NCBI RefSeq assembly: GCF_015351075.1
Contig: NZ_JADKRS010000003.1
Span: forward strand, 248,001-312,000
DNA: 64,000 nt
Direction: 5' to 3'
Origin: Clavibacter sp. VKM Ac-2873
GTDB lineage: Bacteria > Actinomycetota > Actinomycetes > Actinomycetales > Microbacteriaceae
Shown here: positions 1 to 64,000 of the stretch, one piece after another
Numbering within the stretch: position 1 is the stretch's first letter
Layout of the letters: each line of letters starts with the position of its first letter
Translations under genes and position numbers: made by a program
The notes under the pieces: model-generated
What the model was told of the DNA's origin: nothing
Databases searched by the model: none
What the model saw: only the letters and a program-made list of their open reading frames with translations

Positions 1-1
1 C

Positions 2-1000
<999 letters not shown>

Positions 1001-1026
1001 CCGCGCGCGCGGCCTGGCGGGTCGCG

Positions 1027-1614
1027 CTAGCGCGACGGCGCCACCGGCGGCAGCAGCCCCTGCTCGGCGGCGGCCGCGCGGGCGATCAACAGGGTCGGGT
1101 CCACGATGCCGCCCGCGGCGATGAGCGCGTCGAGCTCCGCGACGGGCATGCGGACGAGGCGCACCTGCTCGGACGGGTCGGAGCGGTCGGCCGTGCCCGG
1201 CGTCGTCGGGGTCGTGCAGGCGAAGACGTGCACGAGCCAGGACGCGCGGCCCGGGTTCACCGCGTAGGTGCGCAGCGGGCGGATCTCCGACGCGACGAGG
1301 CCGAGCTCCTCCTCGAGCTCGCGGCGGGCGGACTCGACGGGCTGCTCGCGGGCGTCGCCCGCGCCGCCGGGGAGGTCGAGGATCCACCGCCCGAGCGGAT
1401 ACCGGAACTGGCGCGTCAGGAGCACGTGGTCGCCGTCGATCACGAGGGTCGCGACCGCGAACGGCACGCTCTCGTCCACCTCGTACCTGGTCGCGGATCC
1501 GTCGGGCAGCCGCACCTCGTGGTCGACCAGCACCACGCGACCGCGGTGGACGTCGGTGCGCCCGGTCGTGGTCCAGTCGAGCTCGGGTCCGTGATCCGCG
1601 TCGGCAGAGGGCAT
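1027..1614 (-). CDS. NUDIX hydrolase (ADP-ribose pyrophosphatase-like)
   Basis: A 195-residue cytoplasmic pyrophosphohydrolase. The Nudix box is clear: GGAGDAREQPVESARRELEEELG, with the paired glutamates in REL-EEE. Before it, FAVATLVIDGDHVLLTRQFRYP is typical of the ADP-sugar/ADP-ribose branch, which also has the VNPGRASWLVHVF segment seen here. The exact substrate cannot be fixed from sequence. A TAGGCT box six bases before the ATG and no ribosome site suggest a leaderless message. Confidence 0.88.
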   Translation of the reverse strand: MPSADADHGPELDWTTTGRTDVHRGRVVLVDHEVRLPDGSATRYEVDESVPFAVATLVIDGDHVLLTRQFRYPLGRWILDLPGGAGDAREQPVESARRELEEELGLVASEIRPLRTYAVNPGRASWLVHVFACTTPTTPGTADRSDPSEQVRLVRMPVAELDALIAAGGIVDPTLLIARAAAAEQGLLPPVAPSR

Positions 1615-1620
1615 GCAGGG

Positions 1621-1626
1621 AGCCTA
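1621..1626 (-). promoter_or_regulatory. -10 box of leaderless NUDIX transcript
   Basis: TAGGCT on the minus strand, six bases from the ATG of the NUDIX gene. It matches the actinobacterial TANNNT -10 consensus, and no Shine-Dalgarno is present. The same arrangement recurs across the window. Confidence 0.5.
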
Positions 1627-1660
1627 GGGGCGTCGCCGCGCCGGCCGCGGATCCGGCGGT

Positions 1661-2278
1661 TCAGGCGGCGAGGGCGGCGACGGCGGTGCGGATCCCGAGG
1701 AGCACGAGCGTGGCGGCGGCCAGCAGGAGGAGGGCGGCGCGGACTCGCGGGGAGGTCGCCACACCCGGGATGCCCCGCACCAGCGCCCCGAGCAGCGAGA
1801 GCCAGCCGAGCATCATCGCCATGTGCACCGCGGCGAAGACGAGGAAGAGCGCGGGCCCGTCGAGGCCCGAGCCGCGCAGGGTGGGGACGACGAGCACGTA
1901 GAAGCCGATCGCCTTGACGTTGGTGACGACGGCGACGAACGCCGCGAGCACGAGGCGCGGGCGCAGCCCATCGGGGCGCGCGCCGGCCGGGGCGCGACGC
2001 AGCGCGGAGATCCCCGACGCGACGCCCATCCCGACCAGCACCGCGCCGCCGACGATGCCGAGCACGAGGCGCGCCCGCGGATCCCCGGACACGAGCTGGG
2101 CGAGCCCGCTGAAGCCGAGGGTCGCCGCGATGAGGAGCACGCCGAGCGCGGTCCCCGCCCAGACGCGCAGCGCCGCGCGTCGGTCCCCTGTCGCGGCGGC
2201 GCCGATCGTGAGCGTGAAGCTCGCGCCCGGGCTCACGACGAACGGGAGCGCGGTGGACGCCAGGAGCGCGAGGTTCAC
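1661..2278 (-). CDS. LysE/RhtB-family amino-acid exporter
   Basis: An integral membrane protein of about 205 residues with six hydrophobic segments and the LysE-family N-terminus (LLASTALPFVVSPGASFTLTIGAAATGDRRAALRV). The family exports amino acids or homoserine lactones; the substrate here is unknown. I chose the GTG at 2278 because the residues further upstream are proline/arginine-rich and unlike the family. Its neighbours are unrelated single genes, so context does not help assign a substrate. Confidence 0.82.
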   Translation of the reverse strand: MNLALLASTALPFVVSPGASFTLTIGAAATGDRRAALRVWAGTALGVLLIAATLGFSGLAQLVSGDPRARLVLGIVGGAVLVGMGVASGISALRRAPAGARPDGLRPRLVLAAFVAVVTNVKAIGFYVLVVPTLRGSGLDGPALFLVFAAVHMAMMLGWLSLLGALVRGIPGVATSPRVRAALLLLAAATLVLLGIRTAVAALAA

Positions 2279-2425
2279 CGCGCGCCCGGGCGGGGTCGGG
2301 GGAGCACGGGCACGGGGACTCCTCGGGGACGGGGCGACGGACGGTCGCCCCATGATGCCGATCCGGGCGTCGCGCCGGGAGGGCCTTGCGCGGCCGGGCG
2401 GATGCGCGCCGGTGCGCCCCGCGGA

Positions 2426-3049
2426 TCAACCGGAGCGGCGGGCCGTGATGGCGACATGCGGCCGGGATCCGGGACCGCGGCGCGTGTGCACCTCGTCCAC
2501 GGCGAAGCCGGCCGCCCGGATCTCCGCGGCCAGGGCGTCCGGCGACCAGCGCCACGCGCGCGTGACGGCGTGGTCGAAGGGCTCGGCGTCCGGGATCCCG
2601 GCGGGGCCCGCGAACCCGCCGACGAGCAGGCCCCCGCCGGGCCGCACCACTCGCGCCAGCTCGCCGAGCGGCACGCCGATCCGCGCGGGCGCGTGGTGGA
2701 TGAGCGAGTACCAGGCGAGCGCGCCGCCGAGCGCGCCGTCGCCGGCGTCGAGCGCGTCCAGGTCGCCGACCGCGAACGGGACGCCCGGATGCGCGACGCG
2801 GGCGTGCGCGACGAAGGCGGGCACGAGGTCCACGCCGCGCGCGTCGAGGCCGCGGGAGGCGAGGAACGCGGTCCAGTGGCCGGGTCCGCACCCGGCGTCG
2901 AGCACCTGTCCCGTGATCCCGTCGGCCCATGTCGTGACGAGCGCGAGATCCGCGGGGTGCACCGCGTCGAGGGTGCCGAGGCGCTCCGCGTACTCGGCGG
3001 CGCGCGCGGCGTAGGCGGCGGCGACGGTGACGGTGACGGTGTCCGTCAT
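2426..3049 (-). CDS. Class I SAM-dependent methyltransferase
   Basis: A protein of 207 residues with the Rossmann-type SAM fold: motif I VLDAGCGPGHWTAFLASRG, the acidic end of beta-2 (GVDLVPAFVAHAR), and FAVGDLDALDAGDGALGGALAWYSLIHHAP, typical of the methyltransferase-11/25 group. The acceptor substrate is unknown. The ATG at 3049 overlaps the stop of the GNAT gene (3046-3048), so the two are probably co-transcribed and translationally coupled. Confidence 0.85.
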   Translation of the reverse strand: MTDTVTVTVAAAYAARAAEYAERLGTLDAVHPADLALVTTWADGITGQVLDAGCGPGHWTAFLASRGLDARGVDLVPAFVAHARVAHPGVPFAVGDLDALDAGDGALGGALAWYSLIHHAPARIGVPLGELARVVRPGGGLLVGGFAGPAGIPDAEPFDHAVTRAWRWSPDALAAEIRAAGFAVDEVHTRRGPGSRPHVAITARRSG

Positions 3050-3528
3050 CCCCGGCGGTCCGGGTCCGCGGCCGGTCCGAGCGGGCGCGACCACGCGACC
3101 TCGCGCGCCAGCTGGCCGCTCGCGCGGAACGCGACCACCTGGCGGGCGTCCGGCAGCGCGGCGGCCAGCGCGTCGCGATCCGCCGCCGCGAAGCCGAGGC
3201 CCTGCCAGAACGGACCCGACCTCCGCGAGAACAGCCAGGCGCGCTCGGCGCCGGCGGCCGCCGCCTCGGCGAGCGCGTGCCGCGCGAGCGTCGAGCCGAG
3301 GCCCGCGGACCGCAGCGCGGCCGCGACGGCGACGCTGCGGATCAGCGCGTGCCGTCCGTCCGCGCTGAGCTCGAAGCCGGTGCTCGCGGCGATGCGGCCG
3401 TCGGCGTCACGCTGGATCCAGAGCCGCACGCCCGGGTCGTCGAGCCCGGTCACCGTGAGGTCCGCCGCCGCGAGGAAGTCGTGGAGGGCCGGCACGTCCG
3501 CGGCACCGACGGGCGAGAGGGCCGTCAC
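3046..3528 (-). CDS. GNAT-family N-acetyltransferase
   Basis: A protein of 160 residues. Its acetyl-CoA-binding core is IRSVAVAAALRSAGLGSTLARHALAEAAAAGAERAWLFS, followed by the GNAT end motif FWQGLGFAAADRDAL. This resembles the ArsN2/putative N-acetyltransferase subgroup (FWxxxGF), but no arsenic gene is nearby, so I leave the substrate open. The GTG start at 3528 forms a GTGA overlap with the upstream crcB stop, giving a chain crcB-crcB-GNAT-methyltransferase on the minus strand. Confidence 0.82.
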   Translation of the reverse strand: MTALSPVGAADVPALHDFLAAADLTVTGLDDPGVRLWIQRDADGRIAASTGFELSADGRHALIRSVAVAAALRSAGLGSTLARHALAEAAAAGAERAWLFSRRSGPFWQGLGFAAADRDALAAALPDARQVVAFRASGQLAREVAWSRPLGPAADPDRRG

Positions 3529-3905
3529 AGCGCCTGGCCCACCACGATCCCGAGACCGGCCGCCGCGACGCAGACGACGAGCATCCCGACGCCGTTCGCG
3601 AGCGCCGCGCCGATGCGGCCCGCCTGGGCGAGCCGCACCGTCTCGAGGCTCGCGGTGCTGAAGGTCGTGTAGCCGCCCATGAGGCCGCCGCCGAGGATGA
3701 GGAGCAGGTCGTGCGGGAGGCCCGCCTGCGCGGCCGCGCCCGTGAGGAGGCCCAGCCCGAGGGATCCGGTGACGTTGATGACGGTCGTGCCCCACGGGTA
3801 CGCGGAGCCGAGGCGGGCGCGGACGGCGCCGTCGACGAGGAGGCGGAGGGCGGCCCCGACGCCGCCGGCCACGCAGATCAGCGCGAACACGAGCGGACCG
3901 GTCAC
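3525..3905 (-). CDS. crcB: Fluoride efflux channel subunit CrcB/FluC (second of pair)
   Basis: A protein of 126 residues with four membrane helices and the FluC landmarks GGVGAALRLLVDGAVR, NVTGSLGLGLL and GGLMGGYTTFSTASLETV. FluC channels export fluoride as dual-topology dimers; actinobacteria often carry two adjacent genes that may form a heterodimer. The GTG start overlaps the stop of the upstream crcB by four bases. Confidence 0.93.
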   Translation of the reverse strand: MTGPLVFALICVAGGVGAALRLLVDGAVRARLGSAYPWGTTVINVTGSLGLGLLTGAAAQAGLPHDLLLILGGGLMGGYTTFSTASLETVRLAQAGRIGAALANGVGMLVVCVAAAGLGIVVGQAL

Positions 3906-4426
3906 GACGCCGCCCCCGTCGCCCGGCCTGCCGCCGTGCGACGGTGGAGCGCGGCGCCCGCGGCGATCCCGGCGACGGACGCCGCCGCCCCCGCGACGAG
4001 CGAGAGCGCGGCGTAGGCGAGCGCGACGCCGAGCGCGGATCCGGCGAGCGACGCCGCGTCGGTGGCGAGCGAGCTGTACGTGGTGAAGCCGCCGAGCACG
4101 CCCGTGCCCACGAGCAGGCGGAGCGCGCGGCGGCGGCCCGCGTCGGGCCCCCGCCGGGCGAGCGCCTCCAGCAGGGCGCCGAGCACGAAGGCGCCGACCA
4201 CGTTGATGAGGAGGATGGTCACGGGCACGCCACCGGCCGGCGCGGGCCAGGTGAGCGCGAGCGCCTCGCGGATCCCCGTGCCCACCGCGCCGCCGAGCGC
4301 GACGAGGCCGAGCGACGACCAGCAGAGGTGGACGGGGCGGCCCGGGTCGTCGTCCACCTCGATGTCGCTGTCGAGGGGTGCGCCGTCGCGGACCTCGTGG
4401 TCGTCGGGCTGCGCGTGGTCGGTCAT
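3902..4426 (-). CDS. crcB: Fluoride efflux channel subunit CrcB/FluC (first of pair)
   Basis: A protein of 174 residues. An acidic soluble extension of about 40 residues (rich in Asp/Glu) precedes a normal FluC core with GGAVGTGIREALAL, INVVGAFVLGALLEAL and GVLGGFTTYSSLATDA. The ATG at 4426 has GGGAGA just upstream, which decides the start over two upstream in-frame ATGs. It is the promoter-proximal gene of the crcB pair, and a possible fluoride riboswitch lies in its leader. Confidence 0.92.
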   Translation of the reverse strand: MTDHAQPDDHEVRDGAPLDSDIEVDDDPGRPVHLCWSSLGLVALGGAVGTGIREALALTWPAPAGGVPVTILLINVVGAFVLGALLEALARRGPDAGRRRALRLLVGTGVLGGFTTYSSLATDAASLAGSALGVALAYAALSLVAGAAASVAGIAAGAALHRRTAAGRATGAAS

Positions 4427-4460
4427 GGGGTCTCCCATCTCGGAGGGCATGGCTAGCCGT

Positions 4461-4518
4461 GAGACAGGGACTGTCGTCGACGAGGGTGTCGAGGTTGGGG
4501 ACGGCGAGCCCCACCGCC
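4461..4518 (-). promoter_or_regulatory. Possible fluoride (crcB-motif) riboswitch
   Basis: The minus-strand leader of the crcB pair contains GGCGGUGGGGCUCGCC (a GGCG/CGCC stem), then CCCCAACC and a downstream GUCGACGACAG...CUGUCUC segment. This order recalls the crcB RNA (RF01734: GGCGAUGG..UCGCC, AACC, a distal GAUGGC element), but key conserved bases deviate and I cannot score it. The location directly before fluoride exporters raises the prior. Confidence 0.35.
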
Positions 4519-4576
4519 GTGCCGCCCGCGGGAAGCACGGCCATTGAACCACGCGGGTCAGGCGGGTCGCGGCGCG

Positions 4577-4582
4577 TAGCCT
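4577..4582 (+). promoter_or_regulatory. -10 box of leaderless DUF218 transcript
   Basis: TAGCCT, six bases before the ATG at 4589, with no ribosome-binding site between. It fits the leaderless promoter pattern of this window. Confidence 0.5.
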
Positions 4583-4588
4583 GAGCGG

Positions 4589-5182
4589 ATGCGGACCCGC
4601 CCCCTGCTCGTCGCCATCGGGGCCGCCGCCGCGGTCGCCCTCGTCGCCAGCGAGGTCGCGCACCGCCTGGCCAGCACGCGCGGGCTCGATCCGAGACGGG
4701 CGGACGCCGAGATCGGCCGCGAGGCGATCGTCGTGCTGGGCTACGGCAACCGCGGCCCGCGCGCCAACGCCATCAACCGGTACCGCGTCCGCGCGGGGCT
4801 GCGCTCGATGCATCCGCGCGCCACCTCGAGCACCCTCGTCCTCTGCGGCGGATCGGTGAGGGGCACCGAGCCCGAGGCGCGGATCCTCGCCAGGTACGCC
4901 CGCGACGAGCTCGGCTACCGGGGTCCCCTCGTCCTCGAGGACACGAGCACCAGCACGCGCGAGAACATCGCGAACGCGATCCCGTTCCTCGAGGACGCGG
5001 ACACGATCCGCATCGTCTCCGACTCGGTGCACGCGGCGAAGGCCCGGCCGTACCTCCGCGCGCTGCGGCCGGACCTCGCCGAGCGCCTCGCGCGCGCCGA
5101 GGAGTACCGCGTCGGCGAGGTGCCGTGGATGAAGCCGACCGTGCTCGTCGTGCTCCTGCTGAAGCGCTGGGGCCTGGCGTAG
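4589..5182 (+). CDS. DUF218 (YdcF/SanA-like) membrane-anchored protein
   Basis: A protein of 197 residues. An N-terminal hydrophobic anchor (LLVAIGAAAAVALVASEVA) is followed by a DUF218 domain: IVVLGYGNRGP at the first strand, VLCGGSVRGTEPEARILARYA, EDTSTSTRENIANA and IVSDSVHAAKARPYLRAL. The family includes E. coli YdcF and SanA; some members are linked to cell-envelope functions, but no reaction is firmly known. It stands alone, divergent from the crcB group. Confidence 0.82.
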   Translation: MRTRPLLVAIGAAAAVALVASEVAHRLASTRGLDPRRADAEIGREAIVVLGYGNRGPRANAINRYRVRAGLRSMHPRATSSTLVLCGGSVRGTEPEARILARYARDELGYRGPLVLEDTSTSTRENIANAIPFLEDADTIRIVSDSVHAAKARPYLRALRPDLAERLARAEEYRVGEVPWMKPTVLVVLLLKRWGLA

Positions 5183-5352
5183 GAGCGCAGCCCAGGGTCG
5201 CGTAATGCTCGAATACCGCACACGTGATGGGATTTTCCACAGGGGCCAGGGGCGTGCGGGAGGCGCCTGCCCGCCGGCTCCGGAATCGGGCCGGGAATGG
5301 CGCCCGTTGCGCGTCCGTGATGTCCGCTGACGGCCCTCTCGGGGCGCCTGTA

Positions 5353-5369
5353 GATAGTTTCCCTATCAT
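5353..5369 (+). promoter_or_regulatory. MerR promoter with short inverted repeat
   Basis: GATAG (5353-5357) and CTATC (5363-5367) form a dyad around TTTCC. TATCAT (5364-5369), six bases before the ATG, can serve as a leaderless -10 box. The dyad overlapping the -10 is what an autoregulating MerR protein would need; binding is inferred. Confidence 0.45.
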
Positions 5370-5375
5370 TGCAGG

Positions 5376-6020
5376 ATGACCGCCCTGCCCATTTCCGAGC
5401 TCGCCGAACGATCCGGCTGCTCCGTCGCCACCATCAAGTACTACCTGCGCGAGGGGCTGCTCCACCCGGGCGACAAGGTCAACGCCCGCCGGACCGCGTT
5501 CGACGAGACGCACCTGGCCCGGCTGCGCCTCGTGCGCGGCCTGATCCACGTGGTCGGCGTCACCATCGAGCAGGCGGGGACGATCCTCGACCTCGTCGCG
5601 GATCCCGACCAGAGCGTCGTGGGCGCGATGCGGAAGGCCACGGCGGCGCTCCCCAGCGGGGATCGCTCCACGTCGGCCGGCGAGGCCCCTCCGGCGCGCT
5701 CCACCGCGGGCACAGAGGCCCTGCTGGACCGCCTCGGCGTGCAGCACACGGCCGACTCCGTGCCCGTCGCGCAGCTCGATCGGGCGCTCGAGCTCGCCGA
5801 GGAGGCGGGGATCGCGCTCGACGAGTCGCAGATCCGCACCTACGTCGACGCGGTGCGGCACATCGCGGACGCGGACTTCTCCCGCGTCCCGTGGTCGGAC
5901 CCGCAGGGCGCCGTGGAGTTCGCGGTGCTGGGCACGGCCCTCTACGAGCCGGTGCTGCTCGCCCTCCGCCGCGTCGCGCACCACGAGAAGGGCCTCACCC
6001 TGGAGCGCGGGGACGCCTGA
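5376..6020 (+). CDS. MerR-family transcriptional regulator
   Basis: A protein of 214 residues. The N-terminal winged helix is clearly MerR: PISELAERSGCSVATIKYYLREGLLHPG, then DETHLARLRLVRGLIHVVGVTIEQAGTILDLV. The C-terminal part (about 90-214) has no recognised ligand domain and no cysteine cluster, so a metal sensor is unlikely. It lies about 400 bp before the large lipid operon, on the same strand, and is the only regulator next to it. Control of that operon is a reasonable guess but not shown. Confidence 0.88.
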   Translation: MTALPISELAERSGCSVATIKYYLREGLLHPGDKVNARRTAFDETHLARLRLVRGLIHVVGVTIEQAGTILDLVADPDQSVVGAMRKATAALPSGDRSTSAGEAPPARSTAGTEALLDRLGVQHTADSVPVAQLDRALELAEEAGIALDESQIRTYVDAVRHIADADFSRVPWSDPQGAVEFAVLGTALYEPVLLALRRVAHHEKGLTLERGDA

Positions 6021-6033
6021 CCGGCTCGGCATG

Positions 6034-6082
6034 CGCCCCCGCACGGGGCACGGACGACTGCCCGCACGGTGCGGGTGTTGGT
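6034..6082 (+). terminator. Possible terminator after the MerR gene
   Basis: Two consecutive hairpins: GCCCC/GGGGC at 6034-6048 and a perfect CCCGCA-cgg-TGCGGG stem at 6061-6075 followed by the T-rich TGTTGGTT. This would separate the MerR transcript from the lipid operon. The tail is weak, so confidence is modest. Confidence 0.4.
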
Positions 6083-6414
6083 TGCGGCTCCCGGCAAAAC
6101 CCCCAGAACGGGGGGCATTGGACGGAGTCTGGAAATAAGGCCCCGAGAAGCGTCCGCCGCGCGCCGGGAATGGCCGCATCCTCGTTCCACCAGGCAATCC
6201 CCAGGATCCTGTGCCCGCGACCCGAGTCGATGAGCCCACTCGCCGACAGACGCTGATCACGATCCTGTCCACAATCGGCCCTTTAGCGTTCAACTACCAC
6301 GTTCGATGCGTTCGCATGACCCCTTGACAGCGCCGACCTACCATCGGTTACCTTCGTGCTCGACGCCGCCGGCACCCGCCGTGGCACCTCCCGGAGAACG
6401 ACAGAGGAAGAGGG
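6083..6414 (+). promoter_or_regulatory. Leader/promoter region of the Pfa-like operon
   Basis: Non-coding, visibly more A+T-rich than its surroundings. It holds a CCCCC-agaac-GGGGG hairpin (6100-6114), TTGACA at 6324-6329 and an actinobacterial-type -10 TACCTT at 6349-6354 (19-base spacer, slightly long), then a leader of about 60 nt ending in AGAGGAAGAGGG directly before the ACP ATG. The -35/-10 pair is the best promoter candidate for the whole 21.5-kb operon. Confidence 0.45.
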
Positions 6415-6684
6415 ATGCGGGAAATGGTCGAATCACACGAGGTACGAGGATGGCTGATCGAGAAGATCGCCGTGCGCACGGGCCTGGAAGCGCATGAGGT
6501 GCGCCCCGACATGTTCTTCGACGAATTCGAGCTGGATTCCACGGAGGCCCTGGTGCTGGCGGGCGAGCTGGAGGAATGGCTCGGATTCGCGCTCGCCCCC
6601 ACGGCCCTCTGGTACTTCCCCACCATCGAGAAGCTCGCCGAGCACGTGGCGAGCGCCTCCGAACCCGAGTCCGTCCCCCGCTGA
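6415..6684 (+). CDS. Free-standing acyl carrier protein
   Basis: An acidic protein of 89 residues with the carrier-protein core FFDEFELDSTEALVLAGELEEWLGFAL. Ser42 in the DST motif is the expected phosphopantetheine site, to be charged by the operon's PPTase. AGAGGAAG four bases upstream decides the ATG at 6415 over the ATG at 6424. It opens the operon, separate from the single ACP inside the PfaA-like protein, so it may carry a starter unit, an extender or the product to the dehydrogenases. Local base composition is a little less G+C-rich than the later genes. Confidence 0.88.
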   Translation: MREMVESHEVRGWLIEKIAVRTGLEAHEVRPDMFFDEFELDSTEALVLAGELEEWLGFALAPTALWYFPTIEKLAEHVASASEPESVPR

Positions 6685-6688
6685 GACC

Positions 6689-7564
6689 GTGCCCACCGAC
6701 ACGCCTCCCCAGGGGCGACCCCGGGTCCACGTCATCCACCCGGGCACCCTGCCCGCCTCCGCGTACGGGCCGCTGGGCGAGGCGTGCACCGGGGTCGACT
6801 GGGGCGTGAGCGACCTCGGCACCCGTCGCGACTACGCCCACGCCGGCTTCGACCCGGCCGCGTCGGACCTCAGCATGGACGAGCTCGTCACGCGGCTCCT
6901 CGACGAAGACGGAGCGCTCCTCGACCAGGCGGATCTCCTGGTCGGCTGGTCATTCGGCGGCCTCGTGGCACTCGCGGTCCGCGAGCGCTCCCCCCGGGAT
7001 CCCGCCGTCCTGCTGCTCGACACGGTGGCACCCACGATCGACGTCGAGGGCTCGCGGACGCACCTCGCGCGCTGGTTCGCCGACTACCTCGGCACCCGCG
7101 CGGGACGCCCGCTCGCGGCCCCGCCCCCCGGATCCGACGACAGGCGGGAGCCCCTCGCTGCCCTCCACGGACCCGCCGTCGAGGCGGGCGCCATCGCCCC
7201 CGACGTGAGCCGCGGCGGGTTCCTCGCGCTGGCACGCGCCTACACCGGCGGGCTCGAGCGGAACGTGCGGATGACCGCATCACGGGAATGGCCGAGGCCC
7301 GCCCGGATCGCGCTCGTGAAACCCGTCGACGGCCTCCTCCCGGAAAGCGCGGCGAACGGCTGGGAGGACGCGGCGGATTCCGTCGAGGTCATCCCGTGCC
7401 CCGGCGACCACTATTCGATGCTCTCCGACCCGACGAGTCGCGGGGTGATCGCCGAGCAGATCATCGCCCGCGCCATGGAAATGCGACCGGAATTCTCCGG
7501 ACATATCACCTCGCACCCGTCGGGTGCCGAGCGGAATTCATCATCTCGATTGGGAGAAGAATGA
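6689..7564 (+). CDS. Alpha/beta-hydrolase, thioesterase-like
   Basis: A protein of 291 residues with an alpha/beta-hydrolase triad layout: nucleophile Ser88 in GWSFGG, probable acid Asp214 (KPVDGLL) and His241 in PGDHYSM. The GDHYSML end matches stand-alone (type II) thioesterases and PKS/NRPS thioesterase domains. The likely role is release of the finished chain or editing of mis-primed carrier proteins; the choice is inferred from position. The GTG at 6689 lies four bases after the ACP stop, and the gene's own stop overlaps the next ATG (ATGA). Confidence 0.82.
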   Translation: MPTDTPPQGRPRVHVIHPGTLPASAYGPLGEACTGVDWGVSDLGTRRDYAHAGFDPAASDLSMDELVTRLLDEDGALLDQADLLVGWSFGGLVALAVRERSPRDPAVLLLDTVAPTIDVEGSRTHLARWFADYLGTRAGRPLAAPPPGSDDRREPLAALHGPAVEAGAIAPDVSRGGFLALARAYTGGLERNVRMTASREWPRPARIALVKPVDGLLPESAANGWEDAADSVEVIPCPGDHYSMLSDPTSRGVIAEQIIARAMEMRPEFSGHITSHPSGAERNSSSRLGEE

Positions 7565-10500
7565 ACGAGAACATCGGCGACGCGGAACTCGACCGTCGTC
7601 TGGCGCGCACCCCGCTCGCCGTCGTGGGCATTTCGAGCCTGTTCCCGGGATCCTCCGACGTGGAGGGATTCTGGAATGGCATCGTGGATCGCGTGGATTC
7701 CATCCGCGACATCCCGGAATGGCACTGGGACGTCGCCGACCACTATTCGGCGGACCGTTCGGCGCCGGACAAGACCTACTCCCGGCGCGGCGGCTTCATC
7801 GACCCGGTGCCGTTCCACCCCATCGAGTTCGGGATCCCGCCGGCACAGCTCGACGTGACCGACGTGCTGCAGCTGCTCAGCCTCGTCGTCACCCGCGACG
7901 TGCTGGAGGACGCCCGCGCCGAGGGCAGCGGCTGGTTCGACCGCGAGCGCACGGGCATCGTGCTCGGCGTCACGGGCGCCAACCAGCTGACCCAGCCGCT
8001 CTCGGCCCGGCTGCAGACCCCCGCCGTGCGCCGCGCGGCGCGCTCCATCGGCCTGAGCGAGGCCGACGCCGACGAGCTCGCCCGCCGCTTCAGCGCCGGG
8101 TTCGCGCCCTGGGAGGAGAACTCGTTCCCCGGGATGCTCGGCAACGTGGTGGCCGGTCGCGTGGCCAACCGCTTCGACCTCGGCGGCATGAACATGACGG
8201 TGGACGCGGCCTGCGCCAGCTCCCTCGGCGCCCTCCGCGCGGCCGCGGCCGAGCTCGTGGACCACCGCGCCGACACCATGATCACGGGCGGCTGCGACGC
8301 CGAGAACACGATCTTCATGTACCTGTGCTTCTCGAAGACGCCCGCCTTCAGCCCCACGGGCGACGTGCGGCCGTTCGACTCCTCGTCCGACGGCACCCTC
8401 ATCGGCGAGGGCATCGGCATGCTCGCCCTCCGCCGCCTCGACGACGCCGAGCGCGACGGCAACCGGATCTACTCGGTGATCCGCGGCATCGGCTCGGCGA
8501 GCGACGGCCGGTACAAGTCCATCTACGCGCCGCGGGCGAGCGGGCAGCAGCTCGCGCTCCGCCGCGCGTACGAGGACGCCGACTGCTCCCCCACGTCGGT
8601 CTCGATCATCGAGGCGCACGGCACGGGCACCGCGGTCGGCGACGCCACCGAGCTCAGCGCCCTCGCCGAGGTGCTGACCGAGAGCGGCGCGGCGGAGTCG
8701 TCCATCGGCATCGGATCCGTGAAGTCGCAGATCGGGCACACCAAGGCCGCGGCGGGGGCCGCCGGCCTCATCAAGCTCTCGCTCGCGCTGCAGCACCGCA
8801 TCCTGCCGCCCACCATCAAGGTCGAGAAGCCCGCGGACGCGTTCACGGGCAGCCCGCTGCACGTGGCCACGCGCACCCGGCCGTGGTTCCGGACCCCCGA
8901 GCGGCCCGTGCGCCGCGCGGGCCTGTCCGCCTTCGGGTTCGGGGGCACGAACTTCCACGTGGTGCTCGAGGAGCACCCCCGGTCGCGGGAGCTCGGCAAC
9001 GCGCTCGACCGCCCCACCGTGTGGCTCTGGACCGCGCCGACCGCCGAGGAGCTCGCCGCCGCGCTGGACGCGGGGGCCGCGCCCGTGCCGTCGGGCACCG
9101 CCATCGACGCGGATGCGCCCCGCATCGCCGTGGTCGCCGTGACGGAGGCCGCGCGCGACGCGCTCCTGCCGGCCGCCGCGCGGCGCCTGCGGGAGACGCC
9201 GGAGCGCGCGTGGTCCGATCCGCGCGGGATCCACCACCGGCCGGCCGCCCTCCGCGGCACCGTCGGGATCCTCTTCTCCGGCCAGGGCAGCCAGCACGTC
9301 GACGCCGGCCTCGGCGCCGTGCTCCGCGAGCCGCTGCTGATGGACGCGCTGGAGGACGCGTACGCGACCCCGGGCCTCGAGCACCTGGCCGCCCTCGCCT
9401 ACCCGCCGCCGCCCGCCGACGAGGCCGCCGGAGCCGAGGCCGAGCGCGCGCTCCGGGCGACGGAGAACGCGCAGCCCGCCATCGGCGCGCTGTCCGCCGC
9501 GCACCACCGGCTCCTCGGCGAGCAGGGGCTCGGGCTCGCCGCATCCGGCTTCGTCGGGCACAGCTTCGGCGAGCTGACGGCGCTCTGGGCGGCCGGGTCC
9601 TTCGACCACGGCACGTTCCTCACGCTCGCCCGCGAGCGCGGCCGGGCCATGGCCGACGCGGCGAGCGCGCACGGCGACGCCGGATCCATGGCCGCCGTGC
9701 TCGCCGACCGGGAGACCGTCGACCGGCTCCTCGCCGCCAGCGAGGGCGTCCTGCTCTGCAACGCCAACAGCCCGCGCCAGTTCGTCGTCGGCGGGCCCGT
9801 CCAGGCCGTCGCCGAGCTCGTGCGCCGGGCCGAGGCCGACGGGATCCGCGTGGTCGAGCTGCCCGTGTCCGCCGCGTTCCACACGCCCGCCGTCGCGGGC
9901 GCCGTGGGCGCGTTCGGGGACGCGGTGCGCTCGCACGGCGTCGGCGCCCCGACCCGGGGCGCGGTCTACGCGAACACGGCGGGCGAGGAGTACGGCGAGG
10001 ACGCCGCGGCGAACGCCCGGATCCTCGCGGACCAGCTCGCCCGGCCCGTGGACTTCGAGCGGGCCGTCCGGCGCATGCACGACGACGGCATCCGGATCCT
10101 CGTGGAGTGCGGCCCCGGGAACGTCCTCGGCCGCCTGGCGACGAGCATCCTCGCCGACGACCCCGACGTGCTCGTCGTGAGCGCGGACGCGGGCGACCCC
10201 GACGCCTCCCCGCAGGCGCTCGCCACCGCGATCGCGCAGCTCGCCGTCGCCGGCGCGCTCCCGCGCTGGCAGAGCGCGGGCCTCCGCGCACGACCCGCTG
10301 CCCGCCCGGGCAAGGGCCCCGCGGTGATGCTCGCGGGCGTGAACCACGTGTCCGCCGACCGCGCGGCCGCGTATGAGGAGCTCCTGGCCACCCCGTACGC
10401 GCTCCGCGCCGATGCCCCCCACGAGCAGGACGCCTCCACCGCGCCGCTGCGCGCGTCGACCCCGGCCGACGATCCCACGGCCCCGCGCCCGCGCGCGGAG

Positions 10501-13500
10501 CTCGTGCCCTCCACCCCCCTCCCGTTCCTCCCGCGAAGCGAGTCATCCACCATGAGCATCACCTCCGCATCCACCGCCACCCGCACCACCCCCGTCTCCG
10601 CCGACCAGCTCGACCTCGCGAAGGAGCAGCTGCACGTCCACGCCGCGTTCCTCTCCGGCCAGCAGAACGTCAGCGAGTCCCTGCTCGCGATGCTCGACGG
10701 GGGCGCCGGCCGCCTCTCCGTGGACGGGATGCGCGAGATCGTCGCGCAGTGCATCGCCGTCGGCGACGCGCACGTGCAGGTCAACCGCCTGATCACCGGC
10801 ATCGGCGACGGCGGGGCCGCCCCGGCAACCGCGCTGCCGACCGCGCGGGACGGCGGCGCGCTCCTCGCCCGCCCCCGGGTGGAGGCGACCGCCGCTCCCG
10901 CCGAGCCCGCCGCCGGGCTGCACCCCGTGCCCGCGCCGGCGCCCGCGCCCGCCCCGGCACCCGCGCCGACCCCCGCGGCCGCCCCGGCAGCAGCGCCGGC
11001 CCCCGCCCCCGCGGCCGCGTCCGCATCCGCCGCCGCGCCGGCCACGACCCCGGCACCCGTCGCCGCGGCACCCGCCGCCGCCGCCGCCCCCGCGGATCCG
11101 GCCGCCGAGGTGGACGTCGACGCGCTCGTCCGGGGGATCGTGGCCGAGAAGACCGGCTACTCGGCCGACATCCTCGAGTCCGACATGGGCATCGAGGCGG
11201 ACCTCGGCATCGACTCGATCAAGCGGGTCGAGATCCTCGGCGCCATCGGCGAGCGCTTCCCCGGCCGCGCGCCGTTCTCGCCCGAGGAGGTCGCCGAGCT
11301 GCGGACCCTGGGCGACATCGTCGAGGCGCTCCGCGGCCAGACCACCGGCACCAGCCGGGAGCGCCGCGCGTCCGCCGCCGCGGACGACGAGGAGGCTGCG
11401 CCAGGGATCCGCAGGTCGACGGTGCGCTGGGCGCGCATCGCGGGACCCGACCTCCCGGCGACCGTGGCGTCCCGCGTGGTGCGGGTGCGTGACGGATCCG
11501 CGTCGGGCATCGCGCCCCGGCTGCGGGACGAGCTCCGGGCGGCCGGGCACGACGTGCGGATCGACGGGGACGGCGACCACGCCGACCACGCGGACGCCGA
11601 CCTCGTGCTCATCGTCGGCCCCCGCCCGGACGCCGACGCGACGGAGACGCTCGTGGAGGCGCTCGAGGCGGTCCGCGGATTCGCCCTGGCCGTCGCGGAC
11701 CGCGCGGCCGCGGCCGCCGGCCCGGGTGCCGACGGCGTCCACGCGGCCCCGCAGCTGCTCGCGGTCGGGCTCGTCGACGACCGGGACGGCACCGACGCGC
11801 GCGGCATCGCCGCCGCCGGGCTCGCGGGCCTCGTCCGCACGCTGCGCATCGAGCACCCGGGGATCCGGGCCCGCGCCCTGCTCCTCGAGGGCGGCGCGGA
11901 CGACCCCGCCCCCGCCCTCATCGCCTGGGAGCTCGACGACACCGCCGACGGGCTCGACACCGTCCGGTGGCGCGACGGCCGGCGCGAGGCGCCCGTCGTC
12001 GAGCCGGAGGCGCCCGCCCCCGACGCGGACGCCTCCGGCCGGGCCGCCTACGCGGACCTCGGAGCCGGCGACCTGGTGCTCGTGACCGGCGGCGCGCAGG
12101 GCATCACGGCCCGCTGCATCCGCGACCTCGCCGCGGCGCACCCCGGCCCGGGCCTCGTCCTCGTCGGGCGCACGCCGCTCGACGAGGAGGAGGGCTGGTC
12201 GCGCGGCCTCGCCGAGGAGGCCGACCTCCGCGCCGCGGCCACCGAGCACCTCCGCAGCACCGACCGGCGCCCCACCCCGCGCTCCGTGGGCGCGCTCGTG
12301 GCGTCCGTCGCCGCGCGCCGCCAGGTGCGGGACCAGCTCGCCCGGCTCCGCGCGGACGGCACCGAGGTGCACTACGCGAGCGTCGACCTCACCGACCGCG
12401 ACGCCACCGCCCGCGCCCTCGCGCCGTACGCCGACCGCATCGCCGGCATCGTGCACGGCACCGGCGCCATCGCCGACCGGCTGCTCGTCGACAAGACCCC
12501 CGAGGACGCCACGCGCGTCATCTCCACCAAGGTCCGCGGCCTCGAGAACGCGATCGCCGCCCTCGGCGGCACGGCGCGGCTCCGGCACGTGGCCCTGTTC
12601 GCCTCGGTCGCCGGCCTCTTCGGCAACCGCGGCCAGTCCGACTACGCCATGGCCAACGCCGTGCTCGACCGCTGGGCCGAGTCCCTCGCCGACCGCCTGC
12701 CCGACGCGCACGTGGTCGCCATCGACTGGGGCGCGTGGGAGGGCGGCATGGTCTCCGACGCGGTCCGCGAGCTGTTCCGCTCGCGCGGGTACGCGCTGGT
12801 GGGCCAGGACGACGGGGCGCGCCTGTTCGTCGAGCAGTTCGGATCCGCGCGCACGGCGCAGACGCACGTGCTGCTGGGCCCGGCCGAGCCGCTCTCCGGG
12901 GATCCGGCGCCGCTGCGTCCCACGCGCAGCGCCCAGCCGCTGGGCGAGCTGCTCGACTCCGAGCTGGTGCACGCCCACGCGCTGGAGGGGCGGCGGATCC
13001 TGCCCACGGCCGCGGCCGTGTGCCTGCTGGCGGGCGCCGCGATCCGCCACACCGGGCACGGCATCGCGCGGATCGAGGACATCCGCGTGACCGCGGGCAT
13101 CGAGGAGGGCACGGGCTCCTCGTTCGCCGTCTCGCTGGAGGAGGGGCCCGCCGCGGCGGACGGCTCCACGACCGTGCGGGCCGCCCTCGCGAGCGTCGGG
13201 GACGGGCCCGCGGGCACCGACCGGCCCCGGTTCACGGCCGCGTTCGTGAGCGGATCGGCGGCGACGGCCCTCCCGGCGGGATCCGCGGGATCCGCCGCAT
13301 CCGCGGGTGCGCTCCCGCCGCTCCGCCCCATCGACCCCTACGCCTCCGGCCTGCTCTTCCACGGCGACGCGCTGCGCGCCGTGACGGGGATCGCCCGGGA
13401 TGGCGCCGACGTGATCGTGGGGGCGGTGGATCCCGCCGTCCCGCGCCCCGCCGAGACCCGCGGCGCGGGCCCCGTGGACGCCGCGACGCTCGACGTGCTC

Positions 13501-13815
13501 CTGCAGGCCGCCCTGGTCGCCGCCCACGAGGCCACCGGGATGCGCACGCTGCCGTCGGCCATCGGCACGCTGCGCTGGACGGGGGAGGTGTCGCCGGGAG
13601 ACGCGCTCACCGTCCGCGCCACCCGGATCGAGGAGCGGCCGGACGGCGTGCGGATGGACCTCGAGGCGCGCACCGGCGACCGCGTGTTCGCGATGCTCGA
13701 CGGCGTCGTCGTCACCCGCCGGCCCGAGCCCGTGGCCGAGGCCGCCGCGGCGGCCGCCTCCGCGACGACCGCCGAGATCCACGCCGCCTCGCTCCCGACG
13801 GCGATCCGCGCATGA
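7561..13815 (+). CDS. pfaA-like: PfaA-like multidomain synthase (KS-AT-ACP-KR-DH)
   Basis: A protein of 2,084 residues. Domains in order: ketosynthase about 15-470 (Cys218 in DAACASS, histidines in EAHGTGT and GHTKAAAG); acyltransferase about 565-880 (Ser668 in GHSFGELTAL); a linker with a long Pro-Ala stretch about 1120-1180; one ACP about 1180-1260 (Ser1219 in LGIDSIKRVEI); ketoreductase about 1500-1780 (VTGGAQGIT, SVAGLFGNRGQSDYAMAN); C-terminal double-hotdog dehydratase about 1800-2070 (HALEGRRILP, DVLLQ). This is the PfaA order of PUFA synthases, except that those usually have several tandem ACPs. ATG overlaps the upstream stop. Confidence 0.9.
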   Translation: MNENIGDAELDRRLARTPLAVVGISSLFPGSSDVEGFWNGIVDRVDSIRDIPEWHWDVADHYSADRSAPDKTYSRRGGFIDPVPFHPIEFGIPPAQLDVTDVLQLLSLVVTRDVLEDARAEGSGWFDRERTGIVLGVTGANQLTQPLSARLQTPAVRRAARSIGLSEADADELARRFSAGFAPWEENSFPGMLGNVVAGRVANRFDLGGMNMTVDAACASSLGALRAAAAELVDHRADTMITGGCDAENTIFMYLCFSKTPAFSPTGDVRPFDSSSDGTLIGEGIGMLALRRLDDAERDGNRIYSVIRGIGSASDGRYKSIYAPRASGQQLALRRAYEDADCSPTSVSIIEAHGTGTAVGDATELSALAEVLTESGAAESSIGIGSVKSQIGHTKAAAGAAGLIKLSLALQHRILPPTIKVEKPADAFTGSPLHVATRTRPWFRTPERPVRRAGLSAFGFGGTNFHVVLEEHPRSRELGNALDRPTVWLWTAPTAEELAAALDAGAAPVPSGTAIDADAPRIAVVAVTEAARDALLPAAARRLRETPERAWSDPRGIHHRPAALRGTVGILFSGQGSQHVDAGLGAVLREPLLMDALEDAYATPGLEHLAALAYPPPPADEAAGAEAERALRATENAQPAIGALSAAHHRLLGEQGLGLAASGFVGHSFGELTALWAAGSFDHGTFLTLARERGRAMADAASAHGDAGSMAAVLADRETVDRLLAASEGVLLCNANSPRQFVVGGPVQAVAELVRRAEADGIRVVELPVSAAFHTPAVAGAVGAFGDAVRSHGVGAPTRGAVYANTAGEEYGEDAAANARILADQLARPVDFERAVRRMHDDGIRILVECGPGNVLGRLATSILADDPDVLVVSADAGDPDASPQALATAIAQLAVAGALPRWQSAGLRARPAARPGKGPAVMLAGVNHVSADRAAAYEELLATPYALRADAPHEQDASTAPLRASTPADDPTAPRPRAELVPSTPLPFLPRSESSTMSITSASTATRTTPVSADQLDLAKEQLHVHAAFLSGQQNVSESLLAMLDGGAGRLSVDGMREIVAQCIAVGDAHVQVNRLITGIGDGGAAPATALPTARDGGALLARPRVEATAAPAEPAAGLHPVPAPAPAPAPAPAPTPAAAPAAAPAPAPAAASASAAAPATTPAPVAAAPAAAAAPADPAAEVDVDALVRGIVAEKTGYSADILESDMGIEADLGIDSIKRVEILGAIGERFPGRAPFSPEEVAELRTLGDIVEALRGQTTGTSRERRASAAADDEEAAPGIRRSTVRWARIAGPDLPATVASRVVRVRDGSASGIAPRLRDELRAAGHDVRIDGDGDHADHADADLVLIVGPRPDADATETLVEALEAVRGFALAVADRAAAAAGPGADGVHAAPQLLAVGLVDDRDGTDARGIAAAGLAGLVRTLRIEHPGIRARALLLEGGADDPAPALIAWELDDTADGLDTVRWRDGRREAPVVEPEAPAPDADASGRAAYADLGAGDLVLVTGGAQGITARCIRDLAAAHPGPGLVLVGRTPLDEEEGWSRGLAEEADLRAAATEHLRSTDRRPTPRSVGALVASVAARRQVRDQLARLRADGTEVHYASVDLTDRDATARALAPYADRIAGIVHGTGAIADRLLVDKTPEDATRVISTKVRGLENAIAALGGTARLRHVALFASVAGLFGNRGQSDYAMANAVLDRWAESLADRLPDAHVVAIDWGAWEGGMVSDAVRELFRSRGYALVGQDDGARLFVEQFGSARTAQTHVLLGPAEPLSGDPAPLRPTRSAQPLGELLDSELVHAHALEGRRILPTAAAVCLLAGAAIRHTGHGIARIEDIRVTAGIEEGTGSSFAVSLEEGPAAADGSTTVRAALASVGDGPAGTDRPRFTAAFVSGSAATALPAGSAGSAASAGALPPLRPIDPYASGLLFHGDALRAVTGIARDGADVIVGAVDPAVPRPAETRGAGPVDAATLDVLLQAALVAAHEATGMRTLPSAIGTLRWTGEVSPGDALTVRATRIEERPDGVRMDLEARTGDRVFAMLDGVVVTRRPEPVAEAAAAAASATTAEIHAASLPTAIRA

Positions 13816-16800
13816 GCACCCGGATCGCCGTGGTGGCGATGGACTGCCTGCTGCCCGGCGCCGTCGGGGTGGACGCCTTCGCGGAGCTGCTGACCGACGC
13901 CCGCGACGCGCGCGGCGCCGACGACCCCCGCCTCCCGCGCGCCGACTCCGCCGCGGGCGCCGCGTTCGCGTCCCGGCGCGGCGGCTTCCTCGACCAGGAC
14001 GCCCGGGCACGGGCGCGCGCCGAGAGCGGGCTCGGCCCGGACGCCGACGACGCGCGCTGCTGGGCGTCCTTCGTGGTCCGCCGCGCCCTCGAGGGCGTGG
14101 GCGGACCGACGCCGGACCGCTCCCGCACCGGCCTCGTCCTCGGCTGCTACACCTTCCCCACGGAGCGCTCCGCCGCCGTGTCCCTGCCGCTCATCGAGGA
14201 GGAGGTGCGCCAGGGGCTGGGCGACGCGGGCTTCGCCACGGTGCCCGGGCGGGTGCCCGCGAGCGCGGATCCGGGCCACGTCGACGCCGCGGGATCCGTG
14301 GCCGACGCGGTCGCGGACGCCGCGGGCCTCGGCGGCCAGCGCCTCGTGCTCGACGCGGCGTGCGCATCCGGCCTCTACGCCGTGCGCCTCGCCTGCGACG
14401 CGCTCGCGCTCGGCACGGCGGACACGGTCGTCGCGGGCGCGGTCTGCGCGCCCGACCTGCCGCTGCTCCACCTCTCCTTCTCCGACCTCGGCGCGTACGG
14501 GCGCGGCGCGTCGGCGCCGTTCCGCGCGGACAGCACGGGGATCCTCACGGGCGAGGGCGCCGCGGTCGTGGTCCTCCGCCGGCTCGACGACGCGCTGCGC
14601 GACGGCGACGAGGTGCTCGCGGTCATCGAGGGATCCGCCCTCGTCAACGACGGCGCCGGGCAGCACCCGCTCGTGCCCGGGCAGGCGGGACAGCGCACCT
14701 GCTACGAGCTCGCCCACGCCGACGCGGGCATCGCGCCGGCCGACATCGACTACATCGAGTGCCACGCCACGGGCACGCCCGTGGGCGACCGCACCGAGCT
14801 GGCGTCGCTCACGGCGCACTTCGGCGAGCGGATGCCGCTGCTCGGGTCGGTGAAGGGCAACATCGGCCACCTGCTGACCGCCGCGGGGATCACGAGCCTC
14901 ATCAAGGTCGTCGTCGCCATGCGGTCGGGGACCATCCCGGCCACGGTCGGCAGCGCGACCGACGCGCCGTCCCTCCACCCGCACGTCGTCCGCGCCGCCA
15001 CCCCCTGGCCCGCGACGGACGGCCCGCGTCGCGCCGCCGTGTCCGCGTTCGGGTTCGGCGGCGCCAACGCGCACGTCGTGGTGTCGCACGACCCGGCGGG
15101 CGAGCGGGCCGCGACGGCCGCGGCCGTCGCGGACGACGCGGGGCGGGCGGGCGGATCCGGGCCCCTGCCGTGCGTCGCCGTCACGGGCGTCGGCGCGTAC
15201 GTGGGCGCCGGCGCGCGCGTCGCCGACCTCGCGCACGCCGAGGGCAGCGGCGACCTCGCCGCCCTCGCGGGCGCCGACACCGTCCCGCGCCTCACCGGCA
15301 CGCCGGCCGACGGCCGCGCGCTCGGGCCCATCGCGCTCGACCCCATCGGCGACCGCATCCCGCCCCGCGACATCCCGCACCTCAACCCGGCCCCGCTCGC
15401 CGTCGCGCGCGCGGTCGGCGACGCGTTCGCCGACGCCGACCGCATCGGCGGGCGGGCGGGCGGCGCCGCGCGGCGCTTCGGATCGCGCACGGCCGTCGTC
15501 GTCGCGCTCGACCTCGACGCCCGCGCGCACGAGCGCCTCGCGCACCTGCGCGCCGACGAGCTGCTCGCGCGCGTCCTGGAGGCGGGGGCCGTCGACCCGG
15601 ACCTGGTGCAGACCGTCCGCGACGCGCTGCACTCCCCCCTCAGCGCCACCGAGGTCATGAGCTACATCGGCAGCATCACGGCGTCGCGCATCAGCTCCAC
15701 CTGGAACCTCACGGGTCCGTCGTTCACGGTCTCCGCCGGGCCGCTCGGCGTGATCCGGGCCGTGGAGGCCGCGCAGCTCCTCCTCGCCGACCCGACGATC
15801 GAGGCGGTCGTGGTGGCGGGCGTGGACCTCGCGGTCACCGCCGAGCGCGCCCTCCTGCCGGGCGCGTCCCCGCGACCGCTCGACGCCGCCACCGCGTTCG
15901 TCCTGCGCCGACCGGCGGACGCGGACGACGCGTACGCGCTCGTCGACGTCCCCGCGTCCGCCGTCGCCGCCGCCGCTGCCGGGGAGCGCCCCGACGCGGA
16001 TCCCGCCCCGCAGGCCGTGGACGTGCACGCGCCCACCGCCGCGGAGCGCGCCGACCTCGTCGCCGGCGTCCTCGACGCGCACCCGGACGCCACGGGGATG
16101 GCCGTCACCAGCACGCGCGAGACCTGGGGCGACGCCGCCAACGCCGCCGCCGGCCTCATGCTGCTGCGCACGGTCCTCGGGCTCCACGGCCGCGTCCTGC
16201 CGGCCACCCGGGCCGACCTCGACCTGCCCGCCGACCTGCGCCTGCGCCTCGACGCGGCGGCGAGCGGCGAGGCGGTCCCCGGCACGCCCTGGCTCCCACG
16301 GCGGGGCGCACCCCGGAGCGGGCTGATCCGCGTGCTCGGCCACGACGGCGCGACGGGATCGCTCCGGGTCGTCGAGCCGGCGCTCCGACGGCCGGTGGAT
16401 CCCGGTGCCGCATGGCGCGCGGGCGGCGGCCGACGGCTCGTGCGCCTGGACGCCGCCACGCGCGAGGACCTCGCCGAGGCGCTGGGCCGCCTCGCCGCCG
16501 GCGTCGCGCCCGAGGACCTGCCCGCGACCGCCGGCGGCCCCGAGCGCCTGGCGCTCGTCTGCCGGGATCGCGCGGCCCTCCCCCGCGAGGCCGCCCGCGC
16601 CCGCGACGCCCTCGCGTCCCTCGCGCCCGGCGCGCGCTGGGCGGCGCCCGGCGGCAGCAGGTACGCGACCGTGGACCCGGCGCACCCGCCGCGCATCGGC
16701 TACGCGTTCCCCGGTGCATTCACCGCCTACCCGCGCTTCGGCGCCGACCTGCTCCGGATGCTGCCCGCGGCGATGGACGCGTTCGACGCGATCGTCGACG

Positions 16801-19800
16801 AGTCGTCCGAGGAGGTCCGCCTCGGGCGCCTGCACCCGTGGCGCCACGAGGCCGCGTCGCCCGCCGAGCTGATGCGGTACGAGGAGGAGCTGCAGCGCGA
16901 CGTGCCCTTCATGCTCGGCGTCGGCACGACGTTCGCCATGGCCTACGCCGACCTGCTCCAGGGCGTGACGGGCCGGGCGCCCGCGGCGACCATCGGCTAC
17001 TCGCTCGGCGCGTCCTCGATGCTGTTCGCCACCCGGCGCTGGGACAGGCACCGCCGCGCGCTCGGGCGGATCATCGCGTCGCCCGTGTTCCAGGACGAGC
17101 TCGCCGGGGAGCTCATGACCGTGCGCCGCGCCGTCGGCATGGATGCGTCCACGCCGCTGCACGAGGTGTGGCGCGCGGTCGTCGTGCTCGCGCCGGCCGA
17201 GGAGGTGGCGGCGCGCGTCGCCGGATCCCCGCGGCTGCACGTCACGCACGTCAACACCCCGGGCGAGGTCGTCGTCGCGGGTCCCGCGGCGGACGTGCAC
17301 GCCTTCGTGCACGCGAGCGTATTCCGCACCGCGCCGTCGCCCGTCGTCTCCCCGCTGCACTCGCCGCTCGCGGAGGAGTGGGCGGACGAGCTCACCGCGC
17401 TGCACCGCTTCCCGCTCGGCGAGGGCACGGATGCGCTGCTCCTCGACTCGGTCGACGGCCGGCCCCTCCCGGCCACGGCCGACGAGGAGGGGCTGGCCCG
17501 CTCCATCGCCCGCTCGGTGATCGAGCCGGTGGACTTCCCGCGACTGGTGGAGGCGATCGCCGCCCACGCCGATCTCGTGCTCGAGGCCGGCCCCGGCGGC
17601 ACCTGCGCCCGCTGGATCACCGACACCGCCGTCCCCGGGCTCCGCGCCCTCGCGCCCGACCACCGCGGCGCGCCGTTCGGCAGCACCTGGCCCGCGTTCC
17701 TGGCCGAGCTGATCACGCAGGGCGTCGACGTGGGGATCGGGGCCCTCGCCCTGGATCCCGTGCCCGAGCCCGCGACCGGTCCGCTCGTCGGCCGCACCAC
17801 GTCGATCCGCCGGGACGTCGCCGCCGCGTTCGCGCGCGAGCGGACGCCGCGGCGGGAGGCGGAGCCCGCGCCGGTGTCGGTGCCCGTCGCCGCGCCGGAG
17901 CCCGCGGTCGCGACCGCCGTCGCGCGCCTGTCCTGGGATCCCCGTGCCGCGGCCCTCGGCCCGTGGTGGCGGCCGGGCGGCGACGCGCCCGCCGTCCCCG
18001 CCGCCGCCGTCCCCCGCGCATCCGACGGCGAGGTCGCGGACCTCGTGCTCCACGGCCGTCGGCAGCTGGCCCGCCAGGTCATGCGCGCCCACCGGGACAC
18101 GCTGCGCTTCCAGCACGCGACGCTCGTCCGGGCCGCACGCGCGCTCCCGGAGGACCCGACCGCCCGCCCGGCCATCGCGCCTCCGGCAGCGGCACCGGCT
18201 CCGGATCCCGCGCCGGCTCCCGCCACCACGACCGCGGCCGCCACCGCGACCACGGCCGCCATCTGGGACGAGCAGGACCTCCTCGAGTTCGCGACGGGCG
18301 ACATCGCCCGCGTGTTCGGCCCCGATTACGCCGAGATCGACGGCTTCGCGACGCGCGTGCGCCTCCCCGCGCCGCCGTACCACTTCGTCTCGCGCGTCGT
18401 CGACGTGCAGGGCGAGCGCGGCCGGTTCGAGCGCTCGACCATCACGACCGAGTACGACGTGCCGCTCGACGCCTGGTACCTGGTCGACGACGGGGTGCCG
18501 GCGGCCGTCACGATCGAGGCCGGGCAGGGCGACCTGCTCCTCGTCTCGTGGCTCGGCATCGACGCGGAGAACCGCGGGCTCCGCACCTACCGCCTCCTCG
18601 ACAGCACGCTCGTCTTCCACGGCGACCTGCCGCGGGCGGGGCAGACGCTGCGCTACGAGATCACCATCGAGCGGTTCATCCGCAACGGCCCGACGACCCT
18701 GTTCTACTTCGGCTACCGCTGCTACGCCGACGGCGTCCTCATCCTCGAGCTCACGAAGGCGACCGCCGGCTTCTTCAGCCAGGAGGAGCTCGAGGCGCCG
18801 CTCGGGATCCTGCCGGAGCCGCAGGGCCCCGAGGTGCCGGCGACCGGGCCCGGGCGCCCGTGGCGGAAGCCGGTCGAGCCGACCGACCACCACGCGCTCG
18901 ACGCCGCCGACCTCGCCCGGCTCGCCGCGGGCGACGTCGCGGGTGTCTTCGGCCCGCGGCACGGCCAGCCCGCGGGCGCGAACCCCGGGCTCCGACTGCC
19001 GACCGCGCAGCTGCGCATGATCGACCGGGTCGAGATCGACCCCGAGGGCGGCAGCCACCGGCTCGGCAAGGTCACCGCGCACCTGGACCTCGATCCCGAC
19101 GGCTGGTACTTCCGCTGCCACTTCACCGACGACCCGGTGCTCGCCGGATCCCTGGTGGCGGAGGGCGCCGTGCAGGCCCTGCAGGTGCTCCTCCTGCACG
19201 AGGGCTTCCACCTGGTGCTGCCGGACGCGCGCTTCCAGACCATCCCGGGCGTCCACACCGAGGTCGCCGTGCGCGGCCAGATCGTGCCGGGCGACGCCCG
19301 GCTCCGCTACGAGCTCGACATCCGCGAGCTCGGCCTGCTCCCCCGACCGACGGTCATCGCCGACGTGCTCGTGTACCGCGACGACCAGCCGGTCGTCCGG
19401 ATGCGGAACTTCGGCGTGCAGATCCGCGAGAAGGAGGGCTCCCCGTACCGCCCGGGGACGGGTGGTCGTTCCCCGTTCCTCGGGCGCCTCTCGAGCCGCG
19501 GCGTGCCCACCGTGGTGAACGAGCTGCAGCTGGCGCACGCCGCCCGCGGCGACCTCGGCACCGCGATGGGACCCGAGTTCGACGTCTACGGCGACCGGCG
19601 CGCGCCGCACATCCCGAACCGCGACTTCCAGTTCGTGGACCGGATCGAGTCCGTCACGGGCGAGCGCGGCCGGCTCGTGCCCGGGATGGTGATGGTGAGC
19701 GAGTACGACGCGCACGCCGACAGCTGGTACCACCGCGAGAACCCGGCGGGGACGATGCCGCACGCCGTCCTCCTCGAGTCGTCGCTGCAGGCCGCGATCC

Positions 19801-20675
19801 TGCTCGGCTACTACCAGGGCGCGACGCTCGACCAGCCCGCCGTGGAGTTCGCGATCCGCAACCTCGACGGATCCGCCGAGCTCGTCGGGCCGCAGCCCGC
19901 GCCCGGCAGCACGATCCGGCAGACGACGACGCTCCTGTTCAGCTCGGCCGTCGAGGGCAACGTGCTGCAGAAGTTCCGCTACGAGCTCGCGGGCGACGAC
20001 GGCGTGTTCTACCACGGCGAGTCCGTCTTCGGGTACTTCTCGGACGCCGCGCTCGCCACACAGACCGGCCTCGACGCGGGCGCCCGCACGGTCCCGCGCT
20101 CGCTCGAAGCGGGATCCGACGCGCCCGACCTGGTCCTCGACGCCGCCGCCCTCGACGCCCGCCACCGGCAGCGGCCCGACCGGCTCGCGCTCCCGGGCGG
20201 CCGGCTCGCGCTGTTGGACGAGGTGCGGATCCACCTCGACCAGGGCCCCGCGGGCCTCGGCTCGATCTGGGGCCGCCGCGACGTGACGCCCGACGACTGG
20301 TACTTCACGCGCCACTTCCACCGCGACCCGGTGCAGCCCGGCTCTCTCGGCATCGAGTCGATGCTCCAGGCCCTGCAGGTGCTCGCGATCGAGAAGGGGC
20401 TCGTCGACGGGTTCCGGGATCCCCGCATCGAGCTCGCGCAGGGCGTGACGACCACGTGGACCTACCGCGGCCAGGTCGCGACCACCGACGCGGACTGCCA
20501 GGTGGAGGTCGACATCACGTCGATCGACCGCGCGCCCGGCGCCGTCACCGTCGTCGCCGACAGCTCGCTGTGGAAGGGCGACCTGCGCATCTACGCCGTC
20601 ACCGGGCTCGCGATCCGCATCCACGACGACACCCCCACCACCGCACGCACCCACGAGGAGACGAACGATGACTGA
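13812..20675 (+). CDS. pfaC-like: PfaC/PfaB-like fusion (KS-CLF-AT-DH-DH)
   Basis: A protein of 2,287 residues. N-terminal ketosynthase (Cys184 in DAACASG, ECHATGT, GNIGH); a chain-length-factor half in which the Cys motif is replaced (VSAGPLGV, near 640); a PfaB-type acyltransferase about 955-1330 (RIGYAFPGAF start, Ser1064 in GYSLGASS); a Pro/Ala linker; then two FabA-like double-hotdog units. The first opens with the PfaC-type YHFVSRV...TTEYDVPLDAWYLVDDG pseudo-half and has catalytic His1770 (CHFTDDPVLAGS); the second has His2168 (RHFHRDPVQPGS). In marine clusters PfaB and PfaC are separate proteins; a KS-CLF-AT order is known in thraustochytrid subunit B. Confidence 0.9.
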   Translation: MSTRIAVVAMDCLLPGAVGVDAFAELLTDARDARGADDPRLPRADSAAGAAFASRRGGFLDQDARARARAESGLGPDADDARCWASFVVRRALEGVGGPTPDRSRTGLVLGCYTFPTERSAAVSLPLIEEEVRQGLGDAGFATVPGRVPASADPGHVDAAGSVADAVADAAGLGGQRLVLDAACASGLYAVRLACDALALGTADTVVAGAVCAPDLPLLHLSFSDLGAYGRGASAPFRADSTGILTGEGAAVVVLRRLDDALRDGDEVLAVIEGSALVNDGAGQHPLVPGQAGQRTCYELAHADAGIAPADIDYIECHATGTPVGDRTELASLTAHFGERMPLLGSVKGNIGHLLTAAGITSLIKVVVAMRSGTIPATVGSATDAPSLHPHVVRAATPWPATDGPRRAAVSAFGFGGANAHVVVSHDPAGERAATAAAVADDAGRAGGSGPLPCVAVTGVGAYVGAGARVADLAHAEGSGDLAALAGADTVPRLTGTPADGRALGPIALDPIGDRIPPRDIPHLNPAPLAVARAVGDAFADADRIGGRAGGAARRFGSRTAVVVALDLDARAHERLAHLRADELLARVLEAGAVDPDLVQTVRDALHSPLSATEVMSYIGSITASRISSTWNLTGPSFTVSAGPLGVIRAVEAAQLLLADPTIEAVVVAGVDLAVTAERALLPGASPRPLDAATAFVLRRPADADDAYALVDVPASAVAAAAAGERPDADPAPQAVDVHAPTAAERADLVAGVLDAHPDATGMAVTSTRETWGDAANAAAGLMLLRTVLGLHGRVLPATRADLDLPADLRLRLDAAASGEAVPGTPWLPRRGAPRSGLIRVLGHDGATGSLRVVEPALRRPVDPGAAWRAGGGRRLVRLDAATREDLAEALGRLAAGVAPEDLPATAGGPERLALVCRDRAALPREAARARDALASLAPGARWAAPGGSRYATVDPAHPPRIGYAFPGAFTAYPRFGADLLRMLPAAMDAFDAIVDESSEEVRLGRLHPWRHEAASPAELMRYEEELQRDVPFMLGVGTTFAMAYADLLQGVTGRAPAATIGYSLGASSMLFATRRWDRHRRALGRIIASPVFQDELAGELMTVRRAVGMDASTPLHEVWRAVVVLAPAEEVAARVAGSPRLHVTHVNTPGEVVVAGPAADVHAFVHASVFRTAPSPVVSPLHSPLAEEWADELTALHRFPLGEGTDALLLDSVDGRPLPATADEEGLARSIARSVIEPVDFPRLVEAIAAHADLVLEAGPGGTCARWITDTAVPGLRALAPDHRGAPFGSTWPAFLAELITQGVDVGIGALALDPVPEPATGPLVGRTTSIRRDVAAAFARERTPRREAEPAPVSVPVAAPEPAVATAVARLSWDPRAAALGPWWRPGGDAPAVPAAAVPRASDGEVADLVLHGRRQLARQVMRAHRDTLRFQHATLVRAARALPEDPTARPAIAPPAAAPAPDPAPAPATTTAAATATTAAIWDEQDLLEFATGDIARVFGPDYAEIDGFATRVRLPAPPYHFVSRVVDVQGERGRFERSTITTEYDVPLDAWYLVDDGVPAAVTIEAGQGDLLLVSWLGIDAENRGLRTYRLLDSTLVFHGDLPRAGQTLRYEITIERFIRNGPTTLFYFGYRCYADGVLILELTKATAGFFSQEELEAPLGILPEPQGPEVPATGPGRPWRKPVEPTDHHALDAADLARLAAGDVAGVFGPRHGQPAGANPGLRLPTAQLRMIDRVEIDPEGGSHRLGKVTAHLDLDPDGWYFRCHFTDDPVLAGSLVAEGAVQALQVLLLHEGFHLVLPDARFQTIPGVHTEVAVRGQIVPGDARLRYELDIRELGLLPRPTVIADVLVYRDDQPVVRMRNFGVQIREKEGSPYRPGTGGRSPFLGRLSSRGVPTVVNELQLAHAARGDLGTAMGPEFDVYGDRRAPHIPNRDFQFVDRIESVTGERGRLVPGMVMVSEYDAHADSWYHRENPAGTMPHAVLLESSLQAAILLGYYQGATLDQPAVEFAIRNLDGSAELVGPQPAPGSTIRQTTTLLFSSAVEGNVLQKFRYELAGDDGVFYHGESVFGYFSDAALATQTGLDAGARTVPRSLEAGSDAPDLVLDAAALDARHRQRPDRLALPGGRLALLDEVRIHLDQGPAGLGSIWGRRDVTPDDWYFTRHFHRDPVQPGSLGIESMLQALQVLAIEKGLVDGFRDPRIELAQGVTTTWTYRGQVATTDADCQVEVDITSIDRAPGAVTVVADSSLWKGDLRIYAVTGLAIRIHDDTPTTARTHEETNDD

Positions 20676-22317
20676 CACCTGGGGCTGGACCGGCCCCGAC
20701 ACCCCCGATCCCTCGGCGGAGGCCCTCGCCCGGGCCCTGCACGACGTGGAGCGCCCCGTCTTCGTGGTCGAGACGGCCGACGGCCCCGCCGTCGTCTCGA
20801 CCGGCGGGATCTCGGCCGCGCCCAGCGCGCGCCTGCTCGCCGCGGCGGGCGCCGTGGATCCGGACGCCCTCGGCTCCGCGGCGTTCCGCGCGGACCACGG
20901 CGTGCGCGCCGCGTACATGGCGGGCGCGATGGCCGGCGGGATCGCCTCGGTCGAGCTCGTCGCGGCCCTCGCGAACTCGGGGTACCTGGCCTCCTACGGC
21001 GCGGCGGGGCAGCTCCCCGAGCACATCGACCACGCCGTGGAGCGGATCCGCCGGGCCGCGCCCGGGCGCCCCTTCGCGGTCAACGTCATCCACAGCCCCA
21101 GCGAGGCGGCCCTCGAGGACGGCGTGGTCGACGTCCTGCTGGGCCGGGGGGTCCACCTCGTGGAGGCGTCGGCGTACCTCGAGCTCACGGAGCCGCTCGT
21201 GCGCTACCGGCTCACCGGAGCGCACCGCACGCCCGACGGGCGCGTCGTGGCGCCGAACCGGGTGATCGCCAAGGTGTCGCGGCCCGAGACGGCCCGGCTG
21301 TTCCTCCAGCCGCCGCCCGCCGCGATCGTCCGCCGCCTGGAGGAGCGCGGCGCGATCACGGCGGCCGAGGCCGCCCTCGCCGGCGAGGTGCGCATGGCCG
21401 ACGACATCACCGCGGAGGCCGACTCGGGCGGGCACACCGACCGGCGGCCGCTGATGCCGCTGCTGTCGAGCATCATCCTGCTGCGGGACCGCATGACGCC
21501 GGCGGGCACGGTCGGCCCGCGCGTCGGGGCCGCCGGCGGGCTCGGCACCCCCGAGGCGCTCGCGGCGGCCTTCGCGATGGGCGCGGAGTACGTGGTCACC
21601 GGATCGGTGAACCAGTCGTGCGTCGAGTCGGGCACGAGCGACGCGGCCCGCGAGATGCTGGCCGCCGCCGAGCTCACGGACTTCGCCATGGCCCCCGCCG
21701 CCGACATGTTCGAGCTCGGCGTGGAGCTGCAGGTGCTCCGGAAGGGCACGATGTTCCCGATGCGGGCGTCGCGCCTGCTGACCATGTACCGGGCGGCCAC
21801 GTCCCTGGAGGCGCTCGCCCCGGACGACCGCGAGTGGCTCGAGCGCGTGGTGCTGCGGGCGCCCGTCGAGGAGGTCTGGGCGAGCTGCGTGGAGTACTTC
21901 ACGCGGCGGGATCCGGATCAGCTCACGCGCGCCGCGGGCGATCCCCGCCGCCGGATGGCGCTCGTCTTCCGCTGGTACCTCGGGATGGCCTCCCGCTGGG
22001 CGTCCGTCGGCGAGCCGGGCCGCGAGGCCGACTACCAGGTCTGGGCGGGGCCGGCCCTCGGCGCCTTCAACGCCTGGGTCGAGGGCACGCCGCTCGAGCG
22101 GCCGGAGGGCCGGCACGTGGCCCGCGTGGCCGACGTGCTCCTCCGCGGCGCCGCCGTCGCGACGCGCGCCACCGTCCTCACGGCGAGCGGGGTGCGCACG
22201 GGCGCGGTGGACGCCGCCCGCCTCCTCGACGCGGTGGCCGCGCACGCCGCGGCCGCCGCCGCCCCTGCCCCCGACGACGCGGATGCCGCCGTCCCCGCGG
22301 GCGGAGCGCACCGATGA
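20668..22317 (+). CDS. pfaD-like: PfaD-like enoyl reductase (nitronate-monooxygenase fold)
   Basis: A flavin TIM-barrel protein of 549 residues in the PfaD/FabD2-like enoyl-reductase family. Typical segments are MAGAMAGGIASVELVAALANSGYLASYGAAG, PFAVNVIHSPSE, VGAAGGLGTPEALAAAFAMGAEYVVTGSVNQ and the PfaD-specific PAADMFELGVELQVLRKGTMFPMRA. In PUFA synthases PfaD acts in trans to reduce selected trans-2-enoyl intermediates with FMN and NADPH. The ATG overlaps the previous gene by eight bases. The C-terminus is Ala-rich. Confidence 0.92.
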   Translation: MTDTWGWTGPDTPDPSAEALARALHDVERPVFVVETADGPAVVSTGGISAAPSARLLAAAGAVDPDALGSAAFRADHGVRAAYMAGAMAGGIASVELVAALANSGYLASYGAAGQLPEHIDHAVERIRRAAPGRPFAVNVIHSPSEAALEDGVVDVLLGRGVHLVEASAYLELTEPLVRYRLTGAHRTPDGRVVAPNRVIAKVSRPETARLFLQPPPAAIVRRLEERGAITAAEAALAGEVRMADDITAEADSGGHTDRRPLMPLLSSIILLRDRMTPAGTVGPRVGAAGGLGTPEALAAAFAMGAEYVVTGSVNQSCVESGTSDAAREMLAAAELTDFAMAPAADMFELGVELQVLRKGTMFPMRASRLLTMYRAATSLEALAPDDREWLERVVLRAPVEEVWASCVEYFTRRDPDQLTRAAGDPRRRMALVFRWYLGMASRWASVGEPGREADYQVWAGPALGAFNAWVEGTPLERPEGRHVARVADVLLRGAAVATRATVLTASGVRTGAVDAARLLDAVAAHAAAAAAPAPDDADAAVPAGGAHR

Positions 22318-23984
22318 CGCTCACCGCTCCCGCGACCGAGACGCGCGCCCCGGACACGGACCTCCGCTGGCTCGGCGACCCGTTCGCCCCCGACAACCCG
22401 GCGGGCTTCGCGCAGGCCGTCGCGCGGTCCCGGCGCGGGGTCCGGCCGGTCAAGGTGCTCGAGCGCGCGCGCCGCGCCGGCCTGCACCTCATCTACACGC
22501 CGCGGATCTGGGGCGGCGCCCTCGAGGATCCGGTCGCCTCCGGCCGCATCGCCCGCACGCTGGTGGCGCGCGACGCCGACATCATGACGAACCTCCTCAT
22601 GTCGCTCACGCCCGTGCTCATCAGCGGCCTCCTCGGCGACGACGCGCAGCGGGCGGACGTGGTCGCCACGGTCGTCCGCGGCGGGCACGTCGGCTACGCG
22701 CTCTCGGAGCGGCGGCACGGATCCGACCTCCTGCACCTGGAGACGCGCGCCGAGCACGACGGCGACCGCATCACCCTCACCGGCCGCAAGTGGTGGGTCG
22801 GCCAGGCGCCCACCGCCGAGCGCCTTGTGGTCATCGCGCGCAGCGGCGAGCGGGGACCGCTCGCGTTCTCGGCCTACGACGTGGCCGCCCCCGCGCCCGG
22901 GCTGGCGGTGCGCCCGCCGCACGCCACCGCCGGGTTCCGGGGCACCGAGTTCAGCGACGTGGACCTCGACGGCGTGGTCGTGCCCGGATCCGCGCTCCTC
23001 GGCGAGCAGGGCGCCGCGCTCGGCGCCGTGCTCACCTCCCAGTCGATCGTGCGGACGCTGAGCCTGCCCGGCGCGCTCGCGTGCATGGACGCCGACCGGC
23101 TGCTGCTCACCCGGCTCTCCGCGGAGATCCGCGGGGGCAAGGCGCTGCGCGACGACGTCGTGTTCCTCGCCGAGGTGGGGCGCATCGCCGCGCGCGTGCT
23201 CGCCGCCGAGGCGGTGGCCGAGGCCGCCCTGCGGGAGATGGCGACGGATCCCGCCTCCGCGGTCCTCCGCTCCGCGTTCGCCAAGCACGTCGTGTCGCGC
23301 TGCACCCAGGAGGTGCACGACCTGGTGGGCGACGCGCTCTCGACGCGCGGCATCGCGGGCGACGGGGCCTGGGGGATGCACGACAAGGTCGTGAGCGACG
23401 CGCGCGCCATCCGCGTCATCGACGGCAGCCCGCTCGCGACCCTCCGCACGGTCGCCGGGTTCCTCCCGCGCTGCGTCGCCGACGCGGGCGAGGAGCCGCC
23501 GACCGTCCAGCGGGACGCGGACCTCCGCGGCTTCGACCCGGCCCGGGTCGCGATGACCCCGCCGCGCCGCGACGAGGCCGTCGCGCTCCTCCGCCGGGAC
23601 GAGGACGCGCTCCGGGCCACGCCGGACGGCGCGTCGCGCGCCCCCATCGGCGCGCTCCTCGCGGCGCTCGACGACTCGACCCGCCGCATCGGCGCCGCGG
23701 CCTCCGCCGCGCGCGAGCTCCGGCCGGCCGCGCTCCTCGCCGAGACCCGGCGCCACGCCTGGCTGTCGAGCGCGGCGAGCGCCGTGGTCGCGCGCCGCTC
23801 CGGGCTCGTCGGCCCGGTCGCCGCGCGCCTCGGCGGGTGCAGCATCCCGCTCGCCGTGGCCGCGCTGCTGGAGGGCGCCGGTATCCCCGGCGTCGAGCCC
23901 TCGGTCGCGGAGGCGGCCGACCTCGGCCGCGCCCTGCTGGACGCGGGCGCCGACGAATTGCGGGAGTGGGGCGGAGATGCCTGA
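22314..23984 (+). CDS. Acyl-CoA dehydrogenase-like flavoprotein 1
   Basis: A protein of 556 residues with the acyl-CoA dehydrogenase fold: GGHVGYALSERRHGSDLLH for the flavin loop, LTGRKWWVGQAPTAER, FRGTEFSDVDLDGVVVPGSALLG, and a C-terminal helical bundle. The usual catalytic Glu-Gly-Thr region appears as IDGSPLATLR, so an Asp seems to stand where medium-chain dehydrogenases have Glu376. It has a C-terminal extension of about 120 residues with no known domain. It is paired with a second paralogue. Oxidation of an ACP- or CoA-bound chain is inferred from context. Confidence 0.85.
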   Translation: MTLTAPATETRAPDTDLRWLGDPFAPDNPAGFAQAVARSRRGVRPVKVLERARRAGLHLIYTPRIWGGALEDPVASGRIARTLVARDADIMTNLLMSLTPVLISGLLGDDAQRADVVATVVRGGHVGYALSERRHGSDLLHLETRAEHDGDRITLTGRKWWVGQAPTAERLVVIARSGERGPLAFSAYDVAAPAPGLAVRPPHATAGFRGTEFSDVDLDGVVVPGSALLGEQGAALGAVLTSQSIVRTLSLPGALACMDADRLLLTRLSAEIRGGKALRDDVVFLAEVGRIAARVLAAEAVAEAALREMATDPASAVLRSAFAKHVVSRCTQEVHDLVGDALSTRGIAGDGAWGMHDKVVSDARAIRVIDGSPLATLRTVAGFLPRCVADAGEEPPTVQRDADLRGFDPARVAMTPPRRDEAVALLRRDEDALRATPDGASRAPIGALLAALDDSTRRIGAAASAARELRPAALLAETRRHAWLSSAASAVVARRSGLVGPVAARLGGCSIPLAVAALLEGAGIPGVEPSVAEAADLGRALLDAGADELREWGGDA

Positions 23985-25854
23985 GCGGCGTCCGATGGAA
24001 CCGTCGACCGATCCCGACGGCCGCGTCCGCCGCCTCGCGCTCGGCCGCGCGTTCGAGTCCGCCATGGGCGACCCGTGGGGCGAGGGTCCGTTCGGGTTCC
24101 CCGCCGCCCGGATCCGCGACGAGACCGAGCGCGAGGCGAGCGCCGAGCTCCGGGACCTCCTCGCGACGGGCTTCGTCCGCTGGACCGTGCCCGCCTCCGC
24201 GGGCGGCGAGGCGGTCGACGTCGACGAGACGTTCCTCCTCGCCCGCCTGCTCTCCCGCCGCGACCAGTCGCTCGCCGTCACGGCGATGGCCACGACGGTC
24301 GGCTACCTCCCGGTGTGGGTGGGCGGCACCGACGCGCAGCGGGCGGACCTCGGCGCCCGGGTGCTCGCGGGCGACCGCGTGGGCTTCGCGCTGTCGGAGC
24401 GCACGCACGGCAGCGACGTGCTGGCCAACGAGACGGTCGCGACGCGCGTGCCCGGCGGCTGGAGCGTCGACGGATCCAAGGAGGGCATCGGCAACGCCGA
24501 GCACGCGCGCTTCTTCACGTGCGTGGCGCGCACGGGATCCCGGCCCGGCCCCGGCAGCATGTCGATCCTGCTGGTCGACCGCGAGCGCGCCGGCGCCGCC
24601 GACGCCGTGCGGGACGCGCGCACCTGGCGGATGACGGGCCTCCGCGGCTTCGCCCTCGGCGACGTGGCGTTCCACGACGCCCGCGTGCCGGACGACGGCC
24701 TCGTCGCCCCCGAGGGCCACGGCCTGGAGACGCTGCTGCGCTCCGGTCAGGTCGCGCGGGCGCTCATCACCGCGCTGCCCCTCGGCGGCACCGACACCTC
24801 GCTCCGGCTCGCGCTCGACTTCGCGCGCCGCCGGCGGATCTTCGGCGGCCGCGTCTCCGACGCCCCGTACACCCGCCGCCAGCTCGCCGAGTGCTTCGCG
24901 CGCCTGATCCTCACGGAGAGCGGCAACACCGCCGCCATCCGCGGGATCCAGGCCTTCCCCGGCCAGGCGGTCGTGCTCAGCAGCGCGGTGAAGTACGCGA
25001 TCCCGCGGCAGCTGACGGTGATCCAGGACACCCTCACCGACGTCATCGGCGCCCGCCACTTCGACCGCGAGCACCCCCGCTTCTCCCCGCACGCGAAGGC
25101 CGTGCGCGACGGCCGGGTGGCGCACTTCGCGGACGGCAACGCGGTCGTGGTCCTCAAGGCCGTCGCGGCGGCGCTCGACCGCGTGCTGCCCGGGGACCAC
25201 GCGATCACCGCGGCCGGGGATCCGCCTGCCGACCCGTCCGCCGACCCGCGCGACGACCTCGCCCGGGTCGCCGACCTCTCCGCGACGCTGCCCGGCTTCC
25301 ACCCCCAGCACCAGACGATCGCCGCGCAGGGACCGGACGTCGCGACCGCCGCGCTCGCGGGAGCGGCGCGCCGCCTCGCGGCCCTCGCGGCCGACCCGGC
25401 GGAGGGCGACGCGGCGGAGGGCGACGCCGCCAGCGCCGACGCCGGCCCCGCCCTGTCCGCCCTCGCCCGCCGCGCATCCGACGACCTCGCCCGCATCTGG
25501 GAGCGCGGCCGCGCCGCCCGCGCCCGGCACGCGCGGGCCCTCGCCGCCGAGGGGCCGCGGTACCTCGCCTCGGCCGGGCCGCTGCGCACGGCCGAGCTCG
25601 GCTGCGGGATCGTCATGGCCGGCTGCGCGTGCGCCGCCTGGTCCGGCAACCCCACCGCGCTCGGCACCGCGCGGGAGACGCTCGCGGTCCTCGCGCTCGG
25701 CCTCGCCCTCGACGCGGGCACCGCCGACGACGTCGACCCGGGCGTCGTGGAGCTGGTCGCGCGCGTGGCCGAGCGCCTGCACGACGAGGGCCGCCTGTTC
25801 TCGTACCTGCCCGTGGAGCTCGCGCCCGAGGCCGAGGAGCCGTCGTGGGCCTGA
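23977..25854 (+). CDS. Acyl-CoA dehydrogenase-like flavoprotein 2
   Basis: A protein of 625 residues, longer than the usual 380-residue family member. It has GDRVGFALSERTHGSDVLANE, WSVDGSKEGIGNAEHARFF, WRMTGLRGFALGDVAFHDARVP, and ALDFARRRRIFGGRVSDAPYTRRQLAE as in dehydrogenase helix G. The catalytic-loop position reads FADGNAVVVLK, again Asp rather than Glu. The C-terminal 200 residues form an Ala-rich extension. It may form a heteromer with the preceding paralogue, as paired mycobacterial FadE proteins do; that is inference. Starts within the last eight bases of the previous gene. Confidence 0.85.
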   Translation: MPERRPMEPSTDPDGRVRRLALGRAFESAMGDPWGEGPFGFPAARIRDETEREASAELRDLLATGFVRWTVPASAGGEAVDVDETFLLARLLSRRDQSLAVTAMATTVGYLPVWVGGTDAQRADLGARVLAGDRVGFALSERTHGSDVLANETVATRVPGGWSVDGSKEGIGNAEHARFFTCVARTGSRPGPGSMSILLVDRERAGAADAVRDARTWRMTGLRGFALGDVAFHDARVPDDGLVAPEGHGLETLLRSGQVARALITALPLGGTDTSLRLALDFARRRRIFGGRVSDAPYTRRQLAECFARLILTESGNTAAIRGIQAFPGQAVVLSSAVKYAIPRQLTVIQDTLTDVIGARHFDREHPRFSPHAKAVRDGRVAHFADGNAVVVLKAVAAALDRVLPGDHAITAAGDPPADPSADPRDDLARVADLSATLPGFHPQHQTIAAQGPDVATAALAGAARRLAALAADPAEGDAAEGDAASADAGPALSALARRASDDLARIWERGRAARARHARALAAEGPRYLASAGPLRTAELGCGIVMAGCACAAWSGNPTALGTARETLAVLALGLALDAGTADDVDPGVVELVARVAERLHDEGRLFSYLPVELAPEAEEPSWA

Positions 25855-26666
25855 TGCGCGGCAGGTCCGCGACCGCGACCGCGCCGGCCGCCCCGCCCGC
25901 GCCCGTCGCCCCGACCGCGCCCGCCGCCCCGGAGTCCCCGCCCCGCGCATCCGTCCTGCTCGCCGGCGCCGCCGACATGCGGGAGCTCGCCCGCCGCCCG
26001 CTCGCGCACCAGGCCGATCGCGAGCGGCGCGACGCGATGCGGTCCGAGCGCGCGCGCACCCGCTTCACGGCCAGCCGCGTCCTCGCCGCCGAGCTCCTCG
26101 AGCGCCACGACCTCCCCGGCCCGCCGCGCATCACGGCCGACCCCCTCGGCCGGCCGCTGCTCCCCGAGCGCTGCGGCCTGTCGGTGAGCATCTCCCACAC
26201 CGAGTCGTGGATCGCCGTCGCCCTGTCGTCGAGCCCGAGCTGCGGCGTCGACGTGCAGTCCCCCGTGGATCCGGCGCGCTTCACGACCGTGATCCTGGAG
26301 CGGTTCCTGCCGCCCGGCTGGGTCGACCTCCTGGACCGGGAGCTCGACCCCACCCGCCGCTTCACGCGCATGTGGGCCTCCGTGGAGGCCGGCCTCAAGT
26401 GGCACGGCACGGGCTTCGCCGTGGGGGTCGACGCCCTCGACTGGCGCACCGACGGCCTCGCCTCCCGGGTCACGGATCCCGCGTCGGGCCGCTCGGCGCG
26501 CATCCACGTGCACGACCTCGACGACGGATCCGCCCTCGCCTTCGCGTCGGCCCCCTGCGCGCCCCGCGACGTCGAGCTCGGCACCCTCCGCGAGCGCCTG
26601 CGCCTCCCCGACGACACCATCCGATCCCCCGCATCCCCGACCCTCCCAGGAAGAGGTAGACCATGA
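25854..26666 (+). CDS. Sfp-type 4'-phosphopantetheinyl transferase
   Basis: A protein of 270 residues that would convert the two ACPs of this operon to holo form using coenzyme A. Seen: SVSISHTESWIAVALS, CGVDVQSP (magnesium-binding GVD) and the third motif WASVEAGLKWHGTGF. The last is WxxVEAxxK rather than the usual WxxKEAxxK, so one normally conserved Lys is changed while Glu, Ala, Lys and the following Gly remain. A low-complexity Ala/Pro N-terminus precedes the domain. The ATG at 25854 gives a TGATG overlap; a GTG at 25845 is possible. Confidence 0.86.
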   Translation: MRGRSATATAPAAPPAPVAPTAPAAPESPPRASVLLAGAADMRELARRPLAHQADRERRDAMRSERARTRFTASRVLAAELLERHDLPGPPRITADPLGRPLLPERCGLSVSISHTESWIAVALSSSPSCGVDVQSPVDPARFTTVILERFLPPGWVDLLDRELDPTRRFTRMWASVEAGLKWHGTGFAVGVDALDWRTDGLASRVTDPASGRSARIHVHDLDDGSALAFASAPCAPRDVELGTLRERLRLPDDTIRSPASPTLPGRGRP

Positions 26667-27976
26667 CCGACGCACTCCCCCGGCTCGCGATCATCGGCGC
26701 CGGCATCTCCGGCATCGCGGCCGCCTACGAGGCCCGCGACCGCGCCCGCATCGTGATGTACGAGGCCGCTGAACAGCCGGGCGGCCACGCGTGCTCCATC
26801 GACGTGGGCCACGGCATCGGCCTCGACACGGGCTTCGTCGTCTTCAACCGCCCCAACTACCCGCGCCTGGCGGCGTTCTTCGCGGAGCTGGGCGTCGAGA
26901 CGACGCCGCACCGGGGCCAGTTCACCTTCTTCGACCACGTCGGCGGCCGCGTCTACGGCTCCCCGGAGCTCGAGTCGGAGACCGAGCCCGAGGATCCGGA
27001 GCTGGCCCTGATCTGGCGCGAGTCGGCGCGCTTCGGCCGGGAGGGCCGCCGCGACTTCCTGCGCGGCCAGGCCGACATGCCGCTCCGCGAGTACCTCGAC
27101 CGGAACGGGTACGCGCGCTCGTTCCAGGACGGCTACATCGTGCGCCTCAGCACGGCCGTGTGGTCGGCCCCCTTCGACCTCGTCTGGGACATGCCCGCCG
27201 CGACCGTGATCGCGTACTTCCTCGCGCACGGCAACAGCTCGCTGGGCGGGCGGGGCGTCGGCTGGGAGACGGTCACGGGCGGATCCCGCCGGTACGTCGA
27301 CGCCGCCCTCGCGGCCATCCGGCCGGACCTCCGCCTCTCCACCCCGGTCTCCGCCGTCGCCGAGGACGCGGACGGCGTGACCGTCACGACCGCGGCGGGC
27401 GACGTCGAGCGCTTCGACGCCGTCGTGATCGCGACGCACGGCGACACCGCGCGGGGGATCCTCGCCACGCCGACCGACGGCCAGCGGCGGGCGCTCGCGG
27501 GCATCCGGTACTCCACGAGCCGCATGGTGCTGCACACCGACACGAGCGTGCTGCCCGCCGACCGCGCCCGCTGGACGAGCTGGAACTACGGCGACCACGA
27601 GGGCCCCGCCGGGCCCGTGCCGTACGTGGCCTGGTACCTCAACGAGCTCCAGGGCTTCGAGTCGGCGACCGACTACGTGGTCACGCTCGACTACGCGGGC
27701 GAGATCGCGCCCGAGCACGTCATCGCCGACCACCGGGTCCAGCACCCGATCATCGACCTGCCGCTCCGGCAGCTGCAGAAGGAGATCCACCGGCTGACCA
27801 CGAGCGACCGCGTGGCGCTGGCGGGCTCGTACTTCCACTCCTCGGACCTCGGCTGGGACGTGATCGGATCCCACGAGGCCGGGTTCACCTCCGGCACGCG
27901 CGCCGCCCGCGCGCTGCTGGCGACGCGGGCGGCGGAGACGCCGCCGGCGGTGACCGGCACGGCCGTCCCCGCCTGA
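26663..27976 (+). CDS. FAD-dependent oxidoreductase, COG2907-like
   Basis: A protein of 437 residues with a dinucleotide-binding start (LAIIGAGISGIAAAYEARDRARIVMYEAAEQPGGHACS) and the family strings LDTGFVVFNRPNYPRLAAFFAELGVET, VTGGSRRYVDA, YSTSRMVLHTD and SDLGWDVIGSHEAGFTSG. This amine-oxidase/phytoene-desaturase-like family often sits beside cyclopropane-fatty-acid synthase-like genes and has been linked to modification of unsaturated acyl chains. As last gene of the lipid operon it may desaturate, isomerise or oxygenate the product. RBS AGGAAGAGG overlaps the end of the PPTase gene. Confidence 0.85.
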   Translation: MTDALPRLAIIGAGISGIAAAYEARDRARIVMYEAAEQPGGHACSIDVGHGIGLDTGFVVFNRPNYPRLAAFFAELGVETTPHRGQFTFFDHVGGRVYGSPELESETEPEDPELALIWRESARFGREGRRDFLRGQADMPLREYLDRNGYARSFQDGYIVRLSTAVWSAPFDLVWDMPAATVIAYFLAHGNSSLGGRGVGWETVTGGSRRYVDAALAAIRPDLRLSTPVSAVAEDADGVTVTTAAGDVERFDAVVIATHGDTARGILATPTDGQRRALAGIRYSTSRMVLHTDTSVLPADRARWTSWNYGDHEGPAGPVPYVAWYLNELQGFESATDYVVTLDYAGEIAPEHVIADHRVQHPIIDLPLRQLQKEIHRLTTSDRVALAGSYFHSSDLGWDVIGSHEAGFTSGTRAARALLATRAAETPPAVTGTAVPA

Positions 27977-27994
27977 TCCGCGGACGCACGCGAG

Positions 27995-28024
27995 AGGGGC
28001 GGCGGGCCGATGCCCGCCGCCCCT
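27995..28024. terminator. Bidirectional terminator ending the lipid operon
   Basis: A perfect 13-bp stem (AGGGGCGGCGGGC with its complement) around a CGAT loop, between two convergent genes. It should end the 21.5-kb operon from the left and the exporter/ABM transcript from the right. Confidence 0.8.
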
Positions 28025-28042
28025 CCTCCGTGCCGTCGGGCG

Positions 28043-28456
28043 CTACCCCTCCGCGAGCTTCTGGTGCACGCGCGTGCGCGCGTCCGGCCACGCGGCGGGG
28101 AGCGACGTGCGCGGTGCCTCCCAGAAGACGAACACGCTCGACTTCATGCTCGCCGTCTGGCTGCGCTGCGCCGTGGCGTGCGGCTCCTGGCGCGCGTACG
28201 CGTAGATGGCGGCCTTCGACTCCCACGCCGACAGCGTCCAGAACTCGCGCTTGAGCGGCAGCGCCTGGAGCGCGACCCCGACGTTGCCGGACGCGCGACG
28301 CGCCTGCAGCCACGCCTTGATGGAGTGCACGAAGAACGCCGGCACCGCGCGCACGGTCGTGAGCTCGAACCGCGAGGCCATGATCACGACCTCGGCGGAC
28401 GCGGACGCGGAAGCGGTGCGGGATGCGGGCCCGGAGGTCCAGGGGATCATGGGCAT
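28043..28456 (-). CDS. ABM-fold (dimeric alpha-beta barrel) protein, function unknown
   Basis: A protein of 137 residues. The central part MASRFELTTVRAVPAFFVHS...FWTLSAWESKAAIYAYARQEPH has the pattern of antibiotic-biosynthesis-monooxygenase-like small proteins (strand, helix, F/Y-W-T-x-S-x-W). No cofactor site can be named. The first 25 residues are low-complexity; GGAGG eight bases before the ATG at 28456 supports that start, but the ATG at 28381 begins the conserved part. It follows the exporter gene by 13 bases and is probably co-transcribed with it. Confidence 0.65.
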   Translation of the reverse strand: MPMIPWTSGPASRTASASASAEVVIMASRFELTTVRAVPAFFVHSIKAWLQARRASGNVGVALQALPLKREFWTLSAWESKAAIYAYARQEPHATAQRSQTASMKSSVFVFWEAPRTSLPAAWPDARTRVHQKLAEG

Positions 28457-28469
28457 GGTCGTTCCTCCA

Positions 28470-29939
28470 TCACACGGTGGCGCCCGCGCGGGCGGGCCGG
28501 GCCGGGTCGGCGACGGCGTCGCCTCCGGTGCTGCTCGGGGTCGGTGCGGCCGCGGGCCGGGCGGCGCGCGGCAGGGCGAACATGGCGATGGCGCCCACGC
28601 CCGTGATGATCCCGCACGTGAGGAGCGCGGGGCGCATCCCGTCCACGAAGGGCTGGCCGGGCAGGTAGTCGCCGTTGCCGACGAAGATCGCGGTGGCCAG
28701 GGCGATGCCGACGGCCATGCCGAGCTGGCGGAGCGTGCTGTTCACGCTCGACGCGATCCCGTGCTCCGACTCCCGGCGCCCCATGAGCACCGCGTTGGCG
28801 AGCGGCGCGAAGGTGAGCCCCATGCCGATGCCCGCGACGATCATCGGGACCACGACGGTGCCGTACTCGGTCTGCGCCTCCACCACGGAGGCGATGACGA
28901 GGATCGCGCCCGCCTGGAGCGCCAGCCCCACGATGAGCACGGGCTTCACGCCGAACCGCTGCACGATGAACCCGCTGAGCGGCGCGACGACCATGGGCGC
29001 GAGCGTCCACGGCGCGGCGCGGAGGCCGGCCTCGAGCGCGCCGTACCCCATCGACACCTGCAGGAACTGGCTGAGCAGGAAGATCGCGCCGAAGACGCCG
29101 GCGCTGAACAGCAGGCCGCCCACGTTGGCGAGCGCGAAGGCGCGCTCGCGGAAGAAGCGCAGCGGCAGGAACGCGCGCGGGCTGCGGTGCTCGTGCCAGA
29201 TGAAGGCGGCGAGCCCCGCGGCCGAGATGGCGAACGCGCCGACGATCTCCGGGGCCGACCAGCCGCGCTCCTCCCCCTCGACGACCGCCCAGATGAGCGG
29301 GAGGGTGAACACGATGCCGAGGACGGATCCGGCGCCGTCGAAGCCGAGGCCGGTGCCCTTCGACTCCCGCAGCGCGAGCGCCACGAGCACGAGGGTCACG
29401 ACGCCGATGGGCACGTTGAGCCAGAAGATGCCGGGCCACGTGAAGCCCTCCACGACGGCGCCGCCGATGATGGGTCCCGCCGCGATGCCGAGGCCGTTGA
29501 CGCCGCCCCACACGCCGATCGCGATGGGCCGGATCTTCGGCGTGGTCGACGCGGAGACGAGGGCGAGGGAGAGCGGGACGATGCCCGCGGCGCCGAGGCC
29601 CTGCAGCGCCCGGGCCGCGATGAGCATCTCGGAGCTGGTCGCCAGCGCCGCGGCCATCGACGCGACCGTGAAGAGCGCGACGCCGCCGAGGAACACCCGG
29701 CGGCGGCCGATCCGGTCGCCGAGCGCCGCGACGGGGAGCATGAACGCGGTGAACACCACGCTGTACGAGTTGACGAACCACTGCAGCTGCTCGACGGTCG
29801 CGTCGAGGTCCTGCTTGATGATCGGCAGCGCGAAGGTCATGACGAGGCTGTCGAGGGCTGCCATGAACATCGGCAGGGACGCCGCGGTGACGGCGAGGAC
29901 CACTCCGCGAGGCGGGCGGTCGGCGAGTTCGCGGGACAT
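28470..29939 (-). CDS. MFS drug-export permease, DHA2 (14-helix) family
   Basis: A membrane protein of 489 residues. It starts with PMFMAALDSLVMTFALPIIKQDL (DHA2 motif D1), then ALGDRIGRRRVFLGG (motif A) and ARALQGLGAAGIVPLSLALV (motif C region), with about 14 hydrophobic segments. Such proton-driven exporters expel drugs or metabolites. GGGGAG before the ATG at 29939 fixes the start. Because it lies tail-to-tail with the lipid operon it could handle a related compound, but it is not in that operon. Confidence 0.9.
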   Translation of the reverse strand: MSRELADRPPRGVVLAVTAASLPMFMAALDSLVMTFALPIIKQDLDATVEQLQWFVNSYSVVFTAFMLPVAALGDRIGRRRVFLGGVALFTVASMAAALATSSEMLIAARALQGLGAAGIVPLSLALVSASTTPKIRPIAIGVWGGVNGLGIAAGPIIGGAVVEGFTWPGIFWLNVPIGVVTLVLVALALRESKGTGLGFDGAGSVLGIVFTLPLIWAVVEGEERGWSAPEIVGAFAISAAGLAAFIWHEHRSPRAFLPLRFFRERAFALANVGGLLFSAGVFGAIFLLSQFLQVSMGYGALEAGLRAAPWTLAPMVVAPLSGFIVQRFGVKPVLIVGLALQAGAILVIASVVEAQTEYGTVVVPMIVAGIGMGLTFAPLANAVLMGRRESEHGIASSVNSTLRQLGMAVGIALATAIFVGNGDYLPGQPFVDGMRPALLTCGIITGVGAIAMFALPRAARPAAAPTPSSTGGDAVADPARPARAGATV

Positions 29940-29965
29940 CGGTCTCCCCTGATAGGTGGTGGGCG

Positions 29966-29998
29966 GACATGTGGATAGTAGCACTTCCTAGTTGACGC
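29966..29998 (-). promoter_or_regulatory. Putative exporter promoter
   Basis: The minus strand reads TAGGAAGTGCTACTATCC, with TACTAT as a plausible -10 about 35 bases before the start. TAG...CTA arms make a weak dyad. The GATAGT string on the plus strand (29974-29979) also occurs in the MerR promoter dyad; a shared regulator is only a possibility. Confidence 0.3.
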
Positions 29999-30058
29999 CG
30001 ACAGGGCCGGATCGCGCACGCAGGGGCCGCCGCCCTGGCCGCGACCGCGTGCCGCCGG

Positions 30059-30064
30059 TACCGT
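30059..30064 (+). promoter_or_regulatory. -10 box of leaderless DUF4287 transcript
   Basis: TACCGT, six bases before the ATG at 30071, no ribosome site. Confidence 0.45.
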
Positions 30065-30070
30065 CGCCGC

Positions 30071-30322
30071 ATGAACGCCCACGGCATCGTCGCCCCGCCC
30101 CCGCCGCCGGACGGGCGGAAGGCGAAGGGACCCGCCTCCTACTTCCCGAGCATCGAGACGACGTACGGTCAGCCCGTGCAGCACTGGATCGACCTCGCCG
30201 ACGCGCGCCTCGACGACGAGACGCACATGCAGGTCGTCGCCTGGCTGAAGGCCGAGCACGGCCTCGGGCACGGGCACGCGAACGCGGTCGTCGCGTTCGT
30301 GAAGGCGGCGCGCGCCGCCTGA
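30071..30322 (+). CDS. DUF4287 domain protein
   Basis: A small cytoplasmic protein of 83 residues. It carries the conserved DUF4287 signature GPASYFPSIETTYGQPVQHWIDL and HMQVVAWLKAEHGLGHGHANAVVAFVKAA. The family is widespread in actinobacteria and often sits beside, or is fused to, DUF5655; the function is unknown. Confidence 0.85.
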   Translation: MNAHGIVAPPPPPDGRKAKGPASYFPSIETTYGQPVQHWIDLADARLDDETHMQVVAWLKAEHGLGHGHANAVVAFVKAARAA

Positions 30323-30415
30323 CGCGCGCCCTACCTCATCGAGCGCCCGCGCGCGCGGATCATCCCGAGCGGGCCGCGTCTCCCCAGGCCGCCGCCGCTT
30401 CTCCGCGCGGGGGGT

Positions 30416-30421
30416 TAGCGT
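30416..30421 (+). promoter_or_regulatory. -10 box of leaderless glycosyltransferase transcript
   Basis: TAGCGT, eight bases before the ATG at 30430, no ribosome site in between. Confidence 0.4.
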
Positions 30422-30429
30422 CAGCCGCG

Positions 30430-31629
30430 ATGAACACGCTCCGCCCCCTCCTCGTGATGGACTACGCCTTCTCCTACCTCGGTGGGGCCCAGACGGCCGT
30501 CGTCCAGCAGGCGCTCGCGCTCGCGCGCGCGGGCCACGCGGTCACCGTCGCGGCACCCGACGCGACCTCCGTCCGCGAGCTGCACGGCACGGGCATCGCC
30601 CTGCACGACGTCGCGCCCACCCTGCCCGTGCCCCTCCTCGGCCTGCCGGTGATCCGCGCCGACGCCGCCACCCGTCGCGACCTCGGCGCGCTGATGGAGG
30701 CGGCCGGCACCGACCTCATCCTCACCCACTCCGAGCACGGGCTGGCCGCGACCACGCTCCGGCTCGGGCGCGAGCGGGGGATCCCGACCCTGCACACCGT
30801 GCACACCTTCTTCCTGCGCGGCCCGGCCTGGGGCGCGTGCCTCGCCCCCGCCGTCACGGCCGTCCACCGCATGATGACCGGGCTGCCGGATCCGCGGGTG
30901 CGGCTGGCCCCCCGCCGCCTCGACAGCGCCCTCCGCGGCATGACCCTCGCCGTCTGCCGCGAGGCCGACCTCGTGATCTCCCCCTCCGCGCACCAGGCCG
31001 TCGCCCTCCGGCGCGCGGGCCTGCCCGCCGTCGAGGTGCTGTCCAACACGAGCTGCACCGCGCGCGGGGCGTCCGCCGAGCTCCCCGCGAGCGGCGCGCT
31101 GCGGCTCGTCTGGGCGGCGCGGTTCGCGCCCGAGAAGCGTCTCGACGTGATGCTCGAGGCGATGGCGCTGGTCGCCGAGAGGAGCGGGCCGGACGCCGTC
31201 CACCTCGACCTCGCGGGCGGCCGGCCGCGCGGCGTCACCCCGCCCGGCGTCACCGCGCACGGCCGGGTGTCGACCGCCACGGTCACCGCGCTCCTCCGCG
31301 GGGCGCACGCGGCCGTGATCACGTCGCTGGGCTACGACAACCAGCCGATGATCGCCATGGAGGCCTTCGCGGAGGGGCGCCCCGCGCTCGTCAGCGACGC
31401 CGTCCTCGCCGCGGAGTTCTGCGGGGCCGCGCTGCTCGCGGACGGCACGGACGCGGAGGGGCTGGCCACGACGATCCTCCGGATGGCCGGCGACCGGCGC
31501 CTCCTCGACGCCCCCGCCGGGGAGGCGCGTCGGCTCGCCGCCGCCGTCGCCCCCGCCGCGCACGCGCGCGCCGTCGAGCAGGCGTGCCGTCGCGTGGGCG
31601 GCGCGCGGCGCGGATCGGCCTCCGCGTGA
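30430..31629 (+). CDS. Glycosyltransferase, GT4-like
   Basis: A protein of 399 residues with the GT-B fold. The acceptor half begins LLVMDYAFSYLGGAQTAVVQQALALARAGHAVTV; the donor half has LRLVWAARFAPEKRLDVMLEAMALV and ends in YDNQPMIAMEAFAEGRPALVSD, where a Glu is expected to bind the nucleotide sugar. It probably builds a surface glycan or glycolipid; no sugar or acceptor can be named. It is coupled (GTGA) to a downstream Pr6Pr-type membrane protein, which suggests work at the membrane. Confidence 0.85.
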   Translation: MNTLRPLLVMDYAFSYLGGAQTAVVQQALALARAGHAVTVAAPDATSVRELHGTGIALHDVAPTLPVPLLGLPVIRADAATRRDLGALMEAAGTDLILTHSEHGLAATTLRLGRERGIPTLHTVHTFFLRGPAWGACLAPAVTAVHRMMTGLPDPRVRLAPRRLDSALRGMTLAVCREADLVISPSAHQAVALRRAGLPAVEVLSNTSCTARGASAELPASGALRLVWAARFAPEKRLDVMLEAMALVAERSGPDAVHLDLAGGRPRGVTPPGVTAHGRVSTATVTALLRGAHAAVITSLGYDNQPMIAMEAFAEGRPALVSDAVLAAEFCGAALLADGTDAEGLATTILRMAGDRRLLDAPAGEARRLAAAVAPAAHARAVEQACRRVGGARRGSASA

Positions 31630-32402
31630 GCCGGGTGACCGCGCGACCGGGGGCGCCGGCCGACAGCGGGGCCGCGATCGTGGGATCCTCGTCCGTGCGC
31701 ATCCTCCTCTCCGTCGTCCGCATCGCCACCGCGATCGCCGCCGTCGTGGGCGTCATCGCCCAGTACCACGTCAACTACGCCTACTGGCAGGACATCGGCG
31801 TCACCGGCATCGCCGGCAAGTCGCTCGACTTCGCCCTCTTCTTCACCGTCGACGCGAACCTGCTCGGCGCGGTCGTGCTGATCGTCGGCGGCGTGCGGCT
31901 CGCGCGGGGCCGCGTGGCGGATCCGGGGGTCGGCTGGGTCACGCTGCGCCTCGCGTCCACCGTCTACCTCGTCATCACCGGCATCGTCTGGAACCTGCTG
32001 CTGCGCGGCCAGCCCCAGCCGGAGCCCCTCAAGCTCGACTGGGCCGACCAGATCGTGCACGTCGCCGTGCCGCTGATCGTGCTGCTCGACTGGATCATCG
32101 CGCCCGACCGCCGGCCGCTCCGCGCGGGCGCCATCGGCCGCGTCATCGCGTTCCCCCTCGCCTGGATCCTCGTCACGCTCCTCCGCGGCCCGTTCACCGG
32201 CGACGAGGTCTTCCGCACCGCCACCTACTACCCCTACGGGTTCCTGAACCCGGACTCGTCGCCCGGCGGGTACGGCACGGTCGCCGCGTACGTGGTGGGC
32301 CTCACGCTCGCGGTCTGCGCGATCACGGGCGCGCTCATCCTCGTCTCGCGGCTCCGCGCCCCGACCGCCCCGCGCCGGGCCGCGGACCCCGCTATACGCT
32401 GA
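31626..32402 (+). CDS. Pr6Pr-family membrane protein
   Basis: A protein of 258 residues with six predicted membrane helices and the family landmarks VDANLLGAVVLIVGG, YLVITGIVWNLLL, DQIVHVAVPLIVLLDWII and YYPYGFLNPDSSPGGYG. Members of this FAR-17a/AIG1-like group are found throughout actinobacteria with no assigned reaction. The GTG start overlaps the glycosyltransferase stop by four bases, so the two are a unit. Confidence 0.8.
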   Translation: MSRVTARPGAPADSGAAIVGSSSVRILLSVVRIATAIAAVVGVIAQYHVNYAYWQDIGVTGIAGKSLDFALFFTVDANLLGAVVLIVGGVRLARGRVADPGVGWVTLRLASTVYLVITGIVWNLLLRGQPQPEPLKLDWADQIVHVAVPLIVLLDWIIAPDRRPLRAGAIGRVIAFPLAWILVTLLRGPFTGDEVFRTATYYPYGFLNPDSSPGGYGTVAAYVVGLTLAVCAITGALILVSRLRAPTAPRRAADPAIR

Positions 32403-32455
32403 GCAGGCGCCCGGCCGACGACCCGGCCCGCGCCGCCCGACCTCGAGGAGCCGCC

Positions 32456-33478
32456 ATCCCGACCATGCGAGAGGTCGCCGCGCGCGCGGGGGTCTCGATC
32501 GCCACGGTCTCCTTCGTCGTCAACGGCACCAAGGCCGTCTCCGCGCCGACGCGGCGCGCCGTCACCGAGGCGATGGAGGAGCTCGGCTACCGCAACAACG
32601 TCGTGGCCCGCGCGCTCGCCAGCAAGCGCACCCGCATCGTCGCGCTGCTGTTCCCCGCCGACGTGCAGCGCCTCAGCCGCATCGCCCTCGAGATCTTCAT
32701 GAGCGCCGCCACGCGCGCGTCGGAGCTCGGCTACCACCTCGTGCTCTGGCCCACGGGCACGTCGCCCGACGACGTGTCCGACCTCGTGAGCGGCCGGCTC
32801 GTCGACGGCGTGATCGTGATGGAGGTGCGCATGGACGACGCGCGCATCCGGGAGCTCGCCGCGCTCGACGTGCCGTTCGTCTCCATCGGGCGCACCGCCG
32901 AGACACGCGACCTGCCGTTCGTCGACATGGACTTCGCGCGCACGGTCGCCGACGGCCTCGACCACCTGCACGGCCTCGGCCACCGCCGGTTCGGGCTCCT
33001 GGTGGAGGACCTCGAGGGCGGGCCGCTGCGCGGATACGGCCCGACGACGCGCACCGAGCGGGCGTTCCTCGGGGAGACGGCGGCGCGCGGGCTCGGCGGA
33101 CGGGTCGCCCGGTGCGCGCCGACGCCCGCGGGAGGACGCGCGGCGGCGGGCGAGCTGCTGGCGGCGGATCCGGGGATCACGGCGATCCTGCTCCTCAACG
33201 ACCCGGCGGCGCGCGGCCTCATCTCGGGGTTCGACGCGGCGGGGCGACGGGTCCCGGACGACGTCTCGATCCTGTCGCTCGCGTCGTCCGCCGAGGCGGG
33301 CGCGCTCGTCGAGCCCGCTCTCAGCACCATGGACGCGCCCGGCCAGGAGCTCGGCCGCCTCGCCGTCGAGATGCTGCTCGCGCGGCTCGACGGCACGGCC
33401 GCGGAGCTGCCGCACGCGCTGCTGCCGTGCCCGCTGCACGTGGCCGCGTCGACCGGTCCGGCGCCGGCCGCCCGCTGA
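32456..33478 (+). CDS. LacI-family transcriptional regulator
   Basis: About 340 residues. The LacI DNA-binding head is MREVAARAGVSIATVSFVVNGTKAVSAPTRRAVTEAMEELGYRNN, followed by a periplasmic-binding-protein-like sugar domain (RIVALLFP..., GHRRFGLLVEDLEGG, DPAARGLISGFDAAGRRVPDDVSILSL). The canonical ATG is at 32465, but the Shine-Dalgarno GAGGAG (32445-32450) is ideally placed for the in-frame ATC at 32456, which would give the typical N-terminus xPTMREVA. No sugar genes are adjacent, so the ligand is unknown. Confidence 0.85.
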   Translation: MPTMREVAARAGVSIATVSFVVNGTKAVSAPTRRAVTEAMEELGYRNNVVARALASKRTRIVALLFPADVQRLSRIALEIFMSAATRASELGYHLVLWPTGTSPDDVSDLVSGRLVDGVIVMEVRMDDARIRELAALDVPFVSIGRTAETRDLPFVDMDFARTVADGLDHLHGLGHRRFGLLVEDLEGGPLRGYGPTTRTERAFLGETAARGLGGRVARCAPTPAGGRAAAGELLAADPGITAILLLNDPAARGLISGFDAAGRRVPDDVSILSLASSAEAGALVEPALSTMDAPGQELGRLAVEMLLARLDGTAAELPHALLPCPLHVAASTGPAPAAR

Positions 33479-33512
33479 GGCGCGGGCGACCGGCTAGCGG
33501 CTGCGGCTGCGG

Positions 33513-34193
33513 TCAGCCGAGCGCGTGATCCGCGGCGACCCGCTCCGGCAGGACGTCGCCCTGCTCGTGGTCGACCCGCGCGAACGTCGCCGACGGTCCC
33601 GATGCGGCGTCCGCCCCGGTGCCCTGGTCCGGAGCCGCGAAGATCCCGGCGGAGCCGCCCGTCACGAACCACTGGGTGGCCGCGTCGCCCGGCAGGCGCG
33701 AGGGCCGCAGGTAGAGGAGGTACGTGGATCCGCTCGCCAGCATCGCCGCCGGGCCCGGCTGCGCCGCCGTGCCGATCTGCCGCACCTCGATCTCGTTGCC
33801 GGCCGCGACGCCGCGCGCGGTCTTCGCGACTGACGTGACCCGCACCGTCGAGACCGTGGCCGGGGCGCTCGGCCCGAGGTCGGCCACCTCGCGCTGCGCG
33901 ACGACGGTGCCCGTGACGACCTCGACGCTGTCGTCCGCGAGCGCGGAGAGCGAGGCGTAGAGGGTGTGGCGGGATCCGTGGGTGTGCGATCCCGGCCCCG
34001 CTTCCATCGGCATGTCCATGCCGGGGTCCATCGGCGCCGCCACGGAGGCGTCGCCCGCGGGGGCGTCCGGGGAGGCCCCCGTGGGCGCGGCGGCGCAGCC
34101 GGCCAGCAGGAGCACGCCGGCTCCCAGGGCGAGGGCGGCGACGCGGATCGTCGGTGCGGTCGTGGACGTGTTCGTGTTCATGCGCGTGCCCAT
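33513..34193 (-). CDS. His/Met-rich lipoprotein, protease-linked
   Basis: A protein of 226 residues (214 if the ATG at 34181 is used). The type II signal ends in the lipobox LLLAGC. After it comes a Gly/Pro/Met/His segment (MDPGMDMPMEAGPG then SHTHGSRH) that could bind a metal, and then a beta-rich domain with DDSVEVVTGTVVAQREVADLG and GSTYLLYLRPS. No known family was recognised. The ATG at 34193 overlaps the stop of the upstream metalloprotease (ATGA), so it is likely a surface partner or substrate-handling factor for it. Confidence 0.72.
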   Translation of the reverse strand: MGTRMNTNTSTTAPTIRVAALALGAGVLLLAGCAAAPTGASPDAPAGDASVAAPMDPGMDMPMEAGPGSHTHGSRHTLYASLSALADDSVEVVTGTVVAQREVADLGPSAPATVSTVRVTSVAKTARGVAAGNEIEVRQIGTAAQPGPAAMLASGSTYLLYLRPSRLPGDAATQWFVTGGSAGIFAAPDQGTGADAASGPSATFARVDHEQGDVLPERVAADHALG

Positions 34194-34756
34194 CAGTAGA
34201 GGGAGTCGATCCCGGCGACCTCGTCGTCGGTGAGGCCGGACACGCCGTCGTCGTAGGCGTCGGATGCCCGGTAGTACATGACGTGGTCGATCCCCGGCAC
34301 GTGGGCGAGCCCGAGGACGTGCCCCGTCTCGTGCTCCCACACCACCTTCAGCCGGGTGGTGGGCATCGAGTCGTCGAGGTACTCGGTGTTGAGGTGCATC
34401 GACGCCGTGTACGTGTGGTCGTCGCCGTCGTAGCTCCAGGTCGAGTAGCCCTCGTAGCCGTCGTCCCCCGCGTCGATGACCTGCGCGCTCCACGGCGAGC
34501 CCGTCGTGTCCGCGGTGGTGACGGACGCGTCGGTGCGCGCGGTGTACTCGGCGGCCGCGTCGCCGAGGGCGTCGTGGAACGCGCCCGCGGGCACCGCGGT
34601 CGTGTCCACCGTCAGCTTCGCGGTGGGCCAGTGCGGGCCCTCCCGGTTGAAGGCCTGGGCGGGAGCGGCGACGGCGAGCGCGGCCAGCGCGGCGAGGGCC
34701 GCGGTGGCGAGCAGGGTGACGCGGCCGCGTCGGCGGGCAGGGGCAGGTGACCTCAT
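34193..34756 (-). CDS. Secreted matrixin-like zinc metalloprotease
   Basis: A protein of 187 residues with a signal peptide (VTLLATAALAALAALAVAAPAQA) and the extended zinc motif HETGHVLGLAH of the metzincin/matrixin clan, followed by a Met-turn-like VMYY. Before it are VDTTAVPAGAFHDALGDAAAEYTART and STWSYDGDDHTYTASMHLNTEYLD. It is about the size of a bare catalytic domain, without a propeptide with a cysteine switch. GGAGG precedes the ATG. It would act outside the cell; the lipoprotein gene follows in the same transcript. Confidence 0.85.
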   Translation of the reverse strand: MRSPAPARRRGRVTLLATAALAALAALAVAAPAQAFNREGPHWPTAKLTVDTTAVPAGAFHDALGDAAAEYTARTDASVTTADTTGSPWSAQVIDAGDDGYEGYSTWSYDGDDHTYTASMHLNTEYLDDSMPTTRLKVVWEHETGHVLGLAHVPGIDHVMYYRASDAYDDGVSGLTDDEVAGIDSLY

Positions 34757-34860
34757 GGGACCTCCGGGGATGTGGAGCAGGTGCATCCCGGCGTCCCCGC
34801 CCGTGCCTCCCCGCGGCCCGAAGGTAGGGCCCACCCGTCCGCCCGCGCGCGGATCCCTCC

Positions 34861-34940
34861 CAGGCGGTCGCCCGACGCGCCCGGATCCGCCCGGCCGGGT
34901 CAGGCGATCGCTCGACGCGCCCGGATCCGCCCGGCGGGTC
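34861..34940. repeat. Tandem repeat of about 40 bp at a gene end
   Basis: Two near-identical copies (34861-34900 and 34901-34939) beginning CAGGCG and sharing CGACGCGCCCGGATCCGCCC. The second copy ends at the stop codon of the Gfo/Idh/MocA gene and a third CAGGCG follows. It looks like a local duplication of the 3' end; no function is evident. Confidence 0.7.
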
Positions 34941-36153
34941 AGGCGCCGGCCGGATCCACCGTCGTCCACGCGCTGCCGGCGGCCGAGCTGCGCTCCACGG
35001 CGTCGAGCACGCGCTGCACGCGGAGGCCGTCGGCGAAGGACGGCTGGGGCTCCTGGCCCGCGGCGATGTCGTGCACGAGGTCGCGCACCTGGTGGGTGAA
35101 CGCGTGCTCGTAGCCGAGGCCGTGGCCGGTCGGCCACCACGCGGCGGCGTACGGGTGCTCGGGCTCGGTGACGAGGATCCGCCGGAAGCCCAGCCGGTCG
35201 GCGGGCGCGGTCGCGTCGTACAGCTCGATCTCGTTGAGGCGCTCGAGGTCGAAGGAGATGGCGCCGTCGGATCCGCTGAACTCCAGCCGTAGCGCGTTCT
35301 TGCGGCCCGTGGCCATGCGGGTCGCCTCGAAGCTGGCGAGCGCGCCGCCGGCGAGCTTCCCGGTGAAGTACGCCGCGTCGTCGACGGTGACCCTGCCGCG
35401 CTCGCTCGACGCGACGCCGCCGAGGCCGCGCGTCTCGGCGAGCAGCGGACGCTCCTCGACGAACGTGCGGAGCAGGCCGCTCACCGCGTCGAGCCGCTCG
35501 CCGGTGATGAACTGCACCGCGTCGACGATGTGCGCGCCGATGTCGCCGAGCGCGCCGGATCCGGCCGCCTCCTTGTCGAGGCGCCACGTCATGGGGCCCT
35601 CGGCGTCGGTCAGCCAGTCCTGCAGGTAGAGCGCGCGCACCTGGCGGAGCTCGCCGAGCGCGCCCTGGGCGACGAGGTCGCGCGCGAACGTGATGGCGGG
35701 CACGCGGCGGTAGCTGAAGCCGACCATCGCGCGGATCCCCTTGGCTGCTGCCTTCTCCGCTGCGGCCGCCATGATCTCGGCCTCCTCCACCGTGTTCGCG
35801 AGCGGCTTCTCGCACAGCACGTGCTTGCCGGCTTCGAGCGCGGCGACGGCGATCTCCACGTGCGTGCTGCCGGGCGAGCAGATGTCCACGACGTCGATGT
35901 CGTCGCGCTCGATGGCGGCGCGCCAGTCGGTCTCCGCACGCTCCCAGCCCCAGCGGTCCGCGGACCCCTGCGTGCGCGCCCGGTCGCGTCCGACGACGGA
36001 GACCATGCGCGGCGCGAGCGGCAGGTCGAAGAACGCGGGGGCGACGCGCCAGGCCTGCGAGTGGGCGGCGCCCATGAACCCGTGGCCGACCATCGCGACG
36101 CCGAGGGCGCCTCCGGTCTCCGTGGCGGGGGCGGCGGGCTGCGTGTCGGACAT
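34939..36153 (-). CDS. Gfo/Idh/MocA-family oxidoreductase
   Basis: A protein of 404 residues. NAD(P)-binding half: VAMVGHGFMGAAHSQAWRVAP, DDIDVVDICSPGSTHVEIAVAALEAGKHVLCEKPLANTVEEA, where the EKP lysine is catalytic in the family. The C-terminal half has WRLDKEAAGSGALGDIGAHIVDAVQFITGE (GDxGxH motif). Such enzymes oxidise sugars or inositols; the substrate is not given by the context. AAGGAG lies eight bases before the ATG. The gene is monocistronic. Confidence 0.9.
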   Translation of the reverse strand: MSDTQPAAPATETGGALGVAMVGHGFMGAAHSQAWRVAPAFFDLPLAPRMVSVVGRDRARTQGSADRWGWERAETDWRAAIERDDIDVVDICSPGSTHVEIAVAALEAGKHVLCEKPLANTVEEAEIMAAAAEKAAAKGIRAMVGFSYRRVPAITFARDLVAQGALGELRQVRALYLQDWLTDAEGPMTWRLDKEAAGSGALGDIGAHIVDAVQFITGERLDAVSGLLRTFVEERPLLAETRGLGGVASSERGRVTVDDAAYFTGKLAGGALASFEATRMATGRKNALRLEFSGSDGAISFDLERLNEIELYDATAPADRLGFRRILVTEPEHPYAAAWWPTGHGLGYEHAFTHQVRDLVHDIAAGQEPQPSFADGLRVQRVLDAVERSSAAGSAWTTVDPAGA

Positions 36154-36256
36154 GGGACTCCTTCGTCTCATACGGGGTGCGGATCCGCGTGCGGGTGATT
36201 CGTTGCGGGTCACGTCAAATGTACGGGGAGGCCGCAGGGCGGGACAAGGCGGGCGG

Positions 36257-36751
36257 TCAGGACTTCCGTCGCCGGGCCGCCGAGCGCGGCGGCGCGGCTC
36301 GGAGGTGCGTGGTGACCGCGCCGAGGATCCGCGCGAGGTGCGCGGCGTCCTCGTCCGACAGAGGTGCGAAGAGCAGGCCGTGCACGGTCTGGATGTGACC
36401 GGGGAAGACGGTCGCGAGCACCTCGCGGCCCGCGTCGGTGAGGGCGACCACGGTGCTGCGCTCGTCATCCGGGGACGGCGAGCGGGTGATCAGGCCCCGC
36501 TGCTCGAGGAGCTGCGCCTGGTACGTGAGTCCGCTGCGGCTGTAGACGACCCCGTCGGCGAGGTCGGTCATGCGGAGGTGGCCGTCCGGGGTGTCGCCGA
36601 GCCGCGCCAGGAGCTGGAACTGCACGTAGCTGAGGCCGCCGGCATCACGGAGCTGCGCCTCGACCGCGGGGCGCAGCAGGCTGCCGACCTCGGTGAACGC
36701 GAGGTACGCGTCGAGCTGCGTCGGGGTCAGGGATCGGGGGGCCGGCGTCAT
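36257..36751 (-). CDS. MarR-family transcriptional regulator
   Basis: A protein of 164 residues with the MarR winged helix: LSYVQFQLLARLGDTPDGHLRMTDLADGVVYSRSGLTYQAQLLEQRGLITRSPSPDDERSTVVALTDAGREVL. The ATG at 36751 is preferred over 36760 because TAGGAT lies seven bases upstream, as in other leaderless starts here. It is transcribed away from an oxidoreductase gene, and two matching palindromes lie between them, so it probably represses both genes and is released by a small aromatic or quinone-like ligand (inference). Confidence 0.88.
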   Translation of the reverse strand: MTPAPRSLTPTQLDAYLAFTEVGSLLRPAVEAQLRDAGGLSYVQFQLLARLGDTPDGHLRMTDLADGVVYSRSGLTYQAQLLEQRGLITRSPSPDDERSTVVALTDAGREVLATVFPGHIQTVHGLLFAPLSDEDAAHLARILGAVTTHLRAAPPRSAARRRKS

Positions 36752-36769
36752 GGATCCCATCCTAGGTGT

Positions 36770-36823
36770 TGCTTCGCATTCGAAGCAGTGTTAGCTTCGG
36801 GTCATTGCTTCGAACTCGAAGCA
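36770..36823. promoter_or_regulatory. Two MarR operator palindromes
   Basis: TGCTTCG-N4-CGAAGCA occurs twice with perfect 7-bp arms, at 36770-36787 and 36806-36823, starting 36 bp apart. Both lie in the divergent promoter region between the MarR and oxidoreductase genes. The even spacing suggests two MarR dimers on one face of the DNA or one site per promoter. Confidence 0.75.
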
Positions 36824-36842
36824 CAATCGAAGGGAAGAGACC

Positions 36843-37772
36843 ATGAAGGCAGTGCAGTTCCGGGAGGTCGGCGGACCCGAGGTCCTGGAGATCGTGGACA
36901 TCGAGGTGCCCGAGCCCGGTGCCGGGCAGGTGCGGATCCGCGTCGTCGCGGCGGCGCACAACGCAGCGGATGCGGGGATGCGGGGTGGCTTCCTGCCGAT
37001 CCCGATCGAGCTCCCGCACATCCCCGGCTACGACGTGTCGGGCACCGTGGACGCGGTCGGCGCGGACGTGACGGGCCTCGCGGTCGGCGACGACGTGATC
37101 GCGTTCCTCCCGATGACGACGGATGGTGGCGCGGCCGAGCAGGTGCTCGCGCCCGCCGAGGCCGTGGTGGCCGCGCCGACCCGGATCCCGCTGGCCGACG
37201 CGGCCGCGCTGCCGTCGGTCGCGCTCACCGCGTGGCAGGCGCTCTTCGACGACGGCCGCCTCGAGCGCGGCCAGCGGGTGCTGATCGTCGGCGCCGGCGG
37301 CGTGGTCGGCAAGTACGCGATCCAGCTCGCCGCGCGCGCGGGAGCGCATGTCATCGCCACGGCGAGCCCACGCAGCGCCGAGGCCGTCCGCGCCGCCGGA
37401 GCGGACGAGGTCGTCGACCGCACGACGACCGACCTCCTCGGCGCGCTCGACGGGCAGGTGGACGTGCTCCTCAACCTCGCGCCACTCGAGCCGGAGACGT
37501 TCGGCGCCTACGTGGCGGCCGTGCGCGACGGCGGCGTCGTGGTCAGCACGACCGCCTTCCTGGCGACCCCCGGCGACGAGGCGCGCGGAGTGCGTGCGGC
37601 CACGGTGTTCGTGCGGCCCGATCGGGAGAGGCTGGCGGAGCTGGTGTCGCTGGTCGACGCCGGCGCGCTCACGGTGGAAGTGACGCGCCGGATCCCGCTG
37701 GAGGGGCTCCCCGCACTGCACGTCGAGGCCGAGGCCGGGCGCATCGCCGGGAAGGTGATCGTCCTCCCCTGA
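36843..37772 (+). CDS. NADP-dependent quinone-oxidoreductase-like MDR protein
   Basis: A protein of 309 residues in the medium-chain dehydrogenase/reductase family: MKAVQFREVGGPEVLEIVDIEVPEPGAGQVRIRV, HIPGYDVSGTVDAVGADVTGLAVGDDVIAF, and the coenzyme fold VLIVGAGGVVGKYAIQLAARAGAHVIATAS. No zinc ligands are seen, which fits the quinone oxidoreductase branch. It probably reduces quinones or enones under control of the divergent MarR. GGGAAGAGA before the ATG serves as the ribosome site. Confidence 0.88.
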   Translation: MKAVQFREVGGPEVLEIVDIEVPEPGAGQVRIRVVAAAHNAADAGMRGGFLPIPIELPHIPGYDVSGTVDAVGADVTGLAVGDDVIAFLPMTTDGGAAEQVLAPAEAVVAAPTRIPLADAAALPSVALTAWQALFDDGRLERGQRVLIVGAGGVVGKYAIQLAARAGAHVIATASPRSAEAVRAAGADEVVDRTTTDLLGALDGQVDVLLNLAPLEPETFGAYVAAVRDGGVVVSTTAFLATPGDEARGVRAATVFVRPDRERLAELVSLVDAGALTVEVTRRIPLEGLPALHVEAEAGRIAGKVIVLP

Positions 37773-37787
37773 GGTCGCGCCCGATCG

Positions 37788-37827
37788 CGACGACGGCCGG
37801 ACCCCCGCGGGGATCCGGCCGTCGTCG
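37788..37827. terminator. Strong bidirectional terminator
   Basis: A perfect 14-bp stem (CGACGACGGCCGGA and its complement, 37788-37801/37814-37827) around a 12-base loop, between the convergent oxidoreductase and LPXTG genes. Confidence 0.75.
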
Positions 37828-37853
37828 TGCGTGGTGCGGGTGCTGCCGTGCCG

Positions 37854-39116
37854 CTACTCCGCGGAGCGCAGGCGACGGCGGGCGACGAGCGTACCCGCGC
37901 CGGCCAGCGCCATCAGGGCGCCGAGGCCGCCGAGGCCGAGGGCCGCGGCGCCGTCCGTGCCCGTGACGGGCAGCGTGTCGTCGTGGTTCGCGGCCGGCTT
38001 CGCGATCGGCTTCGGGGCGGTGCCCGCGGGGTCGATCGAGGGCGTGGTGGGCGTCGGGGTCGGGATGCCCGGGACGACCGGTCCGCCTGCGTCCTCGGCC
38101 GTCAGCTCGACGGTGCCGCCCTGCGTGAGGCCCGACTCGAGGCCCAGGACGGACACCTTGTAGGTGCCCGGCTGGATGTCGCCGAACAGGATGATCGGCT
38201 GCGCGAACATGCCATCGACGTCGGCGCGCACGAGGTCCTTGAGCGAGCGCGTGCTGACGCCCACGCCGCCGGTGGCGTCGCTGAGCTGGATCGCGCGGCC
38301 GTCGGGCGCGGTGACCGTGACCTCGACGGCCTCGTAGCGGAGGTAGCCGGTCGCGGTGACCTCGAGGCCGCCGAGCAGGCTGGTCGCCTGGGCGACGGTG
38401 GTCGGCGAGATGGTCGAGAACGACGCCTCGGCGCGCACGAACGGGCCGACGGGCGCCTCGGCGAAGCGCACCAGGCCGCGGATCTCGCCCTTGATCGTAA
38501 GGTCGAGGCCGACCTGCGTGAGCGTGACGCTCGCGGTCTTCGATCCCTGGAGCAGCTCGGTGAAGCTCGCGGGGAACGCGTACGTGCCGTCCTCGCCGAC
38601 GATGCCGATGCCGGCGATCGACTTGACGCCCACTGCGTTGAAGTAGCTGGCCGTGACGATGCTGCCCGCGGTGCCGGTGCCGGCGAACGGCACGGCCTCG
38701 TTGATCGGGAGGGCGACGCCGCGGTCGGGCGTGGTCCAGGTGAAGGGCAGCTCGACGACGGGGACGGTCGGCTCGAGCGCCGGGAGGCCGGTCGTCGGGG
38801 CGCCGGGGGCGGTCGGGACGGCCGGGGTCGGCGTCGTCTCGGCCGGGGCGTCGGCGACGGGGGCGGCCTCGGTGGGCGCGGGGGTCGGCGTCGCGTCGGC
38901 GACGGGGGCGTCGGCGGCCGGGGTCGGCGTGGCGGCGGGTGCCTCGACGGACGGCGCGTCGACGGCGACGGGCGCGGAGTCGACCGGGACGGTCTCGGCG
39001 TGGGCGGCGGGCGCCATCGCCAGGGGCAGGATCACGAGCGAGGCCGAGAGGCAGGCGCCGGCGGCCGCGCGGCGGAACGACCTGCCGCGACCGGCGGCGG
39101 GGGTGGGACGGGTCAT
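37854..39116 (-). CDS. LPXTG cell-wall-anchored surface protein
   Basis: A protein of 420 residues. A signal peptide ends AMAPAAHA; then a stalk of about 80 residues of Pro/Ala/Thr/Asp with irregular PTPA and APVAD repeats; then a beta-rich region (FTWTTPDRGVALPINEAV..., AIQLSDATGGVGVSTRSLKDLV, GTYKVSVLG). It ends with a sortase signal: LPVTG, a hydrophobic helix and RRRLRSAE. It should be linked to peptidoglycan by a sortase encoded elsewhere. The globular region was not recognised; an adhesin or wall-structural role is a guess. Confidence 0.85.
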   Translation of the reverse strand: MTRPTPAAGRGRSFRRAAAGACLSASLVILPLAMAPAAHAETVPVDSAPVAVDAPSVEAPAATPTPAADAPVADATPTPAPTEAAPVADAPAETTPTPAVPTAPGAPTTGLPALEPTVPVVELPFTWTTPDRGVALPINEAVPFAGTGTAGSIVTASYFNAVGVKSIAGIGIVGEDGTYAFPASFTELLQGSKTASVTLTQVGLDLTIKGEIRGLVRFAEAPVGPFVRAEASFSTISPTTVAQATSLLGGLEVTATGYLRYEAVEVTVTAPDGRAIQLSDATGGVGVSTRSLKDLVRADVDGMFAQPIILFGDIQPGTYKVSVLGLESGLTQGGTVELTAEDAGGPVVPGIPTPTPTTPSIDPAGTAPKPIAKPAANHDDTLPVTGTDGAAALGLGGLGALMALAGAGTLVARRRLRSAE

Positions 39117-39385
39117 GACAGCTCCAGTGGTGCAGGACCGCCCGTGCGCGCCATTGCTGTGCCGCGATCGTGCGGTGGAGGAGACGCGCTCGGGGGTCTC
39201 GAGGACGCGTCGGGGAGGTTCAGCTCCCCGATCCCGACTGTAGGGACTTCCTTTCCCCACCTGGGGAGATATGTCGCGCAGTGTGACGCGTGTGACTCGT
39301 GATCCCCGGAGTTGCGAGGGTGACTCGCCGCACCGGCCCCCGGATTGGGGTGGCCGCAAGCGGGCCGGTCAGGACGAGGAGGGCG
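39117..39385 (-). promoter_or_regulatory. Upstream region of the LPXTG gene
   Basis: Non-coding. It contains GTAGGGACT (39240-39248) close to a CCCCACCTGGGG dyad (39256-39267) and GTGTGACGCGTGTGACTCG. The same 9-mer occurs upstream of the neighbouring response-regulator gene, inverted. No certain promoter could be picked. Confidence 0.3.
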
Positions 39386-40120
39386 TCAGACGGCGGGCGC
39401 GAGCACCAGGTCGTCACCCGCCACGGCGATCAGCGCGACCTGGTCGCGACCCGACCGGCGTCCGGTCACGGACGGCAGGTCGAGGAGCGCGCGCGGGGCG
39501 ACGAGGTCCCAGCCGGCGTCCGTCAGCCGGTGCACCAGCTCACGACGGGAGAGTCGACGCGTCGGCTCCTCGGCGAGCGCCTGCACGACGACGAGGTCCA
39601 TGGGATCCAGCGCCAGCGGCACGCCCGCGAGCCACGCCTCGCCCGTGGTCGGGTCGAGCACGAGGTCGCCCGCGGTGATCGTCGCCGGGGCGAGACCGCG
39701 CCGGCGGAAGAGCACGCGCAGCGTCTCGACGACCTCCTCGAGGCCGAACGGCTTGGTGACGTAGTCGTCGGCGCCCGCGCCGAAGGCCGCGAGCCGGTCC
39801 TCCAGCGAGTCGCGCCCGGTGAGGAACAGGACGGGGGTGGCGACGCCCGCCCGCCGCAGCTCGCCGACCACCTCGACGCCGGAGACGTCGGGCAGCATCA
39901 TGTCGAGCAGGATCGCGTCGGGCGCGGCATCCACGGCGGCGGCGATCGCGGCGCGGCCGGTGGCGAAGACGCGCACGTCCCAGCCCTCCATCCGCAGCGC
40001 GAGCGACAGCAGCTGCGTGATGGGCGCCTCCTCGTCGACCACGAAGACGCGGAGCGCGCGGGGTGCGTCGGGCAGGGCCTGCTCGTCGTCGCGGGCGGCG
40101 GGGCTCATGGTGCCGGTCAT
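39386..40120 (-). CDS. Orphan OmpR-type response regulator, divergent output domain
   Basis: A protein of 244 residues. The receiver domain is complete (VFVVDEEAPITQLL, phospho-acceptor Asp in AILLDMMLPD, VLFLTGRDS, DDYVTKPF). The C-terminal part starts like an OmpR/PhoB winged helix (GDLVLDPTTGEAWLAGVPLALDPMDLVVVQALAEEPTRRLSRRELV) but lacks the usual DVHIxxLRxKL recognition helix and the RGVGYRL end. AGAGGA lies six bases before the ATG. No histidine kinase is adjacent. It lies directly upstream of the LPXTG gene on the same strand. Confidence 0.85.
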   Translation of the reverse strand: MTGTMSPAARDDEQALPDAPRALRVFVVDEEAPITQLLSLALRMEGWDVRVFATGRAAIAAAVDAAPDAILLDMMLPDVSGVEVVGELRRAGVATPVLFLTGRDSLEDRLAAFGAGADDYVTKPFGLEEVVETLRVLFRRRGLAPATITAGDLVLDPTTGEAWLAGVPLALDPMDLVVVQALAEEPTRRLSRRELVHRLTDAGWDLVAPRALLDLPSVTGRRSGRDQVALIAVAGDDLVLAPAV

Positions 40121-40441
40121 GCGGATCCTCTTCCGTCGGATGCGCCGCCGGCCCGGGGGGACGGGCCGGCGGCGGGTGCTCCTCGCGGAGCGTGCGGCCG
40201 GGGGTGGGCCGCGCCTCCATCCTCGCGAGCGGGGAGCTGCCCGTCGTCATCCGCGGGGACCGTCACGGGTAGTCCCTACGGCGCGCACGGGCAGGGCACC
40301 GGAGATGGCGAGGAGGCGCACGGCGCGTCCGCAGGCGGGCCGTGCACGCGCTGCCCCGCGACACCGGCCACGGGATCCGGGAGACTGATCCGCACGCCGA
40401 CCTCACGGATCACCCCGCCCCGGCGTCTACCCGGTGTGGAG
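40121..40441. promoter_or_regulatory. Divergent intergenic region, response regulator / sigma factor
   Basis: About 320 bp without a credible gene. It holds the dyad GTAG-tcc-CTAC at 40269-40279, whose complement contains the GTAGGGACT also seen before the LPXTG gene. No clear -35/-10 pair was identified for either gene. Confidence 0.3.
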
Positions 40442-40975
40442 ATGATGCAGCCGTTCGACAGGGTCGTGACCGAGCACGGCGCCGTGGTGCTCCGCGTGTG
40501 CCGGGCGGTGCTCGGCGGGCACGCGGACGCCGAGGACGCGTGGTCGGAGACGTTCCTGTCGGCTCTCGTCGCGTACCCGCGGCTCGGGCCGCGCGCCGAC
40601 GTGCGCGCCTGGCTCGTCACCATCGCGCACCGCAAGGCCCTCGACGCGATCCGCGCCCGTCGCCGACGGGCGGTCCCCGTCGACGAGGTGCCCGAGCGGG
40701 TCTCGGACCTCGGCGTGCCCGGATCCCGCGATCCCGACCTCTGGCGCGCCGTCGCCGGCCTGCCCGAGCGGCAGCGGCTCGCGGTCGCGTACCGGTACCT
40801 CGGCGGGCTGCCGTCCGCGGAGGTGGCGGCGATCGTCGGCGGGACGCCCGAGGCCGTGCGGCGTGCCGCGGCGGACGGGGTCGCGAGCCTCCGTCGGACG
40901 ATGGGAGCGGATCCGCCCGCCGCCCCGCGCGCACCAGCACCCGCACCCGCACCCGCACGAGGAGGACGACCGTGA
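40442..40975 (+). CDS. ECF-like RNA polymerase sigma factor
   Basis: A protein of 177 residues. Sigma region 2: FDRVVTEHGAVVLRVCRAVLGGHADAEDAWSETFLSALVAYPRLGPRADVRAWLVTIAHRKALDAIRARRRR. Region 4: DLWRAVAGLPERQRLAVAYRYLGGLPSAEVAAIVGGTPEAVRRAAADGVASLRR. A Pro/Ala tail follows. No anti-sigma gene is adjacent. It is coupled (GTGA) to the alkyltransferase gene, which suggests a response to DNA alkylation or a related stress (inference). Confidence 0.88.
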   Translation: MMQPFDRVVTEHGAVVLRVCRAVLGGHADAEDAWSETFLSALVAYPRLGPRADVRAWLVTIAHRKALDAIRARRRRAVPVDEVPERVSDLGVPGSRDPDLWRAVAGLPERQRLAVAYRYLGGLPSAEVAAIVGGTPEAVRRAAADGVASLRRTMGADPPAAPRAPAPAPAPARGGRP

Positions 40976-41613
40976 CCGACCCCGACGACGCCGCCGCGAA
41001 CCTCGACGCCGCCTTCCTCGACGCCGACGCGCTCGACCGCGCCGACCCGACCGCTACCGCCCTCGCCGCCCTGCGCCTCCGCCTCGCGGACGCCGCCGAG
41101 GCCGACGGCGCCCTCGACGTCGGCTTCACCACGATCGACTCCCCGGTCGGCCCGCTGCTGCTCGCCGCCACCGAGCGCGGCCTGATCCGCGTCGCCTACT
41201 CCCGCGAGGACCACGACACCGTGCTCGGCGACCTCGCGCGGCGGCTCGGCCCGCGGATCCTCCGCGCCCCGAAGCGCCTCGACCAGGCCGCCCGCGAGCT
41301 CGACGAGTACTTCGCCGGCCGCCGCCGCGCATTCGACCTGCCGCTCGACCGCCGCCTGTCGACCGGCTTCCGCGACCGGGTCCAGCGGCTGCTCCCGGAG
41401 ATCCCGTACGGATCCACGCGCACCTACCGCGAGGTCGCCGAGACCGCCGGCAGCCCGGCGGCCACGCGCGCAGTCGGCACGGCGTGCTCGACGAACCCGC
41501 TGCCCGTCGTGATCCCCTGCCACCGCGTCCTCCGCTCCGACGGCACGCTCGGCGGCTACATCGGCGGGCTCGCGGCGAAGACGACGCTGCTGGAGCTGGA
41601 GGGGCGGATCTGA
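40972..41613 (+). CDS. ogt: Methylated-DNA--protein-cysteine methyltransferase
   Basis: A protein of 213 residues. It removes alkyl groups from O6-guanine by suicide transfer to the cysteine of the PCHRV motif (PVVIPCHRVLRSDGTLGGYIGGL). The helix-turn-helix and arginine finger lie in FRDRVQRLLPEIPYGSTRTYREVAETAGSPAATRAVGTACSTNPL. An N-terminal extension of about 45 Asp/Ala-rich residues precedes the usual start of the family. GGAGGA lies upstream of the GTG; co-transcribed with the sigma factor. Confidence 0.93.
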   Translation: MTDPDDAAANLDAAFLDADALDRADPTATALAALRLRLADAAEADGALDVGFTTIDSPVGPLLLAATERGLIRVAYSREDHDTVLGDLARRLGPRILRAPKRLDQAARELDEYFAGRRRAFDLPLDRRLSTGFRDRVQRLLPEIPYGSTRTYREVAETAGSPAATRAVGTACSTNPLPVVIPCHRVLRSDGTLGGYIGGLAAKTTLLELEGRI

Positions 41614-41658
41614 TCCGGCTCCCCCATCCGGCGGATGCGGGCGCGCCGCGCGGCTGCC

Positions 41659-41664
41659 TAGCGT
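41659..41664 (+). promoter_or_regulatory. -10 box of leaderless small-membrane-protein transcript
   Basis: TAGCGT, six bases before the ATG at 41671. Confidence 0.45.
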
Positions 41665-41670
41665 GAGGGC

Positions 41671-41931
41671 ATGACCGATCCGATGACGCCCGGCCGCCCC
41701 GCGGATCCGCCCGCCGAGGACGACGCCGACTCGAACCCGAACCTCGCGCTCGGCATCGTCTTCGGGATGCTCGGCCTCGTGCTCATGCTCACCCTCGAGG
41801 ACACGCGCGTCGCCGGGCTGCCGTTCGTGGTCCTCGGCATCACCTACGCCGTGATGGGCATCCGTCCCGCGGCGGCGAAGCGCCGGCGCGCGGCGGCGGA
41901 CGGCGGGACGCCCCCGCCCCCGCCGGCGTAG
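41671..41931 (+). CDS. Small two-helix membrane protein
   Basis: A protein of 86 residues. A hydrophilic acidic N-terminus (PADPPAEDDADSNPN) precedes two hydrophobic segments (LALGIVFGMLGLVLMLTL and VAGLPFVVLGITYAVMGI), then a basic RRR and a Pro-rich tail. No family was recognised; the function is unknown. Confidence 0.7.
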   Translation: MTDPMTPGRPADPPAEDDADSNPNLALGIVFGMLGLVLMLTLEDTRVAGLPFVVLGITYAVMGIRPAAAKRRRAAADGGTPPPPPA

Positions 41932-41939
41932 ACAGGGTC

Positions 41940-42383
41940 ATGGCCACATCGCCCGACCACCCGCGCCTGCTGCAGACCGTGCTCGACGCGCCGGATCCGC
42001 GCCGCCTCGCCGAGTTCTACCGCGAGCTCCTCGGCTTCCGGTACCGCCCCGGCGACGAGCCCGACGAGACGGGACCGGATCCGGACTGGCTGGTGCTCGT
42101 CGACCACGACGGCGCCCGCCGCCTCGCCTTCCAGCTCGCGCCGGACATGCCCGCACCCCGCTGGCCCGAGGGATCGCCGCCGCAGATGATGCACCTCGAC
42201 CTCACCGTCGGATCCGGCGCGGACCTCGAACGACACCGGACCCGCGCGGTCGCGCTCGGCGCCGAGGTGCTGCAGGACCGGTCAGCGGATCCGCACGAGC
42301 CCCTGTACGTGCTGCGGGATCCCGCCGGCCACCCGTTCTGCGTCTTCGTCGCGCCCGAGCCGCCGGACGCAGCGCAGGCCTGA
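41940..42383 (+). CDS. VOC-superfamily (glyoxalase-like) protein
   Basis: A protein of 147 residues built of two beta-alpha-beta-beta-beta units: LLQTVLDAPDPRRLAEFYRELLGFRYRPGD...DWLVLVDHDGARRLAFQLAPD and QMMHLDLTVG...EVLQDRSADPHEPLYVLRDPAGHPFCVF. It has the family's metal-position residues in part (MHLDL and an Asp/His-rich C-terminal strand). It could be a dioxygenase, a lyase or a resistance protein; the substrate is unknown. Confidence 0.82.
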   Translation: MATSPDHPRLLQTVLDAPDPRRLAEFYRELLGFRYRPGDEPDETGPDPDWLVLVDHDGARRLAFQLAPDMPAPRWPEGSPPQMMHLDLTVGSGADLERHRTRAVALGAEVLQDRSADPHEPLYVLRDPAGHPFCVFVAPEPPDAAQA

Positions 42384-42401
42384 GCGGCGCCGCGCCGCGG
42401 A

Positions 42402-43232
42402 TCAGCGCGCGCCGTACGCCGTCGACCGGCTGCGGTCCGCCCACGCGTCGACGTCGGCGCGCAGGTCGTCGAGCGCGCCTGTGACGATCTCGACCGCGTC
42501 GCCGCCGAGCAGCAGGTAGAAGGGAGCGCCCTCCTCGACCGCGTCCACGAGCACCTTCGCGCCGAGCGCCGGGTCGTTCGGCTGCGTGCCGTCGGTGGTG
42601 TCGTTCTCCTTGCGGCGCGTGCCCGCGGTCTCGGCGTAGTCGTCGATCACGGTGGCCGACTGCGTGAGCGAGCGGCCGGAGAAGTCGGTGCGGAAGGATC
42701 CGGGCGCCACCACGGTCGCGACGATCCCGAGCGGCGCGAGCTCGGTGCGCAGCGCCATGGTCATCTGCTCGATGGCGGCCTTCACGGCGCCGTAGTAGCC
42801 GGATCCGGCGCCCGTGCGCGCGGCGCCGATGGACGAGAGGTTCACGATGGTGCCGCTGCGGCGCTGGCGCATGCCGGGCAGCACCGCCTTGATCATGCGG
42901 ACGCTGCCGTGGAACTGGGTGTCGAACAGGCGCGCGACGTCCTCGTCGTCGCCCTCCTCGACGGCCGCGCGGTAGCCGTAGCCCGCGTTGTTGACGAGCA
43001 CGTCGACGCCGCCGAAGCGCGCGGTCGCCTCGTCGACCGCGAGCGACACCTGCGCCGGGTCGGTCACGTCGAGGTCGAGTGCGAGGGCGTGCTCGGGGAA
43101 GCGGTCGGCGAGGTCCTGCACGGCCGCCGCGTCGCGCGCCGTGACGACGACGTCGTTCCCGCGCGCCAGCGCCTCCTCCGCGAAGGCCCGCCCGAGCCCC
43201 GTGGAGCATCCCGTGATCAGCCAGGTCGTCAT
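42402..43232 (-). CDS. Short-chain dehydrogenase/reductase
   Basis: A protein of 276 residues of the classical SDR type. Cofactor motif TGCSTGLGRAFAEEAL, NNAGYGYRAAVEE, catalytic Ser in IVNLSSIGAARTG and YGAVKA (Tyr-x-x-x-Lys), then VVAPGSFRTDFSGRSLT. This closely resembles the widespread oxidoreductases annotated as SDR family with GCSxGLG start. GAGGAAGAGG precedes the ATG. It is a single gene; the substrate is unknown. Confidence 0.9.
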   Translation of the reverse strand: MTTWLITGCSTGLGRAFAEEALARGNDVVVTARDAAAVQDLADRFPEHALALDLDVTDPAQVSLAVDEATARFGGVDVLVNNAGYGYRAAVEEGDDEDVARLFDTQFHGSVRMIKAVLPGMRQRRSGTIVNLSSIGAARTGAGSGYYGAVKAAIEQMTMALRTELAPLGIVATVVAPGSFRTDFSGRSLTQSATVIDDYAETAGTRRKENDTTDGTQPNDPALGAKVLVDAVEEGAPFYLLLGGDAVEIVTGALDDLRADVDAWADRSRSTAYGAR

Positions 43233-43414
43233 GCGCGTTCCTCTTCCTCGTGGATGCGGGTGTGGCGGCCCCTCCGGCGCGCCCTCATCGAGGCTAGGCG
43301 CATCGCGCGGCGGCAGCACCGCGAGCGGCGGGCGGCCGTCGCCGGGCACGGCACCCGGGATCGGGATGCCGCCCGTGCCCACCTCAGGGGCGTGCAGGCG
43401 GCAGCCCGGACCGA

Positions 43415-43636
43415 TCAGTGCTGGATGTCGTGGCAGAAGAAGTACTTGCTCGGGTCGTTCTTGAGCACGCAGACGTCCACGCCCTTGGGGTGGAAGACGT
43501 ACGCAGCCGCGCCCTGCACGACGGGTGCGGCCTGCGCAGCGGTCGCGGCCAGCGGGGTGAGCGCGAGCGCACCGGCGAGGGCGCCGACTGCCAGCGCGGA
43601 GCGCGCGGTGATGGAGCGGGTAGGGCGGATGGGCAT
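43415..43636 (-). CDS. Small secreted two-cysteine peptide
   Basis: A precursor of 73 residues. The signal peptide (SALAVGALAGALALTPLAATAAQA) leaves a mature chain of about 37 residues, PVVQGAAAYVFHPKGVDVCV... to KYFFCHDIQH, with just two cysteines about 11 residues apart that could form a disulfide. Histidines near both ends could bind metal. No family was recognised. Tight length and clean signal sequence argue for a real gene. Confidence 0.65.
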   Translation of the reverse strand: MPIRPTRSITARSALAVGALAGALALTPLAATAAQAAPVVQGAAAYVFHPKGVDVCVLKNDPSKYFFCHDIQH

Positions 43637-43821
43637 GGTGATCCTGCTTTCTCGAGGGGGTGGCCGTCCGGGTCACGCGGGTACTCGAGGACGGATCCGC
43701 CACCGAGTCGCGGACGCGGAAGGATGCCCGTGGAATCTAGGGCCCCGCCTCGGCCCGCCCTGCTCCCGCTGCACAGGACGACGGGGACGCCCGTGGAGGA
43801 GCCGCTCGGCGGCGACCGGTC

Positions 43822-43827
43822 TACTGT
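43822..43827 (+). promoter_or_regulatory. -10 box of leaderless exporter transcript
   Basis: TACTGT, eight bases before the ATG at 43836. Confidence 0.4.
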
Positions 43828-43835
43828 CGGGACGG

Positions 43836-45071
43836 ATGAGCGACGACGCCCGAGACCCGGCCCCCGATCCCGATCCCGATCCGCGGACGTCGTGGACCGC
43901 GCGCCGCGGACCGCTCCTGACCGTCGCCCTCATCGTCGGCATCTCGCCCTTCGCGACCGACCTCTACATCCCCGGCCTGCCTGCCATCGCCACCGACCTC
44001 GACGCCTCCACGGCCTCGGTGCAGCTGACGCTCACCGCCTTCCTCGTCGCGTTCGCGGTCGGCCAGCTGGTCATCGGGCCGATCAGCGACGGCGCGGGCC
44101 GCCGCCGCATCCTGCTCGCCGGGACCGCGCTCTTCACCCTCGCCAGCGTCGTCTGCGCGATCTCGCCCGACGTGACGACGCTGATCCTCGCCCGCGTCGT
44201 GCAGGGCCTGGGCGGTGCTGCCGCCGCTGTCTCGGCCCGCGCCATGGTGGGCGACGCCGCCACCGGCGCCCTCCGCAGCCGCCTCTTCGCGACGCTCGCG
44301 GTCGTCAACTCGGTCGGCCCGGTCGTCGCTCCGCTCGTCGGCGGGCTCGTGCTGACCTTCTCGTCCTGGCGCGCCGCGTTCCTCGTGCTGGCCGCGCTGG
44401 GACTCGCCCTCACGCTCACCGCGGCGCGCCTGCTGCCGGAGACGCTCGTCCGCTCGGATGCGGGCGGCACCTCCCTCCGCGCGGTGCTGGGTCGCATGGC
44501 GGAGCTGCTGAGGATCCCCCGCTTCCGCTGGTACCTCATCACCGGGTGCGCCGCGACCATCGGGTTCTTCTCCTACATCGCCACCTCCTCCTTCGTGTTC
44601 CAGGAGCAGTACGGATTCGGCGAGGGGCTCTACACGCTGGTGTTCGCCTCCAACGCGTCCTGCATGATCGCGTCGACCCTGGTCTTCCGCCGCCTCATCG
44701 GGCGCTTCGACGAGGACCGCCTCTTCACCATCGGCCTCGCCACCTGCGCGCTCGGCTCGACCCTCGTGCTCGTCGGCGCGCTCGCGGGCACGGGACCCGC
44801 GCTGGTCTGGCCGGCCCTCGCCCTCGTCACCGCGGGCTGGGGCTGGGTGATCCCGGGCTCGATCACCCTCACGCAGGCGCTCGGCCACCGCCACCCGGGG
44901 ACGGCCTCGGCGCTCGTGGGCGGCCTGCAGTTCGGCCTCGGGGGCCTGGCGACGCCGTTCGCGGGCGCGCTCGGCGGCACCGCCACCGCCATGGGCGCGC
45001 TGATGTGCGGCTTCATCGTGGTGGGTCTCGCCGCGCAGCTGTGGGCGTCCCGGGCGCGGCACGGCGGCTGA
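43836..45071 (+). CDS. MFS multidrug exporter, Bcr/CflA family
   Basis: A membrane protein of 411 residues with 12 helices. Bcr/CflA markers: ISPFATDLYIPGLPAIATDLDAS at helix 1, GPISDGAGRRRILLAG (motif A), RVVQGLGGAAAAVSARAMVGD (motif C region). It would export drugs or dipeptides by proton antiport. It has an acidic Asp-Pro repeat at the N-terminus (PAPDPDPDPRT). The gene is monocistronic. Confidence 0.9.
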   Translation: MSDDARDPAPDPDPDPRTSWTARRGPLLTVALIVGISPFATDLYIPGLPAIATDLDASTASVQLTLTAFLVAFAVGQLVIGPISDGAGRRRILLAGTALFTLASVVCAISPDVTTLILARVVQGLGGAAAAVSARAMVGDAATGALRSRLFATLAVVNSVGPVVAPLVGGLVLTFSSWRAAFLVLAALGLALTLTAARLLPETLVRSDAGGTSLRAVLGRMAELLRIPRFRWYLITGCAATIGFFSYIATSSFVFQEQYGFGEGLYTLVFASNASCMIASTLVFRRLIGRFDEDRLFTIGLATCALGSTLVLVGALAGTGPALVWPALALVTAGWGWVIPGSITLTQALGHRHPGTASALVGGLQFGLGGLATPFAGALGGTATAMGALMCGFIVVGLAAQLWASRARHGG

Positions 45072-45181
45072 TCACGGCGGTCGAGGACACGGGTCGCGGG
45101 CCTCTCCCCCGACAGGCGGTGCCCTAGCCTCGGGATGGACGCCTCGCGATGCGTCCACCGCAGCGAGAGGGACGCCTGGAC

Positions 45182-45745
45182 ATGGACGCTCCCGATCCGA
45201 CCCTGCTCGAGTCCGTCGTGCGGCACGCGCTGGCCGCCCCCGTCCCCGGCGTCCGCGTCATCGGCGTCGACGGGCCGTCCGGATCCGGGAAGAGCACCCT
45301 CGCGCGTCCCCTCGCCGCGCGGCTGGGCGCCCCCGTCATCGAGGTCGACGACTTCGTGTCCTGGGTCGACTTCTCCGGATGGTGGCCCCGCTTCGAGGAG
45401 CAGGTGCTCGCGCCCCTCCTCGCCGGCGAGGACGCCGTGTACCAGCGCCGCGACTGGGCCGGCGACGAGTTCGGGGCCGGGCTCGGGGAGTGGCGGACGG
45501 TGCCGTGGGCGCCCGTCGTCGTCATCGAGGGCGTCACCTGCACCCGCGCCGCGACCGCCGACCGCCTCGCCTGCCGCATCTGGGTGGAGGCCCCGGCCGA
45601 CGAACGGCTCCGCCGCGGCCTCGAGCGCGACGGCCACGGCGCGACCCACCGCGGACGCTGGAAGAGGTGGATGGAGGAGGAGGACGCGTTCTTCCCCGCG
45701 GACGGCGCGCGGGACCGGGCCCACTTCCTGGTCACCACCGGCTGA
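45182..45745 (+). CDS. P-loop kinase, uridine-kinase-like
   Basis: A protein of 187 residues. Walker A is GVDGPSGSGKSTLARPLA, followed by VIEVDDFVSWVDFSGWWPRFEEQVLAPL (the D-D-F of nucleoside kinases) and VVVIEGVTCTRAATADRL. It is the family of small uridine-kinase-like ATP-binding proteins; the phosphate acceptor is not known. The ATG at 45182 is chosen because the residues upstream are not conserved in character; an ATG at 45149 is possible. Confidence 0.8.
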   Translation: MDAPDPTLLESVVRHALAAPVPGVRVIGVDGPSGSGKSTLARPLAARLGAPVIEVDDFVSWVDFSGWWPRFEEQVLAPLLAGEDAVYQRRDWAGDEFGAGLGEWRTVPWAPVVVIEGVTCTRAATADRLACRIWVEAPADERLRRGLERDGHGATHRGRWKRWMEEEDAFFPADGARDRAHFLVTTG

Positions 45746-45793
45746 CGGGATCCGCGCGGGGTCGCCGCCCCGTTCCTGCACCATGCTGGGCAC

Positions 45794-46912
45794 ATGACCC
45801 GGACGGCGCCCGCGACCCTGCGCGACGTGGCGCAGGCCGCCGGCGTCTCGACCCAGACCGTGTCGCGCGTCCTCACGAGCCCCGACCGCGTCGCGGCGGC
45901 GACCCGGTCCCGCGTGCAGGACGCCATCGACGATCTCGGGTACGTGCCCCACGAGGCCGCGCGGCGGCTCCAGTCGGCCCGGCACCCGGGGACCGGGCGC
46001 GGCGGGACGATCGGCGTTCTCGCGCATCAGCTGACCGCCACCGGCCCGGCGGGGATCACGACCGCCGCGATGCGCGAGCTCCAGCGGTCGGGGTACTCCC
46101 TCGACGTCGCCTACCTGCCCGACGACGACGTCGACGCGATCACGTCCGTCCTGCGCCGGTTCGCGACCTCGACGGTCGGCGTCCTGGCGATGGCGCAGAC
46201 CGCGGACGCCCGGCGCGCCGTCCTGGCGGTGGACCTGCCCGTCCCGCTCTTCGTCGACGAGGGGCTCGACCGCGGCACCGCCGACCGCCCGGGGAACGAG
46301 GAGCGCATCGGCGTGGCGGCGGCCGAGCACCTGCACCGACGCGGACACCGCTCGGTGCTGCACATCCCGGGACCCGGTGGCTCCCTCTCGGCGACGTACC
46401 GGGAGGGGGCGTTCCGCGACGCGTGCGCGACCCGGGGCATGGAGGTCCGGTGCACGCCGCCCGGCGACTGGACCGAGCGGTCGGGCGCGACGGCGATCGA
46501 GCGGACGGAGCTCCACGGCGCGACCGCGGTCTTCGCCGCGAACGACGCCATGGCGATCGGCGCCCTCGACGCGCTCGCGCGATCCGGGCTCCGCGTCCCC
46601 GAGGACATCGCCGTCCTCGGCGCCGACGACATCCCCGCCGCCGCGTTCGTCACCCCGTCCCTGAGCTCGGTCGCGCACGACCTCGACGAGCAGGGACGTC
46701 ACGCGGCGAGGACGCTCCTCACGGCGCTCGGCGACGACCACGGGGCCGTCGCCGCCGCCGACCCGGCCTTCTGGGTCGCGATCCGGGAGCGCTCGTCGAC
46801 CGCGAGCGCGGCGGACCCCCGACCGGATCCGCCCGCGGAGGGGCCAGTCCCCGGCGCCCCTACTCCGGGTCGCAGGGCCACCGCGCCCCGAACGCCGCGC
46901 GGACCTTCGTGA
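45794..46912 (+). CDS. LacI-family transcriptional regulator
   Basis: A protein of 372 residues. DNA-binding head: ATLRDVAQAAGVSTQTVSRVLTSPDRVAAATRSRVQDAIDDLGYVPHEAARRLQS. Ligand domain: GTIGVLAHQLTATGPAGITTAAMRELQRSGYSLDVAYLP, HRRGHRSVLHIPGPGGS, AVFAANDAMAIGALDALARSGLRVPEDIAVLGADDIPAA. This group (related to regulators of galactosides and arabinosides) is large; no sugar gene is adjacent. The Pro-rich C-terminal tail overlaps the convergent lipoprotein gene by 53 bases. Confidence 0.9.
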   Translation: MTRTAPATLRDVAQAAGVSTQTVSRVLTSPDRVAAATRSRVQDAIDDLGYVPHEAARRLQSARHPGTGRGGTIGVLAHQLTATGPAGITTAAMRELQRSGYSLDVAYLPDDDVDAITSVLRRFATSTVGVLAMAQTADARRAVLAVDLPVPLFVDEGLDRGTADRPGNEERIGVAAAEHLHRRGHRSVLHIPGPGGSLSATYREGAFRDACATRGMEVRCTPPGDWTERSGATAIERTELHGATAVFAANDAMAIGALDALARSGLRVPEDIAVLGADDIPAAAFVTPSLSSVAHDLDEQGRHAARTLLTALGDDHGAVAAADPAFWVAIRERSSTASAADPRPDPPAEGPVPGAPTPGRRATAPRTPRGPS

Positions 46913-47291
46913 GCGCCTTGTCGGGACCCCACGTCTCGACGTCGGAGCAGTCCGCCGTGTACCGCGCCGCGATCACCCCGTGGTCGCCCACGTCCTCGTA
47001 GGCGTACCGGGTGGCGTCGTCGCCCTCAGCGGCGACCGTACCTCCGCCGCCGGAGATGGCGATGCGGTCGCCGGACGGGAAGAGGATGGTGGATCCGACG
47101 GGGCGGCAGGAGAGTCGTGCGGCGTCCGTGAGCTCGTCGGCCGGGATGTCCCTGGTCGTCGCGCAGGCCGGCTCGGTGAGCTCGTCCGCGCCCAGACGCA
47201 GGATTCCCTGGTCGCCGCACCCGCTCACAGCCGCGACGGCGAGGAGCGCCGCCACGACGGCGGCAGGTCTCGTGCGGGGCATGGTGATCAT
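46860..47291 (-). CDS. Hypothetical lipoprotein
   Basis: A protein of 143 residues (140 from the ATG at 47282). The type II signal ends with the lipobox AVSGC. The mature part has four further cysteines (PACATT, LSCRPVG, YTADCSD, RWPCDPE), which could form two disulfides, and a Gly-rich turn (IAISGGGGTVAAEG). No family was recognised. GGGAGGA before the start. Its 3' end overlaps the LacI gene. Confidence 0.7.
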   Translation of the reverse strand: MITMPRTRPAAVVAALLAVAAVSGCGDQGILRLGADELTEPACATTRDIPADELTDAARLSCRPVGSTILFPSGDRIAISGGGGTVAAEGDDATRYAYEDVGDHGVIAARYTADCSDVETWGPDKALTKVRAAFGARWPCDPE

Positions 47292-47621
47292 CGTCCTCCC
47301 TTGCCGCCCCTGCCGCGGTCTGCCATCGTCGCCTCTCGGTCTCGCCTGAGGTCCCGGTGGTCGAGCAGGGGATCCCGGCCGGCGATCCCCCTCGCCGCCC
47401 GCCGCCGACCATCCGCCCAGCGCCCGCCCGCATGACCGCCGCCTCCACGCCCACCCGCCTCCCGCCCGGAAGTGGCACGATGGGCCGACGATGTTGCCGG
47501 GCCCGACCGTCGCAGCCGCGAGACGGGGTCCTGGCGCCGCCTCAGGAGGATCACCCGTGCACTGCCCGGATCACGGTCAGATGACGTCACCGCTCCGCCG
47601 CGCCACCTCGGCGGCCCGCTC
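47292..47621 (+). other. Non-coding leader before the APC permease
   Basis: About 330 bp without a credible gene. It is less purine-balanced than the flanks and contains CAGGAGGATC (47543-47552), a good Shine-Dalgarno-like string that is not followed by a start at a suitable distance in the permease frame. I see no recognisable ydaO, M-box or other riboswitch core. Confidence 0.35.
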
Positions 47622-49610
47622 GTGAGCGCGCCGGAGCTGCTGCGCGCGCCCGAGCAGCGACGCGCCCGCGCCGGGATCACCGCCTGGCTCCTCGACGGCC
47701 TGCCCGGCGCGTCCGGCGCGCACCCCGGTCCGCACGCCGAGACCGTCGAGAAGACGCACTCCTGGTGGCGCGTCATGTGCCTCACGGGCGTCGACTACTT
47801 CTCCACGCTCGGCTACCAGCCCGCCATCGCGGCGGTCGCGGCGGGCCTGCTGTCGCCGCTCGCGACGCTCGTCCTCATCCTCCTGACGCTGCTCGGCGCG
47901 CTCCCCGTCTACCGGCGCGTGGCGCGCGAGAGCCCCCGCGGCGAGGGATCCATCGCCATGCTCGAGCGCCTGCTCCCGTGGTGGGGCGGCAAGCTCTTCG
48001 TGCTCGTGCTGCTCGGGTTCGCGGCGACGGACTTCCTCATCACCATCACGCTGTCGGCCGCGGATGCGACCGCGCACGCCGTCGAGAACCCGTTCGCGCC
48101 GTCGTGGTTCCAGGGCAACGAGGTGCTGCTGACCCTCGTGCTGCTGGCCGCGCTCGCGTTCGTGTTCCTGCGCGGGTTCCGCGAGGCGATCTCGATCGCG
48201 GTCGTGCTCGTGGGCGTCTTCCTCACGCTCAACGCCGTCGTGATCGTCGTCTCCCTCTTCCACGTCGCCGGCAACCTGCAGGTCATCGACGACTGGTGGC
48301 TCGCCCTCACCGCGCAGCACGGCAACCCGCTCGTGATGGTGGGCATCGCGCTCATCGTCTTCCCGAAGCTCGCGCTCGGCCTCTCCGGATTCGAGACGGG
48401 CGTCGCGGTGATGCCGCAGGTGCGCGGCGAGGACGACGCCGACGGGGTGCCGCGCACGCGGATCCACGGCACGAAGCGCCTGCTCGCGACGGCGGCGTTC
48501 ATCATGAGCGCGTTCCTCATCACGTCGAGCTTCGTCACGACGCTGCTGATCCCCCAGGCCGAGTTCCAGGACGGCGGCAAGGCCAGCGGCCGCGCGCTCG
48601 CGTACCTCGCGCACCAGTTCCTCGGCGACGGGTTCGGCACGCTCTACGACATCAGCACGATCTGCATCCTGTGGTTCGCGGGCGCCTCCGCGATGGCCGG
48701 GCTCCTCAACATCGTGCCGCGCTACCTGCCGCGCTACGGCATGGCGCCGCACTGGGCCGCAGCCGTGCGCCCGCTCGTGCTCGTCTTCACGGCCATCGCC
48801 GTGATCGTGACGCTCGTCTTCCAGGCCGACGTGGACGCGCAGGCGGGCGCCTACGCGACCGGCGTGCTCGTGCTCATCACCTCGGCCTCGGTCGCGGTGA
48901 CGCTGTCGGCGAAGAAGGCGGGGCAGCGCAAGCGCACGGTCGGCTTCGCGGTCATCGCGGCGGTGTTCGCGTACACGACGGTCGTCAACGTGATTGAGCG
49001 GCCGGACGGCGTGCGCATCGCGGCCCTGTTCATCCTCGGGATCCTCGCGGTGTCGATCGTCAGCCGGATCCAGCGCTCGTTCCAGCTGCGCGCGACCTCA
49101 CTCACGATGGACGAGCAGGCCCGCGCCTTCGTCACCGAGGACGCGGAGGACTACGGCGCGGTGAGCATCATCGCCCACGAGCCGGACGAGCCCGACGAGG
49201 CGCTGACGGAGGAGGAGCGCATCGCCGAGTACCGCCGCAAGGCGAGCGACGAGCGGCGCGACAGCGGGATCCCGGCGCGCGCGCCCGTGATCTTCCTCGA
49301 GGTGACGCCGGGCGACTCGTCGGAGTTCGAGGAGGACCTCGTGGTGCGCGGCATCGTGCGCTGCGGCTTCCGCGTGCTCCAGGTCACGAGCGGCAACGTC
49401 CCCAACACGATCGCGGCCGTGCTGCTCGCCGTGCGCGACCTCACGGGCGTGAAGCCGGGCGTGTACTTCGAGTGGACGGAAGGGTCGCCGGTCGGCAACC
49501 TCCTCCGCTTCCTCGTCACGGGCACGGGCGAGGTCGCGCCGGTCACGCGCGAGGTGCTGCGGCGGGCGGAGCCGGTGCGGGCCCGGCGGCCGGACGTGCA
49601 CGTGAGCTGA
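47622..49610 (+). CDS. APC-superfamily permease with cytoplasmic C-terminal domain
   Basis: About 662 residues. Twelve hydrophobic helices follow [36 protein letters not shown], with [24 protein letters not shown] in the core. The last 140 residues are soluble ([24 protein letters not shown]...[36 protein letters not shown]), resembling a regulatory or stress-type domain. Amino acid or potassium transport is possible; I cannot choose. The GTG at 47622 is the most likely start, but no ribosome site is visible and the frame is open to 47472. A decayed copy of its 3' end lies at 50871-50992. Confidence 0.82.
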
Positions 49611-49699
49611 GGCGACCTGTGCAGTAGCGCCACGCGCGGAGCGGCAGAGGCCTACGTTCAGCGCGACGTCGATCGGCGTCACGAACCGAATGGAATCCC

Positions 49700-50596
49700 G
49701 TGCGCATCCACGCCCGGGGAGCGACGATGCTCCTCGCCTTGGCAGTCACCATCTCCCTCGATGGCCTCATGGCCGACGCGGCATCCGCCGCGGATAGCGC
49801 GAGCGACATGTCCACGCACGCTCTCGTGGAACGGGCGCTCGTCGCAGTCGGTCAGGGCGACCGCACCGATCTCGGATGGACCGCTCCGGATGATCCGGCC
49901 GCTTCCCCTGGGCTCACCACGGCATCCGGCACGGTGAGCGTCACGCCTGCCGCTTCGGAGGATTCGCTCGTCCAGGCGAGCTCGGGCGAGGTCCAGGCGG
50001 TGACGGTCCTCCGCGACGGAGCCAACACCACGGCCTTCTCCCTCGATCTCCCCGACGGCTTCCGGGCGGTGCCCCGGGGAGCGGGCTTCGATATCGTCGC
50101 CCTCGCACCGGACGCGGGGAGCATCACCGCCGGACACATCGACGCTCCGTGGGCGGTCGACGCGCACGGCCGTCCGATCCCGACGCACTTCTCGCTCGAC
50201 GGGCACACGCTCACGCAGACCATCGTTCCTGGCCAGGCAGCGTTCCCCGTGGTCCTGGACCCGCTCGTGACCTTCGGGCTCGGCAACGCCGCTCAGGGCA
50301 TCGGGTTCTACGTGAACCTCCTCGGCTCCCAGATGCGCGCGATCGCCGCAGCGGCTGCGTTCCTCGGCTCGGCAGGAGTAGCGACCCTGTGCGCCGGGTC
50401 ATCGAAGATCCCCAGCGCGGTTCGGTGGTTCATCATCGCGGGCTGCGCAGCGTTCGGCGCTCCGCGACTGGGCGACATCATCAGCTTCGTGAGCCGCGCC
50501 TACAAATCCGGCAGCTACGGCTTCTCCACCTGCTACCAGACCCGCGTAGAAGGCAATCGGCCATGGGTCCGGACTGATCATGCGAACTGCGAGTGA
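49700..50596 (+). CDS. Secreted protein with hydrophobic C-terminal domain, unknown
   Basis: A protein of 298 residues from a GTG. The N-terminal signal (GATMLLALAVTISLDGLMADAASA) is followed by a soluble domain of about 170 residues that ends with PWAVDAHGRPIPTHFSLDGHTLTQTI...FPVVLDPLVTFG, a string typical of uncharacterised actinobacterial secreted proteins. Then come two hydrophobic stretches (MRAIAAAAAFLGSAGVATLCAG and AVRWFIIAGCAAFGA) and a tail with two cysteines. Base composition is lower in G+C than its flanks. It overlaps the next gene, a small membrane protein. Confidence 0.65.
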   Translation: MRIHARGATMLLALAVTISLDGLMADAASAADSASDMSTHALVERALVAVGQGDRTDLGWTAPDDPAASPGLTTASGTVSVTPAASEDSLVQASSGEVQAVTVLRDGANTTAFSLDLPDGFRAVPRGAGFDIVALAPDAGSITAGHIDAPWAVDAHGRPIPTHFSLDGHTLTQTIVPGQAAFPVVLDPLVTFGLGNAAQGIGFYVNLLGSQMRAIAAAAAFLGSAGVATLCAGSSKIPSAVRWFIIAGCAAFGAPRLGDIISFVSRAYKSGSYGFSTCYQTRVEGNRPWVRTDHANCE

Positions 50597-50603
50597 GCCG
50601 GAG

Positions 50604-50852
50604 ATGACCAGGATGAAGCGCTTCAGACCTTCGGACATCCTCTACCTGGCGATCTTGGTCGGGGTCGGCACGCTCAGTATCGTGCTCCCACAGGACCGCG
50701 CTCTCGTTCAGGGGATCGCGATCGGGGCGACAGCGGTCCTCCTGGTGGTCGGGTTCCTCGAGCACCGAGCCCGCAGGCGACGCGAGGCCGACCAGGATGC
50801 CTCGCGCGACCGCCCCGAGGGCAGCGGAGCGGATACCCCGCCGGTGACGTGA
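50604..50852 (+). CDS. Small membrane protein partnered with the secreted protein
   Basis: A protein of 82 residues (90 if the ATG at 50580 is used). Two hydrophobic segments (DILYLAILVGVGTLSIVLP and GIAIGATAVLLVVGFLEH) precede a charged tail (RARRRREADQDASRDRPEG). GAGCCGGAG upstream favours 50604; the start of the longer form overlaps the previous gene. Position and size would suit an immunity or accessory protein for the secreted partner, which is inference only. Confidence 0.6.
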   Translation: MTRMKRFRPSDILYLAILVGVGTLSIVLPQDRALVQGIAIGATAVLLVVGFLEHRARRRREADQDASRDRPEGSGADTPPVT

Positions 50853-50870
50853 CAGGAGGATCGAGTCAGC

Positions 50871-50992
50871 CGGGTTGCCCCCTCCTCCACTTTCTCATGA
50901 CGGGCACGGGCGAGGTCGCCCCCGTCACCCGCGAGGTGCTGCGGCTCGCGGAACCGGTCCGGGCACGGCGGCCGGACGTGCACGTGAGCTGA
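50871..50992 (+). pseudogene. 3' remnant of a second APC permease gene
   Basis: Reading toward the TGA at 50990 gives [18 protein letters not shown] and then [21 protein letters not shown], almost identical to the last 37 residues of the permease ending at 49610. Nucleotide differences are mostly at third codon positions (for example GCG-CCG-GTC-ACG against GCC-CCC-GTC-ACC), so this copy evolved as a coding gene before it lost its 5' part. It lies just after the secreted/membrane cassette. Confidence 0.85.
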
Positions 50993-51060
50993 GGCGGCTC
51001 CACGGCTGCCGAGGTCGATGCCGCCAGGCCCCCGCATTCGCCACGGGCCCGCATCTCCCC

Positions 51061-51080
51061 TATCGTTCACCTGAACGATA
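51061..51080. promoter_or_regulatory. 20-bp operator palindrome of the ABC operon
   Basis: TATCGTTCA-CC-TGAACGATA, perfect 9-bp arms, 20 bases before the ATG of the binding-protein gene and just ahead of its GAGGAGGG ribosome site. Size and symmetry suit a TetR dimer; the last gene of the same operon encodes a TetR protein. Confidence 0.7.
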
Positions 51081-51099
51081 ACGAGGAGGGCCCGTCCCG

Positions 51100-52755
51100 A
51101 TGCCATCGATCGTCCCCATCCGCAGCGCGCTCGTCGGCGCGAGCGCGCGCACCCTGCGCATCGCCGACCGGCCTGACCGCCCCGACCGCCCGAGCACCCC
51201 CAGCCGACGGGCCGTCCTCGCGGGCACCGCCGGGATCGCCGGGCTCGGCCTGCTCGCCCTCACCGGATGCAGCACGGGCGCGAGCAGCACCACCATCCCC
51301 GAGGCCGCCGCCACCGGCACGCCCGTGCCGGGCGGCCGCCTCCGCGTCGCGCGGCCGGCCGCGTCGGCCGCCGAGACCCTCGACTCCGCCAGCTCGCTCT
51401 CCGCGTACGAGTACCTCGGCGCCCTCTACAACCGGCTCGTCAAGCTCGACGAGAAGGGCGAGACGATCCCCGACCTCGCCGAGGAGTGGTCGGCGAGCGC
51501 CGACGGCGTCACCTGGACCTTCCGCCTCCGCCGCGACGTGCGCTTCCACGACGGCACGCGCTTCACGGCCGACGACGCGATCGCCTCCATCCAGCACGTC
51601 ATCGATCCCGCGACGGCCTCCCCGCAGGGCGGCGTGCTCGGGGACATGCTCGACCCGGGCAGCATGTCGGCGCCGGATCCGCACACCCTCGTCTTCCAGC
51701 TGAAGACCCCCAACGCGGAGTTCCCGTCGCTGCTCACGGCGTACCAGTGCTACATCGTGCCGGCCGACGCGATCGCGACCATCGGCCGCACCGGCATCGG
51801 GACGGGGCCGTTCCGCCTCTCGTCCTTCCACCCCGCGGGATCCGGCAGCGTCGAGGCCTTCGAGGACCACTTCGCCGGTCGGCCGGTGCTCGACGGCATC
51901 GACTTCTCCTCCATCCAGGACACGACGGCGCGCGTGAACGCGCTGCTCGCCGGGCAGATCGACCTCATCTCGCAGACCAACCTCGACTTCGCCACGGCCC
52001 GCGTCGTCTCCGCGTCGAGCCGCGCCACGGTCGCGCGGGTGGTGGACGCGCAGTGGTACACGATCCCGATGCTCGCCACGAGCGCCGAGTTCCAGGATCC
52101 GCTCGTGCGCCAGGCCATGAAGCTCGCGTACGACCCCGAGCAGATCGTCGCGACCGCGCTGCAGGGCACGGGCACGGCCGGCTGGGACAACCCGGTGCCG
52201 CCGTCGCTCGCCGCGTTCGTCGACGTCGACCGCGCCTACGACCCCGACCAGGCCAAGGCGCTGCTCGCGAAGGCGGGCGTGCCGGGGCTGCGGACGACGA
52301 TCCACACCTCCAGCTACGAGTCGGTGTTCACGCCCATGGCGGTCGCCTACCGCGACCAGGTGAAGGCCGCGGGCATCGACCTCACGGTCACGAACGCCTC
52401 CTCCGACTCGTACTACACGGAGATCTGGATGCAGAAGCCGCTGATGGTGAGCTACTGGTTCACCGGCCGGCCCATCGACCAGCTGCTCAACCAGATCTTC
52501 CGCACCGGCTCCTCCTACAACGAGAGCGCGTGGTCGAACCCGACCTTCGACACGCTCCTCGACGACGCCCGCGCCACGATGGACGACGACAAGCGGCGGA
52601 TGCTCTACCAGGACGCCCAGCGGATCGTCGTCGAGGACAGCGCCGACATGACGCCCATGTTCGGCGACCGGCTCGTGGGCATCTCGCGCGACGTCGTGAA
52701 CTACCGCGAGTACGGCTTCGAGTTCGACCACCTCGCGATCGGATTCCGCCGATGA
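51100..52755 (+). CDS. ABC peptide-type substrate-binding lipoprotein
   Basis: A protein of 551 residues in the SBP family 5 (dipeptide/oligopeptide/nickel). The N-terminus has a twin-arginine-like SRRAVLAG followed by a hydrophobic core and lipobox ALTGC, so it is probably exported folded and lipidated. Family segments: YEYLGALYNRLVKLDEKGETIPDLAEEWSASADGVTWTFRLRRDVRFHDGTRFTADDAIAS and TGPFRLSSF. It delivers substrate to the two permeases that follow. ATGA overlap with the next gene. Confidence 0.92.
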   Translation: MPSIVPIRSALVGASARTLRIADRPDRPDRPSTPSRRAVLAGTAGIAGLGLLALTGCSTGASSTTIPEAAATGTPVPGGRLRVARPAASAAETLDSASSLSAYEYLGALYNRLVKLDEKGETIPDLAEEWSASADGVTWTFRLRRDVRFHDGTRFTADDAIASIQHVIDPATASPQGGVLGDMLDPGSMSAPDPHTLVFQLKTPNAEFPSLLTAYQCYIVPADAIATIGRTGIGTGPFRLSSFHPAGSGSVEAFEDHFAGRPVLDGIDFSSIQDTTARVNALLAGQIDLISQTNLDFATARVVSASSRATVARVVDAQWYTIPMLATSAEFQDPLVRQAMKLAYDPEQIVATALQGTGTAGWDNPVPPSLAAFVDVDRAYDPDQAKALLAKAGVPGLRTTIHTSSYESVFTPMAVAYRDQVKAAGIDLTVTNASSDSYYTEIWMQKPLMVSYWFTGRPIDQLLNQIFRTGSSYNESAWSNPTFDTLLDDARATMDDDKRRMLYQDAQRIVVEDSADMTPMFGDRLVGISRDVVNYREYGFEFDHLAIGFRR

Positions 52756-53771
52756 ACGTCACCACGCAGGTCCTCCGCCGCCTCGGCACCGCGCTCCTCA
52801 CGATCGTGCTCGCGTCGCTGTTCGTGTTCCTCGCGATCCAGCTGCTACCCGGCGACGTCGCGCAGCAGCTCCTCGGCCAGGACGCCACCCCCGAGGCCGT
52901 CGCGACCCTGCGCGAGTCGCTCGGCCTCGACCGGAACGTGTGGCTGCGCTACGGCGACTGGCTGCTCGGCGCCGCGCGCGGCGACTTCGGCACCTCGCTC
53001 GTGAGCGGGGATCCGGTCGGGCCGGCGCTGCTCGTCGCGTTCCGCAACAGCATGCTCATCGCGGTGCCGGCGATGCTCGTCGGCGTGACGCTGTCGCTCG
53101 TGCTCGGCGTCGCCGCCGGCGTGCGCCGCGGACGCACCAGCGACTCGGTGATCAGCATCGTGAGCCTCGTCGTGATGAGCGTCCCCGAGTTCATGGTCGC
53201 CACCGTGCTCGTGCTGCTGTTCGCCATCACCATCCCGGTCTTCCCCGCCGTGGTGCTCCGCGGTAGCGACGCGACGGTCGCCGAGCTGCTGCCCTCGGTG
53301 TGGCTGCCGGTGATCGTGCTGACGCTCGCGATGGCCGCCTACATCGTGCGCACCATGCGCTCGGCGACGATCGACGTGATGGCGTCCGAGTTCGTCACCA
53401 CGGCCGAGCTCAAGGGGCTCACGACCCGGCAGGTGGTGTGGCGGCACGCGGTGCCGAGCGCGCTGCTGCCGACGCTGAACGTCGTGGCGCTCAACGTCGC
53501 CTGGCTGCTCGGCGGCGTCGTCGTGGTGGAGAACGTCTTCAACTACCCGGGCATGGGCAAGCTCATGCTCGAGTCGGTGTTCACGCGCGACCTGCCGACG
53601 ATCCAGGCCATCGCGCTGCTGAGCGCCGCCGTGTACGTGGTCTGCAACCTGGCGGCCGACCTCGTGGCCCTCGCGCTGGATCCGCGGCTCCGCACGAGGC
53701 AGAGCGCGCGCCGCACCCGGCCCGCCCGATCCGCCGCCCGACCCACCACCCGACGGAAGGCCCGCGCATGA
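52752..53771 (+). CDS. ABC peptide-type transporter permease 1 (DppB-like)
   Basis: A protein of 339 residues with six membrane helices. The N-terminus is DppB-like (LRRLGTALLTIVLASLFVFLAIQLLPGDVAQQLLGQDATPE), and the ATPase-contact loop reads YIVRTMRSATIDVMASEFVTTAELKGLTTRQVVWRHAVPSALLP (EAA-type motif). The C-terminus is Arg-rich. Both gene boundaries are ATGA overlaps. Confidence 0.92.
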   Translation: MNVTTQVLRRLGTALLTIVLASLFVFLAIQLLPGDVAQQLLGQDATPEAVATLRESLGLDRNVWLRYGDWLLGAARGDFGTSLVSGDPVGPALLVAFRNSMLIAVPAMLVGVTLSLVLGVAAGVRRGRTSDSVISIVSLVVMSVPEFMVATVLVLLFAITIPVFPAVVLRGSDATVAELLPSVWLPVIVLTLAMAAYIVRTMRSATIDVMASEFVTTAELKGLTTRQVVWRHAVPSALLPTLNVVALNVAWLLGGVVVVENVFNYPGMGKLMLESVFTRDLPTIQAIALLSAAVYVVCNLAADLVALALDPRLRTRQSARRTRPARSAARPTTRRKARA

Positions 53772-54649
53772 CCGCGACGCCCCTGCCCACCCGCCGAGGC
53801 TCCCGCCTGCGCGGGTGGATGACGCCGCTCCGGGCGTCGACCGCGCTCTCCGTGGGGCTCGCGATCATCGCGATCCACGTCGTGCTCGCGGTGCTCGCGC
53901 CGTGGATCGCCGGGCACGACCCGGTCGCGACCGACTCGACCGACGTGCTCTCCGGCACCACGTGGGCGCACTGGCTCGGCACCGACCAGTACGGGCGCGA
54001 CGTGCTCTCCCGCACCCTCAACGGCGGCCGGTACGCGCTCCTCGTCACCTTCCTCGCGACCACCATCGCCGTCGCGGTCGGCACGGTCGTCGGCTGCGTC
54101 ACCGCGTACGCCGAGGGCTGGCTCGACGAGGTCGTGATGCGGATCGTGGACGCGCTGCTGAGCGTGCCGTCGATCCTCGCGCTGCTCGTGGTCGTGACGG
54201 TGTTCGGATCCGGCCTCGGGGTGATCGTGCTCGCGGTGACGGTCGTGTACGCGCCCGCCGTGACGCGCGTGGTGCGCGGCGCGGCGCGGACCGTGATCAC
54301 GCAGGACTACGTCACGGCCGCGCGCGCCCGGGGCGAGCGGCCGCTCAGCATCGTGTTCCGCGAGATCCTGCCGAACGTGCTCGACGTCGTGCTCGTGGAG
54401 TACGCGATGCGGGCCTCCTGGATCGTGCTGCTCATCTCCTCGCTCTCGTTCCTCGGCTTCGGCGCGAACCCGCCGACGCCCGACTGGGGGCTCATGGTGC
54501 AGGAGAACCGCACCGCCCTCACGGTCGTGCCGCTCGGCACGCTCGCGCCCATCGTCGCGCTCGCGACCCTCGTGGTCGGCCTCAACCTCAGCGCCGACGG
54601 GCTCAGCAAGTCGCTCGGCGTCGACCGCGCGCAGAGGGGGATCGCATGA
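53768..54649 (+). CDS. ABC peptide-type transporter permease 2 (DppC-like)
   Basis: A protein of 293 residues. The DppC signature TTWAHWLGTDQYGRDVLSRTLNGGRYALLV follows the first helix; the ATPase-contact loop is VTRVVRGAARTVITQDYVTAARARGERPLSIVFREILPNVL. It pairs with the preceding permease. Confidence 0.92.
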   Translation: MTATPLPTRRGSRLRGWMTPLRASTALSVGLAIIAIHVVLAVLAPWIAGHDPVATDSTDVLSGTTWAHWLGTDQYGRDVLSRTLNGGRYALLVTFLATTIAVAVGTVVGCVTAYAEGWLDEVVMRIVDALLSVPSILALLVVVTVFGSGLGVIVLAVTVVYAPAVTRVVRGAARTVITQDYVTAARARGERPLSIVFREILPNVLDVVLVEYAMRASWIVLLISSLSFLGFGANPPTPDWGLMVQENRTALTVVPLGTLAPIVALATLVVGLNLSADGLSKSLGVDRAQRGIA

Positions 54650-56376
54650 TGCCCGGCAACGTCGAGGACACCCTCACCGGCCAGGTGCGGCTCGGCACCG
54701 TCGTCCGCGTCGCCGACCTCGCCATCTCCTACGCGGCCGGGCGCACCGACGTGCCCGTGGTCCGCGGCGTGAGCTTCGAGATCCGCGCCGGTCGCGCGCT
54801 CGGGCTCGTCGGGGAGTCGGGCAGCGGCAAGTCCACGGTCGCCCGGACGCTGCTCGCGCACCTGCGGCGGGGATCCCGCATCGTGGGCGGATCCGTCGAG
54901 GTCGCCGGCGACGACGTGTTCGCCCTCTCGCCCGCCGCGACGCGGGAGCTGCGCGGCGGCACCGCGGCGGTCGTCGCGCAGAACGCCGGCCAGGCGCTCA
55001 CCCCCTCGATGCGCGTGGGCCGCCAGCTCCGCGAGGCGCTCGAGAGCCACGGGCTGCCGAGCGACGACGAGCGGGTCGCGGAGCTGATCCGGCTCGTGCG
55101 CCTCCCGGATCCCGCGACCATCGTCCGGCGCTACCCGCACCAGCTCTCCGGCGGGCAGCAGCAGCGCATCGCGATCGCCATGGCCGTCGCCGCGCGCCCC
55201 CGGGTGCTCGTGCTCGACGAGCCGACGACCGCGCTCGACGTCGTGACGCAGGCCGCGGTGCTGACCCTGATCCGCGACCTCGCCCGCGAGCTCGGCATGG
55301 CCGTGCTGCTCGTCAGCCACGACCTCGGCGTCGTCTCGACGATGGTCGACGAGATCGCGGTGATGCGCGACGGCGTCATCGTGGAGCACCGGCCGACCGC
55401 GGAGCTGTTCGCGTCGCCGGAGCACGCGTACACGCGCGAGCTGCTGGCGGCGATCCCGGGCGGCGCCGGCCCGGCGGCCCCGCCCGCCGCCGCCCCCGAG
55501 ACCCCGATGGTCGTCGCCGACGGCCTCGTCGTCCGCTACGGTCGCGGGCTGCCGCCTGCGGTGTCCGACGTCTCGTTCACCATCGCGCCGCGCGAGACCC
55601 TCGCGGTCGTCGGCGAGTCCGGCAGCGGCAAGACCACGCTCGCGACCGCCCTCGCCGGTCTCGTGCCCACCGAGTCGGGCACGTTCCGGTTCGAGGGCGA
55701 CGGCGTCTCGGGCGACCTGACCTCCGCGGTCGCCGGGCGCTCGCCCGCGCTGCGGCGCGCGGTGCAGCTGGTGTTCCAGAACGCGGACACCTCGCTCAAC
55801 CCGCGGCGGACCGTCGGCGCGGCGATCGCCCGGCCGCTGAAGCTCTTCACGGGTCGGGCGTCGGCCGAGCGCGTGGGCGAGATCCTCACCGAGGTGGGGC
55901 TGTCGCCGGACTTCGCGGCACGGCTCCCGAGCCAGCTCTCGGGCGGCCAGCGGCAGCGCGTCGGGATCGCCCGGGCGCTGGCCGCGGATCCGCAGCTCGT
56001 CATCGCGGACGAGATCACGACCGCGCTCGACGTGCGCGTGCAGGCCGAGATCCTCGACCTGCTCGCCGGCCTGCAGCGCGACAAGGGCCTCAGCTGCCTC
56101 TTCATCAGCCACGACCTCGCCGTCGTCCGCGGGGTCGCGGACCGCGTGGCCGTGATGACCGGCGGCCGGATCGTGGAGATCGGCCCGACCGAGCGCGTGT
56201 TCCGCGGGCCGAACCACCCGTACACGCGGCAGCTGCTCGCCGCGACGCTCGAGCCCGGCGCCACCGAGCTGCCGGCCGTGGAGGACGTGACGGCCACCTG
56301 GCGCGACGCCCCGGGTGGCGGGTGGCGGGAGCTCGGCGACGGGCACCGGATCCGGGACTGGGAGGACGCACGATGA
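54646..56376 (+). CDS. ABC transporter ATPase with two nucleotide-binding domains
   Basis: A protein of 576 residues, a DppD-DppF fusion. Domain 1 about 20-280: GESGSGKSTVART, LSGGQQQRIAIAMAV, VLVLDEPTTALD, LVSHDLG. Domain 2 about 295-560: GESGSGKTTLATA, LSGGQRQRVGIARAL, LVIADEITTALD (Asp-Glu kept), FISHDLA, then the peptide-ABC tail NHPYTRQLLAA. It powers the importer. Two adjacent ATG codons start it, overlapping the permease stop. Confidence 0.93.
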   Translation: MMPGNVEDTLTGQVRLGTVVRVADLAISYAAGRTDVPVVRGVSFEIRAGRALGLVGESGSGKSTVARTLLAHLRRGSRIVGGSVEVAGDDVFALSPAATRELRGGTAAVVAQNAGQALTPSMRVGRQLREALESHGLPSDDERVAELIRLVRLPDPATIVRRYPHQLSGGQQQRIAIAMAVAARPRVLVLDEPTTALDVVTQAAVLTLIRDLARELGMAVLLVSHDLGVVSTMVDEIAVMRDGVIVEHRPTAELFASPEHAYTRELLAAIPGGAGPAAPPAAAPETPMVVADGLVVRYGRGLPPAVSDVSFTIAPRETLAVVGESGSGKTTLATALAGLVPTESGTFRFEGDGVSGDLTSAVAGRSPALRRAVQLVFQNADTSLNPRRTVGAAIARPLKLFTGRASAERVGEILTEVGLSPDFAARLPSQLSGGQRQRVGIARALAADPQLVIADEITTALDVRVQAEILDLLAGLQRDKGLSCLFISHDLAVVRGVADRVAVMTGGRIVEIGPTERVFRGPNHPYTRQLLAATLEPGATELPAVEDVTATWRDAPGGGWRELGDGHRIRDWEDAR

Positions 56377-58439
56377 CCGACGCCGCAGGAGAGACGACCG
56401 CGAACGCGACCGAGGCCGGGGCTGGCGACGGGGACGGCGTGACGCATCGCGACGTCTGGATCCCCATGCCCGACGGCACCCCGCTCCACGCCCGCGTCTG
56501 GGCGCCCGCGGGCGACGAGCCCGTCCCCGCGCTCCTCGAGTACCTGCCCTACCGGCTGGACGACTGGACCGCGCCGCGCGACAGCGAGCGGCACCCCTGG
56601 TACGCGGCCCACGGCTACGCGTCCATCCGGGTCGACATCCGCGGCACGGGATCCTCCGACGGCCTGTTCGTCGACGAGTACTCCGCGCAGGAGCTCGACG
56701 ACGGCGTCGCGGTCATCGAGTGGATCGCCGCGCAGGACTGGTGCACGGGCGCCGTCGGCGTCTTCGGGATCTCGTGGGGCGGCTTCAACGGCCTGCAGCT
56801 CGCGGCCCGCGCGCCCGAGGCCCTCAAGGCCGTGGTGACGGTGTGCTCCACCGACGACCGGTTCGACAACGACGTGCACTACATGGGCGGCGCGGTGCTC
56901 GGCATCGACATGGCGGCGTGGGGCGCGACGATGTTCGCGTTCAACTCGCGGCCGCCGCGGCCCGAGGTCGTGGGCGACTGCTGGGTCGGCCGCTGGCGCG
57001 AGCGCCTCGAGGCGAACCGGCCGATGACCCCGACCTGGCTCGCGCACCAGGAGCGCGACGACTACTGGCGGCACGGCAGCGTGTGCGAGGACTACTCGTC
57101 GATCGGCGCGGCCGTGCTCGCGGTCGGCGGCTGGGCGGATCCGTACCGGGACGCCGTCCTGCGCCTCGTGGAGAACCTCCCCGGTCCCGTGAAGGGCATC
57201 GTCGGCCCGTGGTCGCACCAGTACCCGGACCGCGGCCTCGCGCCGGGCCCGTCGATCGGCTTCCTGCAGGAGACGCTGCGCTGGTGGGACCGCTGGCTGA
57301 AGGGCGTCGACACCGGCGTGGAGGCGGATCCCGCCCTCCGCGCGTTCCTCAGCGACTCCGAGCCGCCCGCCACGAGCTACCCCGAGCGCACCGGGCGGTG
57401 GGTCGCCGCGGAGTCGTGGCCGCCGCCCGCGTCCGACGCCGCCCAGCCCGTGCTGTCGCTGACCGCGTTCCACGGGCCGGCCGCCGTGGGAGACGCCGTC
57501 GTGGTCCGCTCCCCGCAGCGCACGGGCCTCGACGCGGGGCGCTTCTTCCCCTTCGGCAACGCGACCGACCTGCCGCCGGACCAGCGCGCCGAGGACGGCC
57601 TCTCCGTGTGCTTCGACCTGCTCCTCGACGAGCCGCTCGACGTGCTCGGCAACGTGCTCGTCGACCTCGCGGTCACGAGCGACCTTCCCGACGCGAACCT
57701 CGTGTTGCGGCTCTGCGACGTGGCGCCCGACGGCGCGTCCACCCTCGTGACGCGCGGCGCGCTCAACCTGAACACGCGGATCGACCGCGCCCGCAACGAC
57801 CCGATGGTGCCCGGCTCCGAGGAGGTCGTGCGCGTGCCGCTCGTCTCCACCGGGCACGCGTTCCCCGCGGGGCACCGGCTGCGGATCGCGGTGTCGTCGG
57901 CGTACTGGCCGTGGATCTGGCCGCACGCCCACGAGGCGACCCTCGTCGTCGCGCCCTCCCGCAGCGCCGTGACCCTGCCGGTCTGGACGCGCGCGGAGGA
58001 CGACGGCGTGCGCTTCGCGGAGCCCGAGCAGTCGACGCCGATCGCCATCCAGCGCATCCCGGGCGACTCCGACCTGCCCGAGCGCAGCGTCTCGCACGAC
58101 GTCGCGACCGGCGAGTGGACGCTCGACGTCGACCCCGGCTACGGCGGATCCCGGATCTACCCCGACGGCCTGGTCTTCACCGAGTCGAGCCGCGAGACGT
58201 ACCGGATCACCGAGGGCGACCCGACGTCGGCCGTCGCCGAATCGCGCTGGGCCATCGGCATGGAGCAGCCGGGCTGGCGCGCGCGCCTGGAGACGACCTC
58301 GCGCGTGACGGCCGACGCGGACGCGTTCCGCATCGTCAACACGCTCCAGGCCTGGGCGCGCGACGGCGGCCCGGATGCGCCGGAGGTGCTCGTCGCCGAC
58401 CGCGCGTTCGACGACGTCGTGCCGCGGACGTCCGCGTGA
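56373..58439 (+). CDS. CocE/NonD-family hydrolase (peptidase S15-like)
   Basis: A protein of 688 residues. The N-terminal alpha/beta-hydrolase has the nucleophile in GVFGISWGGFNG, probable Asp in VGGWADPYRDAV and His in GPWSHQYPD. The C-terminal half is the jelly-roll X-Pro dipeptidyl-peptidase-like domain (LVDLAVTSDLPDANLVLRLCDVAPDG...GHRLRIAVSSAYWPW). The family hydrolyses acyl esters or Pro-containing peptides. No signal peptide, so it likely processes the imported compound in the cytoplasm. Confidence 0.9.
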   Translation: MTDAAGETTANATEAGAGDGDGVTHRDVWIPMPDGTPLHARVWAPAGDEPVPALLEYLPYRLDDWTAPRDSERHPWYAAHGYASIRVDIRGTGSSDGLFVDEYSAQELDDGVAVIEWIAAQDWCTGAVGVFGISWGGFNGLQLAARAPEALKAVVTVCSTDDRFDNDVHYMGGAVLGIDMAAWGATMFAFNSRPPRPEVVGDCWVGRWRERLEANRPMTPTWLAHQERDDYWRHGSVCEDYSSIGAAVLAVGGWADPYRDAVLRLVENLPGPVKGIVGPWSHQYPDRGLAPGPSIGFLQETLRWWDRWLKGVDTGVEADPALRAFLSDSEPPATSYPERTGRWVAAESWPPPASDAAQPVLSLTAFHGPAAVGDAVVVRSPQRTGLDAGRFFPFGNATDLPPDQRAEDGLSVCFDLLLDEPLDVLGNVLVDLAVTSDLPDANLVLRLCDVAPDGASTLVTRGALNLNTRIDRARNDPMVPGSEEVVRVPLVSTGHAFPAGHRLRIAVSSAYWPWIWPHAHEATLVVAPSRSAVTLPVWTRAEDDGVRFAEPEQSTPIAIQRIPGDSDLPERSVSHDVATGEWTLDVDPGYGGSRIYPDGLVFTESSRETYRITEGDPTSAVAESRWAIGMEQPGWRARLETTSRVTADADAFRIVNTLQAWARDGGPDAPEVLVADRAFDDVVPRTSA

Positions 58440-59104
58440 GCGCGGGCACGGGCACGAGCACGGGCGCCGCGACCGCGACCGCCGCCCGCCGCGGCGGCAA
58501 GCGCGAGAAGCCCGAGGTGCGGCGCGCGATGATCGTCGAGTCGGCGCGCGCGGTGATCCTCCGCCAGGGCCTCACCGCCACCGGCCTCCGCGACATCGCG
58601 GCCGAGGGCGGCGTCTCAGTCGGGACCGTGACGTACCACTTCGCGAGCGTGGCGGAGATCCTCGACGAGGTCGTCGTGCTCGAGACCGACCGGTTCTACG
58701 CCGGGGCCGTCGAGGAGGTCGACGCGGATCCGGATCCGGTGCACGGCATCCGCCTGCTCGTCGAGCCGCTCTTCGACGGCACCGACGCCTCCGAGGCGCA
58801 CTGGCGGCTCTGGTCGGACTACTGGACGGCCGTCGCCCGCAAGCCCGCCCTCACGCCCGAGCGCCTCGAGCGCCTCCGCGTGTGGGAGGCGTGCCTCGTC
58901 CGCACGATCCGCCGCGGCGTCGATGCCGGCGCGTTCCGTGCGGTGGACGCGCCCGAGGTCGGGCTCAAGCTCGCGGCCTACAGCGACGGGATCGCGACGC
59001 AGCTGTCCCAGAAGGTCCCCGGCCTCGACCACGCGCGTGCGCTGGAGTGGATCTGGACCTTCCTCGACGCCGAGCTCGCCGCCGGGACGCCGCTCTTCCG
59101 CTGA
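58436..59104 (+). CDS. TetR-family regulator of the ABC/hydrolase operon
   Basis: A protein of 222 residues. Helix-turn-helix: MIVESARAVILRQGLTATGLRDIAAEGGVSVGTVTYHFASVAEILDEVV. The C-terminal part (SEAHWRLWSDYWTAVARKPALTPERLERLRVWEACL) is a TetR ligand domain. A basic low-complexity N-terminal arm (AARRGGKREK) precedes it. The GTG overlaps the hydrolase stop, so the gene is in the operon it probably controls through the palindrome at 51061-51080. Confidence 0.88.
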   Translation: MSAGTGTSTGAATATAARRGGKREKPEVRRAMIVESARAVILRQGLTATGLRDIAAEGGVSVGTVTYHFASVAEILDEVVVLETDRFYAGAVEEVDADPDPVHGIRLLVEPLFDGTDASEAHWRLWSDYWTAVARKPALTPERLERLRVWEACLVRTIRRGVDAGAFRAVDAPEVGLKLAAYSDGIATQLSQKVPGLDHARALEWIWTFLDAELAAGTPLFR

Positions 59105-59118
59105 GCGCCCTGATCGCC

Positions 59119-59709
59119 TCATCCACCTGCCGGTCGGATCGCGATGCCGGCGATCGCGGCGTCCGCGATCCGGTCGCGGATGACGGGGTCCACCCCCGCC
59201 TCCGCGAGCGCCTCGAGACCCCGATGCGTGGTCAGGATCAGCCCGCCGAGCGCCTCGGCGTCCGCGGATGGGTCGACGAGACCCGCGCGCTGCGCCTGCT
59301 CGACGAGCTGGCGGCAGCTGTCGAGCAGTCCGTCGAACGCGGCGAGGGAGCGGGCCGCGATGGCGTCGTTCGCCCAGGCGAGTTCAGCGGTCCCCTTCGC
59401 CAGGAGGCAGTCGCGCCTCGGGGTGTCGTCCCCCGGCGAGCGCAGCCACGCGTGCAGCCGGACGAGCGCCTGATCCTCCGGCCCCTCGACGAGCGCGGCG
59501 ACACCACCGGTCGCCTCGGCGCAGTACTCGTCGAACACCCTCTCGAAGAGGGCCTCCTTGTCGCCGAACGCCCCGTACAGGCTGCCCTTGCTGAGGCCGG
59601 TCACCCGGGACAGCTCGTCCACCGACGTGCCGTGGTACCCGGTCTCCGTGAACCGCTGGCGCGCCGCCGCCAGCACGTCCTGCTCGTCGAACTTCCGAGG
59701 TCGCGCCAT
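59119..59709 (-). CDS. TetR-family regulator, divergent from SDR
   Basis: A protein of 196 residues: ARPRKFDEQDVLAAARQRFTETGYHGTSVDELSRVTGLSKGSLYGAFGDKEALFERVFDEY, close to the AcrR/TetR C-terminal group that controls adjacent oxidoreductases. TAGGAT six bases before the ATG indicates a leaderless transcript. The nested palindrome between this gene and the SDR gene is its likely operator. Confidence 0.9.
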   Translation of the reverse strand: MARPRKFDEQDVLAAARQRFTETGYHGTSVDELSRVTGLSKGSLYGAFGDKEALFERVFDEYCAEATGGVAALVEGPEDQALVRLHAWLRSPGDDTPRRDCLLAKGTAELAWANDAIAARSLAAFDGLLDSCRQLVEQAQRAGLVDPSADAEALGGLILTTHRGLEALAEAGVDPVIRDRIADAAIAGIAIRPAGG

Positions 59710-59724
59710 GGGCTGATCCTACGC

Positions 59725-59771
59725 GGTTCTGGACCCTGGGTTCAGAACTTCTGAACTTTCAGTCCAGAACC
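59725..59771. promoter_or_regulatory. Concentric double palindrome, TetR operator
   Basis: Inner GTTCAGAA-C-TTCTGAAC (59740-59756) and outer GGTTCTGGA (59725-59733) with TCCAGAACC (59763-59771) share one centre at base 59748. The outer arms reach close to the -10 boxes of both divergent genes (TAGGAT on the minus strand, TACGGT at 59774-59779 on the plus strand), so bound TetR could shut both. Confidence 0.75.
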
Positions 59772-59786
59772 GGTACGGTGGCTGGC

Positions 59787-60566
59787 ATGACCACTTGCAT
59801 CACCCCTTCCGAGACCACCGAGTTCGCCGGCAAGCGCGCCATCGTCACCGGTGGCACGCGCGGCATCGGCGCGGCGATCGTGCAGCGGCTGCTCGACGGC
59901 GGAGCCTCCGTCGTCGCCACCGCACGCAGCGCCACAGCCGAGACACCCGAGGCGGCCACGTTCATCGCCGGCGACATCAGCACGGTCGACGGCGTGAAGA
60001 CCCTCGCCGCGGCCGCGCTCGCAGCGCTCGGCGGCGTCGACATCGTCGTCAACAACGCGGGCGCCGCGCGCTTCCACGTCGGCGGCATCGGGACGATCCC
60101 CGACGAGGAATGGGTCGACGCGCTCGACCTCAACTACCTCTCCGCCGTACGGGTCACCGACGCCCTGCTGCCGGCGCTCCACGAGGCAGGGGCCGGCAGC
60201 GCGATCATCAACATCTCGTCCGCCGCAGCGCTCAACGCGGCCCCGCAGCTCGCTCATTACGGCGCCGCCAAGGCGGCCCTCAACGCGTACGGGAGGACAC
60301 TGGCCTCCCAGCTCGCGCCCGCGGGGATCCGCGTCGCCACCGTCACCCCCGGCAACGTCCTCACCCCCGGCGCGGATGCGATCCGCCAGGACCTCGCCGA
60401 TGCCATGGGGATCCCCCTCGAGGCCACCACTTCGGACACCCCGCTCGGGCGCCCGGGCGACCCGCGGGACATCGCGGAGGCGGTCGCCTACCTCGCGTCG
60501 GACCGCGCGCAGTGGATCACCGGGTCGAACCTGGTCGTCGACGGCGGCGAGCTCTCCCGCCGCTAG
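59787..60566 (+). CDS. SDR-family oxidoreductase
   Basis: A protein of 259 residues. Cofactor motif RAIVTGGTRGIGAAIVQRL, VNNAGAARFHVGG, catalytic Ser in INISSAAALNA and YGAAKAALNAYGR (Tyr-x-x-x-Lys), and the usual end VAYLASDRAQWITGSNLVVDGGEL. A GTG at 59778 is in frame, but TACGGT seven bases before the ATG favours 59787. Regulated by the divergent TetR; typical of inducible detoxification of a carbonyl compound (inference). Confidence 0.9.
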   Translation: MTTCITPSETTEFAGKRAIVTGGTRGIGAAIVQRLLDGGASVVATARSATAETPEAATFIAGDISTVDGVKTLAAAALAALGGVDIVVNNAGAARFHVGGIGTIPDEEWVDALDLNYLSAVRVTDALLPALHEAGAGSAIINISSAAALNAAPQLAHYGAAKAALNAYGRTLASQLAPAGIRVATVTPGNVLTPGADAIRQDLADAMGIPLEATTSDTPLGRPGDPRDIAEAVAYLASDRAQWITGSNLVVDGGELSRR

Positions 60567-60680
60567 GTCGCGACCGTCCAGCAGGGCGGCCGCGCCGCGG
60601 GGCATGATGATCGAGGCGACGCGGCCCGACGGCCCGCGGGACGCCGACCGCCCGCCCACCGCCGAACGCCCGGAGGACCC

Positions 60681-61640
60681 ATGCTCATCGAACCCGTCGA
60701 CGCCGCCCGCGCCCACGTCAGCGACCACGTCGATCCGGACGACTTCGACGCCTTCTGGGCCGACACCCTCGCCGAGGCCGCGCGGCACGACCTCGACGTG
60801 CGGCTCGCGCAGGTGGAGACCGACCTCGCGCTCGTCGACGTGCAGGACGTGACCTTCGCCGGATCCGGCGGCACCGACGTGCGCGCCTGGCTCCGCACCC
60901 CCGCGGGCGCGACCGGTCCGCTGCCCACCGTCGTCTCGTACGTCGGCTACGGCGGCGGTCGCGGACGCGCCGAGGAGACGCTGATCTACGCGGCCGCCGG
61001 CTTCGCGCACCTGCAGATGGACACGCGCGGCCAGGGCTCGTACTGGAGCGCGGGCGACACCGCCGACCACGGCGAGGCCGGACCCGCGATCCCCGGCTTC
61101 ATGACCCGCGGGATCGCGTCGCGTGAGACGTACTACTACCGCCGCCTCTTCACCGACGCGGTGCGCGCGGTCGACGTGGCCAGGTCGCTCGACGTCGTGG
61201 ATCCGGCGCGCATCGCCGTGCAGGGCGGCAGCCAGGGCGGCGGCATGGCCCTCGCGGTCGCCGGCCTCCGCGACGACGTCGCCGCGGTCTCCGCGTACGT
61301 GCCGTTCCTCTGCGACATCGAGCGGGCCACCCACATCACCGACGCGTACCCGTACCACGAGGTCGTCGACTACCTGAAGACGCACCGGGGCCGCGGCGCG
61401 GACGTGCACGCCGTGCTGCGGTACTTCGACGGCGTCGCGTTCTCCCGCCGCGCGACCGCGCCCGCCCGCTTCTCGGTCGGGCTGATGGACGCGACCTGCC
61501 CGCCCTCGACCGTGTACGGGGCCTTCAACGCGTACGCGGGCGAGAAGGAGATCGTCGAGTGGGAGTACAACGGCCACGACGGCGGCGGCATCGACGACGA
61601 GCTCGGCACGCTCGCGTTCCTGCGGCGCACGATGGGCTGA
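60681..61640 (+). CDS. CE7-type acetylesterase (acetylxylan esterase/cephalosporin deacetylase-like)
   Basis: A protein of 319 residues. The CE7 arrangement is clear: DFDAFWADTLAEAARHDLDVRL, RGQGSYW (conserved RGQ), nucleophile in GGSQGGGMALA, Asp in GLMDATCPPSTVYGAFNAY and His in YNGHDGGG. These esterases deacetylate xylo-oligosaccharides or other acetylated sugars, usually in the cytoplasm; no signal peptide is seen. GGAGG precedes the ATG. Confidence 0.9.
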   Translation: MLIEPVDAARAHVSDHVDPDDFDAFWADTLAEAARHDLDVRLAQVETDLALVDVQDVTFAGSGGTDVRAWLRTPAGATGPLPTVVSYVGYGGGRGRAEETLIYAAAGFAHLQMDTRGQGSYWSAGDTADHGEAGPAIPGFMTRGIASRETYYYRRLFTDAVRAVDVARSLDVVDPARIAVQGGSQGGGMALAVAGLRDDVAAVSAYVPFLCDIERATHITDAYPYHEVVDYLKTHRGRGADVHAVLRYFDGVAFSRRATAPARFSVGLMDATCPPSTVYGAFNAYAGEKEIVEWEYNGHDGGGIDDELGTLAFLRRTMG

Positions 61641-61774
61641 GACCGGCCCGGCGACGACCGCCGACGACGCCCGCGGATCCGCACGGGGATGGGGGCGCGA
61701 ACCGCCCCGCTGTCGGCCGTTCCGCGTACCCTGGGAGCACCTCGCCGGTGGAGCGAGCGGACCGGGAGGACATC

Positions 61775-62452
61775 ATGCCCCGGCCCCGCATCCGCCCCGC
61801 GAAGCCCTCCAAGCCGGGCGCCCCGCCGCCGTCCGTGGCCGCCCGCGTCGCCGCGGATCCGGCGCAGAAGGAGGTCCTCGTCGAGGAGGCGCTGCTGCTC
61901 GTGGGCGTCGCGCTGCGGATCCAGATGGTGAACCTCATCATCCTGCGCACCCTGCGGGAGCGCCGCCCGTACGACGAGGAGTCGCTCATCGAGGCGCTCC
62001 GCGGCGAGCTGGCCGAGCTCATCGGCGAGAAGCGCGGCGAGGCCGAGCGGCTGCGCATGGCGCGCGACCGCGCGGCGCTGCGCGACGGCAAGGGACGCCG
62101 GCCCGACGACTACCGCGAGGGCGACGTGCCGGGGCTCCGGCTGCGCGCCGAGATCGCCGAGGAGATGGTGGAGCGGCTGGGTGCGCTCTCGCGCGACCCG
62201 GAGGCGCTCCGCGAGGTGCTGGTCATCGCGCGCGACGCGGCGCTCGAGCAGATCGTGCGCGCGCGGCTCGCCCCGCAGCTGCTGCCGGGCGCGTTCCCCG
62301 CGGAGGGGCGCGACGACCGGGTCGGCGAGCTGCGCGACGAGCTGGCGCGGCTGGCGGCGGATCGGGAGCGGGCGGCCGAGCGGGCCGAGGCGCGGGATCC
62401 GGTCCGCACCCGCGTGCGCACCGGCGGCCGTGGGCGACCGCAGAAGGTCTGA
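61775..62452 (+). CDS. Charged helical protein of unknown function
   Basis: A protein of 225 residues, mostly Arg/Glu/Ala helix. The N-terminus is Pro/Lys-rich (PRPRIRPAKPSKPGAPPPS), then EEALLLVGVALRIQMVNLIILRTLRERRPYDEESLIEALRGELAELIGEKRGEAERL, and a likely coiled coil near the C-terminus (GELRDELARLAADRERAAERAEA). No family was recognised. GGGAGGA five bases before the ATG supports a real gene. Confidence 0.72.
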   Translation: MPRPRIRPAKPSKPGAPPPSVAARVAADPAQKEVLVEEALLLVGVALRIQMVNLIILRTLRERRPYDEESLIEALRGELAELIGEKRGEAERLRMARDRAALRDGKGRRPDDYREGDVPGLRLRAEIAEEMVERLGALSRDPEALREVLVIARDAALEQIVRARLAPQLLPGAFPAEGRDDRVGELRDELARLAADRERAAERAEARDPVRTRVRTGGRGRPQKV

Positions 62453-62471
62453 CGCCGGACGGCTCCCCGCC

Positions 62472-63617
62472 TCAGGGCGCGAGCGCGAAGCGGGGCTCGA
62501 CGCGCTCGCCGGTCGCCGCATCCGCCGCGAGGCTGCCGATGAGCGGCGCGAACTTGGCGCCGTGGCCGGAGCAGGGCGAGACGATCGTGATCCCGTCGAC
62601 CCGGTCGATCACGAAGTCCTCGCTGGGCGTGCTCGTGAACAGGCACGTCGCCTCCGCGTATGGCACGGGTTCGACGCCCGGCAGGTTGCGGCGCACCCAG
62701 TCGACGACGCGGGCGCGGTTGGCCGGATCCACGACGCCGTCCTGGTGCGCGGCCGACGGGATCACGCGCCCGCCGTCGAACTCGGCCACCTTGTGGCCGC
62801 GGCCGTCCACGTCGCGGCCGCCGGGGAGCGCGTAGACCTGCATGCGCTCGTCCATGTGGATGGAGGTCGGCACGGCCCGGGCGGGCGGCCCGTCCATGTA
62901 GGGGAAGTGGAACACCTGCTCCTGCCGCACGCGCAGCGGCGGGATCCGGTCGAGGGCCGCGCGCGGCAGCGGCAGGGCGCCGCCGAGCAGCTCGGGCAGC
63001 CACGCGCCGGCGCCCACCACGACGCTGTCGCCCGCGACGCGGCGGCCGTCGTCGGAGACGACCGCGAAGCCCGCGCCGACCCGCTCGACGGACACGGCTT
63101 CCCAGCCCTCGTGCACGACGGCGCCGTGCGCGACCGCGAGGTCGAGCATCGTGCGCACCGCGGCCTCGGCGTCGACGACGCCCGCGGCCGGGTGGAACAG
63201 CACGTCGGAGTCGAACGCCATCTCCGGCCAGCGGCCCTCCGCCTCGCGCGCGCCCATCAGCTCGTGCTCGACGCCGACGCGCTCGAGCACGCGCGCGAGC
63301 TCGGCGGGGCGGCGCACCAGGCCGGAGTCGACGGATCCGGTCGGGGTCACGAGCCGCGCGCCCGTGGTGCGCTCGAGGCGGTCCCAGAGCACGCGGGCGT
63401 CGCGCACGAGGCGCACGTAGAAGGGGTCGTCGTAGGCGTAGCGGAGGATGCGCGCGGACCCGTGCGAGCTGCCGAGCATGCCCGCCGGCCGGTCGCGCTC
63501 CAGCACCGTGACCTCGTGCCCGCGGCTCGCGAGCTGCCAGGCGGTGGCCGCCCCCGCGAGCCCCGCGCCGATGACGACATGGTGCGATGCGCGCCCGCGC
63601 CCGGTGGATCCCGCCAT
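62472..63617 (-). CDS. Sarcosine/N-methyltryptophan oxidase-like flavoprotein
   Basis: A protein of 381 residues in the DAO family, MSOX/MTOX branch: HHVVIGAGLAGAATAWQLASRGHEVTVLERDRPAGMLGSSHGSARILRYAYDDPFYVRL, where SHGxxRxxR is diagnostic. The C-terminus has CLFTSTPSEDFVIDRVDGITIVSPCSGHGAKFAPLIG with the cysteine that binds FAD covalently in monomeric sarcosine oxidase. It would oxidise an N-methyl amine. TAGCCT six bases before the ATG marks a leaderless start. Confidence 0.88.
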   Translation of the reverse strand: MAGSTGRGRASHHVVIGAGLAGAATAWQLASRGHEVTVLERDRPAGMLGSSHGSARILRYAYDDPFYVRLVRDARVLWDRLERTTGARLVTPTGSVDSGLVRRPAELARVLERVGVEHELMGAREAEGRWPEMAFDSDVLFHPAAGVVDAEAAVRTMLDLAVAHGAVVHEGWEAVSVERVGAGFAVVSDDGRRVAGDSVVVGAGAWLPELLGGALPLPRAALDRIPPLRVRQEQVFHFPYMDGPPARAVPTSIHMDERMQVYALPGGRDVDGRGHKVAEFDGGRVIPSAAHQDGVVDPANRARVVDWVRRNLPGVEPVPYAEATCLFTSTPSEDFVIDRVDGITIVSPCSGHGAKFAPLIGSLAADAATGERVEPRFALAP

Positions 63618-63623
63618 GCATCC

Positions 63624-63629
63624 AGGCTA
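63624..63629 (-). promoter_or_regulatory. -10 box of leaderless flavoprotein transcript
   Basis: TAGCCT on the minus strand, six bases before the ATG at 63617. Confidence 0.45.
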
Positions 63630-63689
63630 CGGGCGCGCGCCGCGGACGACCGGGCCCGGCGGGAGGCCGTAAGCGGTGGGGGCTCCAGC

Positions 63690-63695
63690 TACCCT
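63690..63695 (+). promoter_or_regulatory. -10 box before the NYN gene
   Basis: TACCCT, six bases before the ATG of an 11-codon leader frame (63702-63737) that runs into the NYN gene start. Confidence 0.4.
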
Positions 63696-63701
63696 GTCGC
63701 G

Positions 63702-63737
63702 ATGATCGCCACCCCGCCCGGTCGTCCGTGTGCCTGA
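63702..63737 (+). CDS. Possible 11-residue leader peptide
   Basis: ATG to TGA encoding MIATPPGRPCA, perfectly placed as a leaderless start after TACCCT. It overlaps the first codons of the NYN gene in another frame, so its translation could be needed to reach the downstream GTG. It may equally be chance. Confidence 0.3.
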   Translation: MIATPPGRPCA

Positions 63738-64000
63738 CGCGAAGGCCACGGCCGCCGTCTACGTCGACGGCTTCAACCTCTACCGCCGGCTGCTGACGCA
63801 CGAACCATCGCTGAAGTGGCTGGACCTCGCTGCCCTGTGCGACCTGCTGCTCCCGTCCTTCGACGTCGTCCGCGTCCGGTACTTCACCGCGCTCATCCGG
63901 GCCACGGCGGGGACGGACCCTCGGAGCCCCGTCCGTCAGCAGGCCTACGTACGCGCCCTCCGCACCTCGCCGAGGGTCTCCGTCCACCTCGGCACGTTCC
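63730..64000 (+). CDS. NYN-domain protein, 3' truncated by window end
   Basis: Ninety codons are visible from the GTG: VPDAKATAAVYVDGFNLYRRLLTHEPSLKWLDLAALCDLLLP, then RVRYFTALIRATAGTDPRSPVRQQAYVRALR. VDGFNLY with its metal-binding Asp is the opening of the NYN/LabA-like nuclease domain of the PIN superfamily. Members cleave or process RNA, and some are toxin-like. The gene continues beyond the window. Confidence 0.8.
   Translation, partial: MPDAKATAAVYVDGFNLYRRLLTHEPSLKWLDLAALCDLLLPSFDVVRVRYFTALIRATAGTDPRSPVRQQAYVRALRTSPRVSVHLGTF

What the first reader, a model, noticed from the sequence alone, without database searches (positions are those of the whole stretch)
6415..27976. Complete Pfa-like secondary-lipid operon with tailoring oxidases in a Gram-positive actinobacterium
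All catalytic parts of a PUFA-type iterative synthase are present (KS, AT, ACP, KR, PKS-type DH, second KS with CLF, second AT, two FabA-like DH pairs, PfaD-type ER, PPTase), joined in one coupled operon to a free ACP, a thioesterase-like hydrolase, two acyl-CoA dehydrogenases and a COG2907-like flavoprotein. Classic PUFA clusters (pfaABCDE) lack these oxidases. Pfa-like clusters of unknown product are known from genome surveys of many phyla; this tailoring set suggests a further-dehydrogenated polyene or modified fatty acyl product.
Basis: partly seen in the sequence, partly recalled or inferred. Interest (0 to 1): 0.88.

Follow-up and report, generated by a model that had tools for sequence, protein, structure and literature searches.

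The report
PUFA-type synthase cluster with acyl dehydrogenases
A Clavibacter genome carries a gene cluster, shared with some Streptomyces and other actinobacteria, that builds a fatty chain with omega-3-type machinery and probably makes it more unsaturated, oxidises it and exports it as a compound of unknown structure.

Summary
A nine-gene coupled operon (6415-27976) encodes a free ACP, thioesterase, PfaA (KS-AT-ACP-KR-DH), fused PfaBC (KS-CLF-AT-two FabA-type DH pairs), PfaD, two acyl-CoA dehydrogenases (ACADs), PPTase and a flavin oxidase. Both ketosynthases fall inside the Pfa clade, beside EPA/DHA synthases. The cluster is larger than reported: a MerR regulator, an ABM-fold protein and a DHA2 drug-efflux-type exporter travel with it (about 5376-29939). 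It is a recurring type: 14 further clusters (2 Clavibacter, 9 Streptomyces, Kutzneria, Sphaerisporangium, Catenulispora) carry the core seven genes, and the family rows form one clade in both KS trees; 70 of 80 best PfaD loci show no ACAD. The ACADs look complementary (RxxFG in 0 of 15 ACAD1, 13 of 15 ACAD2) and may be one heteromeric enzyme. In Clavibacter michiganensis and one other species the synthase is lost, yet regulator, ABM and exporter stay open and constrained. Best reading: a PUFA-synthase-derived pathway to an exported, extra-desaturated (polyene-like) product, not a membrane PUFA. The product and all chemistry after chain assembly are inferred. Eight paper searches found no description. 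New variant of a known kind.

The parts
5376..6020 (+). MerR-family regulator, probable cluster regulator
   Evidence: PF13411 61.9 bits; found by tblastn in 9 of 14 related clusters
6324..6354 (+). possible MerR-type promoter: TTGACA, 19-nt spacer, TACCTT (weak evidence)
   Evidence: kept in G004 with the same spacer; G006 has TTGACA with an 18-nt spacer; the sigma-70 scan found no site
6415..6684 (+). free acyl carrier protein (89 aa)
   Evidence: PF00550 42 bits; closest solved structure Asl1650, 2afd, 51 bits; 14 of 14 related clusters
6689..7564 (+). thioesterase/hydrolase (GWSFGG nucleophile motif)
   Evidence: motif; ortholog L145 is PF00975 64 bits; 12 of 14 related clusters
7561..13815 (+). 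PfaA: KS-AT-one ACP-KR-DH(motif)
   Evidence: TIGR02813 1250 bits; Pfam domains; motifs; KS tree
13812..20675 (+). PfaBC: KS-CLF-AT(motif)-two FabA-type DH pairs
   Evidence: PF00109/PF02801, PF07977 246 bits; motifs; KS tree
20668..22317 (+). PfaD enoyl reductase
   Evidence: TIGR02814 578 bits, cut-off 449
22314..23984 (+). ACAD1: acyl-CoA/acyl-ACP dehydrogenase-like, lacks RxxFG, Asp370 at the catalytic-acid position
   Evidence: PF02770 61.6 bits; NCBIfam hits all far below cut-off; columns
23977..25854 (+). ACAD2: acyl-CoA/acyl-ACP dehydrogenase-like, has RxxFG, Asp386 at the catalytic-acid position
   Evidence: PF02770/PF00441/PF02771; columns
25854..26666 (+). 4'-phosphopantetheinyl transferase
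   Evidence: PF17837 and PF01648, both just over cut-off
26663..27976 (+). flavin amine-oxidase-fold oxidoreductase (FAO)
   Evidence: PF01593 86.6 bits; closest solved structure LkcE, 137 bits by profile; 14 of 14 related clusters
28043..28456 (-). small ABM-fold protein (possible monooxygenase)
   Evidence: PF13826 19.3 and DUF3291 16.9 bits, both below cut-off; model pLDDT 88.5; 12 of 14 related clusters
28470..29939 (-). DHA2 (EmrB-type) MFS exporter; 489 aa from the ATG at 29939, 477 aa from the GTG at 29903
   Evidence: TIGR00711 271 bits, cut-off 230, scanned from 29903; start; 11 of 14 related clusters

Best explanation
The region encodes a specialised-metabolite pathway built on a PUFA-type iterative synthase. 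PfaA, PfaBC and PfaD, activated by the local PPTase, build an acyl chain from malonyl units. The FabA-type DH pairs are expected to leave cis double bonds in it, as in EPA/DHA synthases. The chain is then handed to the free ACP or CoA. ACAD1 and ACAD2, most likely as one heteromeric flavoenzyme, add alpha,beta-unsaturation; the FAO oxidises or isomerises further; the ABM-fold protein may add oxygen or cut the chain. The thioesterase releases the product and the DHA2 exporter secretes it under MerR control. SHOWN: the genes, their domains and motifs, the Pfa ancestry of both KS, the conserved gene set, and survival of regulator, ABM and exporter where the synthase is gone. INFERRED: substrate, order of steps, double bonds, oxidation and secretion of a bioactive polyene-like product.
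For: (1) KS trees: the family is one clade (100/100) beside EPA/DHA-type and cyanobacterial synthases for PfaA-KS (15 family rows of 56; joint fork 98/98) and PfaC-KS (14 family rows of 57; joint fork 100/100). (2) FabA-type His motif followed by an acidic residue: two copies in 13 of 14 family loci examined, window included, and one in L047; one copy in 5 of 5 marine loci (the pattern was written on the window, so a pair with other spacing would be missed). (3) Core seven genes in 14 of 14 related clusters; junctions +4 to -8 nt. (4) Acidic residue at the MCAD-type catalytic position in 30 of 30 ACADs; RxxFG in 0 of 15 ACAD1 and 13 of 15 ACAD2, recalling the split roles of alpha2beta2 ACADs (PMC11153573, passages). 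(5) Exporter is DHA2 drug-efflux type. (6) Regulator, ABM and exporter are open in two genomes that lack the synthase, pairwise dN/dS 0.09-0.37, against 0.11-0.30 in G004, which keeps it, and 0.20-0.50 for two flanking genes as control. (7) Af470-like ABM genes near the cluster in three relatives (124.9 and 98.7 bits in the two tested), an aldehyde dehydrogenase beside one; this type cleaves an unsaturated chain in fumagillin (PMC7020470, PMC11727611, passages).
Against: No product is known. The window's ABM-fold protein is below its Pfam cut-offs and its profile finds no credible solved relative. By tblastn exporter and regulator are found in only 11 and 9 of 14 relatives. FAO's nearest solved relative is LkcE, an amine oxidase of another pathway, and the FAO model is poor (pLDDT 65.8). 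ACAD family scores are far below curated cut-offs; window ACAD1 is nearest the carrier-protein dehydrogenase RedW (74 bits), but its Streptomyces ortholog is nearest acryloyl-CoA reductase (70.6 bits; RedW 26.3), so the carrier-bound substrate is only a hint. Both ACADs keep the acid, unlike the split in ChsE enzymes. Pairwise dN/dS averages both branches and cannot exclude a recent loss. Expression is unknown.
Confidence: 0.57

Rival explanations
1. An ordinary membrane-lipid PUFA synthase (EPA/DHA-like) whose ACADs, FAO and exporter are incidental neighbours.
For: Both KS are sister to EPA/DHA-type synthases; KR, FabA-type DH and ER are all present.
Against: ACADs, FAO and free ACP are coupled in the operon and present in 14 of 14 related clusters (ACADs partly by selection), from four families besides Clavibacter's (names); a drug-type exporter accompanies 11 of 14 and a MerR gene 9 of 14, and both outlive the synthase.
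Confidence: 0.15
2. A mainly saturated or hydroxylated long-chain lipid, or head-group conjugate, as in heterocyst glycolipids or phenolic lipids; the ACADs set one double bond or act on the starter or side chain.
For: The free ACP is closest to Asl1650 among solved structures (its tie to the heterocyst lipid genes is recalled) and similar to small ACPs near PfaD in cyanobacterial loci; the thioesterase is in 12 of 14.
Against: FabA-type DH pairs keep their motifs, whereas the heterocyst type lacks these domains (PMC3098273, passage); my blast grouping of 10 named genome clusters showed no further widely shared enzyme that could make a head group (most neighbours were not annotated).
Confidence: 0.15
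3. Polyene dicarboxylate route: the chain becomes conjugated and the ABM-fold protein cleaves its end, as Fma-ABM does in fumagillin and as proposed for Lim18 in limocrocin.
For: Af470-like ABM genes near 3 of the 10 named genome clusters grouped, an aldehyde dehydrogenase beside one of them by Pfam and a same-family gene in a second; ABM-fold protein in 12 of 14.
Against: The window's own copy is only weakly similar; 7 of those 10 show no such Af470-like gene in the DNA held.
Confidence: 0.2
4. A decaying or silent cluster in this strain: one ACP, patchy distribution and losses in the genus.
For: 3 of 18 genus genomes carry it; one PfaA ACP where two Streptomyces have 4 and 5; relics in two genomes.
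Against: Reading frames are open, motifs intact, and the set is kept at 57-87% best-segment identity per gene in G006.
Confidence: 0.1

Closest known systems
Marine EPA/DHA synthases pfaABCDE (Shulse and Allen types A and B)
   Same: KS-AT-ACP-KR in PfaA, KS-CLF-DH2 in PfaC, PfaD ER, PPTase; sister clade for both KS
   Different: PfaB AT fused into PfaC, one ACP, plus ACADs, FAO, free ACP, thioesterase, ABM, exporter and MerR
Secondary-lipid types C, D and L (PMC3098273)
   Same: fused pfaBC; C has KS-CLF-AT-DH2 and pfaD at the 3' end, as here
   Different: no oxidases in the text read; L has pfaD at the 5' end and KS-CLF-DH2-AT; the pfaD-first actinobacterial rows form another PfaA clade
Heterocyst glycolipid synthase (hgl, type F)
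   Same: free ACP similar to Asl1650 (link to hgl recalled); cyanobacterial PfaC-KS rows in the sister clade (taken to be hgl-like, not checked)
   Different: type F lacks the FabA-type DH domains; no ACAD found in the cyanobacterial loci
Limocrocin / fumagillin polyene pathways (PMC11727611, PMC7020470; passages read)
   Same: ABM-family protein, carrier-bound polyene logic; thioesterase in limocrocin
   Different: chain built by discrete ketosynthases and ACP (Lim10-12) or by the fungal Fma-PKS, not by a PUFA-type synthase
Mycobacterial alpha2beta2 ACADs ChsE4-ChsE5, ChsE1-ChsE2 (PMC11153573, PMC6678751; passages read)
   Same: a pair of ACAD genes with complementary loss of a motif
   Different: sterol-CoA catabolism; heteromer formation is not tested here and both subunits here keep the acid

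Membership tests
Pfa-type secondary lipid synthase | KS phylogeny inside the Pfa clade | tested here: met
   Searches (56 rows; 57 rows), starred forks
Pfa-type secondary lipid synthase | at least one KS, ACP and KR (PMC3098273), with PfaA/PfaD family scores over cut-off | tested here: met
Pfa-type secondary lipid synthase | makes a long-chain fatty acyl product | not testable with these tools
   needs chemistry
EPA/DHA synthase (types A/B) | separate pfaB, 4-6 tandem ACPs (type A), PPTase with P0 and P1b motifs | tested here: not met
   AT fused in PfaBC; one ACP; PPTase reads VSISH, fitting P1b', and shows no P0 (sequence, motifs; compared by eye)
EPA/DHA synthase (types A/B) | omega-3 PUFA in phospholipid | not testable with these tools
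   -
Type L (Streptomyces coelicolor type) | pfaD at the 5' end, KS-CLF-DH2-AT | tested here: not met
   pfaD is 3' of PfaBC and the AT motif precedes the DH motifs (gene order)
Type C (Desulfatibacillum) | pfaBC KS-CLF-AT-DH2, pfaD at the 3' end | tested here: met
   architecture only
Type C (Desulfatibacillum) | KS groups with type C KS | not tested
   no named type C sequence was in hand
Heterocyst glycolipid synthase (type F) | no DH/I domains in the PfaC homologue | tested here: not met
   two FabA-type pairs with His motifs
alpha2beta2 acyl-CoA dehydrogenase | two subunits with complementary FAD/catalytic features | tested here: inconclusive
   RxxFG 0 of 15 vs 13 of 15, but the acid is present in 30 of 30; in ChsE the alpha subunit holds the catalytic Glu
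Af470-like ABM monooxygenase | PF13826 over its cut-off | tested here: not met
   19.3 bits against 25; ABM-like order of strands and helices in the model, by eye; fold search not answered
DHA2 efflux MFS (EmrB) | TIGR00711 over its cut-off | tested here: met
   271.3 bits against 230.2
COG2907 / UfaD-like lipid desaturase | membership of that family | not testable with these tools
   no COG library; UfaD precedent read in passages

The most novel reading that the evidence does not exclude
A PUFA-type synthase has been turned into a polyene-antibiotic pathway. The synthase first makes a skipped cis-polyene; a heteromeric acyl-ACP dehydrogenase acting on a free ACP, together with the flavin oxidase, converts it to a fully conjugated polyene; the ABM-fold enzyme cleaves or oxidises the end; the product is secreted. 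Relatives that lost the synthase keep the exporter as protection against producers.
Probability: 0.22. Interest if true: 0.8.

Novelty: new variant of a known kind. Interest (0 to 1): 0.62.

Why it matters
Of the 20 types of Pfa-like cluster in the 2011 survey, 14 had uncharacterised products (PMC3098273). This type is closest to the omega-3 synthases yet carries conserved flavoenzymes of the desaturating kind and a drug-type exporter, so it could show how a membrane-lipid synthase becomes a secreted-metabolite pathway, and whether an ACAD pair can act on a PUFA-type chain. Named Streptomyces hold complete copies, two of them on plasmids, so it is directly testable. The relics in Clavibacter michiganensis and one other species give natural losses with exporter retention.

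Tried and rejected
Rejected: (a) membership of the pfaD-first actinobacterial type L: wrong gene and domain order, different KS clade. (b) A hybrid with NRPS or modular PKS: the genes called on either side that I scanned are a DUF218 protein, a DUF4287 protein, a glycosyltransferase, a LacI regulator and an oxidoreductase, and two without a family. (c) Two independent ACAD steps as the default: weakened by the complementary motifs, not excluded. (d) A known product: ten paper searches, eight of them for this kind of cluster, gave no description of an ACAD-bearing Pfa cluster; the library lacks most subscription journals and bioRxiv. A genome paper mentions omega-3-synthase-like genes in Kutzneria albida (cluster kal28; PMC4210621, passages); whether that is this type I did not check.

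Led nowhere: sigma-70 and terminator scan, Rfam over 1-36000, profile search of the ABM-fold protein in PDB sequences, an FAO model of low confidence. The ACAD1 plasmid search returned 577 records, none covering 80% of the query; its two best rows proved to be complete Streptomyces clusters, the other rows I did not look into.

Selection to keep in mind: the ten named genome clusters were picked from the 80 best PfaD loci because they had ACAD hits, and the two plasmid clusters were found with ACAD1, so ACAD presence in the 14 is partly by choice; FAO, free ACP and the other genes were not selected for. Several of the 80 loci are short, so '70 without ACAD' means none in the DNA held. In the trees I used 56 and 57 rows out of 168 KS-like stretches plus 12 added; CLF stretches, partial rows and further rows of the same groups were left out by hand, and of 57 eligible other PfaC-KS rows I used 29. 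The Clavibacter G006 PfaC-KS, split over two loci, was left out.

Full report
What is there. The window lies in a 3.31 Mb genome in 14 contigs. Two plasmid pieces from two genomes of the same genus (of four pieces fetched) match named Clavibacter plasmids at 100% over the 6000 bases given, so the host is a Clavibacter species. From 6415 to 27976 nine genes follow each other on the + strand with junctions of +4 to -8 nt: free ACP, hydrolase, PfaA, PfaBC, PfaD, two ACADs, PPTase and a flavin oxidase (FAO). PfaA and PfaD score over the NCBIfam cut-offs for PUFA synthase proteins. Pfam gives KS, AT, ACP and KR in PfaA and KS and FabA-type domains in PfaBC. Catalytic motifs are in place: KS cysteine motifs at PfaA 217 and PfaBC 183, AT serines in GHSFGE and GYSLGA, one ACP serine motif, a PKS-DH motif, and two FabA-type His motifs. 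The PfaA DH and the PfaBC AT rest on motifs alone.

The cluster is larger than reported. A MerR regulator lies upstream (5376-6020). A small ABM-fold protein (28043-28456) and a DHA2 exporter (28470-29939; the in-frame ATG at 29939 is kept in the three other genomes checked) lie convergently downstream. These genes recur with the cluster in other genera.

Ancestry. In a tree of 56 PfaA-type KS and outgroups, 15 rows of this family form one clade (100/100). They join (98/98) the PfaA of Shewanella, Moritella, Colwellia, Photobacterium, Vibrio, Spirosoma, Flammeovirga, Nostoc and one further cyanobacterium, and lie inside the Pfa clade (100/99); FabF and other PKS rows lie outside. In a second tree of 57 rows, 14 PfaC-KS rows of the family form one clade (100/100), sister to 20 rows of marine, Bacteroidota, Chloroflexota and cyanobacterial synthases (joint fork 100/100). 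The two Clavibacter PfaC-KS rows sit on a long branch (1.27).

A recurring type. The PfaD scan of named genomes kept the best 80 of at least 567 loci. Ten of the 80 show ACAD genes by PfaD: seven Streptomyces, Kutzneria, Sphaerisporangium and Catenulispora; 70 of 80 show none in the DNA held. Two Streptomyces plasmids carry the cluster; the record's own annotation names an acyl carrier protein, a thioesterase, an SDR or type I PKS protein, a KS protein, a PfaD-family protein, two ACADs, an FAD oxidoreductase, MerR, DUF3291 and MFS. With the two further Clavibacter genomes this makes 14 clusters besides the window. By tblastn at E 1e-6 the hits are: ACP, PfaA, PfaBC, PfaD, ACAD1, ACAD2 and FAO 14 of 14; thioesterase 12; ABM 12; MFS 11; MerR 9; PPTase 8 (blast grouping puts a gene of the PPTase group in three more). 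ACAD presence was partly selected for. Gene order varies: FAO lies before the ACP in Kutzneria, Sphaerisporangium, Catenulispora and three of the Streptomyces, and Kutzneria also has ACAD2 there. In a phylum-wide draw of 396 genomes, 10 have a PfaD-family match at E 1e-60 and 7 over the cut-off. For the nine besides the window, 15 loci were checked and none shows an ACAD; five of the nine were looked at only over about 4 to 7 kb.

The ACADs. Both keep an acidic residue where MCAD has its catalytic Glu (30 of 30 sequences; Asp in 29, Glu in Kutzneria ACAD2), but only ACAD2 keeps the RxxFG motif (13 of 15; ACAD1 0 of 15). That RxxFG serves FAD binding is recalled. In mycobacterial alpha2beta2 ACADs the alpha subunit holds the isoalloxazine and the base while the beta subunit meets the ADP-ribose part (PMC11153573, passages). 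I infer one heteromeric enzyme, with the caveat that here both subunits keep the acid. Whether they act on ACP or CoA is open. Window ACAD1's best NCBIfam hit is the prolyl-carrier-protein dehydrogenase RedW (74 bits, cut-off 650), and the free ACP resembles Asl1650 and the N-terminal ACP of Pks13, but the Streptomyces ACAD1 and both ACAD2 proteins have CoA-enzyme families on top.

FAO and ABM. FAO is amine-oxidase-fold; its closest solved relative is LkcE (137 bits by profile), and the predicted model is weak (pLDDT 65.8). A desaturase predicted to bind NAD/FAD that acts on lipid chains, UfaD, sets a precedent (PMC7380195, passages); relation to FAO is untested. The window's small protein is below the Pfam cut-offs for Af470-like and DUF3291 (relatives score likewise, DUF3291 over cut-off in L113), and its model (pLDDT 88.5) has strand and helix order like the ABM fold (by eye). 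Two Streptomyces and Sphaerisporangium have a separate Af470-like protein by grouping (124.9 and 98.7 bits in the two tested), and one tested Streptomyces locus has an aldehyde dehydrogenase beside it. Fma-ABM of this type makes fumagillin from prefumagillin by oxidative cleavage (PMC7020470, passages), and Lim18 is proposed to do likewise in limocrocin (PMC11727611, abstract and passages).

Distribution and loss. PfaD of this kind is in 3 of 18 genus genomes; the PfaBC KS ortholog (E under 1e-200) is in 3 of 99 related genomes and in none of the 42 from other genera of the family. The site is the same in the window and G004; in G006 it differs, since the flanking DUF218 gene lies elsewhere. 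In G012 (C. michiganensis by its plasmid) and G017 the site holds MerR, ABM and the exporter with open frames, with only pieces of FAO, and in G012 also of ACAD1; G003 (C. californiensis by its plasmid) and G016 show nothing of the cluster at the site. Pairwise dN/dS to the window for the three survivors is 0.09-0.37, against 0.11-0.30 in G004, which keeps the synthase, and 0.20-0.50 for two flanking genes. Keeping a regulator and exporter after the synthase has gone fits a secreted, possibly inhibitory product better than a membrane lipid; it is not proof. Clavibacter PfaA has one ACP (window and G006) where two Streptomyces have 4 and 5.

Literature. Shulse and Allen (PMC3098273; abstract, passages and section 7 read) describe 20 types of Pfa-like clusters; the word dehydrogenase does not occur in that main text. 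Type C has the same PfaBC and pfaD arrangement. The 2026 survey of hybrid clusters (PMC13291983; introduction and first part of section 7 read) covers PKS-NRPS hybrids. The FabA-type DH role is taken from PMC9667614 (passages). None of eight paper searches gave a description of an ACAD-bearing Pfa cluster.

Verdict. Confirmed, extended, and of moderate to high interest: a recurring actinobacterial variant of PUFA-type synthase with conserved flavoenzymes and, mostly, an exporter; product unknown.

Noticed in passing
L169 (G012, Clavibacter michiganensis), 2401-5663: Relic of the cluster: MerR, ABM and exporter open, only pieces of FAO and ACAD1 left, synthase gone.
   Followed up: yes
L170 (G017), 1764-14868: A second relic with MerR, ABM and exporter open and part of FAO; other DNA with a DctM-type transporter gene and a 6-phosphogluconate-dehydrogenase-like gene lies nearby.
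   Followed up: partly
L145 and L146: Complete clusters on Streptomyces plasmids, one linear and typed non-mobilizable, one circular with a relaxase and typed mobilizable.
   Followed up: partly
L145 1-1823 and 28591-41067: Anthranilate synthase family and chorismate mutase genes beside the cluster, and on the other side a set annotated with a chain-length factor, KS, ACP and aromatase/cyclase.
   Followed up: no
L076 16904-19615, L068 10037-12330: Streptomyces sp. H27-S2 carries beside the cluster an aldehyde dehydrogenase and a clear Af470-like ABM; the S. roseus locus has same-family genes in the same order.
   Followed up: partly
window 6324-6354: TTGACA with a 19-nt spacer upstream of the ACP gene, kept in G004; spacing typical (recalled) of MerR-controlled promoters.
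   Followed up: partly
window 7561-13815: PfaA has one ACP after a long Ala/Pro linker, where two Streptomyces orthologs have 4 and 5 ACPs.
   Followed up: partly
window 51100-58439: Oligopeptide-type ABC transporter genes followed by an S15 peptidase gene.
   Followed up: no
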